Assembly (NCBI RefSeq): GCF_029889745.1
Contig: NZ_CP123639.1
Location: 1,058,501-1,122,500 of the forward strand
Source: Ligilactobacillus faecis
GTDB lineage: Bacteria; Bacillota; Bacilli; Lactobacillales; Lactobacillaceae
Length of the DNA stretch: 64,000 nt
Direction of reading: 5' to 3'
Under the pieces are notes generated by a model. It was not told the DNA's origin, did not search any database, and was given only the letters and a program-made list of their open reading frames with translations. This document shows positions 1-64,000 of this stretch, in pieces. How positions within the stretch are numbered: the stretch's first letter is position 1; each line of letters starts with the position of its first letter. Made by a program: the position numbers and the translations under genes.

Positions 1-61
1 AAAGTTCTGTTCCATTATAGTGCAGATAGGACCTAGCGTCTAGTTGACTTAAAAATTTGAG

Positions 62-105
62 AAAAAAGATCAAGTTACTATTTTCAAATGGCTTGATCTT
101 TTTTT
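62..105 (-). terminator. Rho-independent terminator after lacD
   Basis: AAAAAAGATCAAG and CTTGATCTTTTTTT form a 13-bp inverted repeat with A and T runs outside. It lies just beyond the lacD stop on the minus strand and could also act for anything entering from the left. Nothing else was recognised in bases 1-60. Confidence 0.8.
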
Positions 106-112
106 AGAAATA

Positions 113-1102
113 TTATTGATTTTTAAGACCAGTCAATGCTGGAAGTGGCGTGGCGGTCTCTTTTAAAACTTGGTTCAAACGTTCGATATTTTGACGCCCC
201 ACGGTCCGACACCAAGTACGTGCAGCTTCACTGCCTGCGCTGGCAAAAGGTTTGATGCTATCTTTCCAAGTGGCACGCCCACATAAAACACCGTTGAAAG
301 TCGAGCCGGCGTCATGCGCAAAATAAAGCGTTTCTTGGAACATCTCGGCCGAGACCCCAGCGCTCAAGAAGATAAACGGGACGCCGTTTGCAGCTAAAAC
401 TTGCTCTTTAAAGTAGCGCATTGCTTCTGCTTTAGAATAAAGTGGCGCTTCAGTTGACATCCCACTCACAAAGCGCATCTCAACGGGAACTTCAACTTTC
501 AAGACATCGACGTTATATTGTGGCTTAGAAAATTCAGCCATCATCGCGTTGACTTTATGCGGTTTGATCCGCGCATAAGCTTCACTTTTTGTATCGTTGA
601 TGTGGGCATCATAAGACATCAGCTCAAGGAAAAATGGCAACCCTTCAGCGACGCATTCGCTTCCGATCCGTTCAACAAAAGCTTGCTTTTTGCTGTTGAT
701 CAAAAAAGATTCATCTGTATCGTAATAAAGCATGAATTTAACAGCATCGGCCCCCGTTTCTTTTAAGCGTTTGACAGACCAGGTCGAGAGTAAGTCTGGC
801 ATCCGTCCAGGTGCAGTCGTATCATAGCCAGTTTTTTCATAGGCTAATAAAAGCCCGCAGTCGTTAGAGCGGGCAAAAGCTGCCGGCAGACCGTATTCGG
901 GATCAAGTAAGATCGCTGATGAATACGCTGTCATTTCTTGAGAAATGATCTCTTTGAAATGACTGAGAGCATTCGGGCTAAGGGGCTTGTCAGCTGCTTT
1001 GGCTAACATCTTTTGTAACGAGCCACGTTGATCGATCGCTAAAGCTGCGATCACGCCGTCAGCATTGGCTAAACGACTTAACTTGTTGAGCTTTGTTTCC
1101 AT
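113..1102 (-). CDS. lacD: Tagatose 1,6-diphosphate aldolase
   Basis: Cytosolic class I aldolase that splits tagatose 1,6-bisphosphate into dihydroxyacetone phosphate and glyceraldehyde 3-phosphate, the last step of the tagatose-6-phosphate pathway. The 329-residue length and the N-terminal KLSRLANADGVIAALAIDQRG segment are typical of LacD, and VKFMLYYD carries the expected Schiff-base lysine region. The ATG at 1102 is preferred over a GTG at 1111 because GGAAGGTG sits 8 bases before the ATG. It follows the GntR gene on the same strand but has its own promoter. Its place beside the GH35/PTS/agaS operon fits: AgaS makes tagatose-6-P, which after phosphorylation is the LacD substrate. No tagatose-6-P kinase (lacC) is in the window. 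Confidence 0.93.
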   Translation of the reverse strand: METKLNKLSRLANADGVIAALAIDQRGSLQKMLAKAADKPLSPNALSHFKEIISQEMTAYSSAILLDPEYGLPAAFARSNDCGLLLAYEKTGYDTTAPGRMPDLLSTWSVKRLKETGADAVKFMLYYDTDESFLINSKKQAFVERIGSECVAEGLPFFLELMSYDAHINDTKSEAYARIKPHKVNAMMAEFSKPQYNVDVLKVEVPVEMRFVSGMSTEAPLYSKAEAMRYFKEQVLAANGVPFIFLSAGVSAEMFQETLYFAHDAGSTFNGVLCGRATWKDSIKPFASAGSEAARTWCRTVGRQNIERLNQVLKETATPLPALTGLKNQ

Positions 1103-1149
1103 TTGCGCCACACCTTCCGTTCAATGTTTGAATTTGTTTTTACGAGTTT

Positions 1150-1201
1150 AAATTAACATTAACGAACATATTAGTCAACTTTTTAGTTCGATGTTGTTCG
1201 T
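1150..1201 (-). promoter_or_regulatory. lacD promoter with GTTCG repeats
   Basis: On the minus strand TTGACT (1178-1173) and TAATTT (1155-1150) are separated by 17 bases. GTTCG-type repeats lie upstream of the -35 and inside the spacer, the last close to TGTTCGTTAATGTT. They resemble spaced DeoR-family (LacR-like) operators, so lacD may be controlled separately from the GntR gene. The regulator assignment is inference. Confidence 0.5.
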
Positions 1202-1208
1202 TTTTGTT

Positions 1209-1928
1209 TTATTTATCTGGATCAAGCGGAACTTTGTAAGAAAAATAGTGGGAAGGAGCCGTTGTGATCGTAAATTCGATCGGCCGTTCATGTTGGTCAA
1301 AGGCCGTGCGTAAGATCTTAAGACAAGAAGCGTTAGGACGAAGTGAAAGCAAAGTGGCTTCTCGTTCAGTGATCGTACTTGCAAAAAATTCTTCGGTCCC
1401 GTGTTTGACTTGAAGTCCGTATTTTTGTGCCAAAAGTTCGTACAGCGAATTTTTGGCGAGTTGATGCCGTTTAAGGGCTGGGAAAAGTCGGGCTGGTAAA
1501 AATGTTTTTTCAAAGAGGACAGGGCGTCCTTGCAAAAGCCGCAACCTTTCCAAGCGATAAACTGTTTCGTTTTTATCGAGTTGGAGCATGTGGGCGACAT
1601 AGTAGTTGGGGATCGTTTTTGTAAAAAGAATGATCTCAGTTGCAGGCGCTAAATTTTGCTCTTGACCAGACCGACTAAAGCTATAAAAATGAGCAAAGTC
1701 ATATGTGGCTGGTTCGTAAGATACATAGTAACCAACATTTTTTTCTTTGGCGATAAATTTAAGATCTTCGAGTTCGCTTAAAGCGGCACGGATCGTTGAG
1801 CGACTGACTGCAAATTTTAAAGCTAATTCTTTTTCAGTAAAGAAGCGTTCGTTTGTTGTTTTTTCTTTATTTAAGATCAACTGGATCAATTGATCAGCGA
1901 TCATAGCATATTTGGGACGGTTCGACAT
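1209..1928 (-). CDS. GntR-family regulator with UTRA domain
   Basis: A cytosolic repressor of about 239 residues. The N-terminal winged helix (PKYAMIADQLIQLI ... SRSTIRAALSELEDL, about residues 5-65) is followed by a UTRA effector domain (NETVYRLERLRLL ... PIEFTITTAP) that usually binds a phosphorylated sugar. The ATG at 1928 was chosen because GAGGTGAG precedes it by a few bases; an upstream in-frame start lacks a site. The gene is divergent from the GH35/PTS operon, the same arrangement as GnbR in L. casei and the GntR regulator of pneumococcal bgaC loci. The most likely role is repression of the divergent operon, relieved by a GalNAc- or GlcNAc-derived phosphate. The ligand is not shown by sequence. 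Confidence 0.85.
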   Translation of the reverse strand: MSNRPKYAMIADQLIQLILNKEKTTNERFFTEKELALKFAVSRSTIRAALSELEDLKFIAKEKNVGYYVSYEPATYDFAHFYSFSRSGQEQNLAPATEIILFTKTIPNYYVAHMLQLDKNETVYRLERLRLLQGRPVLFEKTFLPARLFPALKRHQLAKNSLYELLAQKYGLQVKHGTEEFFASTITEREATLLSLRPNASCLKILRTAFDQHERPIEFTITTAPSHYFSYKVPLDPDK

Positions 1929-1964
1929 CAGACTCACCTCACAAAGATTGTACATTGTAAAAAC

Positions 1965-1988
1965 GCATACATAATAATATTTGTATGC
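1965..1988. promoter_or_regulatory. Palindromic operator GCATAC-N12-GTATGC
   Basis: Perfect 6-bp arms (1965-1970 and 1983-1988) flank an AT-only spacer. On the minus strand the palindrome lies just downstream of a TATAAT (1996-1991), ideal for autorepression of the GntR gene. Which protein binds is inference. Confidence 0.5.
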
Positions 1989-2081
1989 ACATTATACTGC
2001 AAATGGTCTTGAAATTGATAATGAAAAGCAGAGTAAAAGAGTTTTAAAGAAAAAAAGGATACGCTAAAATATAAGTGTAAA

Positions 2082-2095
2082 TGATAGCGCATACA
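2082..2095 (+). promoter_or_regulatory. Probable cre site before the GH35 operon
   Basis: TGATAGCGCATACA matches the CcpA cre consensus TGWNANCGNTNWCA at 13 of 14 positions. It lies about 100 bases before the GH35 start and suggests carbon catabolite repression of the operon. Confidence 0.55.
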
Positions 2096-2115
2096 TTTTG
2101 TGAACTATCTTTACG

Positions 2116-2125
2116 GGTATATACC
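2116..2125. promoter_or_regulatory. GGTATATACC operator before the GH35 operon
   Basis: A perfect 10-bp palindrome in the leader, identical to one at 15381-15390 before glmS. It resembles the GGT...ACC core of NagR/DasR-type GntR operators. Binding is inferred. Confidence 0.5.
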
Positions 2126-2189
2126 TTTTGAATAAATGCATTTAAAAATTTTAAGTTGCTGTTATGTTGAGTAGATCTGAGGAAAAGAA

Positions 2190-3974
2190 ATGGATAAGTT
2201 CAGAGTACAAGCAGACGGGTTTTACCTTAACGATAGAAAATTTAAACTTTTATCAGGGGCGATCCATTATTTTAGAATTCCAAGAGAAACTTGGAAACGT
2301 TCTTTATACAATCTTAAAGCTTTAGGTTTTAATACGGTCGAAACGTATATTCCTTGGAACGTGCATGAAAAAAGCGAAGGTGTCTTTGATTTTGGCGCCG
2401 TAAAAGACTTTGTCTGCTTAGCCCAAAAATTAGGTCTATATGTGATCGTACGCCCCTCTCCTTATATTTGTGCCGAATGGGAATTTGGAGGCTTTCCAGC
2501 TTGGTTACTGACAAAAAATGTTCGGCTACGCAGTGATGATCCAACCTATCTCAATTATGTTGAGCGGTACTATCAACACTTATTTCAAGTTTTGACGCCA
2601 CTCCAAGTGACTCATGGTGGTCCGATCATCATGATGCAACTTGAAAATGAATATGGTTCTTTTGGTGAAGATAAAAATTACTTGAAACAGATCAAGCGTT
2701 TGATGGAAAAATATGGTGCAAACGTGCCACTCTTTACCGCTGATGGGGCCTGGCAAGCAACGCTTCGCGCAGGAAGTTTATTAGCAGAAGATGTGCTTTC
2801 CACAGGAAACTTTGGTTCACATGTGTCTGAAAACTTAGCGGCTTTACGCGCATTTCAGCGTGAAAATGGCAAGAAACAACCGCTTGTCTGCATGGAATTT
2901 TGGGATGGTTGGTTTGATAAATGGGGGCAAGAACCAGTTGTTCGTAAGCAAGCTGAATTAGTTGAAACGATCTTACAAGTCATTACGCAAAGTGATGGGA
3001 TCAACCTCTACATGTTTCATGGGGGCACTAATTTTGGCTTTATGAATGGCTGTTCAGCCCGACATGAACACGATACGCCCCAGATCACGTCATATGACTA
3101 CGGCGCTCTATTAAATGAGCAAGGTGATCCTACGCCAGCTTACTTTGAATTGCAAAAGCGGTTGGCTGCTCTCTATCCCGAGCTCAAACAGCAAATGCCG
3201 AAAAGCAGTCAAAAACTAACTGAAAAGACATTTACGTTAGTACAAAAGACGAGCCTTTTGACAAGTTATGATCAGTTAGGTAAAAGCACGCAAAGTAAAT
3301 ATCCAAAGTCTTTAGAAGAACTTGGGACGGGGTATGGTTATGCTTTATATCGCACACAGATCAAACGCGATACACTAAAAGATGAACGTTTTCGGATCAT
3401 CGATGCACGCGATCGGGTGCACTTTTTTATCGATGACGAACACATCAAAACGCAGTATCAAGAAGAGATCGGAGCAGATATCTATGCGCCCCTACTAAAA
3501 CCAGAAGTAAAGCTGTCGGTCTTAGTTGAAAATATGGGACGTGTCAATTACGGCAGTAAGCTTTTAGCTTCGACTCAGAAAAAAGGCTTAAAGACAGGCT
3601 TGATGGTCGATCTGCACTTTGTCTCTGGTTGGGAGCAACTTGCTTTTGATCTAAGTGAAAGTCCAAAGCTCGACTATACGCGTCCTTATCTACCAGGCAC
3701 GCCGAGTTTTTATCGCTATACATGTCAGTTAGAAAAAACAGGCGCTTGTCATTTAGATCTACGTGGTTTTGGTAAAGGGATCGTTTTAGTAAATGGGCAT
3801 AATCTAGGACGTTTTTGGGAGATCGGGCCCCAGCATTCACTATATCTACCCGCTGAATTTCTCCACCTTGGAGAAAATGAGCTCGTCGTTTTTGAGACTG
3901 AAGGACGTTATCAAGAAACGATCGCAGTTAGAGAAAGACCAGTTTGTAAAAAAGTTAAGGAGGAAGCGAAATGA
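2190..3974 (+). CDS. bgaC: GH35 beta-galactosidase
   Basis: A 594-residue glycoside hydrolase family 35 enzyme with no signal peptide, so cytosolic. Residues 1-320 form the TIM barrel. The acid/base Glu154 lies in LENEYG (151-156) and the nucleophile Glu236 in MEFWDGW. C-terminal beta-sandwich domains end in the family's GKGIVLVNGHNLGRFW segment. It likely cleaves beta-1,3-galactosides such as galacto-N-biose or lacto-N-biose after PTS import, either as BgaC or as a phospho-beta-galactosidase like L. casei GnbG; sequence alone does not decide. GAGG precedes the ATG. The stop overlaps the IIB start by 4 bases (ATGA), so it heads a translationally coupled operon. Confidence 0.92.
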   Translation: MDKFRVQADGFYLNDRKFKLLSGAIHYFRIPRETWKRSLYNLKALGFNTVETYIPWNVHEKSEGVFDFGAVKDFVCLAQKLGLYVIVRPSPYICAEWEFGGFPAWLLTKNVRLRSDDPTYLNYVERYYQHLFQVLTPLQVTHGGPIIMMQLENEYGSFGEDKNYLKQIKRLMEKYGANVPLFTADGAWQATLRAGSLLAEDVLSTGNFGSHVSENLAALRAFQRENGKKQPLVCMEFWDGWFDKWGQEPVVRKQAELVETILQVITQSDGINLYMFHGGTNFGFMNGCSARHEHDTPQITSYDYGALLNEQGDPTPAYFELQKRLAALYPELKQQMPKSSQKLTEKTFTLVQKTSLLTSYDQLGKSTQSKYPKSLEELGTGYGYALYRTQIKRDTLKDERFRIIDARDRVHFFIDDEHIKTQYQEEIGADIYAPLLKPEVKLSVLVENMGRVNYGSKLLASTQKKGLKTGLMVDLHFVSGWEQLAFDLSESPKLDYTRPYLPGTPSFYRYTCQLEKTGACHLDLRGFGKGIVLVNGHNLGRFWEIGPQHSLYLPAEFLHLGENELVVFETEGRYQETIAVRERPVCKKVKEEAK

Positions 3975-4462
3975 GTATTATCGCAGTACGGATCGATGGT
4001 CGTTTGATCCACGGCCAAGTAGCAAATCTTTGGACCACTAAATTAAATATCACGCGGATCATGGTCGTAGATGATCAAGTCGCGCAAAGCGCGATCGAAA
4101 AAAGTGGACTCAAATTAGCGACTCCTGCTGGAGTCAAGCTCAGTGTTTTGCCATACGCTAAAGCTGCCCAAAATATTTTAGCAGGACGCTATGATTCTCA
4201 AAGGCTCTTGATCGTAGCTAAAAAGCCACATTACCTCTTGAAACTCGTTGAAGAAGGCGTTTTGATCGAAGAGATCAACGTTGGGAACATGTCTCAAAAT
4301 GAAACAACGCGTCAGATCACGCGTTCGATCAATGTTGATGACCATGATGTCGAAGACTTCAAGCGCTTAGATGAAAAAGGGGTCCGTTTGATCGCCCAAA
4401 TGGTCCCAGCTGATGATGCTAAAAACTTTATGGCGATGTTGAAAGAAAAGGAAGGTGAGTAA
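3971..4462 (+). CDS. PTS IIB, mannose/GalNAc family
   Basis: A 163-residue soluble IIB. The phosphorylated histidine is His14 in RIDGRLIHGQV, the family signature. It relays phosphate from the IIA encoded at 6205 to sugar bound by IIC/IID. It overlaps the GH35 stop by 4 bases. Closest functional matches by context are the EIIB proteins of galacto-N-biose/GalNAc loci (gnbB, agaV-like). Almost every isoleucine codon here is ATC after a G-ending codon, the host signature described in the findings. Confidence 0.93.
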   Translation: MSIIAVRIDGRLIHGQVANLWTTKLNITRIMVVDDQVAQSAIEKSGLKLATPAGVKLSVLPYAKAAQNILAGRYDSQRLLIVAKKPHYLLKLVEEGVLIEEINVGNMSQNETTRQITRSINVDDHDVEDFKRLDEKGVRLIAQMVPADDAKNFMAMLKEKEGE

Positions 4463-4463
4463 C

Positions 4464-5369
4464 ATGACGATCGCATGGTGGCAGATCTTACTTTTGACTT
4501 TATATGCTGGCTACCAGATCTTAGATGAGTTACAGATCAACTCGTCGGCTGGTTCGGCAGTTTTTGCCGGTTTTATTTCAGGACTTATCATGGGGGATCT
4601 TAAAACAGGTCTGATCATCGGTGGGGGAATGCAGCTTACGATCTTAGGAGTCGGAACTTTTGGAGGCGCTTCCCGGATCGATGCGAACTCGGGAACTGTG
4701 TTAGCGACTGCCTTTTCAGTCGCGATCGGGATGGAACCAAAGCAAGCGATCGCCGCTTTAGCTGTACCGGTGGCGGCTTTGATGATCCAGACAGACGTGT
4801 TAGGGCGGTTTGCGAATACGTATTTTGTCCATCGGATCGATAAAGATATCGAGAATTTCGAATATAAAAAGATCGAACGCCATTTCTTGCTGGGGGCTGT
4901 TTCGTGGTCGCTCTCAAGAATGATCCCAGTCTTTTTAGCTTTAGCCTTTGGTGGCGGGCTTGTGACCCGAGTCGTAAATTATTTGAATACAGATCTTAAA
5001 TGGTTAGGTGATGGTCTTTCAGTTGCTGGTGCAGTGCTTCCAGCCGTTGGGTTTGCGATCTTATTACGGTACTTGCCAGTCAAAAAGCAATTTGCCTATT
5101 TGATCTTAGGTTTTGTGATCACAGCCCTTCTAACCACGCTTTTTGGCAATATCCAACTGCTAGGGACAAGCGTTTCTGGGCTCGACAAGACCTTTACAGG
5201 TAACTTTAATAGCTTGCCGATGTTAGCCGTTGCTTTGATCGGACTTGGTCTAGCAACGATCTCGTATAAAAATAACAATAATAATGCTCCAAAGAAGACA
5301 AACGAGCAAGTAGCGCAGACACAAGATAATAATGAAGGTGAGGGGGAGATCGAAGATGACGAACTCTAA
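4464..5369 (+). CDS. PTS IIC, mannose/sorbose family
   Basis: An integral membrane channel subunit of about 301 residues with the SAGSAVFAGFISGLIMGD and IGGGMQLTILGVGTFGGA segments of EIIC-Man proteins. A GTG at 4455 is possible, but the ATG at 4464 sits 5-7 bases after GGAAGGTGAG and is preferred. The C-terminus carries a hydrophilic tail rich in Asn, Gln, Glu and Asp (about the last 35 residues), longer than usual; the last codons overlap the IID ribosome binding region. It works with the neighbouring IID. Confidence 0.9.
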   Translation: MTIAWWQILLLTLYAGYQILDELQINSSAGSAVFAGFISGLIMGDLKTGLIIGGGMQLTILGVGTFGGASRIDANSGTVLATAFSVAIGMEPKQAIAALAVPVAALMIQTDVLGRFANTYFVHRIDKDIENFEYKKIERHFLLGAVSWSLSRMIPVFLALAFGGGLVTRVVNYLNTDLKWLGDGLSVAGAVLPAVGFAILLRYLPVKKQFAYLILGFVITALLTTLFGNIQLLGTSVSGLDKTFTGNFNSLPMLAVALIGLGLATISYKNNNNNAPKKTNEQVAQTQDNNEGEGEIEDDEL

Positions 5370-6183
5370 TAAACCAAAAACGACAGGTTATAAGTTGACT
5401 GAAGCCGACTTCAAGCAGATCAATCGCCGAAGTCTCTTTGGTTTCCAACTTGGCTGGAACTACGAACGTATGCAAGCTTCGGGGTATCTTTATACGATCT
5501 TACCGCAGTTGCGAAAATTATACGGCGATGGCACCCCAGAGCTAAAACAGATGATGAAGCTCCATACCCAATTTTTCAATACGTCGAACTTCTTTAATAC
5601 GATCGTAACTGGGATCGACTTAGCTTTAGAAGAAGAAGAAGGGGTAAAATCAGCTGAAACTGTCAACGGGCTAAAAACAGGGCTCATGGGACCATTTGCA
5701 GCGATCGGGGATGCGATCTTTGGGGCTTTGATCCCGGCGATCTTTGGTGCGATCGCAGCGAATATGGCGCAAGAAGGTAACCCAGTCGGCGTTTTCATCT
5801 GGGTCGCAGCTAATATCTTTATCATGGTCTTTCGTTGGAAACAATTAAAATTTGCTTACCGCGAAGGAACAGCTTTAGTGACAACGATGCAACACCGGTT
5901 GACAGCTTTGACTGAAGCTGCCACGCAACTAGGGGTCTTCATGGTCGGAGCGCTTATAGCAACGATGATCAATGTCAAATTGACGATCGCACCGATGATC
6001 GGAAAAGTATCGATAGATTTTCAAAATAACTTAGATATGTTATTGCCAAGGCTTTTACCAGCTTTGATCGTGCTTGCGATCTATTGGATGCTAGGTAAGA
6101 AAAATATGACGTCAACAAGAGCGATCTTTATCGTTTTACTTGTTTCGATCGCGTTATCTGCTTTAGGCGTGATCGGTAAATAA
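5356..6183 (+). CDS. PTS IID, mannose family
   Basis: A membrane subunit of about 275 residues. The N-terminus (LTEADFKQINRRSLFGFQL ... WNYERMQASGYLYTILP) and the LKTGLMGPFAAIGDAIFGALIP stretch are diagnostic for EIID. The ATG at 5356 is favoured because GGTGAGGGGGAG precedes it; an ATG at 5332 is less well placed. Hydrophobic segments fill the C-terminal half. It overlaps the end of IIC by 14 bases. Confidence 0.92.
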   Translation: MTNSNKPKTTGYKLTEADFKQINRRSLFGFQLGWNYERMQASGYLYTILPQLRKLYGDGTPELKQMMKLHTQFFNTSNFFNTIVTGIDLALEEEEGVKSAETVNGLKTGLMGPFAAIGDAIFGALIPAIFGAIAANMAQEGNPVGVFIWVAANIFIMVFRWKQLKFAYREGTALVTTMQHRLTALTEAATQLGVFMVGALIATMINVKLTIAPMIGKVSIDFQNNLDMLLPRLLPALIVLAIYWMLGKKNMTSTRAIFIVLLVSIALSALGVIGK

Positions 6184-6204
6184 TTACAGAAGGGAAGAAT
6201 AGAT

Positions 6205-6603
6205 ATGCGACCACTAGTCTTAGTCAGTCATGGCGAGCTTTGTGTAGAATTGAAGAAAAGTATCGAGATGATCATGGGTCCTCAACCAGATATCCATACG
6301 GTAGCTTTATTACCTAATGAAGGCCAAGCTGAATTTTTACAAAAATTTGAAAGCGTTATAAAAAAGCTCGATGATTTTATCGTCCTTGCTGATCTTTATG
6401 GAGGCACACCGTGTAATGTCGTTGCCAAAGAGATCATGGCCGGTAAGCCGTATCATTTATATGCTGGGATGAATATGGCGATGATCATTGGCTATCTCAA
6501 TGCTTCGATGTTAGGTGAAACTTGTGATCTTAAAAAAGAAGCGACAGCTGGGATCGTTGATGTCAACCTGGCGCTAAAAGATCTGCTCCATACGAATGAA
6601 TAA
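6205..6603 (+). CDS. PTS IIA, mannose family
   Basis: A 132-residue soluble IIA. VSHGELC near the N-terminus contains the phosphohistidine His9, and DLYGGTPCN is the conserved loop. It accepts phosphate from HPr. An AGAAGGGAAG site precedes the ATG. It is the last PTS subunit of the operon and is followed 11 bases later by agaS. Confidence 0.93.
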   Translation: MRPLVLVSHGELCVELKKSIEMIMGPQPDIHTVALLPNEGQAEFLQKFESVIKKLDDFIVLADLYGGTPCNVVAKEIMAGKPYHLYAGMNMAMIIGYLNASMLGETCDLKKEATAGIVDVNLALKDLLHTNE

Positions 6604-6614
6604 GGGGTGAGCCT

Positions 6615-7781
6615 ATGTTTTTTAAAAGTGAAGCAGAATTAGAAAAACTTGGAGCTGCGATCACGACGAAAGAGATCAAACAACAGCCGATCTTATGGGA
6701 AGAAACGTATACTTTGTGGCAAAAAGCAGCCCCAGCTTTTGAGCAGATGGTGACTGAACTATTGCAAAGCACAGCTAAAAAAGTCCGGGTGATCTTTACT
6801 GGAGCTGGTACGTCACAATATGTCGGTGATACGCTCGTACCATATTTGACACGCATAGGTGCCACCGAACGGCTGGAATTTTTGAGCTTTGGTACGACGG
6901 ATATCGTCTCGGCGCCTGAAGATCATTTACTTGCAGATGAACCGACGCTTCTAGTGTCCTTTGCACGTAGTGGCAATAGCCCTGAGAGTAAAGCTACGAT
7001 CGAGCTTGCACAAAAGATCGTTAAAGATCTGCGCAACTTGATCATTACTTGTGCGCCCCAAGGTGATCTGGCCAAAGCAGGTCAAGCAGATAAGCAGAGT
7101 TTAGTCGTTTTGATGCCGAGTGCTTCTAACGATCAAGGTTTTGCGATGACGGGTTCTTTTACATGCATGCTTTTAGCGGGGGCGCTGTTTTTTGATCAAA
7201 CAAGTGCAGATCAAAAAGCACAGTTTGTCCAAACGGCGGTCAAACTTGGGCAAATGATCTTAACAAAAGAAGCAGAGCTCCAAGCTTTAGTTGACCTTGA
7301 TTTTACGCGGATCGTTTACTTAGGTTCAGGTAGTTTACGCGGATTGAGTCGCGAAGCTCAGTTGAAGATCTTAGAACTGACGCACGGCCAGATCGCTACA
7401 GTTTTTGATTCTTCAATGGGCTTTCGCCATGGGCCAAAGTCTTTTGTCGCTCCTAAAACACTTGTCTGTGGCTTTATCGCCAATGATCCGTATACGCAAA
7501 AATATGATCTTGATATATTAGAAGAGATCAAAGCCGATCAGATCGCTTTAGCTGTTGTTGCTTTAGGTCAAGAAGCAAATAAATTTAGTGGGCAAAGCAT
7601 CGTTTATGGCGAACAAGACTTGCTTTTACCAGAAGTCTATCTTGCTTTACCTGATATTTTAGTGGCGCAAGCGTTAGCGTTGTTGACTGCGGTCAAGATC
7701 GGCAACACACCTGATACTCCTTCCCCAAGTGGTACAGTCAATCGCGTCGTCAAAGGGGTCTTATTACATGAATATCGCTAA
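6615..7781 (+). CDS. agaS: AgaS-type SIS-domain sugar isomerase/deaminase
   Basis: A 388-residue protein with two SIS domains. GAGTSQYVGDTL and SFARSGNSPESKATIE form the first phosphosugar site; LGSGSLRGLSREAQLKILELT and FRHGPKSF form the second. AgaS deaminates and isomerises galactosamine-6-P to tagatose-6-P plus ammonia, linking GalNAc use to the tagatose pathway. AGGGGTGAG precedes the ATG. In this operon it should act after NagA. It differs from the host GlmS at 15417 in lacking the glutaminase domain. Confidence 0.9.
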   Translation: MFFKSEAELEKLGAAITTKEIKQQPILWEETYTLWQKAAPAFEQMVTELLQSTAKKVRVIFTGAGTSQYVGDTLVPYLTRIGATERLEFLSFGTTDIVSAPEDHLLADEPTLLVSFARSGNSPESKATIELAQKIVKDLRNLIITCAPQGDLAKAGQADKQSLVVLMPSASNDQGFAMTGSFTCMLLAGALFFDQTSADQKAQFVQTAVKLGQMILTKEAELQALVDLDFTRIVYLGSGSLRGLSREAQLKILELTHGQIATVFDSSMGFRHGPKSFVAPKTLVCGFIANDPYTQKYDLDILEEIKADQIALAVVALGQEANKFSGQSIVYGEQDLLLPEVYLALPDILVAQALALLTAVKIGNTPDTPSPSGTVNRVVKGVLLHEYR

Positions 7782-8949
7782 AAAAGAGCAAATGAGACAT
7801 TATTATCTCAAAGCCAAAGCATTTTTATTACCAAGTGGTCTACAAGAAGGGGGCTATTTAGAGATCGCTGCTGGTAAATTTGGACGTCATCTCACTTTCG
7901 CCGAGCTACCAGCAGATGCTAAGATCAAAGATCTAGGTGAAGCCTTTGTTGCCCCAGGTCTTGTTGAGACGCATCTACATGGCTATTTAGGTCATGACGT
8001 GATGGATGCTAGCAAAGAAGGCTTGGCAAAGATCGGTCAAGGACTCTTAGCTTGTGGTGTCACTTCATATTTACCAACGACTTTGACAGCGCCAAAAGAA
8101 AAGCTAGCGCAAGTCTGCCGTTTGATCGCTCAGGAAAAAGAAAAACTTCCTGGTGCAAAGATCCAAGGTATCTATTTTGAAGGCCCGTATTTTACCACGG
8201 AACATAAAGGAGCCCAAGACCCAAGTTATATGCGTGCTCCGTCGCTAGCTGAATTTACTGAACTGCAGACTTTAGCTCATGGAGCGATCAAGAAGATCGC
8301 TTTAGCGCCAGAAAGAAAAGGGGCGCTTGAGTTTATCCAAGGCGTAGTCCAAACTGGGTGTCGTGTTTGCTTAGGGCATAGTGCCGCTAGTTATGAACAA
8401 GGACTAGCCGCAGTTGATGCAGGGGCAAGCATCTTTACCCATACGTATAACGGGATGAGTGGGTTAGCACACCGGGCGCCTGGGCTAGTCGGCGCAGCTT
8501 TTGAGACCCAAACGACATATGCTGAATTGATCTGTGATGGTCATCACGTTCATCCTGGCGCAGTTGGTGCCTTGATCAAAGCTAAGGGACCACAAAAAGT
8601 CGTTTTGATCACTGATTGCATGCGCGCTGGTGGGATGCCTCCGGGAGATTATCATTTAGGTGAATTTCCAGTGACTGTTTCTGCTGGTATGGTCCGTTTA
8701 AAATCAGATCACAGCTTAGCAGGGAGTGTTTTAGAACTCTTTACGGCCGTCAAAAATTTGATCATGTGGGGTAAAGCAAGTATTGTCGAAGCATTTTTGA
8801 TGGCAAGCTATGTTCCAGCTCTAAGTGTCGGGCTTACCGATGTTTGTGGAAGCTTGACCTTAGGACACCCTGCTGATTTTATCGTTGTCAGTCCGACGCT
8901 TGAGTTAGAAGCGACTTATCTTGATGGTCATTGTGTTTATCAAAAATAA
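7768..8949 (+). CDS. nagA: N-acetylglucosamine/galactosamine-6-P deacetylase
   Basis: An amidohydrolase of about 393 residues that removes acetate from GlcNAc-6-P or GalNAc-6-P. Motifs in order: ETHLHGYLGHDVMD (metal site HxH), FEGPYF, LGHSAA, HTYNGM, CDGHHVHPG and LITDCMRAGG with the catalytic Asp. The ATG at 7768 has AAAGGGG about 9 bases upstream and overlaps agaS by 14 bases; an ATG at 7792 (MRHYYLKA) is an alternative that would fit the usual family N-terminus. It is the last gene before a strong terminator. Confidence 0.92.
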   Translation: MNIAKKEQMRHYYLKAKAFLLPSGLQEGGYLEIAAGKFGRHLTFAELPADAKIKDLGEAFVAPGLVETHLHGYLGHDVMDASKEGLAKIGQGLLACGVTSYLPTTLTAPKEKLAQVCRLIAQEKEKLPGAKIQGIYFEGPYFTTEHKGAQDPSYMRAPSLAEFTELQTLAHGAIKKIALAPERKGALEFIQGVVQTGCRVCLGHSAASYEQGLAAVDAGASIFTHTYNGMSGLAHRAPGLVGAAFETQTTYAELICDGHHVHPGAVGALIKAKGPQKVVLITDCMRAGGMPPGDYHLGEFPVTVSAGMVRLKSDHSLAGSVLELFTAVKNLIMWGKASIVEAFLMASYVPALSVGLTDVCGSLTLGHPADFIVVSPTLELEATYLDGHCVYQK

Positions 8950-8953
8950 GCGT

Positions 8954-8990
8954 AAAGAGGTAGCTACGAAGTTACCTCTTTGTTTTATTT
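8954..8990 (+). terminator. Terminator of the GH35-PTS-agaS-nagA operon
   Basis: AAAGAGGTA (8954-8962) pairs with TACCTCTTT (8973-8981) and is followed by a T-rich tract. Confidence 0.85.
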
Positions 8991-8991
8991 T

Positions 8992-9020
8992 TTGAGCTAA
9001 ACCGGGAGACGTTCTATAAT
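8992..9020 (+). promoter_or_regulatory. Promoter of the small-gene pair
   Basis: TTGAGC (8992-8997) and TATAAT (9015-9020) are 17 bases apart, about 25 bases before the 9048 reading frame. Confidence 0.6.
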
Positions 9021-9047
9021 TTGAGATAGATAGGTAGGTGGATGCAT

Positions 9048-9352
9048 TTGAAAAAATATCACTTTCAAGTAGCACCAGAGCTTCAAGAAAAACTGACTGC
9101 AGTTGAACTTGAAACGCTAAAAAAGCAAGTTAAAGAACATCTCGAACATGATTTTTTCGGATCAAACCGATCAAGACAGACTTAAAAGTCAAATGCTACG
9201 AGCAAAAAGTCCATTTAGCTAAGCAAACTTATCGTGTGGCATTTTTAGTGACTGCTAAAGAAGTTGAGCTTTGTTACTTGAGCTCGAGCTTGATCAAACG
9301 TGTTTTTGACAAAGAAGTTCAAAAATATTTACGCAAACGGCAAAAGAGGTGA
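9048..9352 (+). pseudogene. Small hypothetical gene with frameshift at a T6 run
   Basis: A frame starting with TTG at 9048 (AGGTAGGTGG 7 bases upstream; an ATG at 9042 lies too close to the site) reads KKYHFQVAPELQEKL ... KEHLEHDFF and then meets a stop about 9183. From the T6 run (9152-9157) another frame reads RIKPIKTDLKVKCYEQK ... VFDKEVQKYLRKRQKR to a stop at 9350-9352. Adding one T restores a single protein of about 101 residues. So this is a one-base deletion, a sequencing error or a slippage site. The product is unrecognised, charged and probably cytosolic. Its end touches the next gene. Confidence 0.5.
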
Positions 9353-9360
9353 GCTTGGTA

Positions 9361-9642
9361 GTGCAAATGATCGCTAAAAAACAACTCAAGCAGCTCGTGA
9401 AACGGCAAGTCAAAAGTCCGTATGCTTTTTCAATCAAATTTTTGACTTTTAAAAAAGATCGTGCGCTTGAATTGAGCTATCGCGAAGGCAAGTATTTTTT
9501 CAGTGAAAATGGTTTTGAAAAAAAGGAACAAGTCTTTACGACGGCAGCTCAAGCTAGTAAGGCACTTTTACAAGCAGCCGAATACGAATTCAAACGAAGT
9601 CACAAACTCTATTTTATTCAAACAAAGGATCGATCGAACTGA
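9361..9642 (+). CDS. Small hypothetical basic protein
   Basis: A 93-residue product starting at GTG 9361, 7 bases after AGAGGTGAG; a GTG at 9349 or an ATG at 9367 is possible. The sequence (KKQLKQLVKRQVKSPYAF ... LELSYREGKYFFSENG) has no recognised domain, signal or membrane segment. It appears to be the second gene of a two-gene transcript with the frameshifted frame at 9048, and the two proteins share a style of basic residues and beta-strand-like segments. Function unknown. The stop codon lies in the loop of a terminator hairpin. Confidence 0.6.
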   Translation: MQMIAKKQLKQLVKRQVKSPYAFSIKFLTFKKDRALELSYREGKYFFSENGFEKKEQVFTTAAQASKALLQAAEYEFKRSHKLYFIQTKDRSN

Positions 9643-9656
9643 TCGATCTTTTTTTT
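9624..9656 (+). terminator. Terminator after the small-gene pair
   Basis: GATCGATC (9628-9635) and GATCGATC (9641-9648), each self-complementary, flank a 5-base loop and are followed by eight Ts. Confidence 0.8.
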
Positions 9657-9701
9657 CATGGTGGCACAGTTTAGTGTGTCATAAGGTGCTCTAGCAATTA
9701 T

Positions 9702-9715
9702 TGAAAGCGCATACT
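9702..9715 (+). promoter_or_regulatory. Probable cre site before mtlA
   Basis: TGAAAGCGCATACT is a near match to the CcpA cre consensus, shares AGCGCATAC with the cre before the GH35 operon, and lies 45 bases before mtlA. Mannitol operons are commonly under CcpA control. Confidence 0.5.
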
Positions 9716-9759
9716 TTAAATTTTAAAATTAAATTGTAAACAGATAAGGAGGCGCGGAA

Positions 9760-11508
9760 ATGGAAACAGGAAAGCAGAAAACATCACTCAAAGCAAAGAT
9801 CCAAAAACTCGGGACGGCACTTTCGGGGATGGTGATGCCAAATATTGCTGCGATCATTGCGTGGGGCTTGATCACAGCGATCTTTATGGAGAAAGGTTGG
9901 TTCCCCAATAAACAGATCGCTGAATTGATCGATCCGATGTTAGATTATCTCCTCCCGTTACTGATCGGTTATGTTGGTGGACGTATGGTCGATGAAGAGC
10001 GCGGTGCGATCGTTGGTGCGATCGCAACGATGGGGGTCGTAGTTGGTTCAGATGTTCCGATGTTTTTAGGGGCAATGATCATGGGACCACTTGGAGGGTA
10101 TTGTATCAAAAAGCTCGATGAACTCTTTCAAGCAAAGATCCGTTCAGGCTTTGAAATGATCTATAACAATTTTTCAAGTGGAATCATGGGAATGTTGCTT
10201 GCGATCTTAGGCGTGTATATCGTCAATCCGATCGTTAGTTCAGGAAGCCACTTGATGAGCCAAGGTGTTGACTGGATCATTTCGATCCATATGTTACCAT
10301 TAGCAAATATTTTTATCGAACCAGCCAAAGTGCTGTTCTTAAACAACGCGATCGGTAATGGGATCTTAGTGCCTTTAGGGGTCCAACAAGTTGCTAGTGC
10401 GGGTAAATCAGTATTATTTTTACTTGAATCAAATCCCGGCCCAGGGTTAGGGGTCTTATTAGCCTTTATGTTCTTTGGTAAAGGCAACGCCAAAGCTTCT
10501 GCTCCTGGGGCAGTCGTGATCCAATTTATCGGGGGGATCCATGAGATCTATTTCCCATATATTTTGATGAAGCCAGCTTTATTTTTAGCTGTGATCGCTG
10601 GTGGGGTGACTGGGACGTTTACCTTCCAACTCTTTGGCGCCGGGCTCAGAGCCGCTGCTTCGCCAGGCTCGATCATCGCGATCATGATGATGACCGCCCA
10701 AGGTAGTTATTTAGGAGTCTTAGCCGGGATCGCTTCGGCCGCTATCGTTTCGTTTATCATCGCTGCGATCATCTTAAAAGCTGACCGCAAGAGTGAAGGC
10801 GATGATGAATTTGCTGCAAAACAACGTGAGATGAAGCAGATGAAAGCTGAGTCAAAAGGCCAAGCTACTGAGACAACTGATTTGACAGATTATGCAAACG
10901 TCAAAAAGATCATCTTTGCTTGTGATGCGGGAATGGGCTCGTCTGCGATGGGAGCTTCGCTGTTACGCGACAAAGTCAAAAAAGCAGGTTTAAATGAGAT
11001 CTCAGTGACAAACACGGCAGTCAGTCGCTTAAAAGATGAACCAAACTTACTTGTCGTAACGCAAGAAGAATTAGCTGAACGCGCGGCGCAAAAGACACCA
11101 CATGCAGTGCATATCCAAGTCGGAAACTTTTTGAACAGTCCAAAATACGATGAGATCATTGCCAAATTAAAAACAAGCACTTACCTTGAACCTGAAACAA
11201 ATTCACCAGAAACTAAAGCTAAACCAGAGCTTGAACTTGATCAAGTAGAAGAGATCGATTTTATCCGACACGATCAAAATCGCGGGACTTCGACGATGGC
11301 AGTCAGTCTCCTGAAAGATAAATTGCATGAGCAAGGTAAAAATATTCCAGTCAAAGCAGTGCGTTTAGCTGATCTAAAAGATGATCACCATCATTTAGTG
11401 ATCGTGACAAAAGAAGCACAAAAGAATTTAGAAGTTCGTTATACAAATGTCCAAGTTTTAGTCGTTTCAGATCTTTTAGATCTTGACGTTTTACTTGAAA
11501 AACTTTGA
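9760..11508 (+). CDS. mtlA: Mannitol PTS IICB with second, degenerate IIB domain
   Basis: A 582-residue membrane protein. Residues 1-345 form the EIIC-Mtl channel (GTALSGMVMPNIAAIIAWGL, FIGGIHEIYFPYILMKP). A IIB domain follows at about 380-470 with the phosphocysteine in IIFACDAGMGSSAMGAS. After a Glu/Pro-rich linker, residues of about 500-582 repeat the IIB fold, but the P-loop reads IDFIRHDQNRGTSTMA with no cysteine, so it cannot be phosphorylated there. GGAGGCG precedes the ATG. It heads mtlA-mtlF-mtlD-mtlR and imports mannitol as mannitol-1-P. Confidence 0.93.
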   Translation: METGKQKTSLKAKIQKLGTALSGMVMPNIAAIIAWGLITAIFMEKGWFPNKQIAELIDPMLDYLLPLLIGYVGGRMVDEERGAIVGAIATMGVVVGSDVPMFLGAMIMGPLGGYCIKKLDELFQAKIRSGFEMIYNNFSSGIMGMLLAILGVYIVNPIVSSGSHLMSQGVDWIISIHMLPLANIFIEPAKVLFLNNAIGNGILVPLGVQQVASAGKSVLFLLESNPGPGLGVLLAFMFFGKGNAKASAPGAVVIQFIGGIHEIYFPYILMKPALFLAVIAGGVTGTFTFQLFGAGLRAAASPGSIIAIMMMTAQGSYLGVLAGIASAAIVSFIIAAIILKADRKSEGDDEFAAKQREMKQMKAESKGQATETTDLTDYANVKKIIFACDAGMGSSAMGASLLRDKVKKAGLNEISVTNTAVSRLKDEPNLLVVTQEELAERAAQKTPHAVHIQVGNFLNSPKYDEIIAKLKTSTYLEPETNSPETKAKPELELDQVEEIDFIRHDQNRGTSTMAVSLLKDKLHEQGKNIPVKAVRLADLKDDHHHLVIVTKEAQKNLEVRYTNVQVLVVSDLLDLDVLLEKL

Positions 11509-11521
11509 GAGGTGTAAGCAC

Positions 11522-11968
11522 ATGGAATTAACAAAAGATATGATCTTATTAGATCAAGCACCCGCTACCAAAACTGAGGCGATCCGCTTAGCCGGACAGT
11601 TGCTCGTCAAAGCTGGCTGTGTTAAAGAAGAGTATATCGATTCGATGATCGCAAGAAATAATGATGTTTCGACATATATGGGCAATTTCATCGCGATCCC
11701 CCACGGAACTGACGCTGGCAAAAAATATATCGAAAAAACAGGGATCTCAGTCGTTCAAGTTCCATTAGGTGTTGACTTTAGTAATGATGCAGCGACAGAG
11801 AATCTAGTGACGGTCGTTTTTGGGATCGCAGGCTCAAATAACGAGCATTTAGAGTTGCTCTCTCAGATCGCACTTTTTTGTAGTGATGTTTCAAACGTAG
11901 CCAAATTAGCAGATGCACAAAGTGAACAAGAGATCATAGATTTATTGAAAGAGGTCGGAAAAGAATGA
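11522..11968 (+). CDS. mtlF: Mannitol PTS IIA
   Basis: A 148-residue cytosolic IIA of the fructose/mannitol family. The active histidine lies in FIAIPHGTD. The ATG at 11522 follows GAGAGGTG, whereas an in-frame start at 11483 lies inside mtlA. It phosphorylates the IIB domain of MtlA, and the last codons overlap mtlD by 4 bases. Confidence 0.93.
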
Positions 11969-13122
11969 AAAAAGCATTACATTTTGGAGCAGGTAATATC
12001 GGACGGGGCTTTATCGGAGAAGTTTTGGCTAAAAACGGTTTTGCGATCACATTTGTTGATGTTTCAGAAGAGATCATCGATGCTTTAAATGAGAAAGGTG
12101 CCTATAAGATCTTCTTAGCTGGACCAGAAAAAGAAGAGCAACTGATCACAAATGTCAAAGGGATAAATAATGCGCTTGAACCAGAAAAAGTTAGCGCAGC
12201 TTTGGTAGAAACAGATCTAGTGACGACTGCGATCGGACCTAAGATCTTACCAAAGATCGCTCCTTTGATCGCTTCTGGGATCAAGCAACGTAAACAAGCT
12301 AAAAAGATGCGACCGTTAGATGTGATCGCCTGTGAGAACATGATCGGTGGCTCACAATTTTTAAGACAAGAAGTCTATCGTTACTTAGATGGACCTGAGC
12401 GTGCTTATGCTGATGAATATCTAGGTTTTCCAAACGCTGCTGTTGATCGGATCGTACCTAAACAAGACCACACAGATCCTTTGTCAGTCACTGTCGAGCC
12501 TTTCAAAGAGTGGGTCGTAGACGAAAGTCAACTCAAAGCTCCAGCGCTAAAATTGACGGAAGTTCATTATGCTAAAGATCTTGAACCCTATATCGAGCGT
12601 AAACTTTTTTCGGTCAATACTGGACATGCGACAGTTGCTTATACTGGAGCTGATCTAGGCTACCAGACGATCAAAGATGCGATCAAAGATCCTAAAGTTT
12701 TGCAACGCTTGCGTGCGGTTTTAAGTGAGACTAGAGCCTTGTTGCTTGCTAAATGGGACTTTAGTGCAAAAGAACTTGAAGATTACCACCAAAAGATCAT
12801 CGCCCGCTTTGAAAATCCTTATCTTTCTGATGAGATCGTTCGCGTTGGCCGTACACCGCTCCGGAAATTGGGTTATAACGAGCGCTTTATTCGCCCCTTG
12901 CGTGAGAGTTTTGCCCGCGGGCTTAATTATCAAGCACTTTTAGAGACGACCGCGTTGATCTATCGTTTCGACGACCCAAAAGATGAAGAAAGCCAAAAGT
13001 TGGCGTCTCTCTTAGCGACCCGACCGCTGAAAACTGTGATCAGTGAGACGACTGGATTAGATCCAAAAAAAGATCATGTCTTGATCGAACAGTTAGCTAC
13101 ATGTTATTTACAGCATAAATAA
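11965..13122 (+). CDS. mtlD: Mannitol-1-phosphate 5-dehydrogenase
   Basis: A 385-residue NAD-dependent long-chain dehydrogenase that converts mannitol-1-P to fructose-6-P. The Rossmann motif [14 protein letters not shown] is at the N-terminus, and [16 protein letters not shown] carries the catalytic Lys and conserved family segment. The start overlaps the mtlF stop (ATGA), indicating translational coupling. Full length for the family. Confidence 0.95.
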
Positions 13123-13136
13123 TGTAATGTTCAACT

Positions 13137-13176
13137 GAGGCGGGGCCGTCAAAATAACGGATACCGCCTTTTTAAT
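13137..13176 (+). terminator. Terminator after mtlD
   Basis: GAGGCGGGGCCGT pairs imperfectly with ACGGATACCGCC, followed by five Ts. A TATAAT at 13179-13184 just beyond suggests that mtlR also has its own promoter. Confidence 0.7.
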
Positions 13177-13228
13177 GTATAATTATTATAGCTATAAAAA
13201 TTATTGGATCTTAAGAAAGGAACGGGAT

Positions 13229-15286
13229 ATGGTCAAATTAAGTGAGCGTCAAAAAGTCATTTTAACTGCCTTTTTCCAAAATGAGGTCAAGGGAGTTGCG
13301 CTCGATCAGTTGAAAAAGCAAACTAAAGCTAGTCGGCGCACGATCTACCGTGAATTTAATGAATTAAGTCTTTATTTAGATCATTTAGGACTCAAGATCA
13401 GAAATGAACAAGGACGTTATCGCTTAAAAGGTGCAGCGTCAGGTCTGACGCAGTTGCAAGAACTCTTAGGAGTCCAAACTGAGGTCAGCCTTCCGTTAAA
13501 AAGTAAGCGCCGCCAAAATGCGTTAGCGGCATTATTACTTTTAGCTGATGAGCCCCAAAAGATCGTTGGTCTAGCTTTAGAACTAGATGTCAGCGAAAAT
13601 ACGATCAAGCGGGATCTAAATATTTTAGAAGAAGCGTTAGCAGATTTTGCAGTCGAGATAAAGCGAAAGAAGGGCAGTGGTGTTTGGCTCCAAACAACAG
13701 AAACGATCCGCCGCCAGATCTTATGCGAGATCTTATTAAATGAACTCAATGACTACCAATTCTTTGAGTACTTGACTGGTCAATGGCAGACGCCAGATAT
13801 CTTTTTACGGCTTTTGCCACGAGAATTGCTAGTCGCATGCCATAATGGCCTCAAAAAAAGCGTCTTTGAAAAAACGTCAGTCACAAGTGATCAACAGACG
13901 ATCACTTTGATCTTGTACTTTGCCTTGTGTCTCTTTCGAAGCCAACAAAAGCACTATGTGACGAAAGCACCAGATAGTGATGCTTTGCGTTATCAAGCTT
14001 TAGTTTATCGCTTTTTAGCAGTATGTGAACTCAAGAGCACTTTGCCCCAAGGTGAAGTGAATTATTTAGCAGAAAAATTGCAACAAGTTATCCAAAAAAA
14101 ACATACTGTTGATTATGAAAATGAATTTGAGTTGAGCATTTCGCTCAAAGTCAAAGATCTGATCGCTTTAGTCTCAAAAAAAGTCAAATACGATTTTGCG
14201 CGCGATCCACTTTTCTTTAAAAAACTTGCAACACATATCGTCAATTTGATCCAAAATGAAGAAAGCGGGCTACCAGACGTTAAGATCGAGATGCTTGAAC
14301 GGCTACAAAAAGAACATCAGGTACTTTTTTTGAGTATCAAACAAGCGTGGCAAGAGATCTTCTTTGATAAAACGCTGACTGAGACTGAATTGCAATTGAT
14401 CTTGCTCTATTTTGCAAGTCAATTGACGACATCTAAGAAAAATGAACGCTTAGCGGTTTTAGTGATCTGTGAAAATGGGATCGGCACGTCTTCGATCTTA
14501 AAACAGCGTTTGAAAAAAGAACTTCCACAGATCAAACAGATCAAGATCGCTAAAGTTTTTGAATTAGCAGAACTTAGCTTAAAAGAATATGATGTCGTTT
14601 TATCGACGCTGATGCTTCCGGGATTTCCTAGAGATTATCAGATCGTTAGTCCACTTTTGACTGCTACAGAATTAAAGCGCTTAAAAGAATTTTTAGCACA
14701 ATATCAAAAAGAATATTTGAGTAAAGCGAGTCCTGCAGCAGCTAAAGAACCAACAGATCTACCTGAGAAATTAGCGTTTATCGCGCAAAAAGCCTTTTTT
14801 TGTTCAGAACTGGTCAGTAGTTTGACGATCAAACGCTTAGAGATCACGACAGATTCTTTGCCTACTGTGATCGCACAAGCAGTTGCTAAAGTTTCACGAG
14901 AGATCATAACTGACCGTGCTCAAGTTACCCAAGCCCTTTTAGCGCGTGAAAAATTAGCTCCGATCGGATTACCAGAAAGTTCGTTGGCATTGTTACATAC
15001 TGTCAGTTCAGCAGTCACGCAGTGCCATTTTATGATCTTTGATCTGACGCGCCCCTTACCGATGTTAGCGATGGATCAAACAAAGATCGCAGTTACGCGC
15101 TTTTTATTGATCCTAGGTCCTAAAGAAATGTCAGACAGTGAACGGGAAACTTTAGGATCGATCAGTAGTATGATCATCATGAGCGATCAAACTTTAGCTT
15201 TATTTACATCAGGTACGAAAGAAGTTTTGCAAACACAGCTGGCAAAGCACTTTTTAAAAGAAATAAAAAGTGGTATACCAATTTGA
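13229..15286 (+). CDS. mtlR: MtlR-type PRD transcriptional activator
   Basis: A 685-residue regulator: N-terminal helix-turn-helix segments (LSERQKVILTAFFQ ... KASRRTIYREFNELSLYL and ELDVSENTIKRDLNILEEAL), two PRD domains (about 170-400), an EIIB-Gat-like domain (LAVLVICENGIGTSSILKQRL, about 415-500) and a C-terminal EIIA-like domain (about 540-685, SLALLHTVSSAVTQCHFMIF). Such proteins activate mannitol genes when PRDs are phosphorylated by HPr and the IIB domain is not. The ATG at 13229 follows AAAGGAACGGG; the upstream frame to 13175 lies in the promoter. The order mtlA-F-D-R differs from the common mtlA-R-F-D. Confidence 0.88.
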   Translation: MVKLSERQKVILTAFFQNEVKGVALDQLKKQTKASRRTIYREFNELSLYLDHLGLKIRNEQGRYRLKGAASGLTQLQELLGVQTEVSLPLKSKRRQNALAALLLLADEPQKIVGLALELDVSENTIKRDLNILEEALADFAVEIKRKKGSGVWLQTTETIRRQILCEILLNELNDYQFFEYLTGQWQTPDIFLRLLPRELLVACHNGLKKSVFEKTSVTSDQQTITLILYFALCLFRSQQKHYVTKAPDSDALRYQALVYRFLAVCELKSTLPQGEVNYLAEKLQQVIQKKHTVDYENEFELSISLKVKDLIALVSKKVKYDFARDPLFFKKLATHIVNLIQNEESGLPDVKIEMLERLQKEHQVLFLSIKQAWQEIFFDKTLTETELQLILLYFASQLTTSKKNERLAVLVICENGIGTSSILKQRLKKELPQIKQIKIAKVFELAELSLKEYDVVLSTLMLPGFPRDYQIVSPLLTATELKRLKEFLAQYQKEYLSKASPAAAKEPTDLPEKLAFIAQKAFFCSELVSSLTIKRLEITTDSLPTVIAQAVAKVSREIITDRAQVTQALLAREKLAPIGLPESSLALLHTVSSAVTQCHFMIFDLTRPLPMLAMDQTKIAVTRFLLILGPKEMSDSERETLGSISSMIIMSDQTLALFTSGTKEVLQTQLAKHFLKEIKSGIPI
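15269..15282. promoter_or_regulatory. TGGTATACCA site at the end of mtlR
   Basis: AGTGGTATACCAAT is a GntR (NagR-like) core palindrome that overlaps the last mtlR codons and lies upstream of the glmS -35. With the 15381 site it may form an operator pair. Confidence 0.45.
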
Positions 15287-15297
15287 AATTTTATTAG

Positions 15298-15326
15298 TTG
15301 ACAGGGTCATTTAGTTGCGCTATATT
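15298..15326 (+). promoter_or_regulatory. glmS promoter
   Basis: TTGACA (15298-15303) and TATATT (15321-15326) are separated by 17 bases. The leader to the start codon is about 85 bases, too short for a glmS ribozyme plus spacer, and no ribozyme core was recognised. Confidence 0.65.
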
Positions 15327-15380
15327 TAGTTTTGTTACTTGATATAAGAGTGATTTTAACTATTTGATGTTATTCGATAA

Positions 15381-15390
15381 GGTATATACC
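15381..15390. promoter_or_regulatory. GGTATATACC operator before glmS
   Basis: A perfect palindrome, identical to 2116-2125, in the glmS leader about 27 bases before the ATG. With the 15269 and 17301 sites it points to a shared GntR-family regulator of amino-sugar genes. Confidence 0.5.
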
Positions 15391-15416
15391 AATTTTTAGA
15401 ATGTGAGGTATTTGAT

Positions 15417-17234
15417 ATGTGTGGTATTGTTGGGGTTACAGGCAATAGCAATGCAAAAGATATTTTATTAGACGGCTTAGAACAACTTGAATATCGTGGC
15501 TATGACTCAGCTGGGATCTATGTCAATGATCAGCACGGTGATGGTTTTTTAGTTAAAGAAAAGGGACGGATCGCAGACTTACGCGCTTTAGTCGGGGATG
15601 AGGTCGTTGGCTCAACTGGGATCGGACATACTCGTTGGGCGACACACGGTGTGCCAAGCGTACGTAATGCCCATCCACATGTTTCAGCTAATGGGCGTTT
15701 CTTTTTAGTGCATAACGGTGTGATCGGTAACTTTGCCCAATTACGCGAAACATACTTACAAGATGTTGAGCTAAAAAGTGATACCGACACCGAGATCATC
15801 GTTCAATTAGTCGGAAAATTCTCTGATGAAGGTCTCGATACTTTAGCAGCTTTCCGAAAAGTTTTAAGTTTAGTCGATGAAAGTTCTTCTTATTCCTTTT
15901 TGATGATGGACAAAGAACAACCAGAAAAGCTTTTTGTTGCTAAAAATAAGAGTCCACTTTTGATCGGGGTCGGTGCAGGTTTTAACGTTGTTTGTTCCGA
16001 TGCAGTTGCCATGTTGACACAAACGCATGATTTTATCGAATTGACAGACGGTGAAGTCGTGATCGTGACACCAGATCAGATCAAGATCTTAGATGAAAAA
16101 GATCATGAGATCAAACGAAAACCATTCCATGTGGATACTGATCCCGCTGCTGCTCAAAAAGGCGCTTACCCACACTATATGTTGAAAGAGATCGATGAAC
16201 AACCAGGTGTGATGCGGACTTTAGTGCAAGAGTATTTTGATGCTTCTGGTAATGTCAAGATCGATCAAGACTTGCTCGATACTTTAGGTCAAGCTGATCG
16301 TTTATATATCGTAGCTGCTGGGACAAGTTATCATGCTGGGCTCGTTGGCAAAGAGCTTTTTGAAAAATTAGCTGGTATCCCAACAGAAGTTCATGTGGCC
16401 TCTGAATTTGCTTATAATCCACCGCTCTTATCGAAGCGTCCATTCTTTATCTTCTTGACTCAAAGTGGTGAAACAGCTGATAGTCGCCAAGTTTTGACTC
16501 AAGTCAATGAATGGGGCTATCCAAGTTTGACGATCACTAACGTGCCAAACTCAACGCTTTCGCGCGAAGCGAGCTACACGCTTTTATTACATGCTGGGCC
16601 TGAGATCGCTGTTGCTTCTACAAAAGCTTATACGGCTCAGATCGCCTTAGAAGCGATCTTAGTCAAAGCTTACGGCGAAGCCAAAGGGATCCAAAAAGTC
16701 AAAGACTTTGATGTGGCTTCTGAATTGACTAAAGTTGCTAATGGGATGCAAGAATTAGTTGATGAAAAGCATAATGTCGAACAGATCGCTAAAGAGATGT
16801 TGAGTACAACGCGAAACGCCTTTTACATCGGACGCGGAGTCGACTACGCTTTAGCACAAGAAGCGGCTTTGAAACTCAAAGAAGTTTCTTATGTCCAAAC
16901 AGAAGGGTTTGCTTCAGGTGAATTGAAACACGGAACGATCGCCTTGATCGAAGAAGGTACACCAGTTGTGGCGATCATCACAGATCCAAAAACAGCTGCC
17001 CATACAAGAAGTAACGCACAAGAGGTCTTAGCGCGCGGTGCTAATGTCTTGTTCATCGCTAGTCGTGATCTGGCAACAGATAATGATCAGATCGTCTTAC
17101 CAGAAGTTGACCCGTTACTTTCTCCACTTGTGTCAGTCGTGCCAACACAATTACTGGCTTATTACACAAGTATCCAACGTGGTTACGATGTCGACAAGCC
17201 ACGTAACTTAGCTAAGAGCGTAACAGTCGAATAA
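15417..17234 (+). CDS. glmS: Glutamine-fructose-6-phosphate aminotransferase
   Basis: A 605-residue cytosolic enzyme that makes glucosamine-6-P from fructose-6-P and glutamine, the entry to cell-wall precursors. MCGIVGV gives the N-terminal nucleophile Cys after Met removal; HTRWATHG and the glutaminase domain span about 1-225. Two SIS isomerase domains follow (AAGTSYHAGLVGKELFEKLAG; IGRGVDYALAQEAALKLKEV), and the C-terminus ends DKPRNLAKSVTVE as in the family. GTGAGG precedes the ATG. A terminator separates it from nagB, which runs the reverse reaction. Confidence 0.96.
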   Translation: MCGIVGVTGNSNAKDILLDGLEQLEYRGYDSAGIYVNDQHGDGFLVKEKGRIADLRALVGDEVVGSTGIGHTRWATHGVPSVRNAHPHVSANGRFFLVHNGVIGNFAQLRETYLQDVELKSDTDTEIIVQLVGKFSDEGLDTLAAFRKVLSLVDESSSYSFLMMDKEQPEKLFVAKNKSPLLIGVGAGFNVVCSDAVAMLTQTHDFIELTDGEVVIVTPDQIKILDEKDHEIKRKPFHVDTDPAAAQKGAYPHYMLKEIDEQPGVMRTLVQEYFDASGNVKIDQDLLDTLGQADRLYIVAAGTSYHAGLVGKELFEKLAGIPTEVHVASEFAYNPPLLSKRPFFIFLTQSGETADSRQVLTQVNEWGYPSLTITNVPNSTLSREASYTLLLHAGPEIAVASTKAYTAQIALEAILVKAYGEAKGIQKVKDFDVASELTKVANGMQELVDEKHNVEQIAKEMLSTTRNAFYIGRGVDYALAQEAALKLKEVSYVQTEGFASGELKHGTIALIEEGTPVVAIITDPKTAAHTRSNAQEVLARGANVLFIASRDLATDNDQIVLPEVDPLLSPLVSVVPTQLLAYYTSIQRGYDVDKPRNLAKSVTVE

Positions 17235-17243
17235 AAATAATGT

Positions 17244-17271
17244 AAAGGATCGGGACTCTCCGATCCTTTTT
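17244..17271 (+). terminator. glmS terminator
   Basis: AAAGGATCGG (17244-17253) pairs with CCGATCCTTT (17260-17269), followed by Ts. Confidence 0.85.
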
Positions 17272-17273
17272 GC

Positions 17274-17316
17274 TTGCATTCTGTTAAAAAGCGCTCTATA
17301 ATTGGACTATACCAAT
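17274..17316 (+). promoter_or_regulatory. nagB promoter with overlapping GntR-type operator
   Basis: TTGCAT (17274-17279) and TATAAT (17297-17302) are 17 bases apart. ATTGGACTATACCAAT (17301-17316) overlaps the -10 and start point, close to published NagR/DasR-type sites. Occupation would block transcription. Confidence 0.6.
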
Positions 17317-17339
17317 AAATGATAAAGGGATGGGTGAAG

Positions 17340-18047
17340 ATGGAAGTTATTGTAGTCAAAGATAAAGTCGCTGGTGGCAAAAAAGCAGCTGAGATCTTTA
17401 AACAAGAATATGAGAGCGGTGCCAAAGTTTTTGGCTTAGCTACTGGTGGAACCCCAGAAACGACTTATGCCGAATTAGTCAAAAGTTCCCTTGATTTTAG
17501 TGATGCGATCTCGATCAATTTAGACGAGTATGTCGGGCTTGCCAAAGATGATCCCCAAAGCTATCACTACTATATGCAAGAACATCTCTTCAAAGATAAA
17601 CCATTCAAACATTCGTATTTACCAAACGGCAAGGAAAGCGATGCTAAAAAAGAAACTGCACGTTATCATGAAGTGATCGAAACACATCCGATCGATCTGC
17701 AATTGTTAGGGATCGGCGAAAACGGACATATCGGTTTTAATGAACCAGGGACGCCATTTGATTCAACGACAGCTAAGATCAAGTTGACAGATTCAACGAT
17801 CAAAGCGAATTCACGTTATTTTGCTGATCCAACAGATGTGCCACAATATGCTTATTCGATGGGGATCGGTGAGATCATGCAAGCTAAGCATATCTTATTA
17901 GAAGCTTTTGGTGAAAATAAAGCAAAAGCTGTCAAAGCAATGCTTGAAGGTGAAGTGACGCCAGACGTGCCGGCAAGTGTTTTACAAAAACATCCTAAAG
18001 TCACAGTCATCGTTGATGAAGCAGCTGCTAAATTATTGACTAAATAA
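17340..18047 (+). CDS. nagB: Glucosamine-6-phosphate deaminase
   Basis: A 235-residue enzyme that converts glucosamine-6-P to fructose-6-P and ammonia. [28 protein letters not shown] and [20 protein letters not shown] are family motifs, with the catalytic Asp in LDEY and the His in NGHIGFNEP. The short form, typical of Firmicutes, lacks the E. coli allosteric C-terminus. The ATG at 17340 follows AAAGGGATGGGTGA; an ATG at 17319 lies in the operator. It may complete GlcNAc use by NagA. Confidence 0.95.
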
Positions 18048-18058
18048 AACTTAATTTA

Positions 18059-18087
18059 GGCCTCGTAGCGACTACGAGGCTTTTTTG
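18059..18087 (+). terminator. nagB terminator
   Basis: GCCTCGTAG pairs with CTACGAGGC around CGA, followed by TTTTTT. Confidence 0.87.
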
Positions 18088-18113
18088 TTATAATTTCAAC
18101 AACGGTGTATAAT
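18085..18113 (+). promoter_or_regulatory. Promoter of the flippase-like gene
   Basis: TTGTTA (18085-18090) and TATAAT (18108-18113) with a 17-base spacer. The -35 uses the T tract of the nagB terminator. Confidence 0.55.
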
Positions 18114-18167
18114 TAACTACTGTATCGCCAATTTAGGTTAAACAAAATGTGAAAAGCGAGAAACAGA

Positions 18168-19775
18168 ATGAAAAACAAATTGTTATCTGGAACGTTTTGG
18201 ATGATGCTTGGGAGTATTTTGTCACGGATCTTGGGGATCGTTTATTTGATACCATGGCTCATGATGATCGGCAGTCCCGCCGATCAAAATGCAGCGCAAG
18301 CGATCTTCAATGCAGCTTATACTCCTTATGCACTTTTCCTCGCCTTAGGAGTAGCTGGTTTTCCGACCGCGATCGCGCGTCAAGTTGCCGAATATAACGG
18401 ACAAAACCGCTTTAAAGATAGTTTGCATGTTTTTAAATATGGTCTGCTCTTTATGTTTTTTACAGGGGCACTATGTGGCCTGTTGCTTTATCTTTTTGCA
18501 CCTTTGATCGCACGCCAAAGCGCCGTTGTTTCGACAGAAGTCGCTACGACTGCGATCCGTGTGATGGTCCCAACACTTGTGATCTTACCACCGATGAGCA
18601 TGATCCGTGGCTTTTATCAAGGAAATTCAGATATGCAACCGATGGGTGTCTCACAACTATGGGAACAATTAGTACGTGTCCTCTTTATTTTAGTTGCGAC
18701 TTACTGGATCATGATCTTAGGTCATGGTGATTATATCAAAGCTGTAAATTATAGCACGTTTGCGACTTTCATCGGTGCGCTAGCAAGTTACATATATCTT
18801 TTAGCTTACATGCGCAAACGTTTTGGACACTATAAAACTCTTTATCATGAAAGCTTACCGCCACGCGATGTTTCGATCGGGCGGATCTTCAAAGATATTT
18901 TCAAAGAAGCGCTACCGTTTATCTATATCGGTTCAGCGATCACGATCTATCAATTTATCGATCAGTTGACTTTTAAAGATATCATGGTCGGTCTGACAGG
19001 TTTAGATGCTTTGCAAGCTCAAGATCTGTACACATATTTTTCAGCCAACCCAAGTAAGATCACGACGGTCGTGATCTCCTTGACGATCGCGATCTCTGAG
19101 TCTTCTTTACCGCTTCTAGCAACGTTAGCCAAGCGTAAAGAAAAAGAGCAGATCGGGCAAACGATCGCGCAAAATATCGAATTGATGTTAGTGACATTAC
19201 TGCCAAGTTCGCTTCTTTTAGCTGTTTTAGCTTGGGAAGTAAATGGAGTCTTCTTTCCATTTAGTCAGTTAGGGGCACATCTCTTAGCTTACGCCTTAGT
19301 AACAAGTATTGCCTTGGCGGTTTTTACAGATCTTTTTACTGTGATCCAGTCATTAGGCGAACATAAACTAGCAGTGCGCTATTTGACGCTAGGGATCGTT
19401 TTGAAATTAGCTCTCCAAGTTCCGTTGACGTATACTTTCGGTGCTTATGGAGCTTTGACAGCTACGGCTCTTTCATTTACTTTGATCTCATTAGGTGTTT
19501 ATGGACATATCAAACATAAGTATTTAGTTAGAGGACAACTCAAAAATGTCAAATTGATCATTGTGATCAATGTTTTAGTCGCGTTAGCCGCGCTCTTAGT
19601 AAATGAATTGATCAGTTTAGTCTACGTTCCCCAAAATAAAGTGACGGCCTTTTTATACGCCGCTGTTTTTGGGGGGAGCTTTGCCTTACTATATCTTGCG
19701 CTTTTGAACAAGAGTGGGGTCTTCAAAGATATCTTTGGTTTTAAAGTTCGCCTAGCTGTTCGCGGTAAACATTGA
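18168..19775 (+). CDS. MOP-superfamily polysaccharide/lipid II flippase-like protein
   Basis: A 535-residue polytopic membrane protein with about 14 hydrophobic segments. The start (KLLSGTFWMMLGSILSRILG) and AALGVAGFPTAIARQVAEYN-like stretch place it with the Wzx/SpoVB/YtgP branch of the MOP superfamily. These proteins flip lipid-linked cell-wall or polysaccharide units across the membrane; the YtgP group replaces MurJ in some streptococci. It is monocistronic, between two terminators. A lipid II role is likelier than a capsule role because no polysaccharide genes lie nearby. Confidence 0.82.
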   Translation: MKNKLLSGTFWMMLGSILSRILGIVYLIPWLMMIGSPADQNAAQAIFNAAYTPYALFLALGVAGFPTAIARQVAEYNGQNRFKDSLHVFKYGLLFMFFTGALCGLLLYLFAPLIARQSAVVSTEVATTAIRVMVPTLVILPPMSMIRGFYQGNSDMQPMGVSQLWEQLVRVLFILVATYWIMILGHGDYIKAVNYSTFATFIGALASYIYLLAYMRKRFGHYKTLYHESLPPRDVSIGRIFKDIFKEALPFIYIGSAITIYQFIDQLTFKDIMVGLTGLDALQAQDLYTYFSANPSKITTVVISLTIAISESSLPLLATLAKRKEKEQIGQTIAQNIELMLVTLLPSSLLLAVLAWEVNGVFFPFSQLGAHLLAYALVTSIALAVFTDLFTVIQSLGEHKLAVRYLTLGIVLKLALQVPLTYTFGAYGALTATALSFTLISLGVYGHIKHKYLVRGQLKNVKLIIVINVLVALAALLVNELISLVYVPQNKVTAFLYAAVFGGSFALLYLALLNKSGVFKDIFGFKVRLAVRGKH

Positions 19776-19783
19776 TAAATTTT

Positions 19784-19812
19784 AAAAGACTGGTGTTTGC
19801 CAGTCTTTTTTA
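19784..19812 (+). terminator. Terminator of the flippase-like gene
   Basis: AAAAGACTGG pairs with CCAGTCTTTT around TGTTTG, followed by Ts. Confidence 0.85.
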
Positions 19813-20063
19813 TTGACAATGATTTTCATTTTTCTTAAACTTTCCTTGGATAAATCAAGATGATCGAGGTGGGGCGCTTCATAATGATAAGAGTAAAGTT
19901 GAAGTATCCATTAGAAAGTAGCAAAAATGTAGAGTAGATACTCGACTCATTAACTGAAGTAATAAGCATAAAAGGTAACGTTAGAAAGGAAAACTATATT
20001 ACTTTTTGATCACAGAGCACAAAAGATGCAGTGATCCTACATTTTATAGAACGGTGAACACTT
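19813..20063 (+). promoter_or_regulatory. Promoter with Fur-like box and ~215-base unassigned leader
   Basis: TTGACA (19813-19818) and TAAACT (19836-19841) have a 17-base spacer that holds GACAATGATTTTCATTTT (from 19815), about 14 of 19 matches to a Fur-box consensus. From the likely start near 19848 to the ABC gene lies about 215 bases with no riboswitch class I recognise; it has an inverted GATCAC/GTGATC pair near 20008-20036 and a 25-codon frame at 19860-19937 without a ribosome site. Confidence 0.4.
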
Positions 20064-21017
20064 GTGAAGTTGAATAAATTATTTAAAGTTTTTAGTGTAG
20101 TCTTTATTTTGAGTTTTTTTGTCAGCGCTTGTGGCGCTAAACATACTCAGACGAGTGCAAACGAGAAAAAAGAAACAACTAAGCTAAACATCGGAACGAT
20201 GCCGGCGCCAGATTCTTTACCATTATACGTAGCACAAAAAGAAGGTTATTTTAAAGCTGAAGGATTGGATGTCAAGTTGACAAGCTTTAAATCACCTAAA
20301 GATCGTGATGCAGCGATCGCAAGTGGGCAACTAAATGCAGCTGTCAGTGATGTCGTTGCTTTGGCAAGTTATGTCAATGGGGATCTAGGTTGGAAGAGTG
20401 CGACAGCTTTGACTGGTTATTTTGGGATCGTTACGAGTGATCCCGCCGTGACTGATGTCGCTTTGCTCAAAGGTAAAACTGTCGCAACTCAGCCACGACA
20501 AACGCCGACATTTTACTTAGATCAACAGTTAAAAGCTCATGGTCTGACAAGTTCAGACGTGAAGATCAAAGAAGTTGCTGCGATCCCAGTCCGTTTACAA
20601 TTAGTTGAACAACATAAAGCAGATGCTACGATCTTGCCTGATCCATTTTTGAGCATGGCTAAAGCTAGCGGAGCAAAAGTGATCGCTCAAAGTGATCCTA
20701 CTAAATACCAAACCACGATCTTAGCCGTCGATAAAGAGTTAGGCAAAGATCAAAAAGTTCGCGCTAAATTCATACGTGCTTATAATAAGGCTGTCCAAAC
20801 GATCGATCAGCATGATGCAAGCGATTATCAAGAGATCTTAGTCAAAGACCTTGGTTTTCCAGAGGCGATCGCCAAAAATTATCAGTTGCCTAAGTATACA
20901 GCGGCGCGCCCAGTTGCCACACAGATGCTAAAAGAAGCGTTCAACTATGCCAAAAGCGAAGGGATCTTACATGAAACTAAAGATCCAGCTAAGTATCAAT
21001 TGAAGGTCGTTGATTGA
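20064..21017 (+). CDS. ABC transporter substrate-binding lipoprotein (NitT/TauT/NMT1 type)
   Basis: A 317-residue exported lipoprotein. A basic N-terminus and hydrophobic stretch lead to the lipobox VSAC with Cys23. The mature part (LNIGTMPAPDSLPLYVAQKEGYF ... LNAAVSDVVAL) matches the NMT1/SsuA-like family, which binds sulfonates, pyrimidine precursors, nitrate or other small anions. The substrate is not evident. It leads a three-gene operon with ATPase and permease. The Fur-like box upstream hints at metal control, but the family usually binds organic ligands. Confidence 0.85.
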   Translation: MKLNKLFKVFSVVFILSFFVSACGAKHTQTSANEKKETTKLNIGTMPAPDSLPLYVAQKEGYFKAEGLDVKLTSFKSPKDRDAAIASGQLNAAVSDVVALASYVNGDLGWKSATALTGYFGIVTSDPAVTDVALLKGKTVATQPRQTPTFYLDQQLKAHGLTSSDVKIKEVAAIPVRLQLVEQHKADATILPDPFLSMAKASGAKVIAQSDPTKYQTTILAVDKELGKDQKVRAKFIRAYNKAVQTIDQHDASDYQEILVKDLGFPEAIAKNYQLPKYTAARPVATQMLKEAFNYAKSEGILHETKDPAKYQLKVVD

Positions 21018-21757
21018 TGCTTGAAGTTAGTGCATTAAATGTCAGTTATCAACAACAAGCTGTTATCTGTGATCTGTCTTTTCAGTTAGCCGAGCAAAAG
21101 ATCTTAGCGCTTTTAGGTCCATCGGGTAGTGGTAAGACAACGTTTTTAAGAGCTCTCTTAGGTGAATTGCCATATTCAGGGCAGATCACTTTAGGGGGGC
21201 AAAAGATCACTCCACATTCAGTTCGGTTAGCCTATGTGCCACAAGATCTAGGTCTGTTACCGTGGAAAACTGTTTGGCAAAATGTTGTCTTAGCGCAAAA
21301 GATCAGCCAAAAAAGACATCAGCATATGTTAGAAGAGCCAACTGCACTCTTTGAAAAATTAGATCTAATGCCAGTTTTGACCCGGTATCCAGCGCAATTA
21401 TCAGGAGGACAAAAACAAAGAGCTGCATTAGCCCGGGCTTTTGCGCTCGAGCCTGAATTACTTCTAATGGATGAAGCTTTTTCAGCGTTAGATATCGTTA
21501 CGAAAGCTAAGGCTCAAGCGCTTTTTTTAGAGCAGTGGCATAAGGCGCCAGTTACAACGATCTTAGTCACCCACGATCTCAAAGAAGCGTTACAGTTGAG
21601 CGATCAAATGCTGATCTTTTCCAAAAACAAACGCCCCCAGCTTTTAGAAAATCCGTTGGCTAAACTCAGTTATGCAAAACGAATAAAACCTGAAAATTTG
21701 ATGGGACCGTTTTTAGAATTTGAACAAAGGATGGTGCAACTATGGGAGGCCAAATAA
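21017..21757 (+). CDS. ABC transporter ATPase (NitT/TauT type)
   Basis: A 246-residue ATPase: Walker A LGPSGSGKTTFLRALLG, Q-loop YVPQDLGLLPWKTVWQNV, signature LSGGQKQRAALARAF, Walker B LLLMDEAFSALD and switch His in LVTHDLKEAL. The ATG at 21017 overlaps the preceding stop (TGATG), with TGAAGG about 10 bases upstream; a TTG at 21014 is also in frame. It powers the permease encoded next. Confidence 0.9.
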   Translation: MLEVSALNVSYQQQAVICDLSFQLAEQKILALLGPSGSGKTTFLRALLGELPYSGQITLGGQKITPHSVRLAYVPQDLGLLPWKTVWQNVVLAQKISQKRHQHMLEEPTALFEKLDLMPVLTRYPAQLSGGQKQRAALARAFALEPELLLMDEAFSALDIVTKAKAQALFLEQWHKAPVTTILVTHDLKEALQLSDQMLIFSKNKRPQLLENPLAKLSYAKRIKPENLMGPFLEFEQRMVQLWEAK

Positions 21758-22482
21758 AGCGTTTTGTTTATGCTGTAGTAGTCGTGCATCTTATTTGGAC
21801 ACTATGTGCATTAGCTTTAGATCGACCACTCTTACCGACACCTTGGGCAGTATATGCTTATTTTCCAACGATCACCTGGACAGTTTTATGGCAAAATCTG
21901 ATCGCCAGTTTATTGCGGCTAAGTGTCAGTTTAAGTTGTGCTTCGCTTTTAGGGATCATAAGTGGGATCGCGTTGGTGCGTTTTAAAAGACTAGGGCAAC
22001 TTTGTGATCCCTTGTTGTACTTTCTTTATCCCTTGCCTAAGATCGCCTTTTTACCTGTCCTCATGCTTCTTTTTGGTTTAGGTGATGGCTCAAAGATCAT
22101 CATGATCACTTTGATCACAGTGTTTCAGATCACGATCGGTGTGCGCGACGCAGTTCGGCAGATCCCTGCCGAATTGTATCAAACTTTAGATGTATTGGCA
22201 GCAAGTCGAGTAGATCTTTTTAAAGCTGTAACTTGGCCAGCGAGTTTAGCCGGTTTCTTGTCTGCGTTAAAGATCGCTTTAGGAACTGCGCTTGCAACGC
22301 TTTTTTTCACTGAGATCTACGGCACTCAAGTCGGATTAGGCTATTTTATCATGGATGAATGGAATCGCCTCGATTATCGTGGGATGTTTGTGGGGATCGT
22401 TGTCCTTAGCGGACTGGCCTACCTTTTATTTAGTTTGATCGAATTAGCAGAAGGATATTTTTTACGGTGGCAAAGAGCTTAG
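21742..22482 (+). CDS. ABC transporter permease (NitT/TauT type)
   Basis: A 246-residue membrane protein with about six hydrophobic segments. It has the cytoplasmic EAA-like loop (ELYQTLDVLAASRVDLFKAVTWPASLAGFLSALK region, about 148-175) of binding-protein-dependent permeases. It overlaps the ATPase gene by 16 bases. The operon ends at a terminator 3 bases later, so it is a complete binding protein-ATPase-permease set. Confidence 0.9.
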   Translation: MGGQIKRFVYAVVVVHLIWTLCALALDRPLLPTPWAVYAYFPTITWTVLWQNLIASLLRLSVSLSCASLLGIISGIALVRFKRLGQLCDPLLYFLYPLPKIAFLPVLMLLFGLGDGSKIIMITLITVFQITIGVRDAVRQIPAELYQTLDVLAASRVDLFKAVTWPASLAGFLSALKIALGTALATLFFTEIYGTQVGLGYFIMDEWNRLDYRGMFVGIVVLSGLAYLLFSLIELAEGYFLRWQRA

Positions 22483-22484
22483 CA

Positions 22485-22513
22485 AAGTCTGTTTCAAGAA
22501 ACAGGCTTTTTTA
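22485..22513 (+). terminator. Terminator of the NitT/TauT-type operon
   Basis: AAAGTCTGTTTC pairs with GAAACAGGCTTT, followed by Ts. Confidence 0.82.
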
Positions 22514-22514
22514 G

Positions 22515-22566
22515 TTGACAAATGTAAATAATAAGTATAAAGTTGCAGTGTAAGGTTACAAATGTA
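22515..22566 (+). promoter_or_regulatory. Copper-operon promoter with two cop boxes
   Basis: TTGACA (22515-22520) and TATAAA (22536-22541) form a promoter with a short spacer. TACAAATGTA (22557-22566) is a perfect cop box (TACAnnTGTA) for CopY-family repressors, and GACAAATGTA (22518-22527) is a one-mismatch copy overlapping the -35. No copY gene is in the window. Confidence 0.65.
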
Positions 22567-22587
22567 AACGAAAGAAGAGTGGAATTT

Positions 22588-22962
22588 ATGGGAAAAGTCA
22601 TCACAGTTATCGTTGCCATTGTTTTGATCGGTTTTATTTTATGGTGGTTCTTTGATAAACACGAACAAGTCGAGGTCAAAGCTAAAAAGACCGGGGGGAA
22701 TGAACAAGAAGTCAAGATCACAGTTGACGGGGGCTATTCACCAGAAACAGTCGTTTTGCAAAAAGGGGTGCCTGCAACACTTGTCTTTGAAAGAAAAGAT
22801 CCATCGAGCTGTTTAGAGCGCGTCGTCTTTTCTGATTTTGGGATCAACGAGCTTTTGCCCCAAAATGAAGAAAAGAAGATCAAGTTCGATACAAGTAAAG
22901 CCGGTGAATTTGGCTATGCATGTGGGATGAACATGTTCCACGGAAAGGTGGTCGTTAAATGA
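22588..22962 (+). CDS. Membrane-anchored cupredoxin-domain protein
   Basis: A 124-residue protein. One N-terminal transmembrane segment ([19 protein letters not shown]) anchors an outside domain with a plastocyanin-like fold: [17 protein letters not shown]-type start, SSCLERVVF and a C-terminal [12 protein letters not shown] ligand loop with Cys, Met and His suited to copper. The ATG at 22588 has GAAGAGTGG upstream; the frame before it covers a cop box. The stop overlaps copA by 4 bases. It probably binds or hands over copper outside the membrane near CopA. Confidence 0.82.
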
Positions 22963-24875
22963 TGTCGTATAAAAAACGCTTCATCATTTCGTTAGTTTTA
23001 TCCCTCCCATTATTAGTCGATATGGTCATGATGCCTTTTGGTTTGATGCTACCAGCGTATAATTGGATCGCTTTAGTCACGACGACTTTGATCATGGCTT
23101 TATCAGCTTATCCTTTTTGGCGCAGTGCCTGGGCCTCATTTAAACATCACCATGCTAATATGGATACGTTAGTTGCGATCGGGACTGCTGTTGCTTACTT
23201 CTATAGTATCTTTGCGATGTTTACTGGGCGCCCGGTCTATTTTGAAAGTGCAGCTTTTGTGACGGTCTTTGTGCTTTTAGGGCAAGTGATCGAAGAAAGC
23301 ATGCGTGATAATGCATCGAGTTCGGTTGAAAAGTTACTAGATCTTCAAGCCAAAGATGCTGATGTCGTTTTAGGCGATAAGATCGTTAAAGTTCCATTAG
23401 CTAAATTGAAAGTAGGCGATCTGATCCGCGTCAAACCTGGACAAAAGATCGCTGTTGATGGTGTGATCGTCAAAGGAAATTCAAGTATCGATGAATCGAT
23501 GGTCACGGGTGAAAGCATGCCAGTCAGAAAAGAAGTTGGTGACGATGTGATCGGCTCAACTCTGAATTTAGATGGGACTTTTACCTTTAAAGCAAGTAAA
23601 GTCGGTGAAGATACACTTTTGGCACAGATCGTTGAATTAGTCAAAAAAGCGCAAAATAGCCATGCACCGATCCAAAAATTGACGGATAAGATCTCAGATT
23701 ACTTTGTCCCGCTTGTCATGATCGCTTCGATCTTAACGTTTGTTATTTGGTATGTCTGTTTAGGTAGCACGCCAGTCCAAGCCTTGTTATACGCAGTAGC
23801 TGTTATCGTGATCGCTTGTCCATGTGCGCTTGGTTTAGCCACACCGACAGCGTTGATGGTCGGGACTGGGCGCAGTGCTCGAGCTGGGGTCTTGATCAAA
23901 AATGGTGAAGTTTTAGAAGAAGTCGATCGGCTGACGGCTGTCGTTTTCGATAAAACAGGAACGATCACTGAAGGTAAACCAGTTGTAACAGATATCGTAG
24001 CAGAAAATGAAAAAGAAGTTTTACAATTAGCTGCGAGTTTAGAAGAAGCTTCAGAACATCCGTTGGCAAGTGCGATCTTAGCCAAAGCAAAAGCGGAAAA
24101 AGTAACGCTTTTACCAACGGCTGATTTTATTTCATATCAAGGTAAAGGTGTCTGCGCTAATATTTCCAATAAAGACGTTTTTGTGGGCAATAAGCATTTA
24201 GTCAAAGAGAAAGCTTTGTCGGAAAAACTTAAGGAAAGTTACGATAAATTGCAAGAACAAGGCAAAACAGTCGTTTTTGTCGGTGAAGCAGAGCAAGTGA
24301 TCGGGTTGATCGCGATCCAAGATGCGCCAAAGAAAACTTCTAAAGAAGCGATCGAGCTTTTGAATAAAAAGGGCTTAAAGACGGTGATGTTGACTGGGGA
24401 TGCCCCTAAAGTTGCCGAGGCGATCGCTAAAGAAGTCGGGATCAAAGAGGTGATCGCTGGTGTTTTACCTGCTGAAAAAGCTAAGTATATCGAAGAGCTC
24501 AAAGAACATGAAACAGTTGCCTTTGTTGGGGATGGGATCAACGATGCTCCTGCTTTGACAACGGCCGATGTAGGGATCGCGATGGGTTCAGGAACTGATA
24601 TCGCGATCGAATCTGGCGGGATCGTTTTGATGAAAAATGATCTTCTAGGCGTAGTTCGAGCATTAGAGCTGAGTCAAAAGACGTTTGCCCGGATCAAGCT
24701 GAACTTGTTTTGGGCCTTTATCTACAACGTGATCGGGATCCCGATCGCAGCTGGTCTTTTTGTTGGCGTAGGTTTAACATTAAGTCCTGCTTTTGCAGGT
24801 TTAGCGATGGCACTTAGTTCGATCTCAGTTGTGTTGAGTTCGCTACTTTTGAATCGCGTCAAACTTTCAGTTTGA
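22959..24875 (+). CDS. copA: Copper-exporting P1B-type ATPase lacking N-terminal metal-binding domain
   Basis: A 638-residue P-type ATPase. The protein starts directly with membrane helices, so the usual CxxC heavy-metal domain is absent. TGES (about 184-187), the CPC motif at 287-289, the phosphorylated Asp331 in [14 protein letters not shown] and [10 protein letters not shown] are present; [12 protein letters not shown] near the C-terminus is typical of Cu(I) exporters. It overlaps the cupredoxin gene (ATGA). Control by CopY boxes indicates copper detoxification. A silver substrate is also possible. Confidence 0.92.
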
Positions 24876-24884
24876 TATAGTATT

Positions 24885-24930
24885 AAAAGAGCTGTCTACC
24901 TCATTGACATGAGAGGGACAGCTCTTTTAT
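24885..24930 (+). terminator. copA terminator
   Basis: AAAAGAGCTGTC (24885-24896) pairs with GACAGCTCTTTT (24917-24928). Confidence 0.82.
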
Positions 24931-24943
24931 GTTATGTTTAGAG

Positions 24944-24986
24944 CAAAAAAGAGTCACGCTACTGCTGTATAGTAGCGTGACTCTTT
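24944..24986 (-). terminator. xfp terminator
   Basis: AAAGAGTCACGCTACT and AGTAGCGTGACTCTTT form a 16-bp perfect stem with a 7-base loop; on the minus strand six Ts follow. Confidence 0.85.
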
Positions 24987-25025
24987 GACTTATATTACAG
25001 GCTCTTTAAGAGAACAAGCGTTGAT

Positions 25026-27395
25026 CTAGTTTAATGGTTTCCATTCCCAAGCTTCAACTTCAGGTAAGTCGGTCCCTTCATCGCGAATGTATTGGTGATG
25101 TTTAGCGATGATGCTATCCATCTCAGCCACGATCTCACCGTATTTAGCTGGTGTTGGTAAGCTTGCAACGGCTGATTTGACTAAGTCGAAACGATCCATT
25201 TGGTTAACGACTCGCATGTCAAATGGTGTCGTGATATCCCCGTTTTCACGGTAACCGTGGATCTTGATATTGTGATTGTGACGATCAAAGAAGATGTCAC
25301 GGATCAAACCTTCAAAGCCGTGGAAAGCAAAGACGATCGGTTTGTCTTTGGTGAAGTACATGTCAAATTCTTCATCGCTCAAGCCACGAGGGTCGATCTT
25401 AGGACTGCGAAGCTTCAAAAGATCAACGACATTGATAAAGCGGATCTTAAGGTCAGGCAATTTTTCATGCAAGATCGAGATCGCTGCTAAAGCTTCTAAG
25501 TTTGGTTCAGTACCAGCGGCCGCAAAGACGATATCTGGTTCGGCATTTTGGTCAGTCGAAGCCCAATCGATGATCTTAAGCCCTTTGTCGACTAATTCTT
25601 TTGCTTCGGCAGCAGAATAGAATTGTTGCCGTGGATGTTTGGAAGAAACGATCAAGTTGATCTTTTCACGGTCATTTAAGACTTTATCAAAAACAGCCAA
25701 GAGTGAGTTAGCATCAGCTGGAAGGTATTCACGGATGAATTCCGGCTTCTTATCAGCTAAGTGGGCTAAAATACCAGGATCTTGGTGTGTGTAACCATTG
25801 TGATCTTGTTGGAAAACAGTCGAAGTTGCGATGACGTTCAAGGATGGGACTTCAGTTCTCCAAGGAAGCTCTTTAGCTTTACGTAACCATTTGAAGTGTT
25901 GTGTGAGCATTGAGTCAACAACACGTAAGAATGCTTCATAAGAGGAGAAGAAGCCATGACGACCTGTTAAAACGTAACCTTCTAAGAAACCTTCATCTTG
26001 GTGTTCAGAAAGTTGAGAATCGATCACACGTCCAGCTGGTGCTATGAATTCATCGTTAGGCTCTTTGACTTCTAGCATCCATTGCCGGTTTGTTTCGTTA
26101 AAGACTGGTCCTAAGCGGTTTGACATCGTTTCATCAGGGCCAAAGATCCGGAAGTTTTTGTTGTGAGCATTTAGTTTGATCACTTCTTCTAAATAGTTCC
26201 CAAGCACAGTCATATCTTGTTTGGTTTGTGCCCCTGGAGTCGTTGTATCGACTGCAAATTCTCTAAAATCAGGTAAGATCAGATCACGGATCAAGGCACC
26301 TGGATTAGTATGTGGGTTCATCGCCATCCGCTTGTCGCCTTTTGGTGTGATCGCAGCGATCTCAGCTTTGAGTGCTCCGTTTTCATCGAAGAGTTCTTCT
26401 GGACGGTAGCTTTCGAGCCATTCAACTAAAGCATCAGCATGTTGCATATCATTTTGGTCAACTGGGATCGGGATCTGATGTGCTCTAAAGGAGTTTTCGA
26501 TCGGTTTACCATCCCATGTCTTTGGACCAGTCCAACCTTTTGGTGCTCTAAAGATGATCATTGGCCAAACTGGTAAGCTTTGGTCGTTATTTTCGCGAGC
26601 ATTAGCTTGAAGTGCTTTGATCTTTTCGATCGCTTGATCGAGTGCTTTTGCCATTTTTGGATGCATTTCAGCTGGATCGTCACCTTCGACAAAGATCGGA
26701 TCCCAGCCAAGGCCTTCAAAATATTTTTGTAAGTTTTCATTTGATTCACGCGACAAGATCGTTGGGTTTGAGATCTTGAAGCCGTTGAGGTTCAAGATCG
26801 GTAAAACCGCACCGTCATTGATCGGGTTGATAAATTTATTTGACATCCAAGAAGCTGCTAATGGACCAGTTTCAGCTTCCCCGTCACCAACGACAGAAGC
26901 AACGATCAGATCTGGATTATCAAGGACTGCTCCGACAGCGTGAGAGATCGAGTAACCTAATTCGCCCCCTTCGTGGATCGAACCTGGTGTTTCTGGGGCC
27001 GCGTGCGATGCGATCCCACCAGGGAAAGAGAAACGTTTGAAAAGTTTAGCCATACCTTTTGTGTCTTGTGTGATCTCTGGGTAGATCTCTGTGTAACTGC
27101 CATCAAGGTAAGAGTTTGAGACCATAACTTGACCACCGTGACCAGGACCTTCAACGTAGAACATATCAAGATCATATTTATTGATGACCCGATTCAAGTG
27201 GGCATAAATAAAGTTTTGACCAGCGATCGTACCCCAGTGACCGATCGGTTTGACTTTTACATCAGAGGGTTCAAGTGGGCGACGTAAAAGCGGGTTATCT
27301 TTCAAATAAAGTTGGCCGACAGAAACATAGTTTGCAGCCCGCCAATAAGCATCTAATTTATCTAAATATTCTTTGGATGAGAAATCTGTTGTCAT
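25026..27395 (-). CDS. xfp: Xylulose-5-P/fructose-6-P phosphoketolase
   Basis: A 789-residue thiamine diphosphate enzyme that cleaves xylulose-5-P (and perhaps fructose-6-P) with phosphate to acetyl-phosphate and glyceraldehyde-3-P or erythrose-4-[18 protein letters not shown] carries the ThDP/Mg motif, and [13 protein letters not shown] and GPGHGGQ are conserved. AAAGGAGAGG precedes the ATG. A minus-strand TTGACA/TATTAT promoter lies at 27462-27435. It is next to ackA in the same direction; the pair converts acetyl-P to acetate with ATP gain, the basis of heterolactic pentose use. Confidence 0.95.
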
Positions 27396-27522
27396 TATTC
27401 GCCTCTCCTTTTGCTTTTTCTAGCTACACTTATAATAATAACTATTTATCATTTGGTGTCAACTATTTATAACTTTGGAACGTACCAAATTTAACTAAAA
27501 TATAAAAGATTCACATTTTGAG

Positions 27523-28737
27523 TCAAAGCTCAAATTTTCCTCTAGTTGGATCGAGTTTGATCAGTTCGATCTCACGTAAGATCATCAATTCTTCGTCAGT
27601 TGGAACACATAAAACTTTGATCGTTGAATCTGGTGTTGAGAGCACAGCTTCGCCACCGCTTTCATTTACTTTTGGAGCAAGCTTCACCCCCATAAAAGCA
27701 AGTTCATCACAGATCAACTGGCGAATGATCGGAGAATTCTCACCGATCCCAGCCGTGAAAGTGAGCGCATCTAGTCCTTGCATTTCGACATAGTATTGGC
27801 CAATGTAGCGTACGATATTTTTGACAAACAAAGTGATCGCTAGAGCTGCTCGAGCCTCACCTTGATCTTTGGCAGCTAAAATATCACGCATATCTGATGA
27901 AAGGCCTGAGATCCCTAGAAGACCTGATTTTCGAGTTAAAAGAGCGATCATCTCATCTGGGTCAGTGAGCTTGAGTTTTTTCATCATATACATGACAAGT
28001 TCGGCATCTACATCACCTGAGCGTGTTGCCATCGTGACTCCAGTCAGTGGGGTAAACCCCATCGTTGTATCAAAAGAGTGACCATCTTTGATAGCACAAA
28101 GTGATGAGCCTGCGCCTAAGTGACAAGTGATCAATTTCAATTCGGCTAATGGACGTTTTAACAGAGCAGCTGTTTGACGGGCAACATATTCATGACTGAT
28201 CCCGTGTGCGCCATAACGGCGAACGCCATATTTTTCGTACCATTCGTACGGAACGCTATAAAGATAATTTTTAGCCGGCATCGTATGGTGGTAAGCAGTG
28301 TCAAAGGAGGCAATAGCTAGTGCATTTGGAAGTTGTTCTTTAAAAACTTCGATCCCTAAAAGATTAGCCGGGTTATGCAAACGGGCTAATTCACTCAATT
28401 CAGCGATCTTTTCGATCACTGTTTCGTCGATGATGACTGAATGATCAAAATACTCGCCTCCAGCTACAACGCGATGACCAACAGCTGTGATCTCATCTAA
28501 AGCCGTGACTAGATCAAGTTCGACTAAAAGTTTCAATAGTAGATCGACAGCCACTTTATGATCTTTGATCGGAAGGCTCTTGTGGAACTTTTCCCCTGCA
28601 AATTTTATCGTAACACTAGAATCTTTGATCCCGATCCGATCGATCAGACCACTAGCTAAAACAGCCTCGGTCGGGAGACTGAAGAGTTTGAATTTTAAAC
28701 TCGAACTACCTGAATTAATGATCAATGTTTTTTCCAT
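27523..28737 (-). CDS. ackA: Acetate kinase
   Basis: A 404-residue ASKHA-fold kinase. LIINSGSSSLKFKLF at the N-terminus, SFDTAYHHTMP and LGAGSSLCAIKDGHSFDTTMG carry phosphate and acetate ligands, and FTAGIGENSPIIRQ is the C-terminal signature. It makes ATP and acetate from acetyl-phosphate delivered by Xfp. GAAAGAGGTC precedes the ATG. The 127 bases before xfp hold the separate xfp promoter. A possible cre (28800-28813, TGTAAACGCTTTAG) lies 63 bases upstream; CcpA activation of ackA from upstream cre sites is known in Gram-positive bacteria. Confidence 0.96.
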   Translation of the reverse strand: MEKTLIINSGSSSLKFKLFSLPTEAVLASGLIDRIGIKDSSVTIKFAGEKFHKSLPIKDHKVAVDLLLKLLVELDLVTALDEITAVGHRVVAGGEYFDHSVIIDETVIEKIAELSELARLHNPANLLGIEVFKEQLPNALAIASFDTAYHHTMPAKNYLYSVPYEWYEKYGVRRYGAHGISHEYVARQTAALLKRPLAELKLITCHLGAGSSLCAIKDGHSFDTTMGFTPLTGVTMATRSGDVDAELVMYMMKKLKLTDPDEMIALLTRKSGLLGISGLSSDMRDILAAKDQGEARAALAITLFVKNIVRYIGQYYVEMQGLDALTFTAGIGENSPIIRQLICDELAFMGVKLAPKVNESGGEAVLSTPDSTIKVLCVPTDEELMILREIELIKLDPTRGKFEL

Positions 28738-28822
28738 GTTTGCTCAGACCTCTTTCCTGTATTAAGCTACATGCATATCATAAGCCATGAAGACAGTTGT
28801 GTAAACGCTTTAGCTCGATATT

Positions 28823-28852
28823 AAAAAAAGCTCATCTAACTTTAGATGAGCT
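28823..28852 (-). terminator. ykoC terminator
   Basis: AGCTCATCTAA and TTAGATGAGCT form an 11-bp stem that reaches the ykoC stop, with T7 following on the minus strand. Confidence 0.83.
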
Positions 28853-29514
28853 CAGAGAAAGGCTAAAAAAGTATAGCAAAAGATCAAGAAAAGGCTGATC
28901 GCCCATTGAAAGCGAGGTTTCTTTTCGGTGTAAACTAAGGTACGGGGGCATCCTTCTTCAAAACCTTGGCTGTGCATCGCTTGACTGAGAGCGTCCGCTT
29001 GATCTAAAGCAAAAACGATCAGTTTTAAATATAGGCGAGGGGAAAAGACATGATAAGACACACCTTTCATTTTGGCAGCGTAATTTATCCGTGCGAGTTG
29101 TTTTTGTAAGTTACTAAGTAGATTGACTGCAGCTAAAAAACCATAGACAAAAGTTGCTGAAAGTTTGAGTTGCAAGTGCAAGCTAAATAAGATCTCTGTC
29201 AGTTGATAAGGTAAAAGTAAGCAACAGCCTAAGAGCAAGAAGGTATATAGGCGGAGCGTATATAACCAAGCAGTAGTCAAAGGAGCTGTTGTACTGAACA
29301 GATAAAATGACCACCAAGTTCCAAAGGCGAGGGGCAAAGCACTAAGGAAGATCAAGCTTAGTTTTTTTAAAGGACAGCGACATAAAAAAAGATATCCTAG
29401 GCATAGACTGCTAAGCAAGATGTTAGGTAATAAACGTTGACCAAAGGCAACTAAAATGCTCAGGCAAAGCATCGTGAGACAACAGACAGTAGCGTTTAAT
29501 CTTAAAGGTCTCAT
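28852..29514 (-). CDS. ykoC: ECF transporter T component (YkoC-like)
   Basis: A 220-residue membrane protein with five or so hydrophobic segments. The cytoplasmic coupling helices are visible in LARINYAAKMKGVS and LSQAMHSQGFEEG, which match the Ala-Arg-Gly motifs of EcfT. It connects the ATPases to the substrate protein YkoE. The start overlaps the end of the ATPase gene by 4 bases. Confidence 0.85.
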   Translation of the reverse strand: MRPLRLNATVCCLTMLCLSILVAFGQRLLPNILLSSLCLGYLFLCRCPLKKLSLIFLSALPLAFGTWWSFYLFSTTAPLTTAWLYTLRLYTFLLLGCCLLLPYQLTEILFSLHLQLKLSATFVYGFLAAVNLLSNLQKQLARINYAAKMKGVSYHVFSPRLYLKLIVFALDQADALSQAMHSQGFEEGCPRTLVYTEKKPRFQWAISLFLIFCYTFLAFL

Positions 29515-30908
29515 TTTGCGAGGTCACCTACCAATTTCAAATGTTTATCGGTCAAAACTAGCTCATAGTCACAAAACTCTTTTAGCAAAGAACGTTGATG
29601 ACTGATCAATAAAATACTTGTTTTGAGCACTTGGCAACTTTGAGTGAGCAGCGTAAGGCAAGTTGCTAAAGAGGTTTGATCTAGGTTAGCAAACGGTTCG
29701 TCAAGTAGTAAGATCGGCTGACTAGTGATCAAGACGGAAAGCAACTGGAGCTTTTTTTGCTGTCCGCCAGAAAGTTGGTAGACTGAGTGATCTAGCAGTT
29801 CAGTAAGGCCTAAAGCTTGACTTGCCGCAGTGACTTTAGTTGTTGTCCAATAGTCTTTGTGCAATGAATTTTTTTGTGCCAGTGCCAACTCTTCTTTGAC
29901 TAGGGGACAAACGAATTGTTCTGGGGCATCTTGGAGCATAAGACCAACGATCTGAGGCCATTTAGAGCGTTTGACTTTTGTGGCAGGACGCCCCTTATAA
30001 AGCAGTGTCCCAGAAAACGAGATCAGGCGACTCAAAGCATAAAAGAGACTTGATTTTCCTGCTCCGTTTGGGCCAGAAAGAAGCCCGAGTTGACCTTTAG
30101 GCAATGTAAAAGTACTTGCTTTGAGCAACTCTTTTTTAGCTCGGGTCAGCTGGAGATCGTGCCAACTCAACTCGCCATTTTGTAAAACGCGATGCGGGAG
30201 AGGTGTTAGTGGTCCAGGCGTAAATTCGAGCGCTAACGGTGCGATCTTTCCGTTGACTAGTTGGTAGGTCTCATCAAAAAAATCTCCGTAGTTACTAGGA
30301 TCATGTTCGGCGATCACAAGTGTTTTACTAGTCGTTTGTTTGAGGCGTATTAAAATTTTAAGTAAGCGCTGTTGACTCTTGAAGTCGACGTTTGCAAAAG
30401 GTTCATCAAGTAAAATGATCTCACTATCTAAGGCTAGCGCACATGCTAAAGCCGCTTGTTGTTGTTGCCCTCCAGATAAAGTATTCAGTGGTTGATCTTT
30501 GATCGGTATCAACTCAAGTTCAGTCAGTAATTTCGTGATCTTTTGAGGGATCAACTGTGGTGGTGTCGCCAGATTTTCAAAGATGAAGGTGAGTTGTTCA
30601 GTCAGTGTCTTTAAGGCAAAACGACGGGCAGGATCTTGAAAAAGCAAAGAGATCTTTTGTGAGCGTTCCTTAAAGCCTAGCTGTGTAAGTGGTGTCTCAT
30701 CGATTAAGATCTGTCCACTTTGTAAAGTTCCTTTCTCACTTAGATCAAGCCCGCAAAGTAGTTTGAAAAGAGTCGACTTGCCACTACCTGAAGGCGAATG
30801 AAATAAGTAAGTCGTTTGCGGATGCAAAGTAAAAGAGAGGTCGTTAAAAAGGGCTTGTGGTGCGTGTTTATAGGTAAAGGTCAGATCTTTAACAGTTAAA
30901 GTCGCCAT
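29511..30908 (-). CDS. ykoD: ECF transporter ATPase, fused double domain (YkoD-like)
   Basis: A 465-residue protein made of two ABC domains. Domain 1: Walker A HSPSGSGKSTLF, signature LSGGQQQQAALACALALD, Walker B IILLDEP. Domain 2: SGPNGAGKSSLFYAL, LSGGQQKKLQLLSVL, ILLLDEP. It replaces the EcfA/EcfA' pair of group I transporters, as expected for a dedicated thiamine-precursor system. Its ATG abuts the ykoE stop, and it is under the TPP riboswitch. Confidence 0.9.
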   Translation of the reverse strand: MATLTVKDLTFTYKHAPQALFNDLSFTLHPQTTYLFHSPSGSGKSTLFKLLCGLDLSEKGTLQSGQILIDETPLTQLGFKERSQKISLLFQDPARRFALKTLTEQLTFIFENLATPPQLIPQKITKLLTELELIPIKDQPLNTLSGGQQQQAALACALALDSEIILLDEPFANVDFKSQQRLLKILIRLKQTTSKTLVIAEHDPSNYGDFFDETYQLVNGKIAPLALEFTPGPLTPLPHRVLQNGELSWHDLQLTRAKKELLKASTFTLPKGQLGLLSGPNGAGKSSLFYALSRLISFSGTLLYKGRPATKVKRSKWPQIVGLMLQDAPEQFVCPLVKEELALAQKNSLHKDYWTTTKVTAASQALGLTELLDHSVYQLSGGQQKKLQLLSVLITSQPILLLDEPFANLDQTSLATCLTLLTQSCQVLKTSILLISHQRSLLKEFCDYELVLTDKHLKLVGDLAK

Positions 30909-31454
30909 CTAAAAGACCTGCGCTTTACTTAAAAGACGTTTGATCAAATAGATCAAGAGGCCATCAAAAAAGGCAAGTGATAAAAAGCGTAGCCCTAAAA
31001 GACTGAGCAACATCGGCAATGAATAGGCGCGATAGCCACTGTAAAAGTAATCCCAAGCAAAAGTCAAAAGTGTTGCCCAAATAACGCCATAAGCTAAACC
31101 ACGGGCACCCCAGTTTTTATAGCGTGTGGTCGCAAAACCAAGTTCACTTGCTAGACCTTGGAGCGAACCAGTGATCAAATTGGCAGCACCCCAACTGGAA
31201 AAAAGAAGCATCTCAGTTGTTGCAGCTAAGAATTCGCCTAAAAAGGCGGCTCCTTTTTGCCGGAGACAAACACCTGCTAAAGGACCTGCCATCAACCATA
31301 AGCCAAGCATCAGATCGTTAGCATAAGGCTTGAGTGGCGTTGCGGCTAAAGCGTAATAAAGGTAACTAGCGCCTTGATAGATCAGACCAAAAAAGCAAGC
31401 AAGCAAGGCTAGAAAAATGATATCTTTGAGTTTCCAACGGTGTTTTTGAGACAT
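30909..31454 (-). CDS. ykoE: ECF substrate-binding membrane protein for HMP/thiamine (YkoE-like)
   Basis: A 181-residue membrane protein with five to six hydrophobic segments (LKDIIFLALLACFFGLIYQG, LMAGPLAGVCLRQKG). Its place as first gene of ykoEDC behind a TPP riboswitch makes thiamine or hydroxymethylpyrimidine the likely substrate. The ATG at 31454 follows GGAAGGGGAG. That site is locked in a hairpin, and a start at 31484 lies beyond it. Confidence 0.87.
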   Translation of the reverse strand: MSQKHRWKLKDIIFLALLACFFGLIYQGASYLYYALAATPLKPYANDLMLGLWLMAGPLAGVCLRQKGAAFLGEFLAATTEMLLFSSWGAANLITGSLQGLASELGFATTRYKNWGARGLAYGVIWATLLTFAWDYFYSGYRAYSLPMLLSLLGLRFLSLAFFDGLLIYLIKRLLSKAQVF

Positions 31455-31459
31455 AAAAA

Positions 31460-31497
31460 CTCCCCTTCCTAAAATACACGACAACTAGGCAGGGGAG
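31460..31497 (-). promoter_or_regulatory. Hairpin sequestering the ykoE ribosome binding site
   Basis: CTCCCCT (31460-31466) pairs with AGGGGAG (31491-31497). On the minus strand the 3' arm is the Shine-Dalgarno sequence and is followed by TTTTT and the ATG. It could serve as a translational switch, a terminator, or both, for the TPP riboswitch upstream. Confidence 0.55.
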
Positions 31498-31502
31498 ATA
31501 CA

Positions 31503-31594
31503 TGTCAGCTTGTTTTTGACAAGGCTTCCTCCGCTGGTACTAACCAGATCAGGTCAATGGGTCTTTCTCAGCCAATAGGCACCCCAGCTTGTTG
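31503..31594 (-). promoter_or_regulatory. TPP riboswitch (THI element)
   Basis: On the minus strand GGGGTGCC, GGCTGAGA, GACCC and ACCTGATCTGGTTAGTACC then AGCGGAGGAA follow in the order of the thi-box, closed by an outer CAAGCTG pairing. It senses thiamine diphosphate and should switch off ykoEDC when TPP is high. Confidence 0.93.
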
Positions 31595-31644
31595 TAATGT
31601 CAAGTCAAGTCTAACAAGAAAAGTTTTTCTTGTAAAATGATAGG

Positions 31645-32382
31645 TTATTGGGAAACACTGACAAAAGTATTGAATTTTAAATATTTGTAGTGAAAACGCA
31701 TATGTGAGTATTCAAATGGTGTCCCGTTATCTAAGAAAAAGACACCTTCCATGATCCCAGTCGGTTCATTTTCTTTGAGCAATAAAAGCTTTTGATCCTC
31801 TTTTGTCGAAGGTTCTGCAAAGACGGAAAGAAAAGAGCGGGTGACGGATTGTTTATATTTATCTTGCATGTAGTTGAAGATCGAACCTTTGATGATCTGT
31901 TCTGTTAATTTAGGAACGATCTTGATCGGGATGTAGCCAGTCTCGATCATAAAAGGTTTGTCTTCAAAGAGGCGCAAGCGGACGATCTTGTAGACGAAAT
32001 CTTCGGGTTCTAAAAAAAGGTCGCGCTGTAGTTCGCTACTCGGGCGCTCGACTTCAAAACTCAAAACTTTGATCTGAGATCTCTTCCCGTTCATTTTAAA
32101 GTTATCAGTTACACCAAGATTTGAGCTTTCTTCGTAGTTAAAAACAGATTCATTTTTTAAATAAAGTGGGTTGATAAATGTACCTGAACCTCTTTTTTTA
32201 AAGATGATCCCGTCATTTGCCATTCGATTCAAAGCTCGTTTGATCGAACTGCGACTCACATTATACGTACTCGAAAGCGTTCGTTCATCGGGAAGTTTCA
32301 TGTCAGGAAATTCTTGTTCAAAGATCCGTTTTTTCAGATCGGCGATGATCTGTTTGTAAATAAGTTCTGCCGTGGGTCTCAC
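31645..32382 (-). CDS. GntR-family regulator with UTRA domain
   Basis: A regulator of about 245 residues. The winged helix (RPTAELIYKQIIADL ... NVSRSSIKRALNRMANDG) is followed by a UTRA domain (EDFVYKIVRLRLFEDKPF ... PTGIMEGVFFLDNGTPFEY). A GTG at 32382 after AAAAAAGAAG is the likeliest start, though the spacing is poor; the frame runs on to a TTG at 32466 across a TTGCTT/TATACT promoter. Codon use before isoleucine follows the host pattern only partly. The target is unknown; galE next door is a candidate. It could also be the factor for the GGTATATACC sites. Confidence 0.75.
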   Translation of the reverse strand: MRPTAELIYKQIIADLKKRIFEQEFPDMKLPDERTLSSTYNVSRSSIKRALNRMANDGIIFKKRGSGTFINPLYLKNESVFNYEESSNLGVTDNFKMNGKRSQIKVLSFEVERPSSELQRDLFLEPEDFVYKIVRLRLFEDKPFMIETGYIPIKIVPKLTEQIIKGSIFNYMQDKYKQSVTRSFLSVFAEPSTKEDQKLLLLKENEPTGIMEGVFFLDNGTPFEYSHMRFHYKYLKFNTFVSVSQ

Positions 32383-32495
32383 CTTCTTTTTTAAATTATG
32401 AACTAATGTGAGTATAATCAAATAAATGTGGAAAAGCAACGAGCAAATGACTTGAATTCGTTGCAAAAGGAAGGCTCAAAGCAAAATAGTGAGCA

Positions 32496-32513
32496 TTAGT
32501 AAAATTTTACTAA
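32496..32513. promoter_or_regulatory. 18-bp perfect palindrome before galE
   Basis: TTAGTAAAATTTTACTAA is fully self-complementary and is set between the GntR gene and galE, followed by a cre-like ACGCTTTCAT on the right and an extended -10 TGATAAAAT at 32531-32539. It resembles LacI/GalR or GntR operators in size. Confidence 0.55.
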
Positions 32514-32580
32514 CGCTTTCATAAAAGAAATGATAAAATAGAAATGAACAAAAACTATTCAAATGGATGGAGGCTCGCAA

Positions 32581-33579
32581 ATGTCAGTTTTAGTTTTAGG
32601 TGGAGCTGGTTATATCGGTTCTCATACTGTTGATCGTCTAGTCGAACAAGGTCAAGATGTTGTTGTCGTGGACAGCTTAGTAACAGGACATCGTAAGGCC
32701 GTGAATGAAAAGGCTAAATTTTACCAAGGCGATCTAGCTGATCAAGCTTTTATGCGCAAAGTTTTCGCAGAAAATAAAGATATCGATGCAGTGATCCACT
32801 TTGCAGCTTACTCACTAGTGGCTGAATCGATGAAAGATCCGTTGAAATACTTTGACAATAACACAGCAGGAATGGTCAAGTTACTTGAAGTCATGAATGA
32901 AGTCGGGGTAAACAAGATCGTCTTTTCATCGACAGCTGCTACATATGGCATTCCAGAAAAGATGCCGATCATGGAAAGTGATCCGCAAGAACCGATCAAC
33001 CCATACGGTGAAAGTAAGTTGATGATGGAAAAGATCATGCGTTGGGCAGATGAAGCATATGGCACTAAATTCGTGGCCTTACGTTACTTCAACGTGGCGG
33101 GAGCTAAGCCAGATGGTTCGATCGGTGAAGATCATGGACCAGAAACGCATTTGATCCCGATCGTCTTACAAGTTGCCCAAGGTAAACGCGATAAACTTCA
33201 GATCTTTGGGGATGATTATAATACTCCAGATGGTACGAATGTCCGCGATTATGTACACCCGTTCGACTTAGCTGATGCGCATATTTTAGCGGTGGATCAC
33301 TTGCGCGCTGGAAATGATTCAAACGCCTTTAACTTAGGTTCTTCAACAGGTTTCTCAAATCTTGAGATCGTTGAAGCTGCGCGGAAGGTGACCGGAAAAG
33401 AGATCCCAGCTGAGATCGCTGGTCGCCGTGGTGGAGATCCAGATTCTTTGATCGCAAGTTCAACTAAAGCGCGTGAAGTTTTAGGTTGGGAACCAAAATT
33501 CGATAATATCGAACGGATCATTGAGACTGCTTGGGCATGGCATTCTACCCATCCAAACGGTTATGCTGATCGTGACTGA
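32581..33579 (+). CDS. galE: UDP-glucose 4-epimerase
   Basis: A 332-residue short-chain dehydrogenase/epimerase that interconverts UDP-glucose and UDP-galactose in the Leloir pathway and for envelope sugars. The NAD motif GGAGYIGSH is N-terminal, SSTAATYG gives the catalytic Ser/Thr, and YGESKLMME is the YxxxK pair. The ATG at 32581 follows GGAGG; an ATG at 32563 is upstream of it. It is monocistronic, ending at a strong bidirectional terminator. galK and galT are not in the window. Confidence 0.95.
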
Positions 33580-33586
33580 TATCTAA

Positions 33587-33637
33587 CTAAAAACGGCCGT
33601 TAGCCAAAGAGTTTCTTTGGCTAACGGTCGTTTTTAG
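33587..33637. terminator. Bidirectional terminator between galE and the 33651 gene
   Basis: CTAAAAACGGCCGTTAGCC and its near-complement GGCTAACGGTCGTTTTTAG form a stem of about 24 bp, with A and T runs on both sides. Confidence 0.85.
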
Positions 33638-33650
33638 TAGTTTGGAAAGC

Positions 33651-33956
33651 TTAACCGATCTGTTGGAGCAACGCTTTAGCTTTGTCATGGTCAAGAGGTA
33701 AATACGCAAGACCGACTGTTTGTTGATCGATCAAGAGTTGATAATCATTTTTAAGTGAAGGGACCATACGCATAAGTTCATTTAGTTGTTCCGACTCAAA
33801 ACGCGAGAAAGAAAAGTTACGGTGAGTCCGCATTTTACGCTCAAGGTCGATATTAAAGATCACATCTAAAAAATGACCAGTCTCTTTGTTTGATAGGCGC
33901 CAAGTTTTGCTTTTACTGTGTCGAGCTTCGATTTTTTCGATAAGTGTTTCGTTCAT
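33651..33956 (-). CDS. Conserved-looking hypothetical protein
   Basis: A 101-residue cytosolic product rich in charged residues (KIEARHSKSKTWRLSNKE ... FNIDLERKMRTHRNFSF). GAAGGGAC precedes the ATG and a terminator follows the stop, so the gene looks real. I do not recognise a domain. It contains neither signal nor membrane segments. The upstream region has an inverted repeat that may control it. Confidence 0.65.
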   Translation of the reverse strand: MNETLIEKIEARHSKSKTWRLSNKETGHFLDVIFNIDLERKMRTHRNFSFSRFESEQLNELMRMVPSLKNDYQLLIDQQTVGLAYLPLDHDKAKALLQQIG

Positions 33957-34287
33957 GATTTCAGGTCCCTTCTAGAAAATACTTTTTGTTGCTCAAGCAA
34001 CGTGTATACCATACTATATCAACTCACTTGATTGCAAGCGTTTTACTCACCTAACTAAGTAAACGCTTATTTTCGCTTATAGAAAAGCATGTTTATCTGG
34101 TAGGTTTAAGGAAATTGACTCAATAATCCTTACGAAGAAGTAAGCAGTTCTTCGTAAACTAGACCAATTTTAGCAAAGTAAAAAAATTTCTTACCACATT
34201 ATGCAAGCGCTTTAAAAAAAGAGGCAAATGCGGTAAAATAAGGATAGCTTTTAATAAAGATACGATATAGAGATGCGAGGGAACGAA
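33957..34287. other. Intergenic region with two inverted repeats
   Basis: This 331-base gap between divergent genes holds AAGCGTTTTAC ... GTAAACGCTT (34036-34068), which also looks like two half cre sites; a perfect 10-bp inverted repeat TTACGAAGAA/TTCTTCGTAA with an 8-base loop (34130-34157) without T run; and cre-like TGCAAGCGCTTTAA (34202-34215) shortly before TAAAAT and galM. No coding potential was seen. Confidence 0.5.
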
Positions 34288-35322
34288 ATGGATATTTTGA
34301 GAAAAGAATTGGAGCAATATGACGGGCATAATGTGACTCAGATCACTTTAGTCAACGATAACGGGGTCGAGATCTCATGTTTGACGATGGGAGCGATCTG
34401 GCAGTCGTTCAAAGTTCCAAGTGGTGCTGGGAAAAAAGATCTTTTATTGAGCTTTGCTGAGGCTAAAGATTATTACGCCAACGCCCAAAATATTTGTAAA
34501 GCGATCGGACGTGTCGCAGGGCGGATCGCTGATGGTAAATGTGAAGTAGCTGGGCAAAAAGTAGAACTCCCAACAAATGAGAACGGAAATACTTTGCATG
34601 GAGGCGACCATGGCTTTAGTACGTATAATTGGAACTATACGACTTCACGCAACAAAGATAGTGTCAGCGTGATCTTCCAAAAGAAGATCACCGAAAAAAT
34701 GGATGGTTTTCCGGGAAATATTTTAGCAACGATCATCTATACTTTGAATAATAATAACAAAGTAACTTTGACTTTTAGTGCTTTGGCTGGGGAGAAAGAT
34801 ACGCTCTTTAATCCAACGAATCATGTTTACTTCAACTTGAGTGAGCGAAAAGATCTAAGTAGTCATGAATTAAAGATCGCAAGTGATGCAACGCTTGAGA
34901 CAAACGAGAAAAATATCCCGACTGGTCGGATCAAAGATGTGACGGGTACACCGCTTGATTTCCGTAATTTCCGCAATTTGAAAGCTGCTGCTGATGAAAA
35001 TGATGGTTTCGATGACGCTTTTGTGTTAGCAAGTGATGGGAAATTGACTGAGATCGCAACTTTACGCGACGAAGAAAGTGGGCGCCAAGTAACGATCTCA
35101 TCTGATCGCAATGGATTAGTGATGTATAACATGCCCGCTTTAGATACAACGATCAAATTTACCCGCGATCACGGGGAAGAAGCGATCCCAGGAGAAGGGA
35201 TCGCCCTTGAAGCCCAAACTTTACCAGATGCGATCAACCAAGAAAACTTTGGCGATATCGTTTTACCAAAATACGGTAAACGTTCGTATAAGATCGAGTT
35301 TGCGTATTCGAAGAGTAAATAA
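34288..35322 (+). CDS. galM: Aldose 1-epimerase (galactose mutarotase)
   Basis: A 344-residue mutarotase that interconverts alpha and beta galactose or glucose. GRVAGRIADGKC, LHGGDHGFSTYNW with the conserved HGG, NPTNHVYFNLS with the catalytic His, and GIALEAQTLPDA with the catalytic Glu are all present. The ATG at 34288 follows GAGGGAA. Although near galE it has its own promoter and a possible cre site. Confidence 0.93.
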   Translation: MDILRKELEQYDGHNVTQITLVNDNGVEISCLTMGAIWQSFKVPSGAGKKDLLLSFAEAKDYYANAQNICKAIGRVAGRIADGKCEVAGQKVELPTNENGNTLHGGDHGFSTYNWNYTTSRNKDSVSVIFQKKITEKMDGFPGNILATIIYTLNNNNKVTLTFSALAGEKDTLFNPTNHVYFNLSERKDLSSHELKIASDATLETNEKNIPTGRIKDVTGTPLDFRNFRNLKAAADENDGFDDAFVLASDGKLTEIATLRDEESGRQVTISSDRNGLVMYNMPALDTTIKFTRDHGEEAIPGEGIALEAQTLPDAINQENFGDIVLPKYGKRSYKIEFAYSKSK

Positions 35323-35332
35323 AATATTTTAG

Positions 35333-35372
35333 TAGTCTTTAAGAGGTCAAACCTTTTAAAGGCTATTTTTTT
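35333..35372 (+). terminator. galM terminator
   Basis: TAGTCTTTAAGAGG pairs with CCTTTTAAAGGCTA with two wobbles, followed by T7. Confidence 0.75.
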
Positions 35373-35464
35373 AGCAAAATTTCAGTCGTAACAGTCAACA
35401 ATTTAGTTAGATAATGTTATAGTAAGAGAGATATTGAGAAAAAGTAAGGAGGAATCAACGGAAT

Positions 35465-36517
35465 TTGTGGAAGAAGTTTATAGATAATGTTCCTTTACGG
35501 CGTTTTACCGTTTTAATGGGGATCATCGGGATCTTATATGCGATGCGGAGTTTGATCAGCATTATTTTATTGACGTTTATTTTTACTTTCTTAGTCATTC
35601 AGCTGATCAATTTTGTGCAACGCTATCTCAAGATCCCATCACAGTTGATCGTGATCTTAGTCTACCTCTTATTTATTGGGGGGATCTATTTTGCAGTGAC
35701 GATCTATGTGCCAAAACTGATCATCCAAACAGAAGCGATGGCGCGCTCGATGCTTGCGTTTTATCAACATCCACCTGCGGGCGCTAGTGATTTTATCCGT
35801 TATATCGATCGCTATTTTGGAAAAATGGATATCTTTCAGCAATTCAAAGGTGGCTTTGGGATCGCCTTGCGCTATCTCTCAAGTATCGGTTCGATGGGCT
35901 TTACGTTTGTAATGTCTCTTTTATTGAGTTTCTTCTTTACGATCGAGAAAGATGATCTCTATCGTTTCTCAAAAGGCTTTTTACACGGACCTTTTGCTTG
36001 GTTATTTGGAGATATTTATCATTTTGCGAAGATCTTTGTCAATACGTTTGGGGTCGTGTTAGAAGCCCAATTTGTGATCGCAGTCGTCAATACCGTGATC
36101 ACAACGATCTGTTTAGCGATCATGGGGATGCCACAACTGCTTAGTTTAGGGATCATGGTCTTTGTTTTGAGTTTAGTGCCAGTCGCTGGGGTGATCATCT
36201 CGGCGATCCCGATGATGTTTATCGGTTATTCAGTCGGTGGGATCAGATACATCATCTATATCATCGTGATGTTAGCTGTTGTTCACGCGTTAGAAGCATA
36301 TGTTTTGAATCCAAAATTTATGGCGAGTCGCACTGAGTTGCCGATGTTTTATACTTTTGTCGTGTTATTTGTAGCTGAGCATCTCTTTGGAGTGTGGGGC
36401 TTGATCGTCGGGATCCCGATCTTTACGTTCATGTTAGACGTTTTAGGTGTCAAACCGCTCCACGCCAAAGGAGAGCGTTTAAAGAAAGTCAGAAGGATGG
36501 ATAAGAAAAATGGATGA
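35465..36517 (+). CDS. AI-2E family transporter (TqsA/PerM-like)
   Basis: A 350-residue polytopic membrane protein with about seven hydrophobic segments. The central soluble loop (about 80-140) and the C-terminal VPVAGVIISAIPMMFIGYSVGG ... EAYVLNPKFMASRTELP belong to the UPF0118/AI-2E family. Despite the name, members have been linked to autoinducer-2 export, Na+/H+ exchange and stress; no substrate can be assigned. The start is a TTG after AGGAGG. It overlaps the next gene by 8 bases. Confidence 0.83.
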   Translation: MWKKFIDNVPLRRFTVLMGIIGILYAMRSLISIILLTFIFTFLVIQLINFVQRYLKIPSQLIVILVYLLFIGGIYFAVTIYVPKLIIQTEAMARSMLAFYQHPPAGASDFIRYIDRYFGKMDIFQQFKGGFGIALRYLSSIGSMGFTFVMSLLLSFFFTIEKDDLYRFSKGFLHGPFAWLFGDIYHFAKIFVNTFGVVLEAQFVIAVVNTVITTICLAIMGMPQLLSLGIMVFVLSLVPVAGVIISAIPMMFIGYSVGGIRYIIYIIVMLAVVHALEAYVLNPKFMASRTELPMFYTFVVLFVAEHLFGVWGLIVGIPIFTFMLDVLGVKPLHAKGERLKKVRRMDKKNG

Positions 36518-37700
36518 GCAAGAATTTTTAAATGAATATACCGCAAAAAGAAAACAGACCGACTCGGTCAAATGGGATAATCTAAAGGCGATGTTTGGCA
36601 CAGATGATCTGTTGCCCCTTTGGGTCGCTGATATGGATTTCAAGGCACCTAAAGCAGTGCGTGAAGCGCTCCAAAAACGGATCGACTATGGAGTCTTTGG
36701 ATATTCTTTGACACCAGATGATTACTACGATCATTATTTCAAATGGCAAAAAGAGCGTTATGGGATCGAACTTCACCGCGATTGGCTTCGTTTTGGAACT
36801 GGGGTAGTCAACTCGCTGAATACGTTAGTCAAGTTGTTGACCAAAAAAGGCGATAGTGTCATGATCTTGCAACCAGTGTACTATCCATTCAAACGTGTCG
36901 TTGATAATAATGAACGCAAACTAGTCGTTTCAGATCTTAAAAATGAAGCAGGTAAATATTCGTTAGACTTTGATGATATCAAACAAAAGATCGAACAAGA
37001 GCACGTCAAACTCATGATCTTTTGTTCACCACATAATCCAGTCGGTCGCGTTTGGTCAGAAGAAGAGCTGACAGAGTTGTTGGAACTTTGTCGCAAGAAA
37101 CAAGTTTTAGTGATCGTCGATGAGATCCACCACGATCTGCTTGTAGGCAAGCGTCCTTTTGTTTCGGCGCTTTCGATCAAAGATGGACACTATCGGGATA
37201 ATTTGATCGTCGTGGATGCACCTTCAAAAACATTTAATCTCGCTTCATTGATGAATAGCCATGTGATCATACCAAACCCGCAAATGCGGATGCGCTATGA
37301 TCGTTTAGTTTCTCGGTTAGAAAGTCCAGCGGGAAGCATGTTAGGAAAGATCGCTGGAAGTGCTGCTTATCGCGCTGGAGCAACGTGGTTGGAAAATGTT
37401 TTGACGATCGTCAGGAAAAATTATCACTACGTTAAGACTGAATTGGAAAAAGCTTTTCCCAAAGTGCAGATCGCGCCTCTTGAAGGGACATATTTGATGT
37501 GGATCGACCTTTCGCAAGTCGTCTCACCTGCTGAACTTGAAACATTTATCAAACAAAAGGCGCATTTAGCTGTTGATTTTGGCGATTGGTTCGGTGAAGC
37601 AGGAAAAGGGCATATTCGTCTGAATTTGGCGACGACGCCAGAAAATATCGTTAAAGCGACTGACCAACTTATTTCTGCACTACGTGAAAAACAGAGCTAA
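36510..37700 (+). CDS. PatB/MalY-type PLP-dependent C-S lyase/aminotransferase
   Basis: A 396-residue fold-type I enzyme. DLLPLWVADMDFKAPKAV at the N-terminus is diagnostic for the MalY/PatB group, DEIHHDLL holds the PLP-binding Asp, and APSKTFNLASLMNSHVII the Schiff-base Lys. Such enzymes act as cystathionine beta-lyases or cysteine desulfhydrases, releasing sulfur volatiles. Overlap with the upstream transporter gene suggests co-transcription. Confidence 0.88.
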   Translation: MDEQEFLNEYTAKRKQTDSVKWDNLKAMFGTDDLLPLWVADMDFKAPKAVREALQKRIDYGVFGYSLTPDDYYDHYFKWQKERYGIELHRDWLRFGTGVVNSLNTLVKLLTKKGDSVMILQPVYYPFKRVVDNNERKLVVSDLKNEAGKYSLDFDDIKQKIEQEHVKLMIFCSPHNPVGRVWSEEELTELLELCRKKQVLVIVDEIHHDLLVGKRPFVSALSIKDGHYRDNLIVVDAPSKTFNLASLMNSHVIIPNPQMRMRYDRLVSRLESPAGSMLGKIAGSAAYRAGATWLENVLTIVRKNYHYVKTELEKAFPKVQIAPLEGTYLMWIDLSQVVSPAELETFIKQKAHLAVDFGDWFGEAGKGHIRLNLATTPENIVKATDQLISALREKQS

Positions 37701-37782
37701 ATTTTTTAAAGCACTAGGAATTTTTAGTGTTTCAGTGTAAAATAATTTTGTATCATAAACAAAAGAAAGAGGTTTGTACTAA

Positions 37783-38469
37783 ATGGCAAAATTAGTATTT
37801 ATCCGTCACGGACAAAGTGAATGGAACTTAGAGAACCTTTTCACAGGTTGGGTCGACGTCAACTTGAGTGAACAAGGCGAACGTGAAGCTAAAGAAGCTG
37901 GCCGTAAATTAAAAGAAGCAGGCATCGAATTTGATCAAGCTTACACATCTGTGTTGACACGTGCCATCAAGACTTTACACTTCGCACTTGAAGAATCAGG
38001 CCAATTATGGATCCCTGAAACAAAATCTTGGCGTTTGAACGAACGTCACTACGGTGCATTGCAAGGTAAAAACAAAGCTGATGCAGCTGAAAAATACGGT
38101 GACGAACAAGTTCACATCTGGCGTCGTTCTTACGATGTATTGCCTCCACTTTTGGACGCAAACGACGAAGGTTCTGCAGCAAACGACCGTCGTTACGCAG
38201 AATTAGACCCACGTATCATCCCTGGTGGTGAAAACTTGAAGGTTACTTTGGAACGTGTTATCCCATTCTGGGAAGACAACATCGCTCCAGACTTGTTAGA
38301 TGGCAAGAACGTTATCGTTGCCGCACACGGTAACTCATTACGTGCCTTGACAAAATACATTGAAAACATCTCTGATGAAGACATCATGGACGTTGAAATG
38401 GCAACAGGTCAACCAGTTGTTTATGAATTGGACGACAACTTGAACATTGTCTCCAAAGAAAAGCTTTAA
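37783..38469 (+). CDS. gpmA: 2,3-bisphosphoglycerate-dependent phosphoglycerate mutase
   Basis: A 228-residue glycolytic enzyme. [10 protein letters not shown] has the phosphohistidine, [11 protein letters not shown] the substrate loop and [11 protein letters not shown] the second catalytic His. AAAGAGG precedes the ATG. The gene uses preferred codons (AAC, GAC, CGT) typical of very highly expressed genes. Its last 16 codons and the following terminator are repeated at 39198, which marks this 3' end as an integration target. Confidence 0.96.
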
Positions 38470-38620
38470 GATAAAGCCTTTCGATAAAAGCGTGATCTCC
38501 TAAGTGAGACCACGCTTTTTTTACATATCGTGACGATTCATGACGAATAAATGACGACTTGTGCCAAATGTTAGGAATAGGAATTTCTCGGGAAATAAGT
38601 TGTGAAAAGTGCCCAAAGAT
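38422..38620 (+). repeat. gpmA 3'-end repeat, copy A
   Basis: From TATGAATTGG through the stop, terminator and the ATGACGA-rich stretch, this matches 39198-39396 with scattered substitutions. In the coding part the differences are synonymous ([15 protein letters not shown] in both). Confidence 0.85.
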
Positions 38621-38797
38621 AATTCTCTAAATATTTAAGCAATTTTTATTTGCCTCTATAATCTTTAATAGAATAAACTGTTTATCAAGAACGAGGAATT
38701 GTTTTCCATTCTTTTAGCTGTTTTATTGAGGTGTAAAAGAATTTTGATAGAACTAATTATCTGTTTTTTGTATATTTTTCTATAAAGGAGGGACTTC
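38470..38797. other. Gap after gpmA: terminator, ATGACGA repeats, XRE promoter region
   Basis: Holds the gpmA terminator (38487-38522), then three TGACGA units about 12 bases apart (38531-38560) resembling arm-type recombinase sites, then AT-rich sequence with the promoter of the XRE gene. No gene was seen. Confidence 0.5.
38487..38522 (+). terminator. gpmA terminator
   Basis: AAAAGCGTG ... CACGCTTTTTTT with an inner TCTC/GAGA pairing. Confidence 0.85.
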
Positions 38798-39187
38798 ATG
38801 AGATTAGGAGATAAAATAAAAGATAGACGTTTAGAATTGAGGTTGACGCAAGACCAAGTTGCTCAAGAACTGTATATATCGCGACAAACTTTGTCTAATT
38901 GGGAAAATAATAAGACACTTCCAGACATTCAAAGTTTGATTTCATTGAGTGATCTCTATGGGCTCTCTTTAGATGAATTAATAAGGAATGATAAAAGATT
39001 GCAAAAAAAAATCAAAATTAAGGACAATTTTGAAGATATAGTTATGTATCTAGGATGTATTATGGTTCCTATTAGTGTTATTTTTCTATCAGGCTTTCTT
39101 TCTATTTTAGTATCTAGTGCTGGTGTGTTGTGTATTCTTTTGAGTAAAGATATAGCTGAAAATCTAAAGAAACTATTTACAAACTAA
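38798..39187 (+). CDS. XRE-family regulator with C-terminal membrane tail
   Basis: A 129-residue protein. Residues 5-60 are a Cro/C1-type helix-turn-helix (DRRLELRLTQDQVAQELYI ... SRQTLSNWENNKTLPDI). Residues of about 80-120 form two hydrophobic segments (VMYLGCIMVPISVIFLSGFL, SILVSSAGVLCILLS), so the DNA-binding domain is probably tethered to the membrane. AAAGGAGGG precedes the ATG. It sits alone between two copies of the gpmA 3' repeat, has AT-rich codons and lacks the host GATC habit, all signs of acquisition. Its target is unknown. Confidence 0.85.
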   Translation: MRLGDKIKDRRLELRLTQDQVAQELYISRQTLSNWENNKTLPDIQSLISLSDLYGLSLDELIRNDKRLQKKIKIKDNFEDIVMYLGCIMVPISVIFLSGFLSILVSSAGVLCILLSKDIAENLKKLFTN

Positions 39188-40003
39188 TCTTTGGCAGTAT
39201 GAATTGGATGACAACTTAAACATTGTCTCCAAAGAAAAGCTTTAAGATAAAGCCTTTCGCTAAAAAAGCGTGTTCTCAAACGAGAGCACGCTTTTTTGTG
39301 TATCGTGACTATACATGACGAACAAATGACGAGTTAGGACAAATATTAGGGCGTAGGTATGTCCTAGGAAATGAGTTGGAAGAAGTACCCCAAGTACTCT
39401 CATCAGTAAAAAGCTTGTAAGATGATAGATATCAATGAGATGATAAAGGATCCCTTCTTTCTAATAGCAACAAGAAGGTAGAATCAATATGATGCCGCTC
39501 GATCATTAGAAGAAATGAAAAATGAAGGCTTTAAATCATTTGATAGTGTTTGAATCAATAAAAGAACCTAAACGATGAAGATTAAGCGTACTCCTATTTT
39601 TAACAGGAATTACAAGTACTTAAAGAGTTAACTTATATCACCAATGACGAATATAGGCAAAAAGAAACATTGGATGATTCAGATTGAAAGAATAAAAGAA
39701 GGACACAAATACTTTGTAAATAAGTAAGGTAACGGAGAAAATAGATTAGAAGCAGTATATAAAATTGGGGATGCTACTTAATTTTTGTATTTAGAAAATG
39801 AATCTAGACCATTTTCTCTAATACAATGTAGTTGATTCCACACCTTCAAATCAAAAATAAGAAACTAATTATTGACAAATATATATAATTTTTTTAAAAT
39901 ATCAGTCAAATAAAAAAGAAGTTGATGTGAAATACAAAATAATAAGTGAGTAAAAGTATTCAAAATATTGACTGAGAATGATTCGTTAGAAGGGGAATGC
40001 GAA
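39188..40003. other. 816-base gap: repeat copy B and decayed sequence
   Basis: After the repeat (39198-39396) comes AT-rich DNA with only short frames. Segments such as SLEEMKNEGFKSFDSV (about 39508) and NYKYLKELTYITNDEYRQKETL (about 39609) read like broken coding sequence with stops between. No family was recognised. No GATC occurs in 39661-39960, unlike the host genes. Confidence 0.4.
39198..39396 (+). repeat. gpmA 3'-end repeat, copy B
   Basis: Carries the same last 15 gpmA residues, stop and a terminator (39262-39297, AAAAAAGCGTGTTCTC/GAGAGCACGCTTTTTT), offset 776 bases from copy A. The preceding sequence is not gpmA, so it is a 3' fragment only. Confidence 0.85.
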
Positions 40004-40858
40004 TTGAATATTAAAAAGTCTTCATCTCGATCCGATGACCACTATTCGAAGAAATTGCGTAGTTTGACAAAAGAAGTTGCTAGCGTGGGGAGTGCGGACG
40101 GCAATTACGTTGATAAGTTTCGCTTAGTGAAAAAAGCAAGCAAGTTCGCACCAGATGAAAATGAAGTTTCATTTTTGCAGAGGCATGTTCTTCAAGTATA
40201 TTTAATTTTTGTGATCCAATTATTCTATACTGGAATAGTATCATGGTATATGTATTTGCATCCAAAGTTGCTTTTGAAATTGTTGAAGGGCCTTCTTTTT
40301 GCTCATGGTCTAGTATTTCTTGCACTGTGTTTTGTTCTATTAGCTTTATTGACTTTTGCACAAAAAACTGATTCTTTAATACTAGGTATGGTAGCTACTC
40401 TTGGATTCACGACAGCATGGGGGATAGTGATGGGACTTGTACCCATTTTTTACGACGGAAAACTGATTTTTGAGGCTTTGGTGCTGACGATCATTATTTA
40501 TTTGGGTAGCGCATTGTTTGGTTTTTTGACAAGAAACAATTTAACCGGGTGGGGAACACCATTATTTGGTGGATTATTGGCATTGATCGCATTGGGCTTC
40601 TTTCAGCACTATTATGCTAATAGTTTTTTGAACATAGTAATTTTAATTGCGGACATTATTATCTTTACACTGTATAGTGCATATGATAATCAAATGATCA
40701 AAATACGTTTCTTAGACAAGTTGCGTGACGGTGTTCCTGACTCTGGAAAGTCATGGTGGCTGTTAGCTATGTCTAGCTCAATAGATATTTACTTAGACTT
40801 TGTTAATTTATTTTTGGATATTCTGAATCTTTTAGGTGACGGTGACGATGACGATTGA
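40004..40858 (+). CDS. Bax inhibitor-1/YccA-like membrane protein
   Basis: A product of about 284 residues starting at TTG 40004, 6 bases after GAAGGGGA; a TTG at 39968 would add 12 residues. About 80 hydrophilic residues precede seven hydrophobic segments. The C-terminal pattern (LYSAYDNQMIKIRF, SSSIDIYLDFVNLFLDILNLLG) resembles the BI-1/UPF0005 family, which act as pH-sensitive calcium leak channels or protease modulators. A tail of Asp residues ends the protein. The long N-terminal domain is unusual for that family. It lies inside the island, with non-host codon use. Confidence 0.65.
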   Translation: MNIKKSSSRSDDHYSKKLRSLTKEVASVGSADGNYVDKFRLVKKASKFAPDENEVSFLQRHVLQVYLIFVIQLFYTGIVSWYMYLHPKLLLKLLKGLLFAHGLVFLALCFVLLALLTFAQKTDSLILGMVATLGFTTAWGIVMGLVPIFYDGKLIFEALVLTIIIYLGSALFGFLTRNNLTGWGTPLFGGLLALIALGFFQHYYANSFLNIVILIADIIIFTLYSAYDNQMIKIRFLDKLRDGVPDSGKSWWLLAMSSSIDIYLDFVNLFLDILNLLGDGDDDD

Positions 40859-41109
40859 GGATCAATTTTAGCCATTAAGATGATCATTTGATAAATCCAA
40901 AAACTTTAATTAAAAGTGGATATGTGAGAAAGATCATGGTTAACAATGACTGGGGATATTTTAAAGTGCAACAAAGAACTTTTCCTTCATTTCCATGTAT
41001 ACGTGACACAAAATTTTGAAAACAGGTGAATCCAATTAATGGACGGTAGCAAATAGAATTAGAAAGAGAGGAGTAATATTATTCATGTCATAATATTACA
41101 AAATGGGAT

Positions 41110-41658
41110 ATGGAAAATGAGTATATTGTATATCAGAGTAGGTTAAGGATAGTTGGAAAACTTTTACTTGGGGTGTTTATGATACTTCTGTTCCTCTTTG
41201 CCTTTTTTGTTGGAGTGCTTGAACAGCAATGGTTGCCTTTAGTTATAAGCATCATAGGTTTTATATTTTTTGGATACTTCGAGATTTATATCATAAAACA
41301 ACTTTTTGTGGGTAGAAAACTGGTGGTATTGACCGTTGAAGGTTTTTACGATTTCAGTTCAGTAATTTCCCCCAAAAATCAATTGATTCCATGGAGTCAG
41401 GTAGCAAAAATTGAAAAAATAGATTTTGCTGAACAAGAGTTTGTCTCCGTCTATCTGAAAAACTCAGAGGAGATTTTATCTGAATTACCTACTATGTCGA
41501 AAAAATTAATAGCTACAAATGTAAAGATGGGCTTTGGAGAAATCAGTATCAATCTAAATAGTGCAAAAAAATGTACGGTTAATAAGTTGATCGCAAAAAT
41601 GAATAGGTACAAAGCCCTAAGTACTTTGCATAAAGACATAGATCGATCTGATAATTAG
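41110..41658 (+). CDS. STM3941-like protein with two membrane segments
   Basis: A 182-residue protein. Two hydrophobic segments (about 16-62) are followed by a soluble domain with a PH-like pattern (LVVLTVEGFYDFSSVI ... IPWSQVAKIEKIDF ... VSVYLKN). This arrangement matches small STM3941-type proteins of unknown function. GGGATATGG lies before the ATG. It is 250 bases after the BI-1-like gene, in the same direction, and may form a cargo unit with it. A weak hairpin terminator follows (41669-41703). Confidence 0.6.
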   Translation: MENEYIVYQSRLRIVGKLLLGVFMILLFLFAFFVGVLEQQWLPLVISIIGFIFFGYFEIYIIKQLFVGRKLVVLTVEGFYDFSSVISPKNQLIPWSQVAKIEKIDFAEQEFVSVYLKNSEEILSELPTMSKKLIATNVKMGFGEISINLNSAKKCTVNKLIAKMNRYKALSTLHKDIDRSDN

Positions 41659-41965
41659 TATCAAGCGTTTAATAGAGTACCTCAAATACTCTGTTATTTT
41701 TTGGATATTTAATACTGACGAAAAAGTGGGAATTTTAAGCAAACATATCCTACAGAAGGGAGAAGATAGGAAATAAAGCATGTTTAGAAAGGTAAACATG
41801 TAAAATATACTTTGATTAAATTTTTACTTCTTTAAATAGAAAATATAAGCAGTGAATAACCATATAAAAGTTTGAGATAGAAATGAAATGATAAATTTCA
41901 TATGATATATATAAAACATTTTTAAGATACCATTTTTTGTTGTTTATCATGTGTTTATAACCCAG

Positions 41966-42050
41966 ACAATAACTTGAACCATTCTCCAGAAAAGCATACA
42001 GTTTTCTACACAAAAAAGCGTGTTCTCAAACGAGAGCCCGCTTTTTTGTG
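41966..42050 (+). repeat. Degraded gpmA 3'-end repeat, copy C
   Basis: GACAATAACTTGAACCATTC and the following bases are a decayed version of the last gpmA codons. The terminator AAAAAAGCGTGTTCTC ... GAGAGCCCGCTTTTTT (42012-42047) is nearly identical to copy B with one substitution in the stem. It also terminates the convergent gene at 42055. Confidence 0.7.
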
Positions 42051-42054
42051 CACA

Positions 42055-42276
42055 TTACGTTATGCTAGCAATAAAATACAAGACTGTGGATAAGGTCATC
42101 AACACAAGGCAACTAAAAAGGAAAAGTGATGAACGATCATTTTCCAAAAAGGTCATACCAAGTGTGAGAGCCAGCAAAAGTTCTGGGTGAAAGTTGAAGA
42201 TCTGCAATAAAAGATGTGTAACAAGAAAAACGATAAACAAGACGATCTGGATCCTTTGTAAGACTTTAAAGCGCAT
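42055..42276 (-). CDS. Small two- or three-segment membrane protein
   Basis: A 73-residue product with two clear hydrophobic segments (IVLFIVFLVTHLLLQIF, LFLFSCLVLMTLSTVLYFI) and a possible third between them. AAAAGGGGGAAC precedes the ATG by a few bases, and copy C's terminator follows the stop. I do not recognise it. It may be the original gene downstream of gpmA before the island arrived. Confidence 0.55.
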   Translation of the reverse strand: MRFKVLQRIQIVLFIVFLVTHLLLQIFNFHPELLLALTLGMTFLENDRSSLFLFSCLVLMTLSTVLYFIASIT

Positions 42277-42484
42277 GCTTGTTCCCCCTTTTTATATCAG
42301 TGATCGTATTCTAGATCATAGTAGTGGTATAGATGTTGTTTAATATCTGTTTTAATGTGTTATATCATAATTTAAGCAAACATTAAAGGTATTATAGATG
42401 CGCTTTGATTTTAATGATCACCAAAATTTTAATGAGATTCAGCCGGAAATCCCGTGACTTTAGTCATGTGATGGATAGGCCCTG

Positions 42485-42934
42485 TCAAGCTCCGTAAGGG
42501 GCTTTTTTCATCTCATTGTATTTTTGATCGTTTATATATTTTTCAACTACTTCTTTACTCATATTACCTAACGTGCTCATGTAGTAACTAGGAGACCATA
42601 AATGACCACTCCAGTATCGAGACTGCCGAATTTCCGGGTGTCGACGTAAGAAAATAAAGGCACTTCTGCCTTTGAGCGCTTTGATGGCGCTAGTCGGTGC
42701 CTTGCTAGGCGGAAAGCTAATTAAGACATGAACATGGTCAGGCATAACTTCCATTTTCTCGATTACGATTTCGTTATCCTCGGCTACTTGCCATAGGATA
42801 TCCTTCATTTCGTTTGATAACTCATCAGTAGTAAAAGTTTTATGACGATATTTAGTAACCCAAATTAGATGGAAATGGAAGTTATAGATATATCGTCTGG
42901 TATATACTGCGTCTTTGATTTTATCTTTACTCAT
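42485..42934 (-). CDS. tnpA: IS200/IS605 Y1 transposase TnpA
   Basis: A 149-residue HUH single-strand transposase. The metal-binding HVH is at residues 67-69 (MPDHVHVLISFPP) and the nucleophile is Tyr133 in VVEKYINDQ. WSGHLWSPSYYMSTLG is conserved. The ATG at 42934 fits the family N-terminus; the frame further upstream runs into the tnpB control region. All catalytic residues are present, so it may be active. Confidence 0.93.
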   Translation of the reverse strand: MSKDKIKDAVYTRRYIYNFHFHLIWVTKYRHKTFTTDELSNEMKDILWQVAEDNEIVIEKMEVMPDHVHVLISFPPSKAPTSAIKALKGRSAFIFLRRHPEIRQSRYWSGHLWSPSYYMSTLGNMSKEVVEKYINDQKYNEMKKAPYGA

Positions 42935-43008
42935 TTTATTTACCCCTATATTTATTATCATTGACATATGATACAATATCATTATATCAATTAAGGAGGT
43001 GAAATTAA

Positions 43009-44259
43009 ATGAAGTCAATGGCAAAAATGCAATATCATTATGGCCTGAAAATGCGTTGCTACCCTAGTGACCAACAAAAGCAGTTGATTAAAATTAACAG
43101 TGACGCTAGTCGCTTTATCTATAACGAAATGGTTGCGATCGGTAAGGAACTGATGCAACTTCGCAGAGTTAAGTTACCGATTGACACAGTCCAGGAGCGT
43201 ATTAAGCAACTAACTATGCGTCAAAACGCTAAACAAATGTCTAATCACTATCAATTTTTAGAAGATAAACGAATTGACAGTTTGGCGAAAGCTAATGCCA
43301 TTCAGAACTACCGAAAAGCTTGGAATGCCTTTCGGAAGGTTCACACTGCTGGTGTTCCTAAATTTCATCGAAAGAGTTATCGCTGGAGTTATCAAACTAA
43401 TTGTCAATACCCAGGGCAAAAGACTGCGTTGCTAACTAACGGTACAGTATGTTTTTTAGATAAGCACCATGTTAAAGTGCCTAAAATTGGTCGGTTACGG
43501 ATTACGGGTTCTCAAGCGCGCCTATTGAAAAGAGCGTGTGAAACTAGAATTGGCACAGTAACTTTGACTAAAGATCCAGCAGATCGCTTTTTCATATCAA
43601 TGCAACTAGCTTCAGATGAACCTTTTGTTAAAGTGTCCAAGGCTAATCACGGACATATTGGAATTGATCTTAATACTGATAATTTCTTAACCGATAATGA
43701 AGGTAACACAGTTCCTAACCCACGATATTATCGTACTATTAAAGGCAAATTAGCCAAAGAACAGCGTATTCTATCTAGACGACAACGCCGTGCCAAGAAA
43801 GAACATCGCTCTTTACAGAATAGTAAAAATTACCAAAAGCAACGCTTGTTAGTTGCCAAACTCCATGCCAAAGTAATGAACCAAAGACATAATTTTCTCC
43901 AACAAATCTCTACTGCACTAATCAAGAACCACGATTTAGTAGTAGCTGAGGAGTTGCGTAGTAAGAATATGCTCAAGAATCATGCTTTAGCGCTTAGTAT
44001 TTCTGACGTTGGCTGGCGAACATTTCTCGGCATGTTGGCTTATAAAGCTAAGCTGTATAATCATCAGTTCGTGACTGTCAGCCCGAAAAATACTACTCAA
44101 ACTTGCAATGATTGTAGTTTTATCATGGGAACTAATAACACCGAGAAACTAACCTTGGCTGATCGTGAATGGACGTGTCCTAATTGCGGTATTCATCATA
44201 TTCGTGACTGGAATGCCGCTAAGAATATTCTTGATAAGGGAATAGCTAAACTAGCCTAG
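43009..44259 (+). CDS. tnpB: TnpB RNA-guided nuclease of an IS605 element
   Basis: A 416-residue TnpB (OrfB). The RuvC catalytic residues are Asp220 (GHIGIDLNTD), Glu314 (VVAEELRS) and Asp400 (HHIRDWNAAKN). A zinc ribbon uses Cys366, Cys369, Cys390 and Cys393. AAGGAGGTG precedes the ATG. TnpB proteins are guided by an RNA from the element's right end to cut donor sites, helping element retention. With all residues intact this one could be active. Its isoleucine codons do not follow the host pattern. Confidence 0.94.
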   Translation: MKSMAKMQYHYGLKMRCYPSDQQKQLIKINSDASRFIYNEMVAIGKELMQLRRVKLPIDTVQERIKQLTMRQNAKQMSNHYQFLEDKRIDSLAKANAIQNYRKAWNAFRKVHTAGVPKFHRKSYRWSYQTNCQYPGQKTALLTNGTVCFLDKHHVKVPKIGRLRITGSQARLLKRACETRIGTVTLTKDPADRFFISMQLASDEPFVKVSKANHGHIGIDLNTDNFLTDNEGNTVPNPRYYRTIKGKLAKEQRILSRRQRRAKKEHRSLQNSKNYQKQRLLVAKLHAKVMNQRHNFLQQISTALIKNHDLVVAEELRSKNMLKNHALALSISDVGWRTFLGMLAYKAKLYNHQFVTVSPKNTTQTCNDCSFIMGTNNTEKLTLADREWTCPNCGIHHIRDWNAAKNILDKGIAKLA

Positions 44260-44440
44260 CTTATCTGTCCCTATGGCAACCTAGGGACATAAAAGGCGTT
44301 GGTAATTAGACGACCGCTACTTGATTGCAACTTTGGTTGGTCAAGCAAGTTGTCCCTATCTACGCAAATTGTGGTCTGAAACTCACGAGGATTTTCGGCT
44401 CACAAGCCATTGACTTTAGTCAGTGGTGGTTGACTAACGG
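44200..44440 (+). ncRNA. Predicted omega RNA (reRNA) from the tnpB 3' end and right end
   Basis: By analogy with characterised TnpB systems the guide RNA covers the end of the ORF and the right end. Here the region after the stop has GTCCCTA/TAGGGAC (44268-44290) and other pairing segments and ends in the right-end hairpin; the guide would be the flanking bases after about 44426. This is positional inference. Confidence 0.4.
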
Positions 44441-44833
44441 ATAAGTATATGTAGCTTTGGCTTGTGGTGCAGTGTTGAAATTTTGCCACAGACTAGTTTT
44501 ATGTAAGTCAAAAACGTAAAAAGCTTGTGTTTCGCTAGGACGAGCATAATCAAGATGTCCGTCGTGCATGGGATACGTGGCATCGCGGTGTTTGACGAGA
44601 TAATTCAAGTTATTTTTTTGAGCAACTTTTGTAATACTTGTGATGATCTGCTGAAATTCTTTTTGGTCGTGAGCGCTGAACGGAACTCTAAAAGGCGTGA
44701 AATGCTGGCTTGTTTCAAGTTGCTCCAAAGCCATCGTGACGGATGTCTGATAGTTGCTGTAATAGACAGTGAGTGCGTTAAAGATCAAGCTAAATAAAAA
44801 GATCGTAAATAAAAAACAATTTCGCTGTTTCAT
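44420..44833 (-). pseudogene. Gene fragment cut by the IS605 right end
   Basis: The N-terminal about 138 residues of a protein with one N-terminal membrane segment (QRNCFLFTIFLFSLIFNALTVYY) and an outer domain. GGGGAAAAATT precedes the ATG at 44833. The frame runs into the IS right-end hairpin and stops there after an artificial tail. The flank left of the IS (42300-42440) does not continue it, so the rest has been lost. The start recalls bacteriocin-associated membrane proteins, but this is weak. Confidence 0.6.
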
Positions 44834-44972
44834 AAATTTTTCCCCATGAACTTTCCCCAAAGTTTTTGCTCTCAAATTATAGCAAGTCTAAAAGTAAAAA
44901 TGTGCTTGTAACACAGATATAACGGATAAGTTATCAGTTTGTAATGGATAAAATACTATAATCCCAAAAATA

Positions 44973-44986
44973 GTTGCATTTGCAAC
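44973..44986. promoter_or_regulatory. MarR-type palindrome
   Basis: GTTGCATTTGCAAC has perfect 6-bp arms and lies 39 bases before the marR start, near the probable promoter. Likely autoregulatory operator. Confidence 0.6.
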
Positions 44987-45024
44987 AAAAATAGTTTATA
45001 GTCAGATCTAAGGATGTGAGCCAA

Positions 45025-45477
45025 ATGACAGAGATCTTACGTGAGATCGGGATGATCGCGCGGGCGTTAGATTCGATCAGCAACATTGAGTTCAAAGAGC
45101 TCGAACTTGCTAAAGGGCAGTATCTTTATTTAGTTCGGATCTACGAGCACCCAGGGATCATCCAAGAAGAGCTCGCTGAACTGCTCAAAGTCGACAAGAC
45201 AACAGCTTCGCGGGCGTTAAAAAAATTAGTTTCAGCTGGGCTGATCACGCGCGAAAAAACAAAACAAAATCAAAAAAACAAGGCACTATTTGTGACCGAA
45301 AAAGGCGCGCGTTTATACGATCTCATCAAACGTGAACACGACCATTCAGAACAAGTCGCACTTTCAGGACTAGATCAGGCTGAGCAAGAGATCTTAGCGC
45401 GACTTTTAGTTAAAGTGCGTCAAAATGTTGCAACAGATTGGCGCTTTGTTAAAAAAGGAGGCAAACGAAAGTATTGA
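45025..45477 (+). CDS. MarR-family transcriptional regulator
   Basis: A 150-residue winged-helix regulator. The recognition region is IIQEELAELLKVDKTTASRALKKL followed by the wing GLITREKTKQNQKNK. The ATG at 45025 follows AAGGATGTGAG. It overlaps the acetyltransferase gene by 4 bases, so the two form an operon likely repressed by this protein through the palindrome at 44973. Its inducer is unknown. Confidence 0.88.
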   Translation: MTEILREIGMIARALDSISNIEFKELELAKGQYLYLVRIYEHPGIIQEELAELLKVDKTTASRALKKLVSAGLITREKTKQNQKNKALFVTEKGARLYDLIKREHDHSEQVALSGLDQAEQEILARLLVKVRQNVATDWRFVKKGGKRKY

Positions 45478-45995
45478 AAAAAGATCTACGACAAGTGACT
45501 GTTGCAGAAGTGAAAACTTTACAAGCTTTAAGTATCACAACTTTTAGTGAGACTTTTGCAACAACGAATGATCCAAAAGAATTAACACTTTATTTGCAAA
45601 AAGCGTATGCGTTAGAGAAATTGACGCGTGAATTACAAGATAAAGACTCTTGTTTTTATTTTGCATATTTAGATGGTGAATTGGCTGGCTATCTAAAGCT
45701 CAATGTCAACGAAGCGCAGACCGAGCAAGTTGCGTTAAATGCTCTTGAGATCGAACGGATCTATCTCAAGGCGGACTTTAAGCGCCAAGGATTAGGCCGT
45801 TTTTTGTTAGAACATGCGCTAAAGGTCGCAAAAGAAAAGCACTGTTCGACTGTTTGGCTCGGTGTTTGGGAAAAAAACTTTCCAGCATTAGCTTTTTATA
45901 AAAAGCTTGGTTTTACTGAGCAAGGTGCGCATTCATTTTTCCTAGGAAATGAAGAGCAGACCGATCTGATCATGGTCAAGCGCTTAGAGAACTAA
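45474..45995 (+). CDS. GNAT-family N-acetyltransferase
   Basis: A 173-residue acetyltransferase. LEIERIYLKADFKRQGLGRFL carries the acetyl-CoA motif A (R/Q-x-x-G-x-G/A), and AFYKKLGFTEQGAHSFFLG is the C-terminal motif B. The start is TTG after AAAGGAGG. Co-transcription with marR suggests a role in modifying a small amine or toxin sensed by that regulator; spermidine or other polyamines are possible. No substrate can be assigned from sequence. Confidence 0.88.
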   Translation: MKKDLRQVTVAEVKTLQALSITTFSETFATTNDPKELTLYLQKAYALEKLTRELQDKDSCFYFAYLDGELAGYLKLNVNEAQTEQVALNALEIERIYLKADFKRQGLGRFLLEHALKVAKEKHCSTVWLGVWEKNFPALAFYKKLGFTEQGAHSFFLGNEEQTDLIMVKRLEN

Positions 45996-46030
45996 AAAAA
46001 GCCCAAAGTTTTTTAACTTTGAGCTTTTTT
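45994..46030. terminator. Bidirectional terminator between the GNAT and dehydrogenase genes
   Basis: AAAAAAAGCCCAAAGTT pairs with AACTTTGAGCTTTTTT, serving both convergent genes. Confidence 0.83.
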
Positions 46031-46032
46031 AA

Positions 46033-47079
46033 TTATTCTGAAACGATGACCATCGATTTGATCGTCTTACGTTCTTGCATATCTTTATAAGCTTGATCGA
46101 TCTCGTCTAATTTATACGTGTCAGTAAAGACGCGCCCTGGATCGATATCACCGTCAAGGACGGCTTTTAATAAGAACTTCTTATCGTAAGTCGTAACTGA
46201 GGCCGAACCTCCGCCGATCGTGATGTTTTGGGCAAAAGTCGAACCTAACGGACGGTTGTTGTAGTGCGGGACTCCGACATAGCCGACCCGACCACCGTTG
46301 TGTAAAACACCAAGCGCTTGATCGATCGAAGCTTCCGTCCCAACACATTCAAGCGCAGCATCAGCTCCACCACCGAGGATCTCACGGACTTTTTTGATCC
46401 CTTCAGGGCCACGTTCAGCGACGACCGCAGTGGCCCCTGATTGAAGGGCCATTTCTTGGCGATCTTTGTGGCGACTCATCAAAACGATCTGCGAAGCGCC
46501 CCGCATTTTAGCAGCGATCACGGCACATTGCCCAACAGCACCATCACCGATCACGACGACTTTATCGCCTGGTTTGACATCAGCGACACGGGCTGCATGA
46601 TAACCAGTCGGCATCACATCAGCTAAAGTTAGTAATGATTTGAGCATGCCTTGCGTATAATCGGCTGGTTGTCCTGGGACCTTGACTAACGCCCAGTTAC
46701 CATAGTGGAAACGCACGTATTCAGATTGGAAACCACTTGACCAGTTGCTATAACCGGGATGGTTATCACAAGTGCCATCAAAACCGGCCCGACAAGCATC
46801 ACATTGACCACAACCGTGTGTAAAAGGCACGATCACAAAGTCGCCTGGTTTGACAGTCGTGATCGCTGAGCCGATCTCTTCTACGATGCCCAAAGCTTCG
46901 TGACCACTATTTTCTGAATGTGCTTCTTTGTTATCTCCGTGTGCATAAGACCAAAGATCTGAACCACAGACACAAGCATAAACGACTTTGATGATCACAT
47001 CGTCATCAGCTTGGAGTGTTGGTTTAGCAACATCTTCTACGATCATTTGGCCAGCTTTTTCAAAAATTGCTGATCTCAT
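46033..47079 (-). CDS. Zinc-dependent alcohol dehydrogenase family protein
   Basis: A 348-residue medium-chain dehydrogenase. CVCGSDLWSY and GHEALGIVEEIG hold the catalytic zinc ligands, CGQCDACRAGFDGTC the structural zinc site, and VIGDGAVGQCAVIAAK the Rossmann motif. AAAGGGGC precedes the ATG at 47079; the frame extends upstream to 47130 without a site. It is probably an NAD(P)-dependent dehydrogenase for small alcohols or aldehydes. The MerR regulator upstream, in the same direction, may control it. Confidence 0.9.
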   Translation of the reverse strand: MRSAIFEKAGQMIVEDVAKPTLQADDDVIIKVVYACVCGSDLWSYAHGDNKEAHSENSGHEALGIVEEIGSAITTVKPGDFVIVPFTHGCGQCDACRAGFDGTCDNHPGYSNWSSGFQSEYVRFHYGNWALVKVPGQPADYTQGMLKSLLTLADVMPTGYHAARVADVKPGDKVVVIGDGAVGQCAVIAAKMRGASQIVLMSRHKDRQEMALQSGATAVVAERGPEGIKKVREILGGGADAALECVGTEASIDQALGVLHNGGRVGYVGVPHYNNRPLGSTFAQNITIGGGSASVTTYDKKFLLKAVLDGDIDPGRVFTDTYKLDEIDQAYKDMQERKTIKSMVIVSE

Positions 47080-47181
47080 ATAAAAAGCCCCTTTCAATTT
47101 ATTACTTACATTATAAAAGATAGTAAACAATATATCTAATGCTTAATCTTAATAGTTAAACATACCTCAAGTGAATAGTAG

Positions 47182-48012
47182 TTAGTCTTTGAGCGGAATA
47201 CGTAATTCAGTTACAAATTTGTTATTAGGTGCCTTTGTATAAGTGAGAGGAAATGAGATCTCTTCAACTTCAACGTCACTTTTTTTATAGTTAGTTTGAT
47301 ATGCGTCTAAAAGCTTTTGGTAATGTTTAAGGTAATCTACTGTTGACCAATTAAACGCAATGCAAAGCATTTTTGTAGATTTGACCTTAACGATCTCAAA
47401 GGAATCTGTGATCTCGATTTCACGATAAAGAGGCATGAGTAATTTTGAGTAGACGATCTTTTCTAGGCTAGTATATGTTTTGAGAGGAAAACAAAAGCTG
47501 TATTGAAGTGGAGCTACAGCCTGGTTTTTTTCAAGTTGTTTTGTCAAGCTTCTAACTGCTTTGTCAGGAGTATCTAAAGGTGTTAAATTTGTCGTTGGCG
47601 TGATAGTTAAGAGTGTTCTCTTAGGTAAAATGCGTTGATAAACTTCGCCGAAAGGACGGCTTTGTAAGAAATCTTGTGTTTTTAGCTGAAATTGTTGGTA
47701 ATTTAGAGCTTGTTTTAGTTCATAAAGATGGGCGATCTTAGTATCTATCAAACGTGATTGTTCTTGTAAAGCAGAAGAAAGCTCCTGCGCTGGAAGTTTG
47801 AGCAGTTCTTTGATCTCTTTTAAAGGTAGTTCTAAGTGACGTAAGTATTTTATGATATCTAAGTAAAAAAGTTGATCGACTGAGTAATAACGGTAATTAC
47901 TTTGGGGATCAATAAAAGCGGGTGTAAAAAGTTCTAGTTGATCATAATAGCGTAATGTTTGGATCGAAACATTGCTGAGCTTGGACATCTCTCCGATCGA
48001 TAGATAATTCAT
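47182..48012 (-). CDS. MerR-family regulator with effector-binding domain
   Basis: A 276-residue activator. The N-terminal helix-turn-helix (LSIGEMSKLSNVSIQTLRYYDQ) and dimerisation coil (about 75-115) precede a GyrI-like effector domain of about 150 residues, the BmrR arrangement. AAAGAGGTC precedes the ATG at 48012. It is divergent from the ureohydrolase gene with only 81 bases between and in line with the alcohol dehydrogenase, so either may be its target. Confidence 0.85.
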   Translation of the reverse strand: MNYLSIGEMSKLSNVSIQTLRYYDQLELFTPAFIDPQSNYRYYSVDQLFYLDIIKYLRHLELPLKEIKELLKLPAQELSSALQEQSRLIDTKIAHLYELKQALNYQQFQLKTQDFLQSRPFGEVYQRILPKRTLLTITPTTNLTPLDTPDKAVRSLTKQLEKNQAVAPLQYSFCFPLKTYTSLEKIVYSKLLMPLYREIEITDSFEIVKVKSTKMLCIAFNWSTVDYLKHYQKLLDAYQTNYKKSDVEVEEISFPLTYTKAPNNKFVTELRIPLKD

Positions 48013-48093
48013 TTTTTGACCTCTTTCCACTTGACTCTCTAGTAACTATAAACTTTACAGTATGAGTATATCACAAAGAAATGAGGAACTGAT

Positions 48094-48951
48094 ATGAGTA
48101 CTTTAAGATTGTTGATCCCAGATTGGCAAGGGGGAAATAGACCTGAATATTATTTAGGTGCTAAACTTTTAGCTGCTTTAGCTCCAAAAAGCCAAAAACA
48201 AGAACAAGTTGAGATCAAAGTAGCTAGGACAACGACAAAAGTAGAACTTGAAAATGGGGTTCACGCTCAAAGTGCCTTGAGCGAACAAATCAAAAAGACT
48301 AAAGAAGTTTTAAATAAAAAGGCGCCTACTAAAGTGATCACTTTAGGTGGAACGTGTTTTATCTCTCAGGCTCCATTTGATTACTTGCATGCTAAATACC
48401 AAGAAAAACTAGGTATCATTTGGCTAGATGCACATCCAGATGTATCGACTCCAGAAGATTTCACGAATGAGCATGCGATGGTTTTGGGGAACCTCTTACA
48501 TGCTGGACATAAAAAGTTAGCTCAACAAGTTGAAGCACCACTTGATCCCAAAAGTATTTTATATGTAGGTCTACAAAAGTTAAATGCTTATGAAGTTGAC
48601 CGTTTAGCACAATTAGGGATAAAATATCACGATCAAACTGCAGGGGCATTACCGTTAGAGGCTATCCAAGCTTGGATCGATGCGAATGGTTTTACGAAAT
48701 TAGCGATCCATTTTGACGTCGATGTTTTAGCTCCGACCGATTTCCATTCGCTATACTTTGCAGAGCCAAATGTTAAAGCTTACTCAGCTTCAGCTGGACA
48801 GATGAGTTTTGCCGAAGTTAGTGCGCTTTTAAAGATGCTCTCGAGCCAAAATGAAGTTGTTGGTTTGAGCATTGCAGAATATCTTCCGTGGGATGCATTA
48901 CGATTAAATCAGCTTTTTGAGCAGCTAGATATCTTTCAAGCAGATCGATGA
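48094..48951 (+). CDS. Arginase/agmatinase-family protein with altered metal site
   Basis: A 285-residue ureohydrolase-fold protein. The DAHPD motif (112-116), a His127 in NEHAMV and a HFDVDVLAP motif support the fold. The first metal motif, usually GGDHS, reads GGTCF (85-89), so an Asp and a His ligand are lost. Activity may be changed or absent, or Cys88 may replace the ligand. ATGAGGAACTG lies before the ATG. It is divergent from the merR gene. A formiminoglutamase or agmatinase role cannot be distinguished. Confidence 0.82.
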   Translation: MSTLRLLIPDWQGGNRPEYYLGAKLLAALAPKSQKQEQVEIKVARTTTKVELENGVHAQSALSEQIKKTKEVLNKKAPTKVITLGGTCFISQAPFDYLHAKYQEKLGIIWLDAHPDVSTPEDFTNEHAMVLGNLLHAGHKKLAQQVEAPLDPKSILYVGLQKLNAYEVDRLAQLGIKYHDQTAGALPLEAIQAWIDANGFTKLAIHFDVDVLAPTDFHSLYFAEPNVKAYSASAGQMSFAEVSALLKMLSSQNEVVGLSIAEYLPWDALRLNQLFEQLDIFQADR

Positions 48952-48952
48952 G

Positions 48953-48984
48953 AAACTTGGTGTCAAAATGGCACCAAGTTTTTT
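48953..48984 (+). terminator. Terminator of the ureohydrolase gene
   Basis: AAACTTGGTG pairs with CACCAAGTTT, followed by Ts. Confidence 0.85.
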
Positions 48985-49075
48985 AGTATTTATACGTTTT
49001 AGCTATATAATTTCATTACATATAAGTATTTAACATGGCTAATGAAAATTGGTAGGATAAAGACAACAGTTCGAG

Positions 49076-49601
49076 ATGATAACTGCTGATAAATTGACCA
49101 ATATCACTCAAACAGCTTTAAAAAATCAAGCGCTTTTGCAAAGCTTGAATAGTCGACCAGCATCTCAAGCTGAGATCCGCCAAGTTTTAAGAGAAGTCAT
49201 CGGGCAAACGATCGATCCTTCAGTTGAGATCCGGTTACCACTTTGCAGTGACTATGGGGCGAATTTAAAATTAGGTAAAGAGATCTTCATCAATAGTGGT
49301 GTTATGTTTACTGATCTTTTGGGGATCGAGATCGAAGACCACGTATTGATCGGGCCCAATGTGACCCTTGTTTCAGTGGAGCACCCCCTTGAACCTAAAG
49401 AGCGCCGTGGGGTCTGCTTAAAACCAGTTTTGATCAAGCAAAATGCTTGGCTCGGCGCTAATTGCCACGATCTTATCCGGAGTGACGGTCGGCCAAAATG
49501 CTGTTGTTGCTGCTGGTGCAGTCGTGACTAAAGATTTTCCTGAAAATACAGTCGTAGCTGGGATTCCAGCACGAGTTAGCAAAGAGATCGGAGGAAATTA
49601 A
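49076..49601 (+). pseudogene. Hexapeptide-repeat acetyltransferase with a +1 frameshift
   Basis: Frame 1 (49076 on) reads a maltose/galactoside O-acetyltransferase-like protein: IRLPLCSDYGANLKLGKEIF, GPNVTLVSVEHPLEPKERR. At 49460-49463 (AATT) an extra T shifts the frame into junk ending at 49531. Removing one T continues [20 protein letters not shown] ... [20 protein letters not shown] to a stop at 49599-49601. The restored protein would be about 174 residues, the family size. A sequencing error is possible. The downstream esterase gene starts 2 bases after the end, so they share a transcript. Confidence 0.75.
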
Positions 49602-49602
49602 A

Positions 49603-50559
49603 ATGTCATTTGGATATATCACACCCTTAGCTAAAAACGTGACCCGTAAAAAGATCACTTTTAAAAATCGTTATGGTTTAGAATTAGCCGGCGATCTTTA
49701 TTTTACAAAAACATTAGATGAAACTAAAACTTATCCCGCTTTGATCGTAGGTGCACCGTATGGGGGCGTTAAAGAGCAAGGACCAGCAGTCTACGCTAAT
49801 GAATTAGCTAAACGTGGCTTTGTTGTCTTGACGTTTGATCAAGCTAATATGGGAGAGTCAGCTGGCAAAGTCAGACGAGCGTCTTCACCAGAACTTTTTG
49901 CAGAATCATTTAGTGCAGCGGTTGACTTTTTAGGGGTCGAAGTACCTTTTGTTGAACGCGAAAAGATCGGCGTGATCGGGATCTGTGGTTCAGGTGGTTT
50001 TGCTTTAGCAGCCGCTGCCGTCGATCCCCGGATCAAAGCTGTTGCAACAGCTTCAATGTATGACATCACTGATGTCCGGGGCATGCTTGGGTTGAGTGAA
50101 ACAGAACTTGCCAAGATGAAAGCAGAGTTGGCAAAACAACGTTGGGAAGATTATGCAAATGAGATCCCAGAGTATAAGCCCAGCTTTCCAACGCGTCCGT
50201 ATCCAGCTGTGGACGCTTTGCCACAAACTGATCCAGTCACTAATGAATGGGATCGTTTCTACGCTGTGCCTCGTGGTTTTCATGCGCATGCACGGGGAAA
50301 TTTCACGACGACTTCCAGTCTTGCGATGCTACAATTTCCAGCTTTAGCTTATATTGCTGAGATCGCTCCGCGCCCCGTACTCTTTATCGTAGGCGACAAG
50401 GCGCATTCACGAGCCTTTTCTAAACGTGCTTATGATCTAGCTAAAGAGCCTAAAGAGATCTACGTTGTAGCTGAAAGTGAGCATATTGATCTTTACGATC
50501 GTGTGGATAAGATCCCCTTTGAAAAATTACAGACCTTCTTTACTGAAGCATTCAAATGA
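49603..50559 (+). CDS. Alpha/beta hydrolase (dienelactone hydrolase/YcjY-like)
   Basis: A 318-residue hydrolase. GICGSGGFALAAAAVDPRIKAV is the nucleophile elbow with the catalytic Ser in CGSGG. The C-terminal RPVLFIVGDKAHSRAFS and SEHIDLYDR stretches supply Asp and His. GGAGG precedes the ATG. No signal peptide, so cytosolic. Coupled to the acetyltransferase frame upstream, which suggests acetyl ester chemistry, but the substrate is unknown. Confidence 0.88.
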   Translation: MSFGYITPLAKNVTRKKITFKNRYGLELAGDLYFTKTLDETKTYPALIVGAPYGGVKEQGPAVYANELAKRGFVVLTFDQANMGESAGKVRRASSPELFAESFSAAVDFLGVEVPFVEREKIGVIGICGSGGFALAAAAVDPRIKAVATASMYDITDVRGMLGLSETELAKMKAELAKQRWEDYANEIPEYKPSFPTRPYPAVDALPQTDPVTNEWDRFYAVPRGFHAHARGNFTTTSSLAMLQFPALAYIAEIAPRPVLFIVGDKAHSRAFSKRAYDLAKEPKEIYVVAESEHIDLYDRVDKIPFEKLQTFFTEAFK

Positions 50560-50563
50560 CCAC

Positions 50564-50596
50564 AAAAAAATGGAAGCTAGTTGGCTTCCATTTTTT
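50564..50596. terminator. Bidirectional terminator between the hydrolase and MetE-like genes
   Basis: AAAAAAATGGAAGC pairs with GCTTCCATTTTTT. Confidence 0.84.
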
Positions 50597-50603
50597 GTAA
50601 TCA

Positions 50604-51710
50604 TTATTCCCAGATCTGTTTAGCTGTTTTGACGACGAGTTCGACTTTTGCCCATTGTTCTTCTTCAGTCAGTTTATTGCCTTCTTCTGTTGAAGCAAAA
50701 CCACACTGAGTCGAAAGACCGAGATTTTCTAACGGAACGAGCTGAGCAGCTTCAGCGATACGAGCTTTCAGTTTTGCACTGTCTTCTAATTGTGGTGTTT
50801 TTGAAGTAACAAGCCCTAAAATGATCTTGACGTTTGGACGTTTGTTCCAGATCTCCTTTAAGGCAGTAAAATCGCCAGAACGTTCATCGTCGTACTCTAA
50901 GAACAGTTCGTCATAATGTAATAAGCTCAAATAAGGTGCGATCACGTCGTAACTTCCGCTAAAGAGATAAGTCGACTTGAAGTTGCCACGACAAATATGT
51001 GTTGTGACAGTCATATCGGCAGGGACTTTTTCTAACATCTTATTGATGACAAAGACCGAATCTTTCGCTAATGCCAAATATTTATCCCGTTTTTCGCCTG
51101 TCGTTTCATTTAATTTGCTGATCAAAAAGGCCCAAGTCGTATCATCAAATTGAAGATAACGACAGCCCAGATCATAAAAATGTTGGATCATTTCGGCATA
51201 AGTTTTGGCAAGACCCTTTAAGAAGTCTTCCCAGTTAGCGTAGAAAAGCTCATAGTTTTTACTACGATCATCGCGGAAGAAAAGCGTTGGTGAAGGGATC
51301 GTTTCTTTAGCAACGACTCCTTTTGGCACGATGCTTTTCAAATATGCAAATTGTTTAAAGAAGGGGTGGTCGGGATTGCTTGCCAAGCGGCCGCCCAATT
51401 CAACGTTGTCAGTGCGTGTTTTTTCACCGTGAAACTTATAACTTTCGTGGCGATCAACATGTTTGACGCCTTTTAAGCCTAAGAGAAAGTCTAAATGCCA
51501 CCAACTCCGGCCAAATTCACCATCAGTTGCATCTTTTAAGCCAAGTTTAGCTTGTTTTTCAACAACACGTTTGATCTCTTTTTTCAAGATCTCATCGTAA
51601 TTTGCCTGATCGATCTTATGTGCTAAAAGATCTGCTTTTACGTGTTGCAACTTATTTGGTCGCAAAAAACTACCAACAACGTCATAGTGTGAACTGAATT
51701 TTTCACTCAT
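50604..51710 (-). CDS. Cobalamin-independent methionine synthase-like protein (YxjG/YxjH type)
   Basis: A 368-residue protein corresponding to the catalytic C-terminal domain of MetE. THICRGNFKST and STQCGFASTEEGNKL contain the zinc ligands His and Cys, and LQFDDTTWAFL the conserved substrate Asp. Such short forms methylate homocysteine from S-methylated or other donors. AAGGGGGC precedes the ATG. The leader shows a GTGAAG ... CTTCAC hairpin at 51731-51748 but no recognisable T-box or SAM riboswitch. Confidence 0.88.
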   Translation of the reverse strand: MSEKFSSHYDVVGSFLRPNKLQHVKADLLAHKIDQANYDEILKKEIKRVVEKQAKLGLKDATDGEFGRSWWHLDFLLGLKGVKHVDRHESYKFHGEKTRTDNVELGGRLASNPDHPFFKQFAYLKSIVPKGVVAKETIPSPTLFFRDDRSKNYELFYANWEDFLKGLAKTYAEMIQHFYDLGCRYLQFDDTTWAFLISKLNETTGEKRDKYLALAKDSVFVINKMLEKVPADMTVTTHICRGNFKSTYLFSGSYDVIAPYLSLLHYDELFLEYDDERSGDFTALKEIWNKRPNVKIILGLVTSKTPQLEDSAKLKARIAEAAQLVPLENLGLSTQCGFASTEEGNKLTEEEQWAKVELVVKTAKQIWE

Positions 51711-52241
51711 AAATATTGCCCCCTTGAGATCGTGAAGAAATACTTCACGTTACTTTAAGGATAACTCTGATCTTCAACTTAGACAAAGAAAAACAATTTT
51801 AAGTTTTGGAGGAAAAATCTTATTGCCACCTAGTTATTTACATAGAGCTGCTGATAAATAGCTATTATATAAAATGTAAACAAATATAACTTTTATCTTC
51901 TTAAATTTAGTTAATACTGGCAACACCAGTATTTTTATATCCTAACTTAGACAGGTTTAGGATGTATCTTACTTCACTATATTTCTGTTAGCTGCATTCG
52001 GACTTTGCTGTTTTTCGGACGAACATTTCAGCTTTTTTAGAGACTAAAACCGATCCAAGACGTAAGTTGCTTTTTTTGACAGATCGAAGTGCAAAACTTG
52101 ATCTTTACGCCGCTTATTTGAAAAGCGAACGAGCTGAGTTACAAACTTTGATCGAACGACTTAAAGTTTCCTTACAAAAATGTGCTCTAAAAGGTGTAAG
52201 ATAGAATTTAGCAGGACAACTGCTAGAAAGAAGTGACTATT
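51711..52241. other. 531-base gap with a coding remnant
   Basis: Besides the promoter side of the MetE-like gene, ACTGG/CCAGT at 51915-51931 forms a short terminator-like hairpin with T5. An open frame of 70 codons without a start runs from 51992 to 52204 and is listed separately. The remainder is AT-rich with nothing recognised. Confidence 0.45.
51992..52204 (+). pseudogene. C-terminal remnant of an unknown gene
   Basis: The frame reads ISAFLETKTDPRRKLLFLTD then RSAKLDLYAAYLKSERAELQ and a basic tail, with a helical, coiled-coil-like character and host codon use. No ATG or ribosome site is visible and the upstream part is stopped, so it looks like the end of a deleted gene. No family was recognised. 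Confidence 0.4.
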
Positions 52242-53540
52242 GTGAAAAAGAGCTTTGCAGTGAGCGAAGAAGCGCTTGTCAAGCTCTATATTTTATTGCC
52301 CAATATAGTGTTTGCTTTTTTGATCGATGTCAAAAAAGACGATGGGACATTACATACAGCGTTACCGTTTATTTTGCTATACTGTTTTCAAAAAATGGGG
52401 ATCTTTACGCTAGATAGTTTTGGTAAGATCACGAATTACTTGAAAGTTTTACGGGTAGCCTTGAGTTTAGCGTTACTTGGAAGTTGTTTGGCGCTTATAG
52501 GTGTAAGTGGACACAAAGAGATCTTGATCGATCTTGGAGCGATCCTTTTAGGGAGTGGGCTTTCGTGTTTACCCCTTTTAGATAAAGAGGCTTTTGGATC
52601 TCGTTTGCCTAAGATCAAGCGTTGGGCGCTAGTTTTAACGTTTGTCATTATTGGACTTGTCAGCTTGGCGATCAAGTATCAAGCTAAATTTTTTGAGCTC
52701 TTACTATTAGTCGGGTTGCTCGGCGGAGCATGGCTCAATGCTTTTTTAGCTCCGACTTCAAAGGAAAAGATGCTAGACCACCTTACGATCAAATGGCGTT
52801 CGTTTGTGCCTGCTGGGACGATCTTTATCTTATATGCGATGATCAGGACTTACCGGCAAACAGCTTTGATCTCGGATTTTGAATGGATGCTGATCTTTTG
52901 TGGGATCATCTTGCTCTCGTTTATTTATAAAAATATGTTCAACATTTTTGAGCAGACTTACCAATTTTGGTTAGGGGCTTTGAAAAATTTTCTCGTGATC
53001 TATACGCTTTTTTGGCTATTTGTTTTAGGGAAGATGCAAGAGATCATGCTAGCCTTTGTGATCTTGATCGTAAGTGGGCTTTTGGCTAGTCAGATCATAC
53101 AAAAACTTGCCCCTAAAAAATTATTTGGAGCTGAAGTATGGGCCTATTTAGGAACGCTTATCGGTCTTTTAGGGATGATCTTACCCAAGACATATTTAGT
53201 TGGCCTATTTTGTGCTTGTCTTTGTTCAAGCGTAGCAGATAAACTCAACACTCAAGTGGGCGAAAATGTTGATCAGACAGGTAAGGTCAAAACATTAGGA
53301 AGTGTTGTGCAACAGATCTTTTTAGGAGCAACGATCGAATTTGTTTCCTTAGTGATGCTGCATAGTCCCCAAGCTTTGATCTATCCGACAGTTTATCACC
53401 AAACTAAAGCTAGCTATTATTTACCTGCGATCACTGTGCGAGTGATCTTGATCACAGTATTTATCATCAGTGGGAGCTTGATCTTTTTTAGAAAATATAA
53501 ACAACAAGTAATACACCAAAAAGAGGCAGGTCATGTGTGA
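52242..53540 (+). CDS. Polytopic membrane protein of unknown function
   Basis: A product of about 432 residues with about 12 hydrophobic segments (for example ILLPNIVFAFLIDV, LALLGSCLALIGV, AFVILIVSGLLASQII). GTG at 52242 lies 9 bases after AAAGAAG; a GTG at 52233 also fits. The pattern of helices recalls transporters, but I see no diagnostic motif, so no function is proposed. A cytoplasmic loop with CLCSSVADKLNTQVGENVDQ is the most distinctive stretch. Not obviously linked to its neighbours. Confidence 0.7.
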   Translation: MKKSFAVSEEALVKLYILLPNIVFAFLIDVKKDDGTLHTALPFILLYCFQKMGIFTLDSFGKITNYLKVLRVALSLALLGSCLALIGVSGHKEILIDLGAILLGSGLSCLPLLDKEAFGSRLPKIKRWALVLTFVIIGLVSLAIKYQAKFFELLLLVGLLGGAWLNAFLAPTSKEKMLDHLTIKWRSFVPAGTIFILYAMIRTYRQTALISDFEWMLIFCGIILLSFIYKNMFNIFEQTYQFWLGALKNFLVIYTLFWLFVLGKMQEIMLAFVILIVSGLLASQIIQKLAPKKLFGAEVWAYLGTLIGLLGMILPKTYLVGLFCACLCSSVADKLNTQVGENVDQTGKVKTLGSVVQQIFLGATIEFVSLVMLHSPQALIYPTVYHQTKASYYLPAITVRVILITVFIISGSLIFFRKYKQQVIHQKEAGHV

Positions 53541-53675
53541 CCTACCACTTTTTGGATATTTTCACTATTTGAAATGAGTGTTAGGAAAATGGCTCTTTGG
53601 GGATCTGAGCTAAAATTTGCCAAGTAAGGCGAGAAAGTGTTAACATAGACAAAATCAGAAACGGGGGTGTGTTCA

Positions 53676-54314
53676 ATGGGAATGCATGAATATTTAAAGA
53701 GCTTAAGTGATCTTGAGATGATCAATCGAGCTCCAGGATATTTTAAATTTGAAGAGCATAATGTGGCCGCACATTCATTCAAAGTGACACAAGCAGCTCA
53801 AATGTTAGGGGATATCGAAGAACACGCTGGCCAAGAGATCGACTGGCGCGCGCTTTACGAAAAGGCACTCAATCATGATTATACCGAGCGCTTTATCGGT
53901 GATATCAAAACACCAGTCAAGTATGCGACTAAAGAATTACGGACGATGCTAGCTAAAGTCGATGAATCTTTGACGGAAAATTTCATCCAAACAGAACTTC
54001 CCGAAGAATTTCGAAAAGCTTATGAAAGACGTTTTGCAGAAGGCAAAGATCAAACACTTGAAGGCAAAATCTTGGCAGTGGCTGATAAGATCGATTTGAT
54101 GTATGAATCGTTTGGCGAGATCCAAAAAGGAAACCCAGAACCAGTCTATATGGATATTTATTGCTCGAGTTTAAAAGCGATCATGAAATTCAATGATATG
54201 GTCAGTGTCCAATACTTTTTACGTAATATTTTGCCAGAACTTTTAAAAGATAATGCAAAAGCTAACGCGCAAAATCAATTAGCGATCATGACGACTCAGA
54301 TCTTGCAAGGTTAA
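53676..54314 (+). CDS. HD-domain nucleotidase (YfbR-like)
   Basis: A 212-residue metal-dependent phosphohydrolase. HNVAAHSFKVTQAAQML and LNHDYTERFIGDIKTPVKY are the H...HD metal site, and KILAVADKIDLMYES holds the final Asp. YfbR members dephosphorylate deoxynucleoside 5'-monophosphates. GGGGGTGTG precedes the ATG at 53676. The ndk gene follows after 67 bases, so both may be in nucleotide balance, though ndk has its own leader. Confidence 0.85.
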   Translation: MGMHEYLKSLSDLEMINRAPGYFKFEEHNVAAHSFKVTQAAQMLGDIEEHAGQEIDWRALYEKALNHDYTERFIGDIKTPVKYATKELRTMLAKVDESLTENFIQTELPEEFRKAYERRFAEGKDQTLEGKILAVADKIDLMYESFGEIQKGNPEPVYMDIYCSSLKAIMKFNDMVSVQYFLRNILPELLKDNAKANAQNQLAIMTTQILQG

Positions 54315-54381
54315 AGTGATTTTAGTATCTTTTTTTGGCCGGCAGTGGTATCTTAATAGACGTAGATAGGGGGCATGCCAC

Positions 54382-54813
54382 ATGGCAGAAGAAAGAACTT
54401 TGATCCTCGTTAAACCCGATGGGGTAAAAGGACAACACATCGGTGATATCATCACACGGATCGAACATAAAGGTTACAAGATCGAGGCGTTGAAAGTCAT
54501 CAATGCAACGTTAGCACAACTCAAAGAGCATTATCATGACAAAGTCGACGCACCATTTTTTCCAGAGTTGACGTCTTATATGCAAGAAGGACCGATAGTT
54601 GGGATCATTGCTTCTGGCACAAATATCGTTTCGATCTTACATCGGATGGCAGGGGCAACTAACCCTGGTCAAGCCGATTGGGGGACAGTCCGTGGTGATT
54701 ATGGGCGTGAGTGGCCTGATGGGAATTTACGTAATGTGATCCATACGTCTGACAGTCCAAGTGAAGCTGAACGTGAGATCGCGATCTGGTTCCCAGAAGA
54801 AGTAAATAAATAA
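54382..54813 (+). CDS. ndk: Nucleoside diphosphate kinase
   Basis: A 143-residue enzyme that moves the gamma phosphate from ATP to NDPs. TLILVKPDGVKGQHIG at the N-terminus and RNVIHTSDSPSEAEREIAIWF with the phosphohistidine are diagnostic. The stop TAA (54811-54813) lies inside the 8-bp target duplication of the ISL3 element, so the protein is intact but its natural terminator now lies 1.6 kb downstream (56403-56441). Confidence 0.95.
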   Translation: MAEERTLILVKPDGVKGQHIGDIITRIEHKGYKIEALKVINATLAQLKEHYHDKVDAPFFPELTSYMQEGPIVGIIASGTNIVSILHRMAGATNPGQADWGTVRGDYGREWPDGNLRNVIHTSDSPSEAEREIAIWFPEEVNK

Positions 54814-54817
54814 AAAA
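54810..54817. repeat. Left target-site duplication ATAAAAAA
   Basis: Eight bases directly before the IS left end; repeated at 56399-56406. Confidence 0.9.
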
Positions 54818-54875
54818 GGCTCTTTGTCAACCACTGTGTAAAGTTAAATTTTTTTAGAAGTTCCATGGAGATGGT

Positions 54876-56237
54876 CTAGGCTATCTTCATGGAACTTCTT
54901 GTATCTTTTCCAAGATAGGTTTGAAGGTAAATGCGTGCTTTTAAATGATCAAAGTTTCTATATCCATAGGCAGTACGTTGTATCTGTTTGATCTTCCGAT
55001 TGATCCCTTCCAAAGGACCGTTTGTGTAACGTGAATACATTGGATCTAAAGCAGATATGATCGCGTCTAAATTGTCAAAGAACGATAAAAGAACTTTTTC
55101 AGATTTAGTAGCTAAGGTACGCTTAATAAGGTACTTTTGATGAACTTCGTTAATACGTTGTTTAAAGATGTCTATTTTGTTTTTAGTTGGAGCGACGATG
55201 ATCTCTAATAAACGTTGATAGTCCCAGTAAGCTTCATTAAAGGTTTGATCACCAACTTTAAGTCCCAAATTTACTAAGCGCTCTGAAGTAGTCCAAATTT
55301 TTAGTGAACGTTCATAAAATTGATGGGTACAATCTAGGTCGTCATAGCGTTTTAAGAATAATTTCCAATTCCGCTTAAATAGTTTGTAGTTTTTAGAGCT
55401 GCGTTCAAAGCTATTCATCAAATCAGTTCGCATAGAGTTAAGTGCTCGGTTAAGCATTTGAACTATATGAAAACGATCAATGATGATCTTAGCATTAGGG
55501 AATAGAGTTTTAGCAATATCAACGTAGTAAGAGTTTAGATCACAACTGACGGTGCGCACTAACTGTCTGACGGATTCCGGGAATTTCATAAAATACTTGA
55601 TGATAGTATCTTTAAACCTATTAGGTAAGATAGTTTGGATAACATGATTATCCGAATCAAGGCAAATAAAATGATAGCCATTGTGAGTACCTCTAAATTC
55701 ATCAAAGCAAAGATGGAGCGGTAAGAAATTGAAGTTATTCCGAAATTCAGAACGAGTATGAGATAACATACGGTTAACTGTTGAAGCAGAAACACCTTCT
55801 TCATAAGCGATCGTTTTAGCGGAAATGTCATGTCTTAGTTTAGTGGCAATCTTAGCTCTAAGTGAATAAGAGATCTGACAATTTGGAGGTAGGAGCGTAG
55901 TTTTGGCAGAAATAGTTGAATTACAATTGCGACAACGGATACGAGCTGAACGAGCTTGGATAGTAGTTTGATGAGTGGCGTTGACAGCTGGGATCCGAAT
56001 GAGTCGTTTAGGAGTGTAACCATTACGGTAAAAAGTGGTAAAGCCACAATTATTACAACGAAAGTTCGTTAATTCGTGAGGCAAGAAACTGATAGTAGCT
56101 TGAAAAACTTTATAAGAGATACCATTGATCATTTCATCATAAGGTTCATTAGAGAAGTGAAGATGAGGATCACTGATATCAAGACAAGATTTAACTATCG
56201 AATCAACAGAATATGTAGTATAATTTAAAGAAGTCAT
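54876..56237 (-). CDS. ISL3-family transposase
   Basis: A 453-residue DDE transposase. The N-terminal zinc finger pairs are FRCNNCGFTTFYRNG and IRCRNCNSTIS. A helix-turn-helix segment (AKTIAYEEGVSASTVNRML) follows, then the catalytic core: LCFDEFRGTHNGYHF (Asp), SCDLNSYYVDIAKTLFPNAK (Asp) and GPLEGINRKIKQIQRTAYGYRN (Glu). Full length and apparently intact. It lies 160 bases from the right end, a leader with an inward terminator. Confidence 0.95.
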   Translation of the reverse strand: MTSLNYTTYSVDSIVKSCLDISDPHLHFSNEPYDEMINGISYKVFQATISFLPHELTNFRCNNCGFTTFYRNGYTPKRLIRIPAVNATHQTTIQARSARIRCRNCNSTISAKTTLLPPNCQISYSLRAKIATKLRHDISAKTIAYEEGVSASTVNRMLSHTRSEFRNNFNFLPLHLCFDEFRGTHNGYHFICLDSDNHVIQTILPNRFKDTIIKYFMKFPESVRQLVRTVSCDLNSYYVDIAKTLFPNAKIIIDRFHIVQMLNRALNSMRTDLMNSFERSSKNYKLFKRNWKLFLKRYDDLDCTHQFYERSLKIWTTSERLVNLGLKVGDQTFNEAYWDYQRLLEIIVAPTKNKIDIFKQRINEVHQKYLIKRTLATKSEKVLLSFFDNLDAIISALDPMYSRYTNGPLEGINRKIKQIQRTAYGYRNFDHLKARIYLQTYLGKDTRSSMKIA

Positions 56238-56351
56238 AATGTCACCATACTTTCTAATGATGTTTTCGTGGTTGTATACACAAGAGAAAAAGGTGCCATT
56301 ATGGCTCTTTTTTTTGTGTAAAAATTTTTATTTACATACCATATCAAAAAA

Positions 56352-56390
56352 GCTGTGTAATGAACAGATTATCATTACACAGCAAAAAGT
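56352..56390 (-). terminator. Inward-facing terminator inside the IS right end
   Basis: GCTGTGTAATGA (56352-56363) and TCATTACACAGC (56372-56383) form a 12-bp perfect stem. On the minus strand T6 follows, so it would stop transcripts entering from the protease side before they reach the transposase. The rest of the 56238-56351 leader shows no gene. Confidence 0.65.
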
Positions 56391-56398
56391 ATAGAGCC

Positions 56399-56406
56399 AT
56401 AAAAAA
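56399..56406. repeat. Right target-site duplication ATAAAAAA
   Basis: Matches 54810-54817; the joined pre-insertion site would place the 56403 hairpin directly after the ndk stop. Confidence 0.9.
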
Positions 56407-56441
56407 TAGAGGTGAAACAAACATGTTTCACCTCTATTTTT
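56403..56441. terminator. Bidirectional terminator, originally of ndk
   Basis: AAAATAGAGGTGAAACA pairs with TGTTTCACCTCTATTTT around AACA, with T runs both ways. It now ends the protease transcript. Between it and 56557 lie about 115 bases with nothing recognised. Confidence 0.82.
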
Positions 56442-56557
56442 GTCCTGCGAACAGAACAGATAGGAGGATTGTAGATTCCTGATAGAGCGACTGTCATCAA
56501 CTATCTTATTTCGTAACTAGAAAAGATCAGCGTTCTTTCTGTTGGTAGGTAAAATGT

Positions 56558-59500
56558 TTAGCGCTGCCGGGACTTTTTGAAGAGAGTTTTGCCAAAGCCT
56601 AAGAGACCGGTTGTTAAAACAGTTAGCAAGCCTAGTAAAGATAGTTTAGAGGAAGTTTCACCAGTTTGTGGTAGTGCTGTTTTAGCGTCAGTAACTTCAG
56701 TGAGCGTGTGCGCTTGATCAGTGTTATCTGTTTGGACAGTTGCAGTTGTTGATCGTTGTTTTCCTTCGTCTTTTACAAGTGGTTGCACTTGATCAGTGTG
56801 GTCTGTTTGACCAGTTGAAGTCGCTGGTTGTTTTTTGGCTTCATCACTTACGAGTGGTTGTGCTTGATCAGTGTGGTCTGTTTGACCAGTTGAAGTCGCT
56901 GGTTGTTTTTTGTCTTCACCATTGACGAGCGGTTGCGTTTGACCTTGAGCAGGATCTTTTACTTGGAAAACTTTGACAGTTTCTTGGTAAAGATCAACTA
57001 AACGGTATGTTCCAGGGGCAAAAGTGCTTGTCAGCTCTAGCGGATGCCAATTTTTTGTCACCTCGTCATACTTTTCTAAAGCAATGATCGGTTCTTTAGT
57101 AACTTCTTTGCTAGCTTGCTCTGGAGTTAGGATCTCTGTTTCTGGTTCAGGGCGTTTAGGACGATAATGGACATAGAATTTACGCGTGGTGATGTTCCCT
57201 GTCACGTCCTGCACTTCAAGGGTATAAACGTGAAGTGTTTCTTCACTTCCTGCGACAAAACCATCTTCATTTAAAGTAAAGGAGCGTTGGAACTGATAAG
57301 GCGCATATGGATGAGCACCATGATCGACTCCAAAAGTATGGAATTGCCGGAATTCATTGTCACCATTGAAGAAGAAGCGGTAACCATCGAGATTATCATT
57401 TGCTGTACCTGTGAGTGTGAAACGAGGTTCGTTTGTATAAACTTGATAAGTATCACCAACTAAAGTATAAGTCGAAACATTATCAAAATTTAGTTCAGGT
57501 AAAACAGTATCTAAGATCAGTTGCAAAGTTCCCCGCGTCTTTTGACCATCTTTTGTTGTGTAGATATAGGCCAGTGGGCGGCTAGCAGTTGGTCTGATCT
57601 TAAAGCTGAAGCTAAAGTTTCCATTAGGATCTAAATGAGCTTTATTTTTAGGGTCATTTTCAGATGGACTATCACCTAAAAAGATCAATTCACTGACTTG
57701 ATCGGAGACTTTTCCTGTAACGGTAAAAGTTTCACTGTGAGGATCGTAGAGACCTAAGTTGATCGCTTGGGCTCCGAGCCAATTATAATCACTATCTTTT
57801 AAGTTACTGAAAGTGATCTCACTATTAGGCTCACTTCGAGTCGTCAGATCGCTCAAGGCGTGTCCTGGTAATGGGCCAGGCGTCCCTAAAGTTGCTGGAT
57901 CAGCTAATTCATCTGTGACTGAGGTCAAAAGCTCACTAACATCAGTAAATGGCTGCGTTTGCGCTGGATAAGCTGGATCAGTTGCGACTCCCAAGTAAAC
58001 ACCGGTCGGATCTGTTTTTTGGGCTAAGTTGAAAGTCGGACCGCTGATCTCAGTCCAACCAGTTAAAACAGTGCGTGTTCGACCAGACGGAACAGAGATC
58101 GTAAATGTTGCCAGACCGTCTTTAACAGTTGCTTCGTAGACTGTATCATTGAAGTAATCTTTGGCAAACGCCCGTACATTTTGCCCTTTTGTGACAGCAG
58201 CATAGACTGTGACTTTAGTTGGATCATTTGCGACGACAGTATCAAGTTGGATCCCGAAGTTTTGTTTGCGCGTCTGAGCTTTTTGCCATTCGAAAACGGC
58301 TTTTGGTGTTGTCGTTGGTAAAGACAAGAGCACCTCTTTACCAGCTTGGTCTTTAGTAAAGACGATCATTGTCTCATTTACAGAGACTGGAACAGCATAC
58401 ACCCCATCATTTACTTGTACTAAAGCTCCTTGATAGTAAAAATCTGCTTGAGCACTTCCTTTGAGGATATATGTTTGTGTAGTAGGTTGATAGTCAGGTG
58501 AATCTTTAGAAAAACCAAGACCTGGTGTCGCATTCCAGACTGTTAAAGGCGTTTGGGCTGTAGCTACTGGGGCTAAAACGAGACTTTGGGTCGTGGTGTT
58601 ATCAGCCGTATCACTCAAAGAGACGCTGACTAGATTTTTGGCATTGCTGAAATATGCCAACTCAGCAGGACTCAAAGTAAAATGAGCTGTCCCAGTCGTT
58701 TTAGCCTCATCAGTAAATACTGAAGCTCCTTCATTTAATTTATGACCAAAGCTGTGACCGTTGATCGTTACGACTGCATATGACCAATCTGTAAAACCAG
58801 CGCCAGTATCACGGTAAGTGAAACTAAGTGTTTGTGTAGCTAGGTCAACGTTCATGTTTTCGAGCAAAGGTGGCTTAGTATCGATGATCACTGGGTAATC
58901 TGCTGTCTGGACTTGGTTTGGACCTTCATTATAAAGTGTTGCTTCATAGCGATAGGTATATGCCCCATCTGGAGCTGTGACATATGTACCTGATGTTTGG
59001 TCGTAGATTTTTCCATCCCACTTCAAAGTCTCAGGATCATTGCGCATAGAAAGTGAAAGCGTCACATCATTATTATGCCCAGATTGGTAGGTCGATTTAT
59101 CCAAACCTTTTTCATCAGCGATGATCCGGACGACTTTGCCGTTTTGATCTAAAACTTTGACTTTTAACTCTTTTAAGTTTTGTTTGACAAAAACATATGG
59201 TCGTAAAAGATCGCTTTGTTGATCATTATTTGGTGAGAAGGCGACTTTACCACTTTCATATAGTTTAGCCACTTGTTGCCAATCGTAATCTCCGTCTAAA
59301 TTGACTAGTTTTTTGAGTGATTCTACGTCAGCTACGCCACGAGGATAATTTTGTTCATTGACAAAATAATTACCGCCATAAACATTTGTAGGATCATTAG
59401 CAGCTTTATCAAAGACAGCTTCTTGTGTCATATCGCCACAGTAAGCAAGGTAAGGAATGACAAGTGCTGGTGCATTTTGACTAGTGAAATTCAGCCAACC

Positions 59501-61129
59501 TTCAACGAGTTGATTTTGCGTTAGACCAGTCAAGTTCAAAGTATAGTCGACTTTGAGACTGGAGTTAGCTTTGATCGTCACTTCTTTTGGTCCGTAAACA
59601 TGAGCTCCAGCTAAGTAAGTATCATAATAGCGGCCTGTCACAGGATCGCGTTTTTCAGTTAAACCACCGCCAAGATCATCAAAAGTATATGTTTGGTCGG
59701 TCGAACTGATATTATGGAAAGTCAGTGTAAATGTTGTCTGTGGACCAACTTGACGTAAGGAAAGTGAACTTGTTTCGTCTGGAGTCGTAATATAGACTGG
59801 CGAAGATGTTGCCGCTCCAACGTTGATCTGACCAGCGCCTTGGCGTCTCGGCGAGACTAAAGAACCATATTTTTGATCGGCCATCGGGGTTGCCGTATTC
59901 ATCAAAAGAGCTTTGGTGGCTTGTACTAAAGCTGCATTTTTTAAGGAAGTTTCTTGCTTGAGGCGCTGACTGACTAAAGCTGCCGCGCCGGCAGCAAACG
60001 GACCAGCCATCGAAGTTCCGCTCATCGTTTTATAGCCATTATCATTTCCCGTTGAGACGATGTCGACACCAGGGGCAGAAACATCTGGCTTCAAAGTGAA
60101 ATCAGGTAATGGACCCCAAGAAGAAAAACTTGCCATTTGACTATCTTCGCCTAAAGCAGATGTTTCAGCAGCAACTGTCAAAGCGTGGCGCGAAGCACCA
60201 GGATCAGCGATCGTGCTACTTGAGAAAGGCTCAAAATTACCACTTGCTCCTCCAGGACGATAAGGCAAGTCTGAACCTGTTACACTTCCAGCGTGTCCAC
60301 TGTTTGAAGCCGAGATCGAAACAAAGACTCCGTGCTCGATCGCATATTGAACAGCTTTTTGCTCAACGTCGTTTTCATTAGCGGAAACGACACCTTGTCC
60401 GAGCGACATTTGGATCACATCAGCACCTAATTTAACTGAATCATAGATCGCTTGGGCGATATCGTCACGGTTTTCGTCGGCAAACTGATCATTAAAAACA
60501 CGCAGACCTAAAAGTTGGCTTTCAGGGGCGACCCCAGTAGCATATTCTGTCTCAGCTGTAGCGCTTCCGTTGGCACCGATGATCCCTGCAACGTGTTGGC
60601 CGTGTTCAGAAGCATCAGGTCCATTGTCTTTGATGTAGTCATTGCTTCGTGAAGCATAATTATAGACGTAAGGAAATTTTTCAGAAGCATAACTACCATA
60701 ACCTAGTTCAGCTGCTTTTTGTGTTGCAGTCGCTTGATCGATTTTTGGTGTACTTGGCGCTTGACTGAAATCTTTATGTTCGGTATCAAAACCAGAGTCG
60801 ATCACAGAAACAACAGTACCTTCCCCATGAAAACCTTGATCCCAAGCCGCTTGAACATTACCTTTTTCATGATCTTTTTGAGTTGTTGGTAAAGTTTCTG
60901 CAGGTTGTGTTGTTTCCGGGTCAGCTGTTGTTTGTGCTGTGGCAGGAGGCGCTTGGTCGTTTGTTTGAAGCGCTTCGCTAGTTGGTGCTTCTTGATCGGC
61001 ACGAACACTAGGGACAAGTGCGGCACTATAGAACATAAGACCTGAAGTTGTGACTAAGGCGACTGTCACCCACCGTTTTTTGGCTTTGTAAAGTTTATAA
61101 CGACGTTTTTCTTCATAGAGCTTTTCCAT
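56558..61129 (-). CDS. Cell-wall anchored S8 serine protease (lactocepin/C5a peptidase type)
   Basis: A 1523-residue secreted subtilase. An N-terminal YKLYKAKKRW (YKxxKxW-type signal) and hydrophobic stretch end near VRADQ (cleavage about 44). Catalytic residues: Asp111 (VIDSGFD), His176 (EHGQHVAG), Asn276 and Ser373 (SGTSMAGPFAAG). A PA-type insert region, Fn3-like A and B domains and a long C-terminal part follow. Three 25-residue repeats precede LPQTG (1486-1490), a hydrophobic segment and KKSRQR for sortase anchoring. AAAGGAAGTGAC lies before the ATG at 61129. Together with the adjacent binding protein it probably supplies peptides by casein-like proteolysis or cuts host proteins. Confidence 0.93.
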   Translation of the reverse strand: MEKLYEEKRRYKLYKAKKRWVTVALVTTSGLMFYSAALVPSVRADQEAPTSEALQTNDQAPPATAQTTADPETTQPAETLPTTQKDHEKGNVQAAWDQGFHGEGTVVSVIDSGFDTEHKDFSQAPSTPKIDQATATQKAAELGYGSYASEKFPYVYNYASRSNDYIKDNGPDASEHGQHVAGIIGANGSATAETEYATGVAPESQLLGLRVFNDQFADENRDDIAQAIYDSVKLGADVIQMSLGQGVVSANENDVEQKAVQYAIEHGVFVSISASNSGHAGSVTGSDLPYRPGGASGNFEPFSSSTIADPGASRHALTVAAETSALGEDSQMASFSSWGPLPDFTLKPDVSAPGVDIVSTGNDNGYKTMSGTSMAGPFAAGAAALVSQRLKQETSLKNAALVQATKALLMNTATPMADQKYGSLVSPRRQGAGQINVGAATSSPVYITTPDETSSLSLRQVGPQTTFTLTFHNISSTDQTYTFDDLGGGLTEKRDPVTGRYYDTYLAGAHVYGPKEVTIKANSSLKVDYTLNLTGLTQNQLVEGWLNFTSQNAPALVIPYLAYCGDMTQEAVFDKAANDPTNVYGGNYFVNEQNYPRGVADVESLKKLVNLDGDYDWQQVAKLYESGKVAFSPNNDQQSDLLRPYVFVKQNLKELKVKVLDQNGKVVRIIADEKGLDKSTYQSGHNNDVTLSLSMRNDPETLKWDGKIYDQTSGTYVTAPDGAYTYRYEATLYNEGPNQVQTADYPVIIDTKPPLLENMNVDLATQTLSFTYRDTGAGFTDWSYAVVTINGHSFGHKLNEGASVFTDEAKTTGTAHFTLSPAELAYFSNAKNLVSVSLSDTADNTTTQSLVLAPVATAQTPLTVWNATPGLGFSKDSPDYQPTTQTYILKGSAQADFYYQGALVQVNDGVYAVPVSVNETMIVFTKDQAGKEVLLSLPTTTPKAVFEWQKAQTRKQNFGIQLDTVVANDPTKVTVYAAVTKGQNVRAFAKDYFNDTVYEATVKDGLATFTISVPSGRTRTVLTGWTEISGPTFNLAQKTDPTGVYLGVATDPAYPAQTQPFTDVSELLTSVTDELADPATLGTPGPLPGHALSDLTTRSEPNSEITFSNLKDSDYNWLGAQAINLGLYDPHSETFTVTGKVSDQVSELIFLGDSPSENDPKNKAHLDPNGNFSFSFKIRPTASRPLAYIYTTKDGQKTRGTLQLILDTVLPELNFDNVSTYTLVGDTYQVYTNEPRFTLTGTANDNLDGYRFFFNGDNEFRQFHTFGVDHGAHPYAPYQFQRSFTLNEDGFVAGSEETLHVYTLEVQDVTGNITTRKFYVHYRPKRPEPETEILTPEQASKEVTKEPIIALEKYDEVTKNWHPLELTSTFAPGTYRLVDLYQETVKVFQVKDPAQGQTQPLVNGEDKKQPATSTGQTDHTDQAQPLVSDEAKKQPATSTGQTDHTDQVQPLVKDEGKQRSTTATVQTDNTDQAHTLTEVTDAKTALPQTGETSSKLSLLGLLTVLTTGLLGFGKTLFKKSRQR
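56713..56937 (-). repeat. Three 75-bp tandem repeats in the protease wall region
   Basis: Units 56713-56787, 56788-56862 and 56863-56937. The last two are nearly identical over the first 50 bases; the unit nearest the LPQTG end is the most diverged. Each encodes 25 residues (QPLV..E.KKQPATSTGQTDHTD type) that probably span the wall. Confidence 0.9.
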
Positions 61130-61257
61130 AAAAGTCACTTCCTTTGTAATAAGTTAGACTAAATATAGCATATTACCAATTAAAAATACATCTTTTTTTA
61201 ATAATATTTTACCTTAAAATTAATGTAACATTAATTATTTTATGTTTTGGACAATAA

Positions 61258-61290
61258 AAAAGCACTTTATCCTACAAATAAAGTGCTAGA
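61258..61290 (-). terminator. Terminator of the oppA-like gene
   Basis: AGCACTTTA and TAAAGTGCT pair with T6 on the minus strand, just before the protease upstream region. Confidence 0.82.
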
Positions 61291-61293
61291 AAT

Positions 61294-62892
61294 TTATTTA
61301 ACGACAGTAGTTTTAAAATTGTAACCTCCGATCGGAGCATATTGAAGAGCTTGGACATCTTTTTTGAGCAGAGTTGCTAAGGCTGGCTGATAGAGTGGAA
61401 TCACAGCTTGTTCTTTATTTAATAGATCAGAAGCGCGCAATAGATCTGAGATCCGTTTAGCGCCACTGTTAGTTTTAGCTTGGGCTAACAACTTGTCATA
61501 TTCTGGATTTTTCCACTTACCAAAGTTATAGTGACTATCAGCTGTAAAGAGATCTAAGACACTCGTCGCATCTTGATAGTCGGCCCCCCAACCCGTTGAG
61601 ACAAGGTCAAAATCACCTTGTTGCATTCGCGTGATCCGATTTTTCTTATTGATGTTAGCGGTTTTGATCGTCACATGAGGTAAATTACTTTCAAGTTGGG
61701 ATTGGAGAAATTCATTTGTTTTTTTGCTCAAATCTTCATCATCACCTAAGAGTTCAAGGGTCAATTCTTTTTGCCCAAGTTCTTTTAATCCTTTGGCCAA
61801 ATATGCTTGAGCTTTTTTCTTATCAAAACTTGTACCAACTTTAGTAGCAGCTAGTTTACTGAAATCTTGTCCTTTATAAGACATCAGGCCTTTGGGAATG
61901 AAGCTTTCAGTCGTGATCGAACCATTTGCTAAAACGCGCTCAACAAGTTGTTTGCGATCGATCGCGTAAGAGAGTGCACGTCGGATATTCAAATTTTTAA
62001 GTGCCGGTCGTTCTTTGTTGATATCAAGATAGTGGATCCGTGCTTGCTTACGGGCTACAAAATCAGGATCCTTTTTCAGAGCTTGTGCTTGATCTTGACT
62101 TAGATCAGTCTTATCAAGTTGACCACTTTGAAACATGTTATATGAAGTGCTAGTACTTTTGGTGACTAAAAAATTGATCTTATCTAATTTAACATGGCCT
62201 TTGTCCCAATATTTAGCATTTTTAGTCAGAGACCATTTTTGTTCAGGTCCGGTCCAAGCTTTAACGGTAAAAGGACCGTTAAAAATAGCTTTTTTAGCTG
62301 AGGTCCCATATTCTTTTCCAAATTTTGCCACGGCTTTTTCATTTAGGGGAGCAAAGATCGGCGCTGTCGTCAACGATTCAAAGTAAGGGATCTTATTTTC
62401 TAAAGTGACTTGCAAAGTATGTTTATCAAGTGCTACTACGCCTAGTTGATCGGGAGCGACTTGACCAGATGCGATCGCTTTAGCATTTTTGATCCCGTCA
62501 AAAAGTTGTACATTAGCAGCACCAGTCTGAGGCGTGAGCGCTCGCCGCCAACTAAAGACGAAATCCGCCGCCGTCACAGGGTCATTATTAGACCACCGTG
62601 CATCTTTTTGTAAAGAAAACGTGTAAGTCAGACCATCAGATGAGATCTTTTCTTTAGTAACTAAGGCAGGGCTCAATTTACCGTTATTTTCTAAACGATA
62701 CAGTCCTTCATAACTATTGCGTAAGATCTCTGAGCTAGTCGTATCAACTGAGAGTGCTGGATCAAGGGTCTGGAGTTCAGCTGGTTCGCTCCAATTCAAA
62801 GTTTTTGTGGCTAAGACAGGCGAACTTTGCCACAACCAAAAGGTGGTCAGACTAAAAAAAATAGCGGTAATAAATTTAGTAACTTTATGCAT
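61294..62892 (-). CDS. Oligopeptide-binding protein, OppA-like, without lipobox
   Basis: A 532-residue extracellular solute-binding family 5 protein. Motifs LNWSEPAELQTLDPALSVD, DGLTYTFSLQKDARWSNNDPVTA and FVFSWRRAL match peptide-binding proteins. The N-terminus is a signal peptide (KFITAIFFSLTTFWLWQSSPVLA) followed by TKTLNW, with no cysteine at a lipobox; none was seen in the rest either. It would be released or held by other means, not lipid-anchored as OppA usually is. AAAGGATGGTG precedes the ATG. No permease or ATPase genes are adjacent. It may bind peptides freed by the protease. Confidence 0.88.
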   Translation of the reverse strand: MHKVTKFITAIFFSLTTFWLWQSSPVLATKTLNWSEPAELQTLDPALSVDTTSSEILRNSYEGLYRLENNGKLSPALVTKEKISSDGLTYTFSLQKDARWSNNDPVTAADFVFSWRRALTPQTGAANVQLFDGIKNAKAIASGQVAPDQLGVVALDKHTLQVTLENKIPYFESLTTAPIFAPLNEKAVAKFGKEYGTSAKKAIFNGPFTVKAWTGPEQKWSLTKNAKYWDKGHVKLDKINFLVTKSTSTSYNMFQSGQLDKTDLSQDQAQALKKDPDFVARKQARIHYLDINKERPALKNLNIRRALSYAIDRKQLVERVLANGSITTESFIPKGLMSYKGQDFSKLAATKVGTSFDKKKAQAYLAKGLKELGQKELTLELLGDDEDLSKKTNEFLQSQLESNLPHVTIKTANINKKNRITRMQQGDFDLVSTGWGADYQDATSVLDLFTADSHYNFGKWKNPEYDKLLAQAKTNSGAKRISDLLRASDLLNKEQAVIPLYQPALATLLKKDVQALQYAPIGGYNFKTTVVK

Positions 62893-63072
62893 AAAAACAC
62901 CATCCTTTTTTAATAAACTGATCTTCAGTAAGATAAAATCAATATAGTATATAATTTAACCAAAATCAACACTTTATTTAATCCGAGTCTAATTTATAGT
63001 TAATTTTTTAGCTAATTATTTGGCGATAAATCTTGTGGTACACTTGAGAAAGTGAAAGGAAGTGGCACGATC

Positions 63073-63855
63073 TTGCAAGCAAAAAAACACACACTTACAG
63101 TTGAAAAGGGAGAATTATTACTTGAAACAACACTTTTAGCCGGAAAGATCATGATCGAAAATGGAGCAGATATGGCACGAGTTGACGATACTCTCAAACG
63201 GATCGCCCAAAATTCAGAGATCACAACACCAGAGATCTTTGAGACAACGACTGGGATCATGATGTCGATCCCAGGGCATAATGCTCAAGTCAAAGCGATC
63301 GCTCGGCGCCAGATCGATCTAGAGCGGATCGCAATGGTCAATGAGATCTCGCGCGCTTATCAAGCTAAGCAAGTCGATCTAACACAAATGCACGAATATT
63401 TGAAAAATCTGGATAAAAGTGCTCCTGATTTTAAATTGATCTGGCTTATTTTAGGGGCTGGAACTGTGGGAGCGACTTTGGAGATCATGTATGGTGGTAG
63501 TTGGAGCGATCTTTTACCGACTTTTTTGATCAGTGCACTAGGTTATTATGTTTTTTATGCGATCAACACGCGCTTTAAAGTTAAATTTGCGAGTGAATTT
63601 TTGGCAGCTTTAGTGATCGGTCTATGTGCTTTATTTGCTGTCAAATTTCGGTTAGGTCAAGATTACGGAATGATCATTATCGGGAGCGTGATGCCACTTG
63701 TGCCGGGAGTTCCGTTGACCAATGCAGTCCGCGATCTCTTAGCTGGACATATATTGAGTGGCAGTGCCCGGGTCGTTGAAGCTTTGTTGACAGCTGTGGC
63801 TTTAGGCATGGGTATCGCTTGTGTCTTGCGTTTTTGGAAATTAGGGGGCTTATGA
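63073..63855 (+). CDS. ThrE-family exporter, large subunit-like (DUF1212)
   Basis: A protein of about 260 residues. The soluble N-terminus (about 1-120) contains LLAGKIMIENGADMARVDDTL, GIMMSIPGH and RQIDLERIAMVNEISR, typical of the ThrE/YjjP domain. Five hydrophobic segments follow. The TTG at 63073 lies 8 bases after GAAAGGAAGTG and is preferred over a GTG at 63052. Such proteins export threonine, serine or succinate with a partner. The partner follows with overlapping ATGA. Confidence 0.87.
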   Translation: MQAKKHTLTVEKGELLLETTLLAGKIMIENGADMARVDDTLKRIAQNSEITTPEIFETTTGIMMSIPGHNAQVKAIARRQIDLERIAMVNEISRAYQAKQVDLTQMHEYLKNLDKSAPDFKLIWLILGAGTVGATLEIMYGGSWSDLLPTFLISALGYYVFYAINTRFKVKFASEFLAALVIGLCALFAVKFRLGQDYGMIIIGSVMPLVPGVPLTNAVRDLLAGHILSGSARVVEALLTAVALGMGIACVLRFWKLGGL

Positions 63856-64000
63856 TGACGATCAGGGAGAGCTTAGTTCATATTATTTTTAGTTATTTAG
63901 CCACGATCGGGTTTGCAGTGACTTTGAATATCCCACGCAAAGCGCTTAATGTTTGTGGACTGATCGGTGTTTTAGGCTGGATGACGTATAAAGTTTTTTA
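63852..64000 (+). CDS. ThrE-family exporter, small subunit-like (YjjB/DUF3815), partial
   Basis: Starts with ATG at 63852 or 63855, overlapping the previous stop, and continues beyond the window. MTIRESLVHIIFSYLATIGF then AVTLNIPRKALNVCGLIGVL is the N-terminus of the second half of split threonine/serine exporters. About 49 residues are visible, with two hydrophobic segments. Confidence 0.85.
   Translation, partial: MMTIRESLVHIIFSYLATIGFAVTLNIPRKALNVCGLIGVLGWMTYKVF

Follow-up and report, generated by a model that had tools for sequence, protein, structure and literature searches.

A context-restricted T:A to C:G bias as the probable source of the GATC excess in Ligilactobacillus faecis

Features of the window

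The window, a stretch of 64,000 nucleotides from Ligilactobacillus faecis (genome G000), carries genes for PTS components, a putative mtlD, a GlmS-like gene, and a tnpB (Table 1), all called by open reading frame length only. Superimposed on them is an excess of the tetranucleotide GATC, which occurs 958 times against 232 expected from base composition and is the most over-represented tetranucleotide of the window (second-order Markov ratio, 1.66). The two most depleted tetranucleotides are AATC (0.32) and GATT (0.38), a loss that is the mirror image of the GATC gain and that a preliminary description of this DNA had missed.

Table 1. Features of the window (ratio, GATC/[GATC + GATT])
Feature	Position	Strand	Observation
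Genome-wide field of GATC excess with GATT/AATC loss	1..64000		958 GATC; likewise in the sampled genome stretches
Putative IIB gene (named in the preliminary description)	3971..4462	+	10/12 ATC codons after a G-ending codon; 11 GATC
Gene adjoining the putative IIB gene	4455..5369	+	21 GATC, zero GATT/AATC, ratio 1.00; contains the dense 4501-4800
PTS EIIC/IIB gene	9760..11508	+	Pfam PTS_EIIC, PTS_IIB; 31/44 ATC after G; 38 GATC
Putative mtlD (named in the preliminary description)	11965..13122	+	19/24 ATC after G; 27 GATC
SIS/glutamine amidotransferase gene (GlmS-like)	15417..17234	+	Pfam; 31 GATC, ratio 0.97; typical core gene
Weak-signature stretch	37783..44259		Gene ratios 0.29-0.67; GC lower in most of the stretch
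tnpB	43009..44259	+	Pfam OrfB_IS605/TNB domain; 5 GATC, ratio 0.48

The local counts of the preliminary description were reproduced: GATC occurs nine times in positions 4501 to 4800, where 1.1 are expected at zero order, is absent from 39661 to 39960, and occurs five times in tnpB ("about five"), a second copy of which, 96.8% alike, lies in another stretch of the genome (L026). The statement that the codon before Ile ATC nearly always ends in G was too strong, although G-ending codons do predominate, preceding 667 of the 908 ATC codons (73%) in 53 genes of the window. The first gene of the weak-signature stretch (37783 to 38469) has such a codon before 1 of its 12 ATC codons.

That stretch is read as recently acquired, and the proposal that low GATC marks recent acquisition held up: next to its gene ratios of 0.29 to 0.67 stand two R-M islands of G000 with 0 to 0.27 in most genes, against about 0.86 to 0.96 in the neighboring core genes. 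The restriction of the excess to host genes is broadly right, but intergenic DNA shares it, and the island at 37901 to 42500 has 24 GATC against 14.0 expected. In a prophage-like stretch outside the window, which had no match in the phage collection, the signature is high in most of the larger genes. The labels prophage, type III R-M, Nth, and AlkA were given by eye from the open reading frames.

Extent and route of the bias

Across 464 kb of the genome (the window and 20 further stretches, about one quarter of G000), GATC reaches 3.7 times its zero-order value. Between genes, counted on both strands of this sample, GATC occurs 880 times against 529.5 expected and GATT 385 times against 708.4; GATA and CATC lie close to expectation, and neighboring words have ratios near 1. 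A context count over 484 kb, excluding the weak-signature stretches L013 and L021, gave a C/(C+T) of 0.83 following GAT and of at most 0.56 following every other trimer, with values of 0.71 to 0.93 for GAT across all 16 flanking pairs. The bias is roughly 45- to 120-fold in size, and the odds-ratio shift is smaller between genes (about 12-fold) than in coding DNA (45- to 76-fold). Two Ligilactobacillus clades bear the signature, which is weaker where it recurs in other genera; six stretches from those genera were picked for high TTGATC (G373 for its Vsr too). In this group, GATT has become GATC at the majority of positions at which the protein is unaffected.

The rise of GATC is limited to single transitions from GATT or AATC. 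It is found in Ile ATC after G, in G-ending codons before ATC, in Leu CTR after GAT, and in intergenic DNA. For the route tests, stretch L220 was also excluded and genes with a GATC ratio below 0.7 or with few sites were dropped, which kept 339 of 405 genes of G000 and 110 of 133 of G022/G014. NNG/(NNG+NNA) is 0.983 when ATC follows and 0.341 when another codon starting with A follows; the gene filter inflates these figures of the transition route but not the test of other routes. Since the enrichment survives the codon use control proposed in the preliminary description, the observation is retained with a different cause. Leu is written CTR at a frequency of 0.73 after GAT (n = 438) versus 0.19 to 0.25 after other codons.

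The other synonymous routes to GATC gave a different picture. The GAT share of Asp is 0.813 before C, against 0.815 before A and 0.789 before G (unfiltered, 0.809 against 0.811 and 0.792), and the GGA share of Gly is 0.140 before TC, against 0.145 before TA and 0.123 before TG (unfiltered, 0.163 against 0.175 and 0.127). These flat shares indicate that GATC is not preferred off the GATT/AATC transition route. Avoidance of GATT and AATC was rejected as well, as other synonyms are not used to escape either word.

In five groups of genomes, represented by small samples of at most 20 kb per stretch, the sum of R-ATY Ile junctions per 1,000 codons is 36.3, 37.1, 37.0, 37.2, and 37.1, and G-ATC in the same order is 29.9, 31.3, 17.1, 17.4, and 3.1. 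G-ATA is not depleted in any of the five (1.4 to 2.2 per 1,000 codons). The sequence carries the footprint expected of very-short-patch (VSP) repair, with the T-form depleted and the C-form enriched at a constant sum in any frame. A HIP-like selected palindrome would be preferred by every synonymous route, which is not seen here. The bias runs one way, acts on transitions inside {G,A}AT{C,T} alone, holds for every flanking pair, and neither favors nor disfavors a word.

The NNG-ATC phase reported earlier is real as a count, accounting for 3,807 of 5,313 coding GATC in 355 genes. A cause residing in the codon junction did not stand, however, given that the GAT-CTR frame and intergenic DNA show the excess too. 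The phase arises because both changes are synonymous at this junction (NNA-ATC to NNG-ATC and NNG-ATT to NNG-ATC).

Mechanism and candidate agents

We consider it probable that T:A is changed to C:G in a single 4-bp context (GATT/AATC to GATC) by a VSP-like process that is genome-wide and blind to reading frame in this Ligilactobacillus lineage, the reverse change from GATC to GATT/AATC being rarer than in control contexts. We infer that the process is a VSP-like mismatch correction. GATT opposite GATC would form a T.G mismatch, arising from misincorporation or from deaminated 5-methylcytosine, in which the mismatched T would be replaced by C; if this replacement always occurs, GATC would act as a trap. 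It would probably have originated from a cytosine methylase acting at GATC together with an endonuclease for T.G, as in the locus of two clade B species that combines a C5-methylase, Vsr, and a Sau3AI-type gene.

Substitutions on terminal branches were used to follow the process. In the terminal branches of G014 and G022, GATC losses are rarer than in controls (NNG to NNA, 4/130 versus 31/209; Ile C to T, 2/151 versus 4/46), as they are in G022 with G000 as the outgroup (2/171 versus 19/191 and 4/206 versus 5/57). They are commoner in its sister G021 (24/171 and 21/206, outgroup G000). In these loss counts, sites changed in both genomes may be outgroup changes. The process looks to be kept in G014 and G022 and relaxed in G021. 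T to C at GATT is not raised on the G014/G022 tips (2/102 sites versus 15/410), where the remaining GATT sites are probably under constraint. On the G015/G017 tips, GATC to GATT is commoner than in the control (8/198 versus 5/422 tip-sites, P = 0.03). Internal repeats of G000 differ by C/T at 34 of 979 GAT_ positions versus 818 of 32,565 others, a slight and nonsignificant excess. As a mutation clock these repeats are weak, given overlaps among the tandem copies and possible divergence of the IS copies in other places.

Searches of G000 gave no match to Vsr (PF03852), C5-methylase (PF00145), the Dam family (PF02086), the Sau3AI/MutH family (NF040973), or DUF559, the PF00145 and PF02086 searches being confined to this genome. 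For lack of family matches, Dam methylation, C5 methylation, and Sau3AI/MutH were rejected for G000. Among the 26 genomes of the genus, Vsr is present in 2 (G015 and G017), the Sau3AI/MutH family in 3, and methylase P0001 in 3 (E up to 1e-10), G000 not among them. When the sampled G000 stretches were searched for remnants of methylase, Vsr, or Sau3AI genes, a single weak match was obtained, in L013 (88 amino acids, Sau3AI-type query, E of 2e-4). The three PF01555 methylases of G000 lie in low-signature islands (two) and in the prophage-like stretch (one). Since the usual candidates were not found in G000, the agent may be lost, strain-variable, or of a family outside those searched.

The VSP-like explanation has two narrower versions. 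The first, which is possible and which we hold tentatively, is ordinary VSP repair by a mobile Vsr cassette beside a GATC C5-methylase, gained and lost and hence often missing from the sequenced representatives of enriched species. In G015 and G017 (clade B; L. pobuzihii and Candidatus L. excrementavium), a C5-methylase, Vsr, and a Sau3AI/MutH-family gene do lie side by side; the nuclease match falls short of the curated cutoff, and this Sau3AI-family neighbor suggests a GATC specificity for the locus. Related Vsr genes occur on plasmids of Lactiplantibacillus plantarum and Lactobacillus johnsonii, and G013, which has the methylase and nuclease and in which no Vsr was found, is unenriched (0.29). 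Among 397 genomes of the family, Vsr occurs in 5 of the 32 with at least 1,900 TTGATC per Mb (genome sizes rounded to 0.1 Mb) versus 16 of the 365 others (P = 0.02, uncorrected for kinship, GC, and codon use); the P value is, however, 0.07 once G255, at the threshold, is removed, and a Vsr match is missing from 27 of the 32 TTGATC-rich genomes. The G015 and G017 loci have low GATC ratios of their own (0.35 and 0.23) and so look like newcomers. Of the 43 loci with this methylase, 6 also bear Vsr, and the 4 of these that lie outside Ligilactobacillus are GATC-poor. In other genera, most Vsr carriers that have a Sau3AI-type or related partner likewise have a GATC-poor locus, which also speaks against a mobile Vsr. 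Present-day Vsr was rejected as a sufficient cause, since the Vsr loci themselves are mostly GATC-poor.

The second version, which we regard as doubtful, attributes the T.G to C.G correction at GATC to an unrecognized non-Vsr enzyme inherited with the clade A chromosome. It agrees with the signature in all four clade A species, in none of which Vsr was found, with the empty family searches of G000, and with the apparent retention in G014/G022 and relaxation in G021. Against it, no candidate gene was found, about a quarter of G000 having been sampled as sequence. An extra HhH-GPD glycosylase was rejected because its distribution does not follow the trait: relatives of the second copy in G008, G016, and G017 occur in the unenriched G003 and G018, the second copy in G000 is another protein, and a single match was found in each of G014 and G022. 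Clade A would then keep, with no cytosine methylase, an activity that shifts synonymous and intergenic DNA one way by as much as some two orders of magnitude, and similar activities would have arisen in other Lactobacillaceae genera, a scenario to which we likewise give limited credence.

Deamination of adenine in AATC to hypoxanthine, read as G, would give the same product from the other strand, and from sequence it is indistinguishable from T.G correction, as both yield GATT/AATC to GATC. We consider it improbable: the rarer GATC losses in G014/G022 would require fast reconversion, and DNA adenine deaminases are not known to act at a site of this kind.

Selection on the NNG-ATC pair or on the GATC word, as put forward in the preliminary description, fails on the route tests. 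Selection for the word (as a binding site or a replication or repair signal) would fit an excess that is strong, genome-wide, and present between genes, yet it is very improbable given the lack of preference by other synonymous routes, the constant R-ATY sum with undepleted G-ATA, and intergenic GATA and CATC near expectation. A translational preference for the NNG-ATC pair, to which the predominance of that phase among coding GATC lends itself, is the least credible, in view of the intergenic excess and of the Leu effect in a different frame.

Comparison with known systems

This lineage shows cleanly that codon and codon-pair "preferences" across a whole genome can be the by-product of a single directed base change instead of selection on a word or on a codon pair, and it cautions that codon-pair bias need not be translational. 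The GATC ratio can serve as a residence-time marker for acquired DNA. Should the agent not be Vsr, it would be a DNA repair enzyme of an unrecognized kind in common lactic acid bacteria.

The closest parallel is Dcm/Vsr VSP repair of Escherichia coli, where T.G to C.G correction at one methylase site predicts T-form loss and C-form excess in any frame; the T strand is the one nicked by Vsr (PMC12907096). Here, in contrast, the site is GATC rather than CCWGG, and Vsr and C5-methylase were not found in G000. The Sau3AI-type R-M and Vsr locus of L. pobuzihii and Candidatus L. excrementavium belongs to the same genus, but it looks recently acquired and is absent from G000.

Cyanobacterial HIP1 and the alternate HIPs (GCGATCGC) are likewise hugely over-represented GATC-cored palindromes. 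Elhai proposes that HIPs are made and kept by methylation-dependent mismatch repair, over-representation being perhaps an epiphenomenon (PMC4390886). Unlike HIP1, the unit here is four bases with no flank requirement, the change occurs only at GATT/AATC, and, in contrast to that model, C5-methylase and Dam were not found in G000. CCGG of Helicobacter, described in PMC4687349 as being in unexplained excess, is also an over-represented restriction-type palindrome, although at another site and in another phylum. The tests used here, of a constant family sum and of route-specific synonyms, are transferable to similarly puzzling palindromes, among them HIP1 in cyanobacteria and CCGG in Helicobacter.

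Size and unit of the GATC excess

The window (positions 1058501-1122500 of contig C1) contains 958 GATC where 232 would be expected, and no tetranucleotide in it is more depleted than AATC and GATT. The local counts in the preliminary description were borne out on recount, and the excess is real and larger than described there. In 484 kb of the Ligilactobacillus faecis genome (G000), C/(C+T) was 0.83 following GAT and did not exceed 0.56 following any other trimer. The value after GAT ranged from 0.71 to 0.93 across 16 of 16 flanking base pairs, and therefore the recognised unit is four bases. The density of TTGATC (7786 in 2.38 Mb; count over genome size) places this genome first among 397 of the family.

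The excess extends to intergenic DNA, where, on both strands, 880 GATC were observed against 529.5 expected and 385 GATT against 708.4, with GATA (688, 702.2 expected) and CATC (351, 366.3 expected) near expectation. A stricter intergenic set gave 5.0 GATC per kb, compared with 1.0 in unenriched congeners. Leucine following GAT, which lies in a different frame from NNG-ATC, was encoded by CTR in 0.73 of 438 cases versus 0.19 to 0.25 after other codons. The intergenic excess and this leucine effect rule out a codon effect as the cause; the NNG-ATC phase holds 3807 of 5313 coding GATC because both changes are synonymous there. The odds-ratio shift was about 12-fold in intergenic DNA versus 45- to 76-fold at isoleucine junctions, a smaller shift that may be due to constrained sites.

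Selection on the word and directional base change

The excess had been ascribed to selection on the codon pair NNG-ATC or on the word GATC. Three sets of synonymous choices were compared in the 339 of 405 G000 genes kept. Where one synonymous transition in GATT or AATC yields GATC, the bias was extreme: isoleucine ATC/(ATC+ATT) was 0.979 after G versus 0.570 after C and 0.581 after T (0.222 after G in unenriched congeners), NNG/(NNG+NNA) was 0.983 before ATC versus 0.341 before other A-starting codons (0.277 before ATC in the congeners), and leucine CTR was 0.871 after GAT versus 0.188 after other xAT codons (0.097 after GAT in the congeners). Relative to the congeners, this is about 60-fold for isoleucine and leucine and 119-fold for fourfold codons in filtered genes, and 45- to 76-fold by unfiltered odds ratio.

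Where GATC would arise by other routes, the choices were flat: GAT for aspartate was 0.813 before C versus 0.815 before A and 0.789 before G, and GGA for glycine was 0.140 before TC versus 0.145 before TA and 0.123 before TG, with unfiltered values in agreement. For escape from GATT or AATC by other routes, aspartate GAC was 0.290 before T versus 0.185 and 0.211 (unenriched, 0.342 versus 0.279 and 0.271), asparagine AAC was 0.345 before C versus 0.231, 0.292 and 0.413 (unenriched, 0.392 versus 0.312, 0.330 and 0.390), and AAG/GAG/CAG was 0.263 before TC versus 0.257 to 0.278. The aspartate and asparagine differences slightly exceed those of unenriched genomes but are nowhere near the size of the transition-linked bias. 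Isoleucine junctions of the form {A,G}-AT{C,T} added up to a constant 36.3 to 37.2 per 1000 codons in five groups, across which G-ATC ranged from 3.1 to 31.3; G-ATA stayed at 1.4 to 2.2. These tests and the constant sum oppose selection on the word, and that interpretation was wrong. The data are best explained by a base change that runs in one direction at a specific site and is of the very-short-patch (VSP) repair type; no agent for it was found in the sequenced G000 genome. Conversion of GATT and AATC to GATC is what VSP repair would predict.

Codon changes were polarised with an outgroup, with small numbers throughout. On the tips of the congeners G014 and G022, NNG changed to NNA at 4 of 130 sites before ATC versus 31 of 209 elsewhere (p 0.0004), and isoleucine C changed to T at 2 of 151 GATC versus 4 of 46 controls (p 0.03). 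With G000 as outgroup, the corresponding GATC losses were 9/202 versus 28/230 and 4/231 versus 5/54. Polarised likewise, losses were 2/171 and 4/206 in G022, and 24/171 and 21/206 in a further congener, G021 (controls 46/191 and 15/57). Since losses are rare in G014 and G022 and not in G021, the process has, on these small numbers, weakened or stopped in G021 and continued in G014 and G022. Two observations count against this interpretation: T-to-C change at GATT showed no increase on the tips of G014 and G022 (2 in 102 sites versus 15 in 410), and on the G015 and G017 tips GATC-to-GATT was commoner than in the control (8/198 versus 5/422 tip-sites, p 0.03), perhaps due to the methylase that both carry. 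In clade B (below), NNA before ATC became NNG at 5 of 9 sites versus 72 of 362 (p 0.02). Among repeats within G000, C/T differences affected 34 of 979 GAT_ positions versus 818 of 32565 elsewhere (p 0.06).

Taxonomic spread and acquired DNA

A ParC phylogeny covering 24 of the genus's 26 genomes places the enriched species in two non-sister clades. GATC/(GATC+GATT) is 0.82 in G000, 0.78 in G014, 0.81 in G022 and 0.61 in G021 (clade A), 0.50 to 0.66 in G007, G008, G015, G016 and G017 (clade B), and 0.15 to 0.48 in the remaining 17, some from samples of about 5 kb. Stretches of G012, G023 and G025 (L090, L094, L095, L057) show the opposite pattern, with GATC strongly depleted (0.15 to 0.21), as after GATC restriction. 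Six genomes of other genera were picked for high TTGATC and 10 kb was sampled from each. Five (G256, G223, G232, G410, G140; L275-L278, L280) gave 0.61 to 0.75 with GATT below expectation, a weaker form of the signature in five further genera of Lactobacillaceae, and the sixth, G373, gave a weaker ratio of 0.49.

Within G000, a low ratio is a reasonable indicator that DNA arrived recently, as had been proposed, because both restriction-modification islands and part of the window are low. The islands, which lie mostly at 0 to 0.27, are apparently recent arrivals, judging from these low ratios, and the first gene of the window segment looks foreign and has a host-like GC. The larger prophage-like genes mostly lie at 0.57 to 0.86. 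Two other stretches, L017 and L025, carry large ORFs that resemble surface proteins and contain long tandem repeats.

Features of G000 with low GATC signature
Feature	Position	GATC/(GATC+GATT)	Remarks
Low-signature genes	window 37783-44259	0.29-0.67	
Gene at edge of low-GC stretch	window 37783-38469		GC 0.43; 12 ATC codons, 1 after G
PF01555 methylase island	L219:15328-19902	0-0.23	type III R-M-like
PF01555 methylase island	L220:10729-15390	0-0.23	type III R-M-like

Candidate agents and known systems

Family-model searches of G000 gave no match to Vsr (the VSP endonuclease), C5-methylase, Dam, Sau3AI/MutH or DUF559. Searches of the 26 genomes of the genus found the methylase in 3, a Sau3AI-family gene likewise in 3, and Vsr in 2. 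In G015 (Candidatus L. excrementavium) and G017 (L. pobuzihii), C5-methylase, Vsr and Sau3AI/MutH-family genes adjoin in one locus (L010, L011; also L151, L170); the loci of G015 and G017 themselves have low GATC ratios (0.35 and 0.23). Their methylases share 98% identity and their Sau3AI-type neighbours 27%, which would fit an exchange of the nuclease gene. In 43 named loci with this C5-methylase family, a Sau3AI-type gene is the neighbour in 37 and Vsr is present in 6. The methylase also occurs at 71% identity, with a Sau3AI-type neighbour, in L167, from a MAG that bears an archaeal label (Methanofastidiosia), possibly a misbinned contig.

Of those 6 loci with Vsr, the four from outside Ligilactobacillus are poor in GATC (0.14 to 0.27). 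G013 (L. hayakitensis), which has methylase and nuclease and in which Vsr was not found, is unenriched (0.29), and this one case fits a role for Vsr. Vsr was found in 21 of 397 family genomes, 5 of the 32 rich in TTGATC and 16 of the 365 others (p 0.02, with kinship and composition ignored; p 0.07 without the borderline G255). HhH-GPD glycosylases were rejected, as their distribution does not track the trait.

No publication on GATC enrichment in Lactobacillaceae was found among the open-access matches listed. VSP repair has been described together with a Vsr-like protein that bears DUF559 (PMC12907096), and a CCGG excess in Helicobacter is reported without explanation (PMC4687349). The nearest published idea that we found is the model of Elhai, in which the cyanobacterial GATC-cored palindrome HIP1 arises via methylation-dependent mismatch repair and its over-representation may be an epiphenomenon (PMC4390886).
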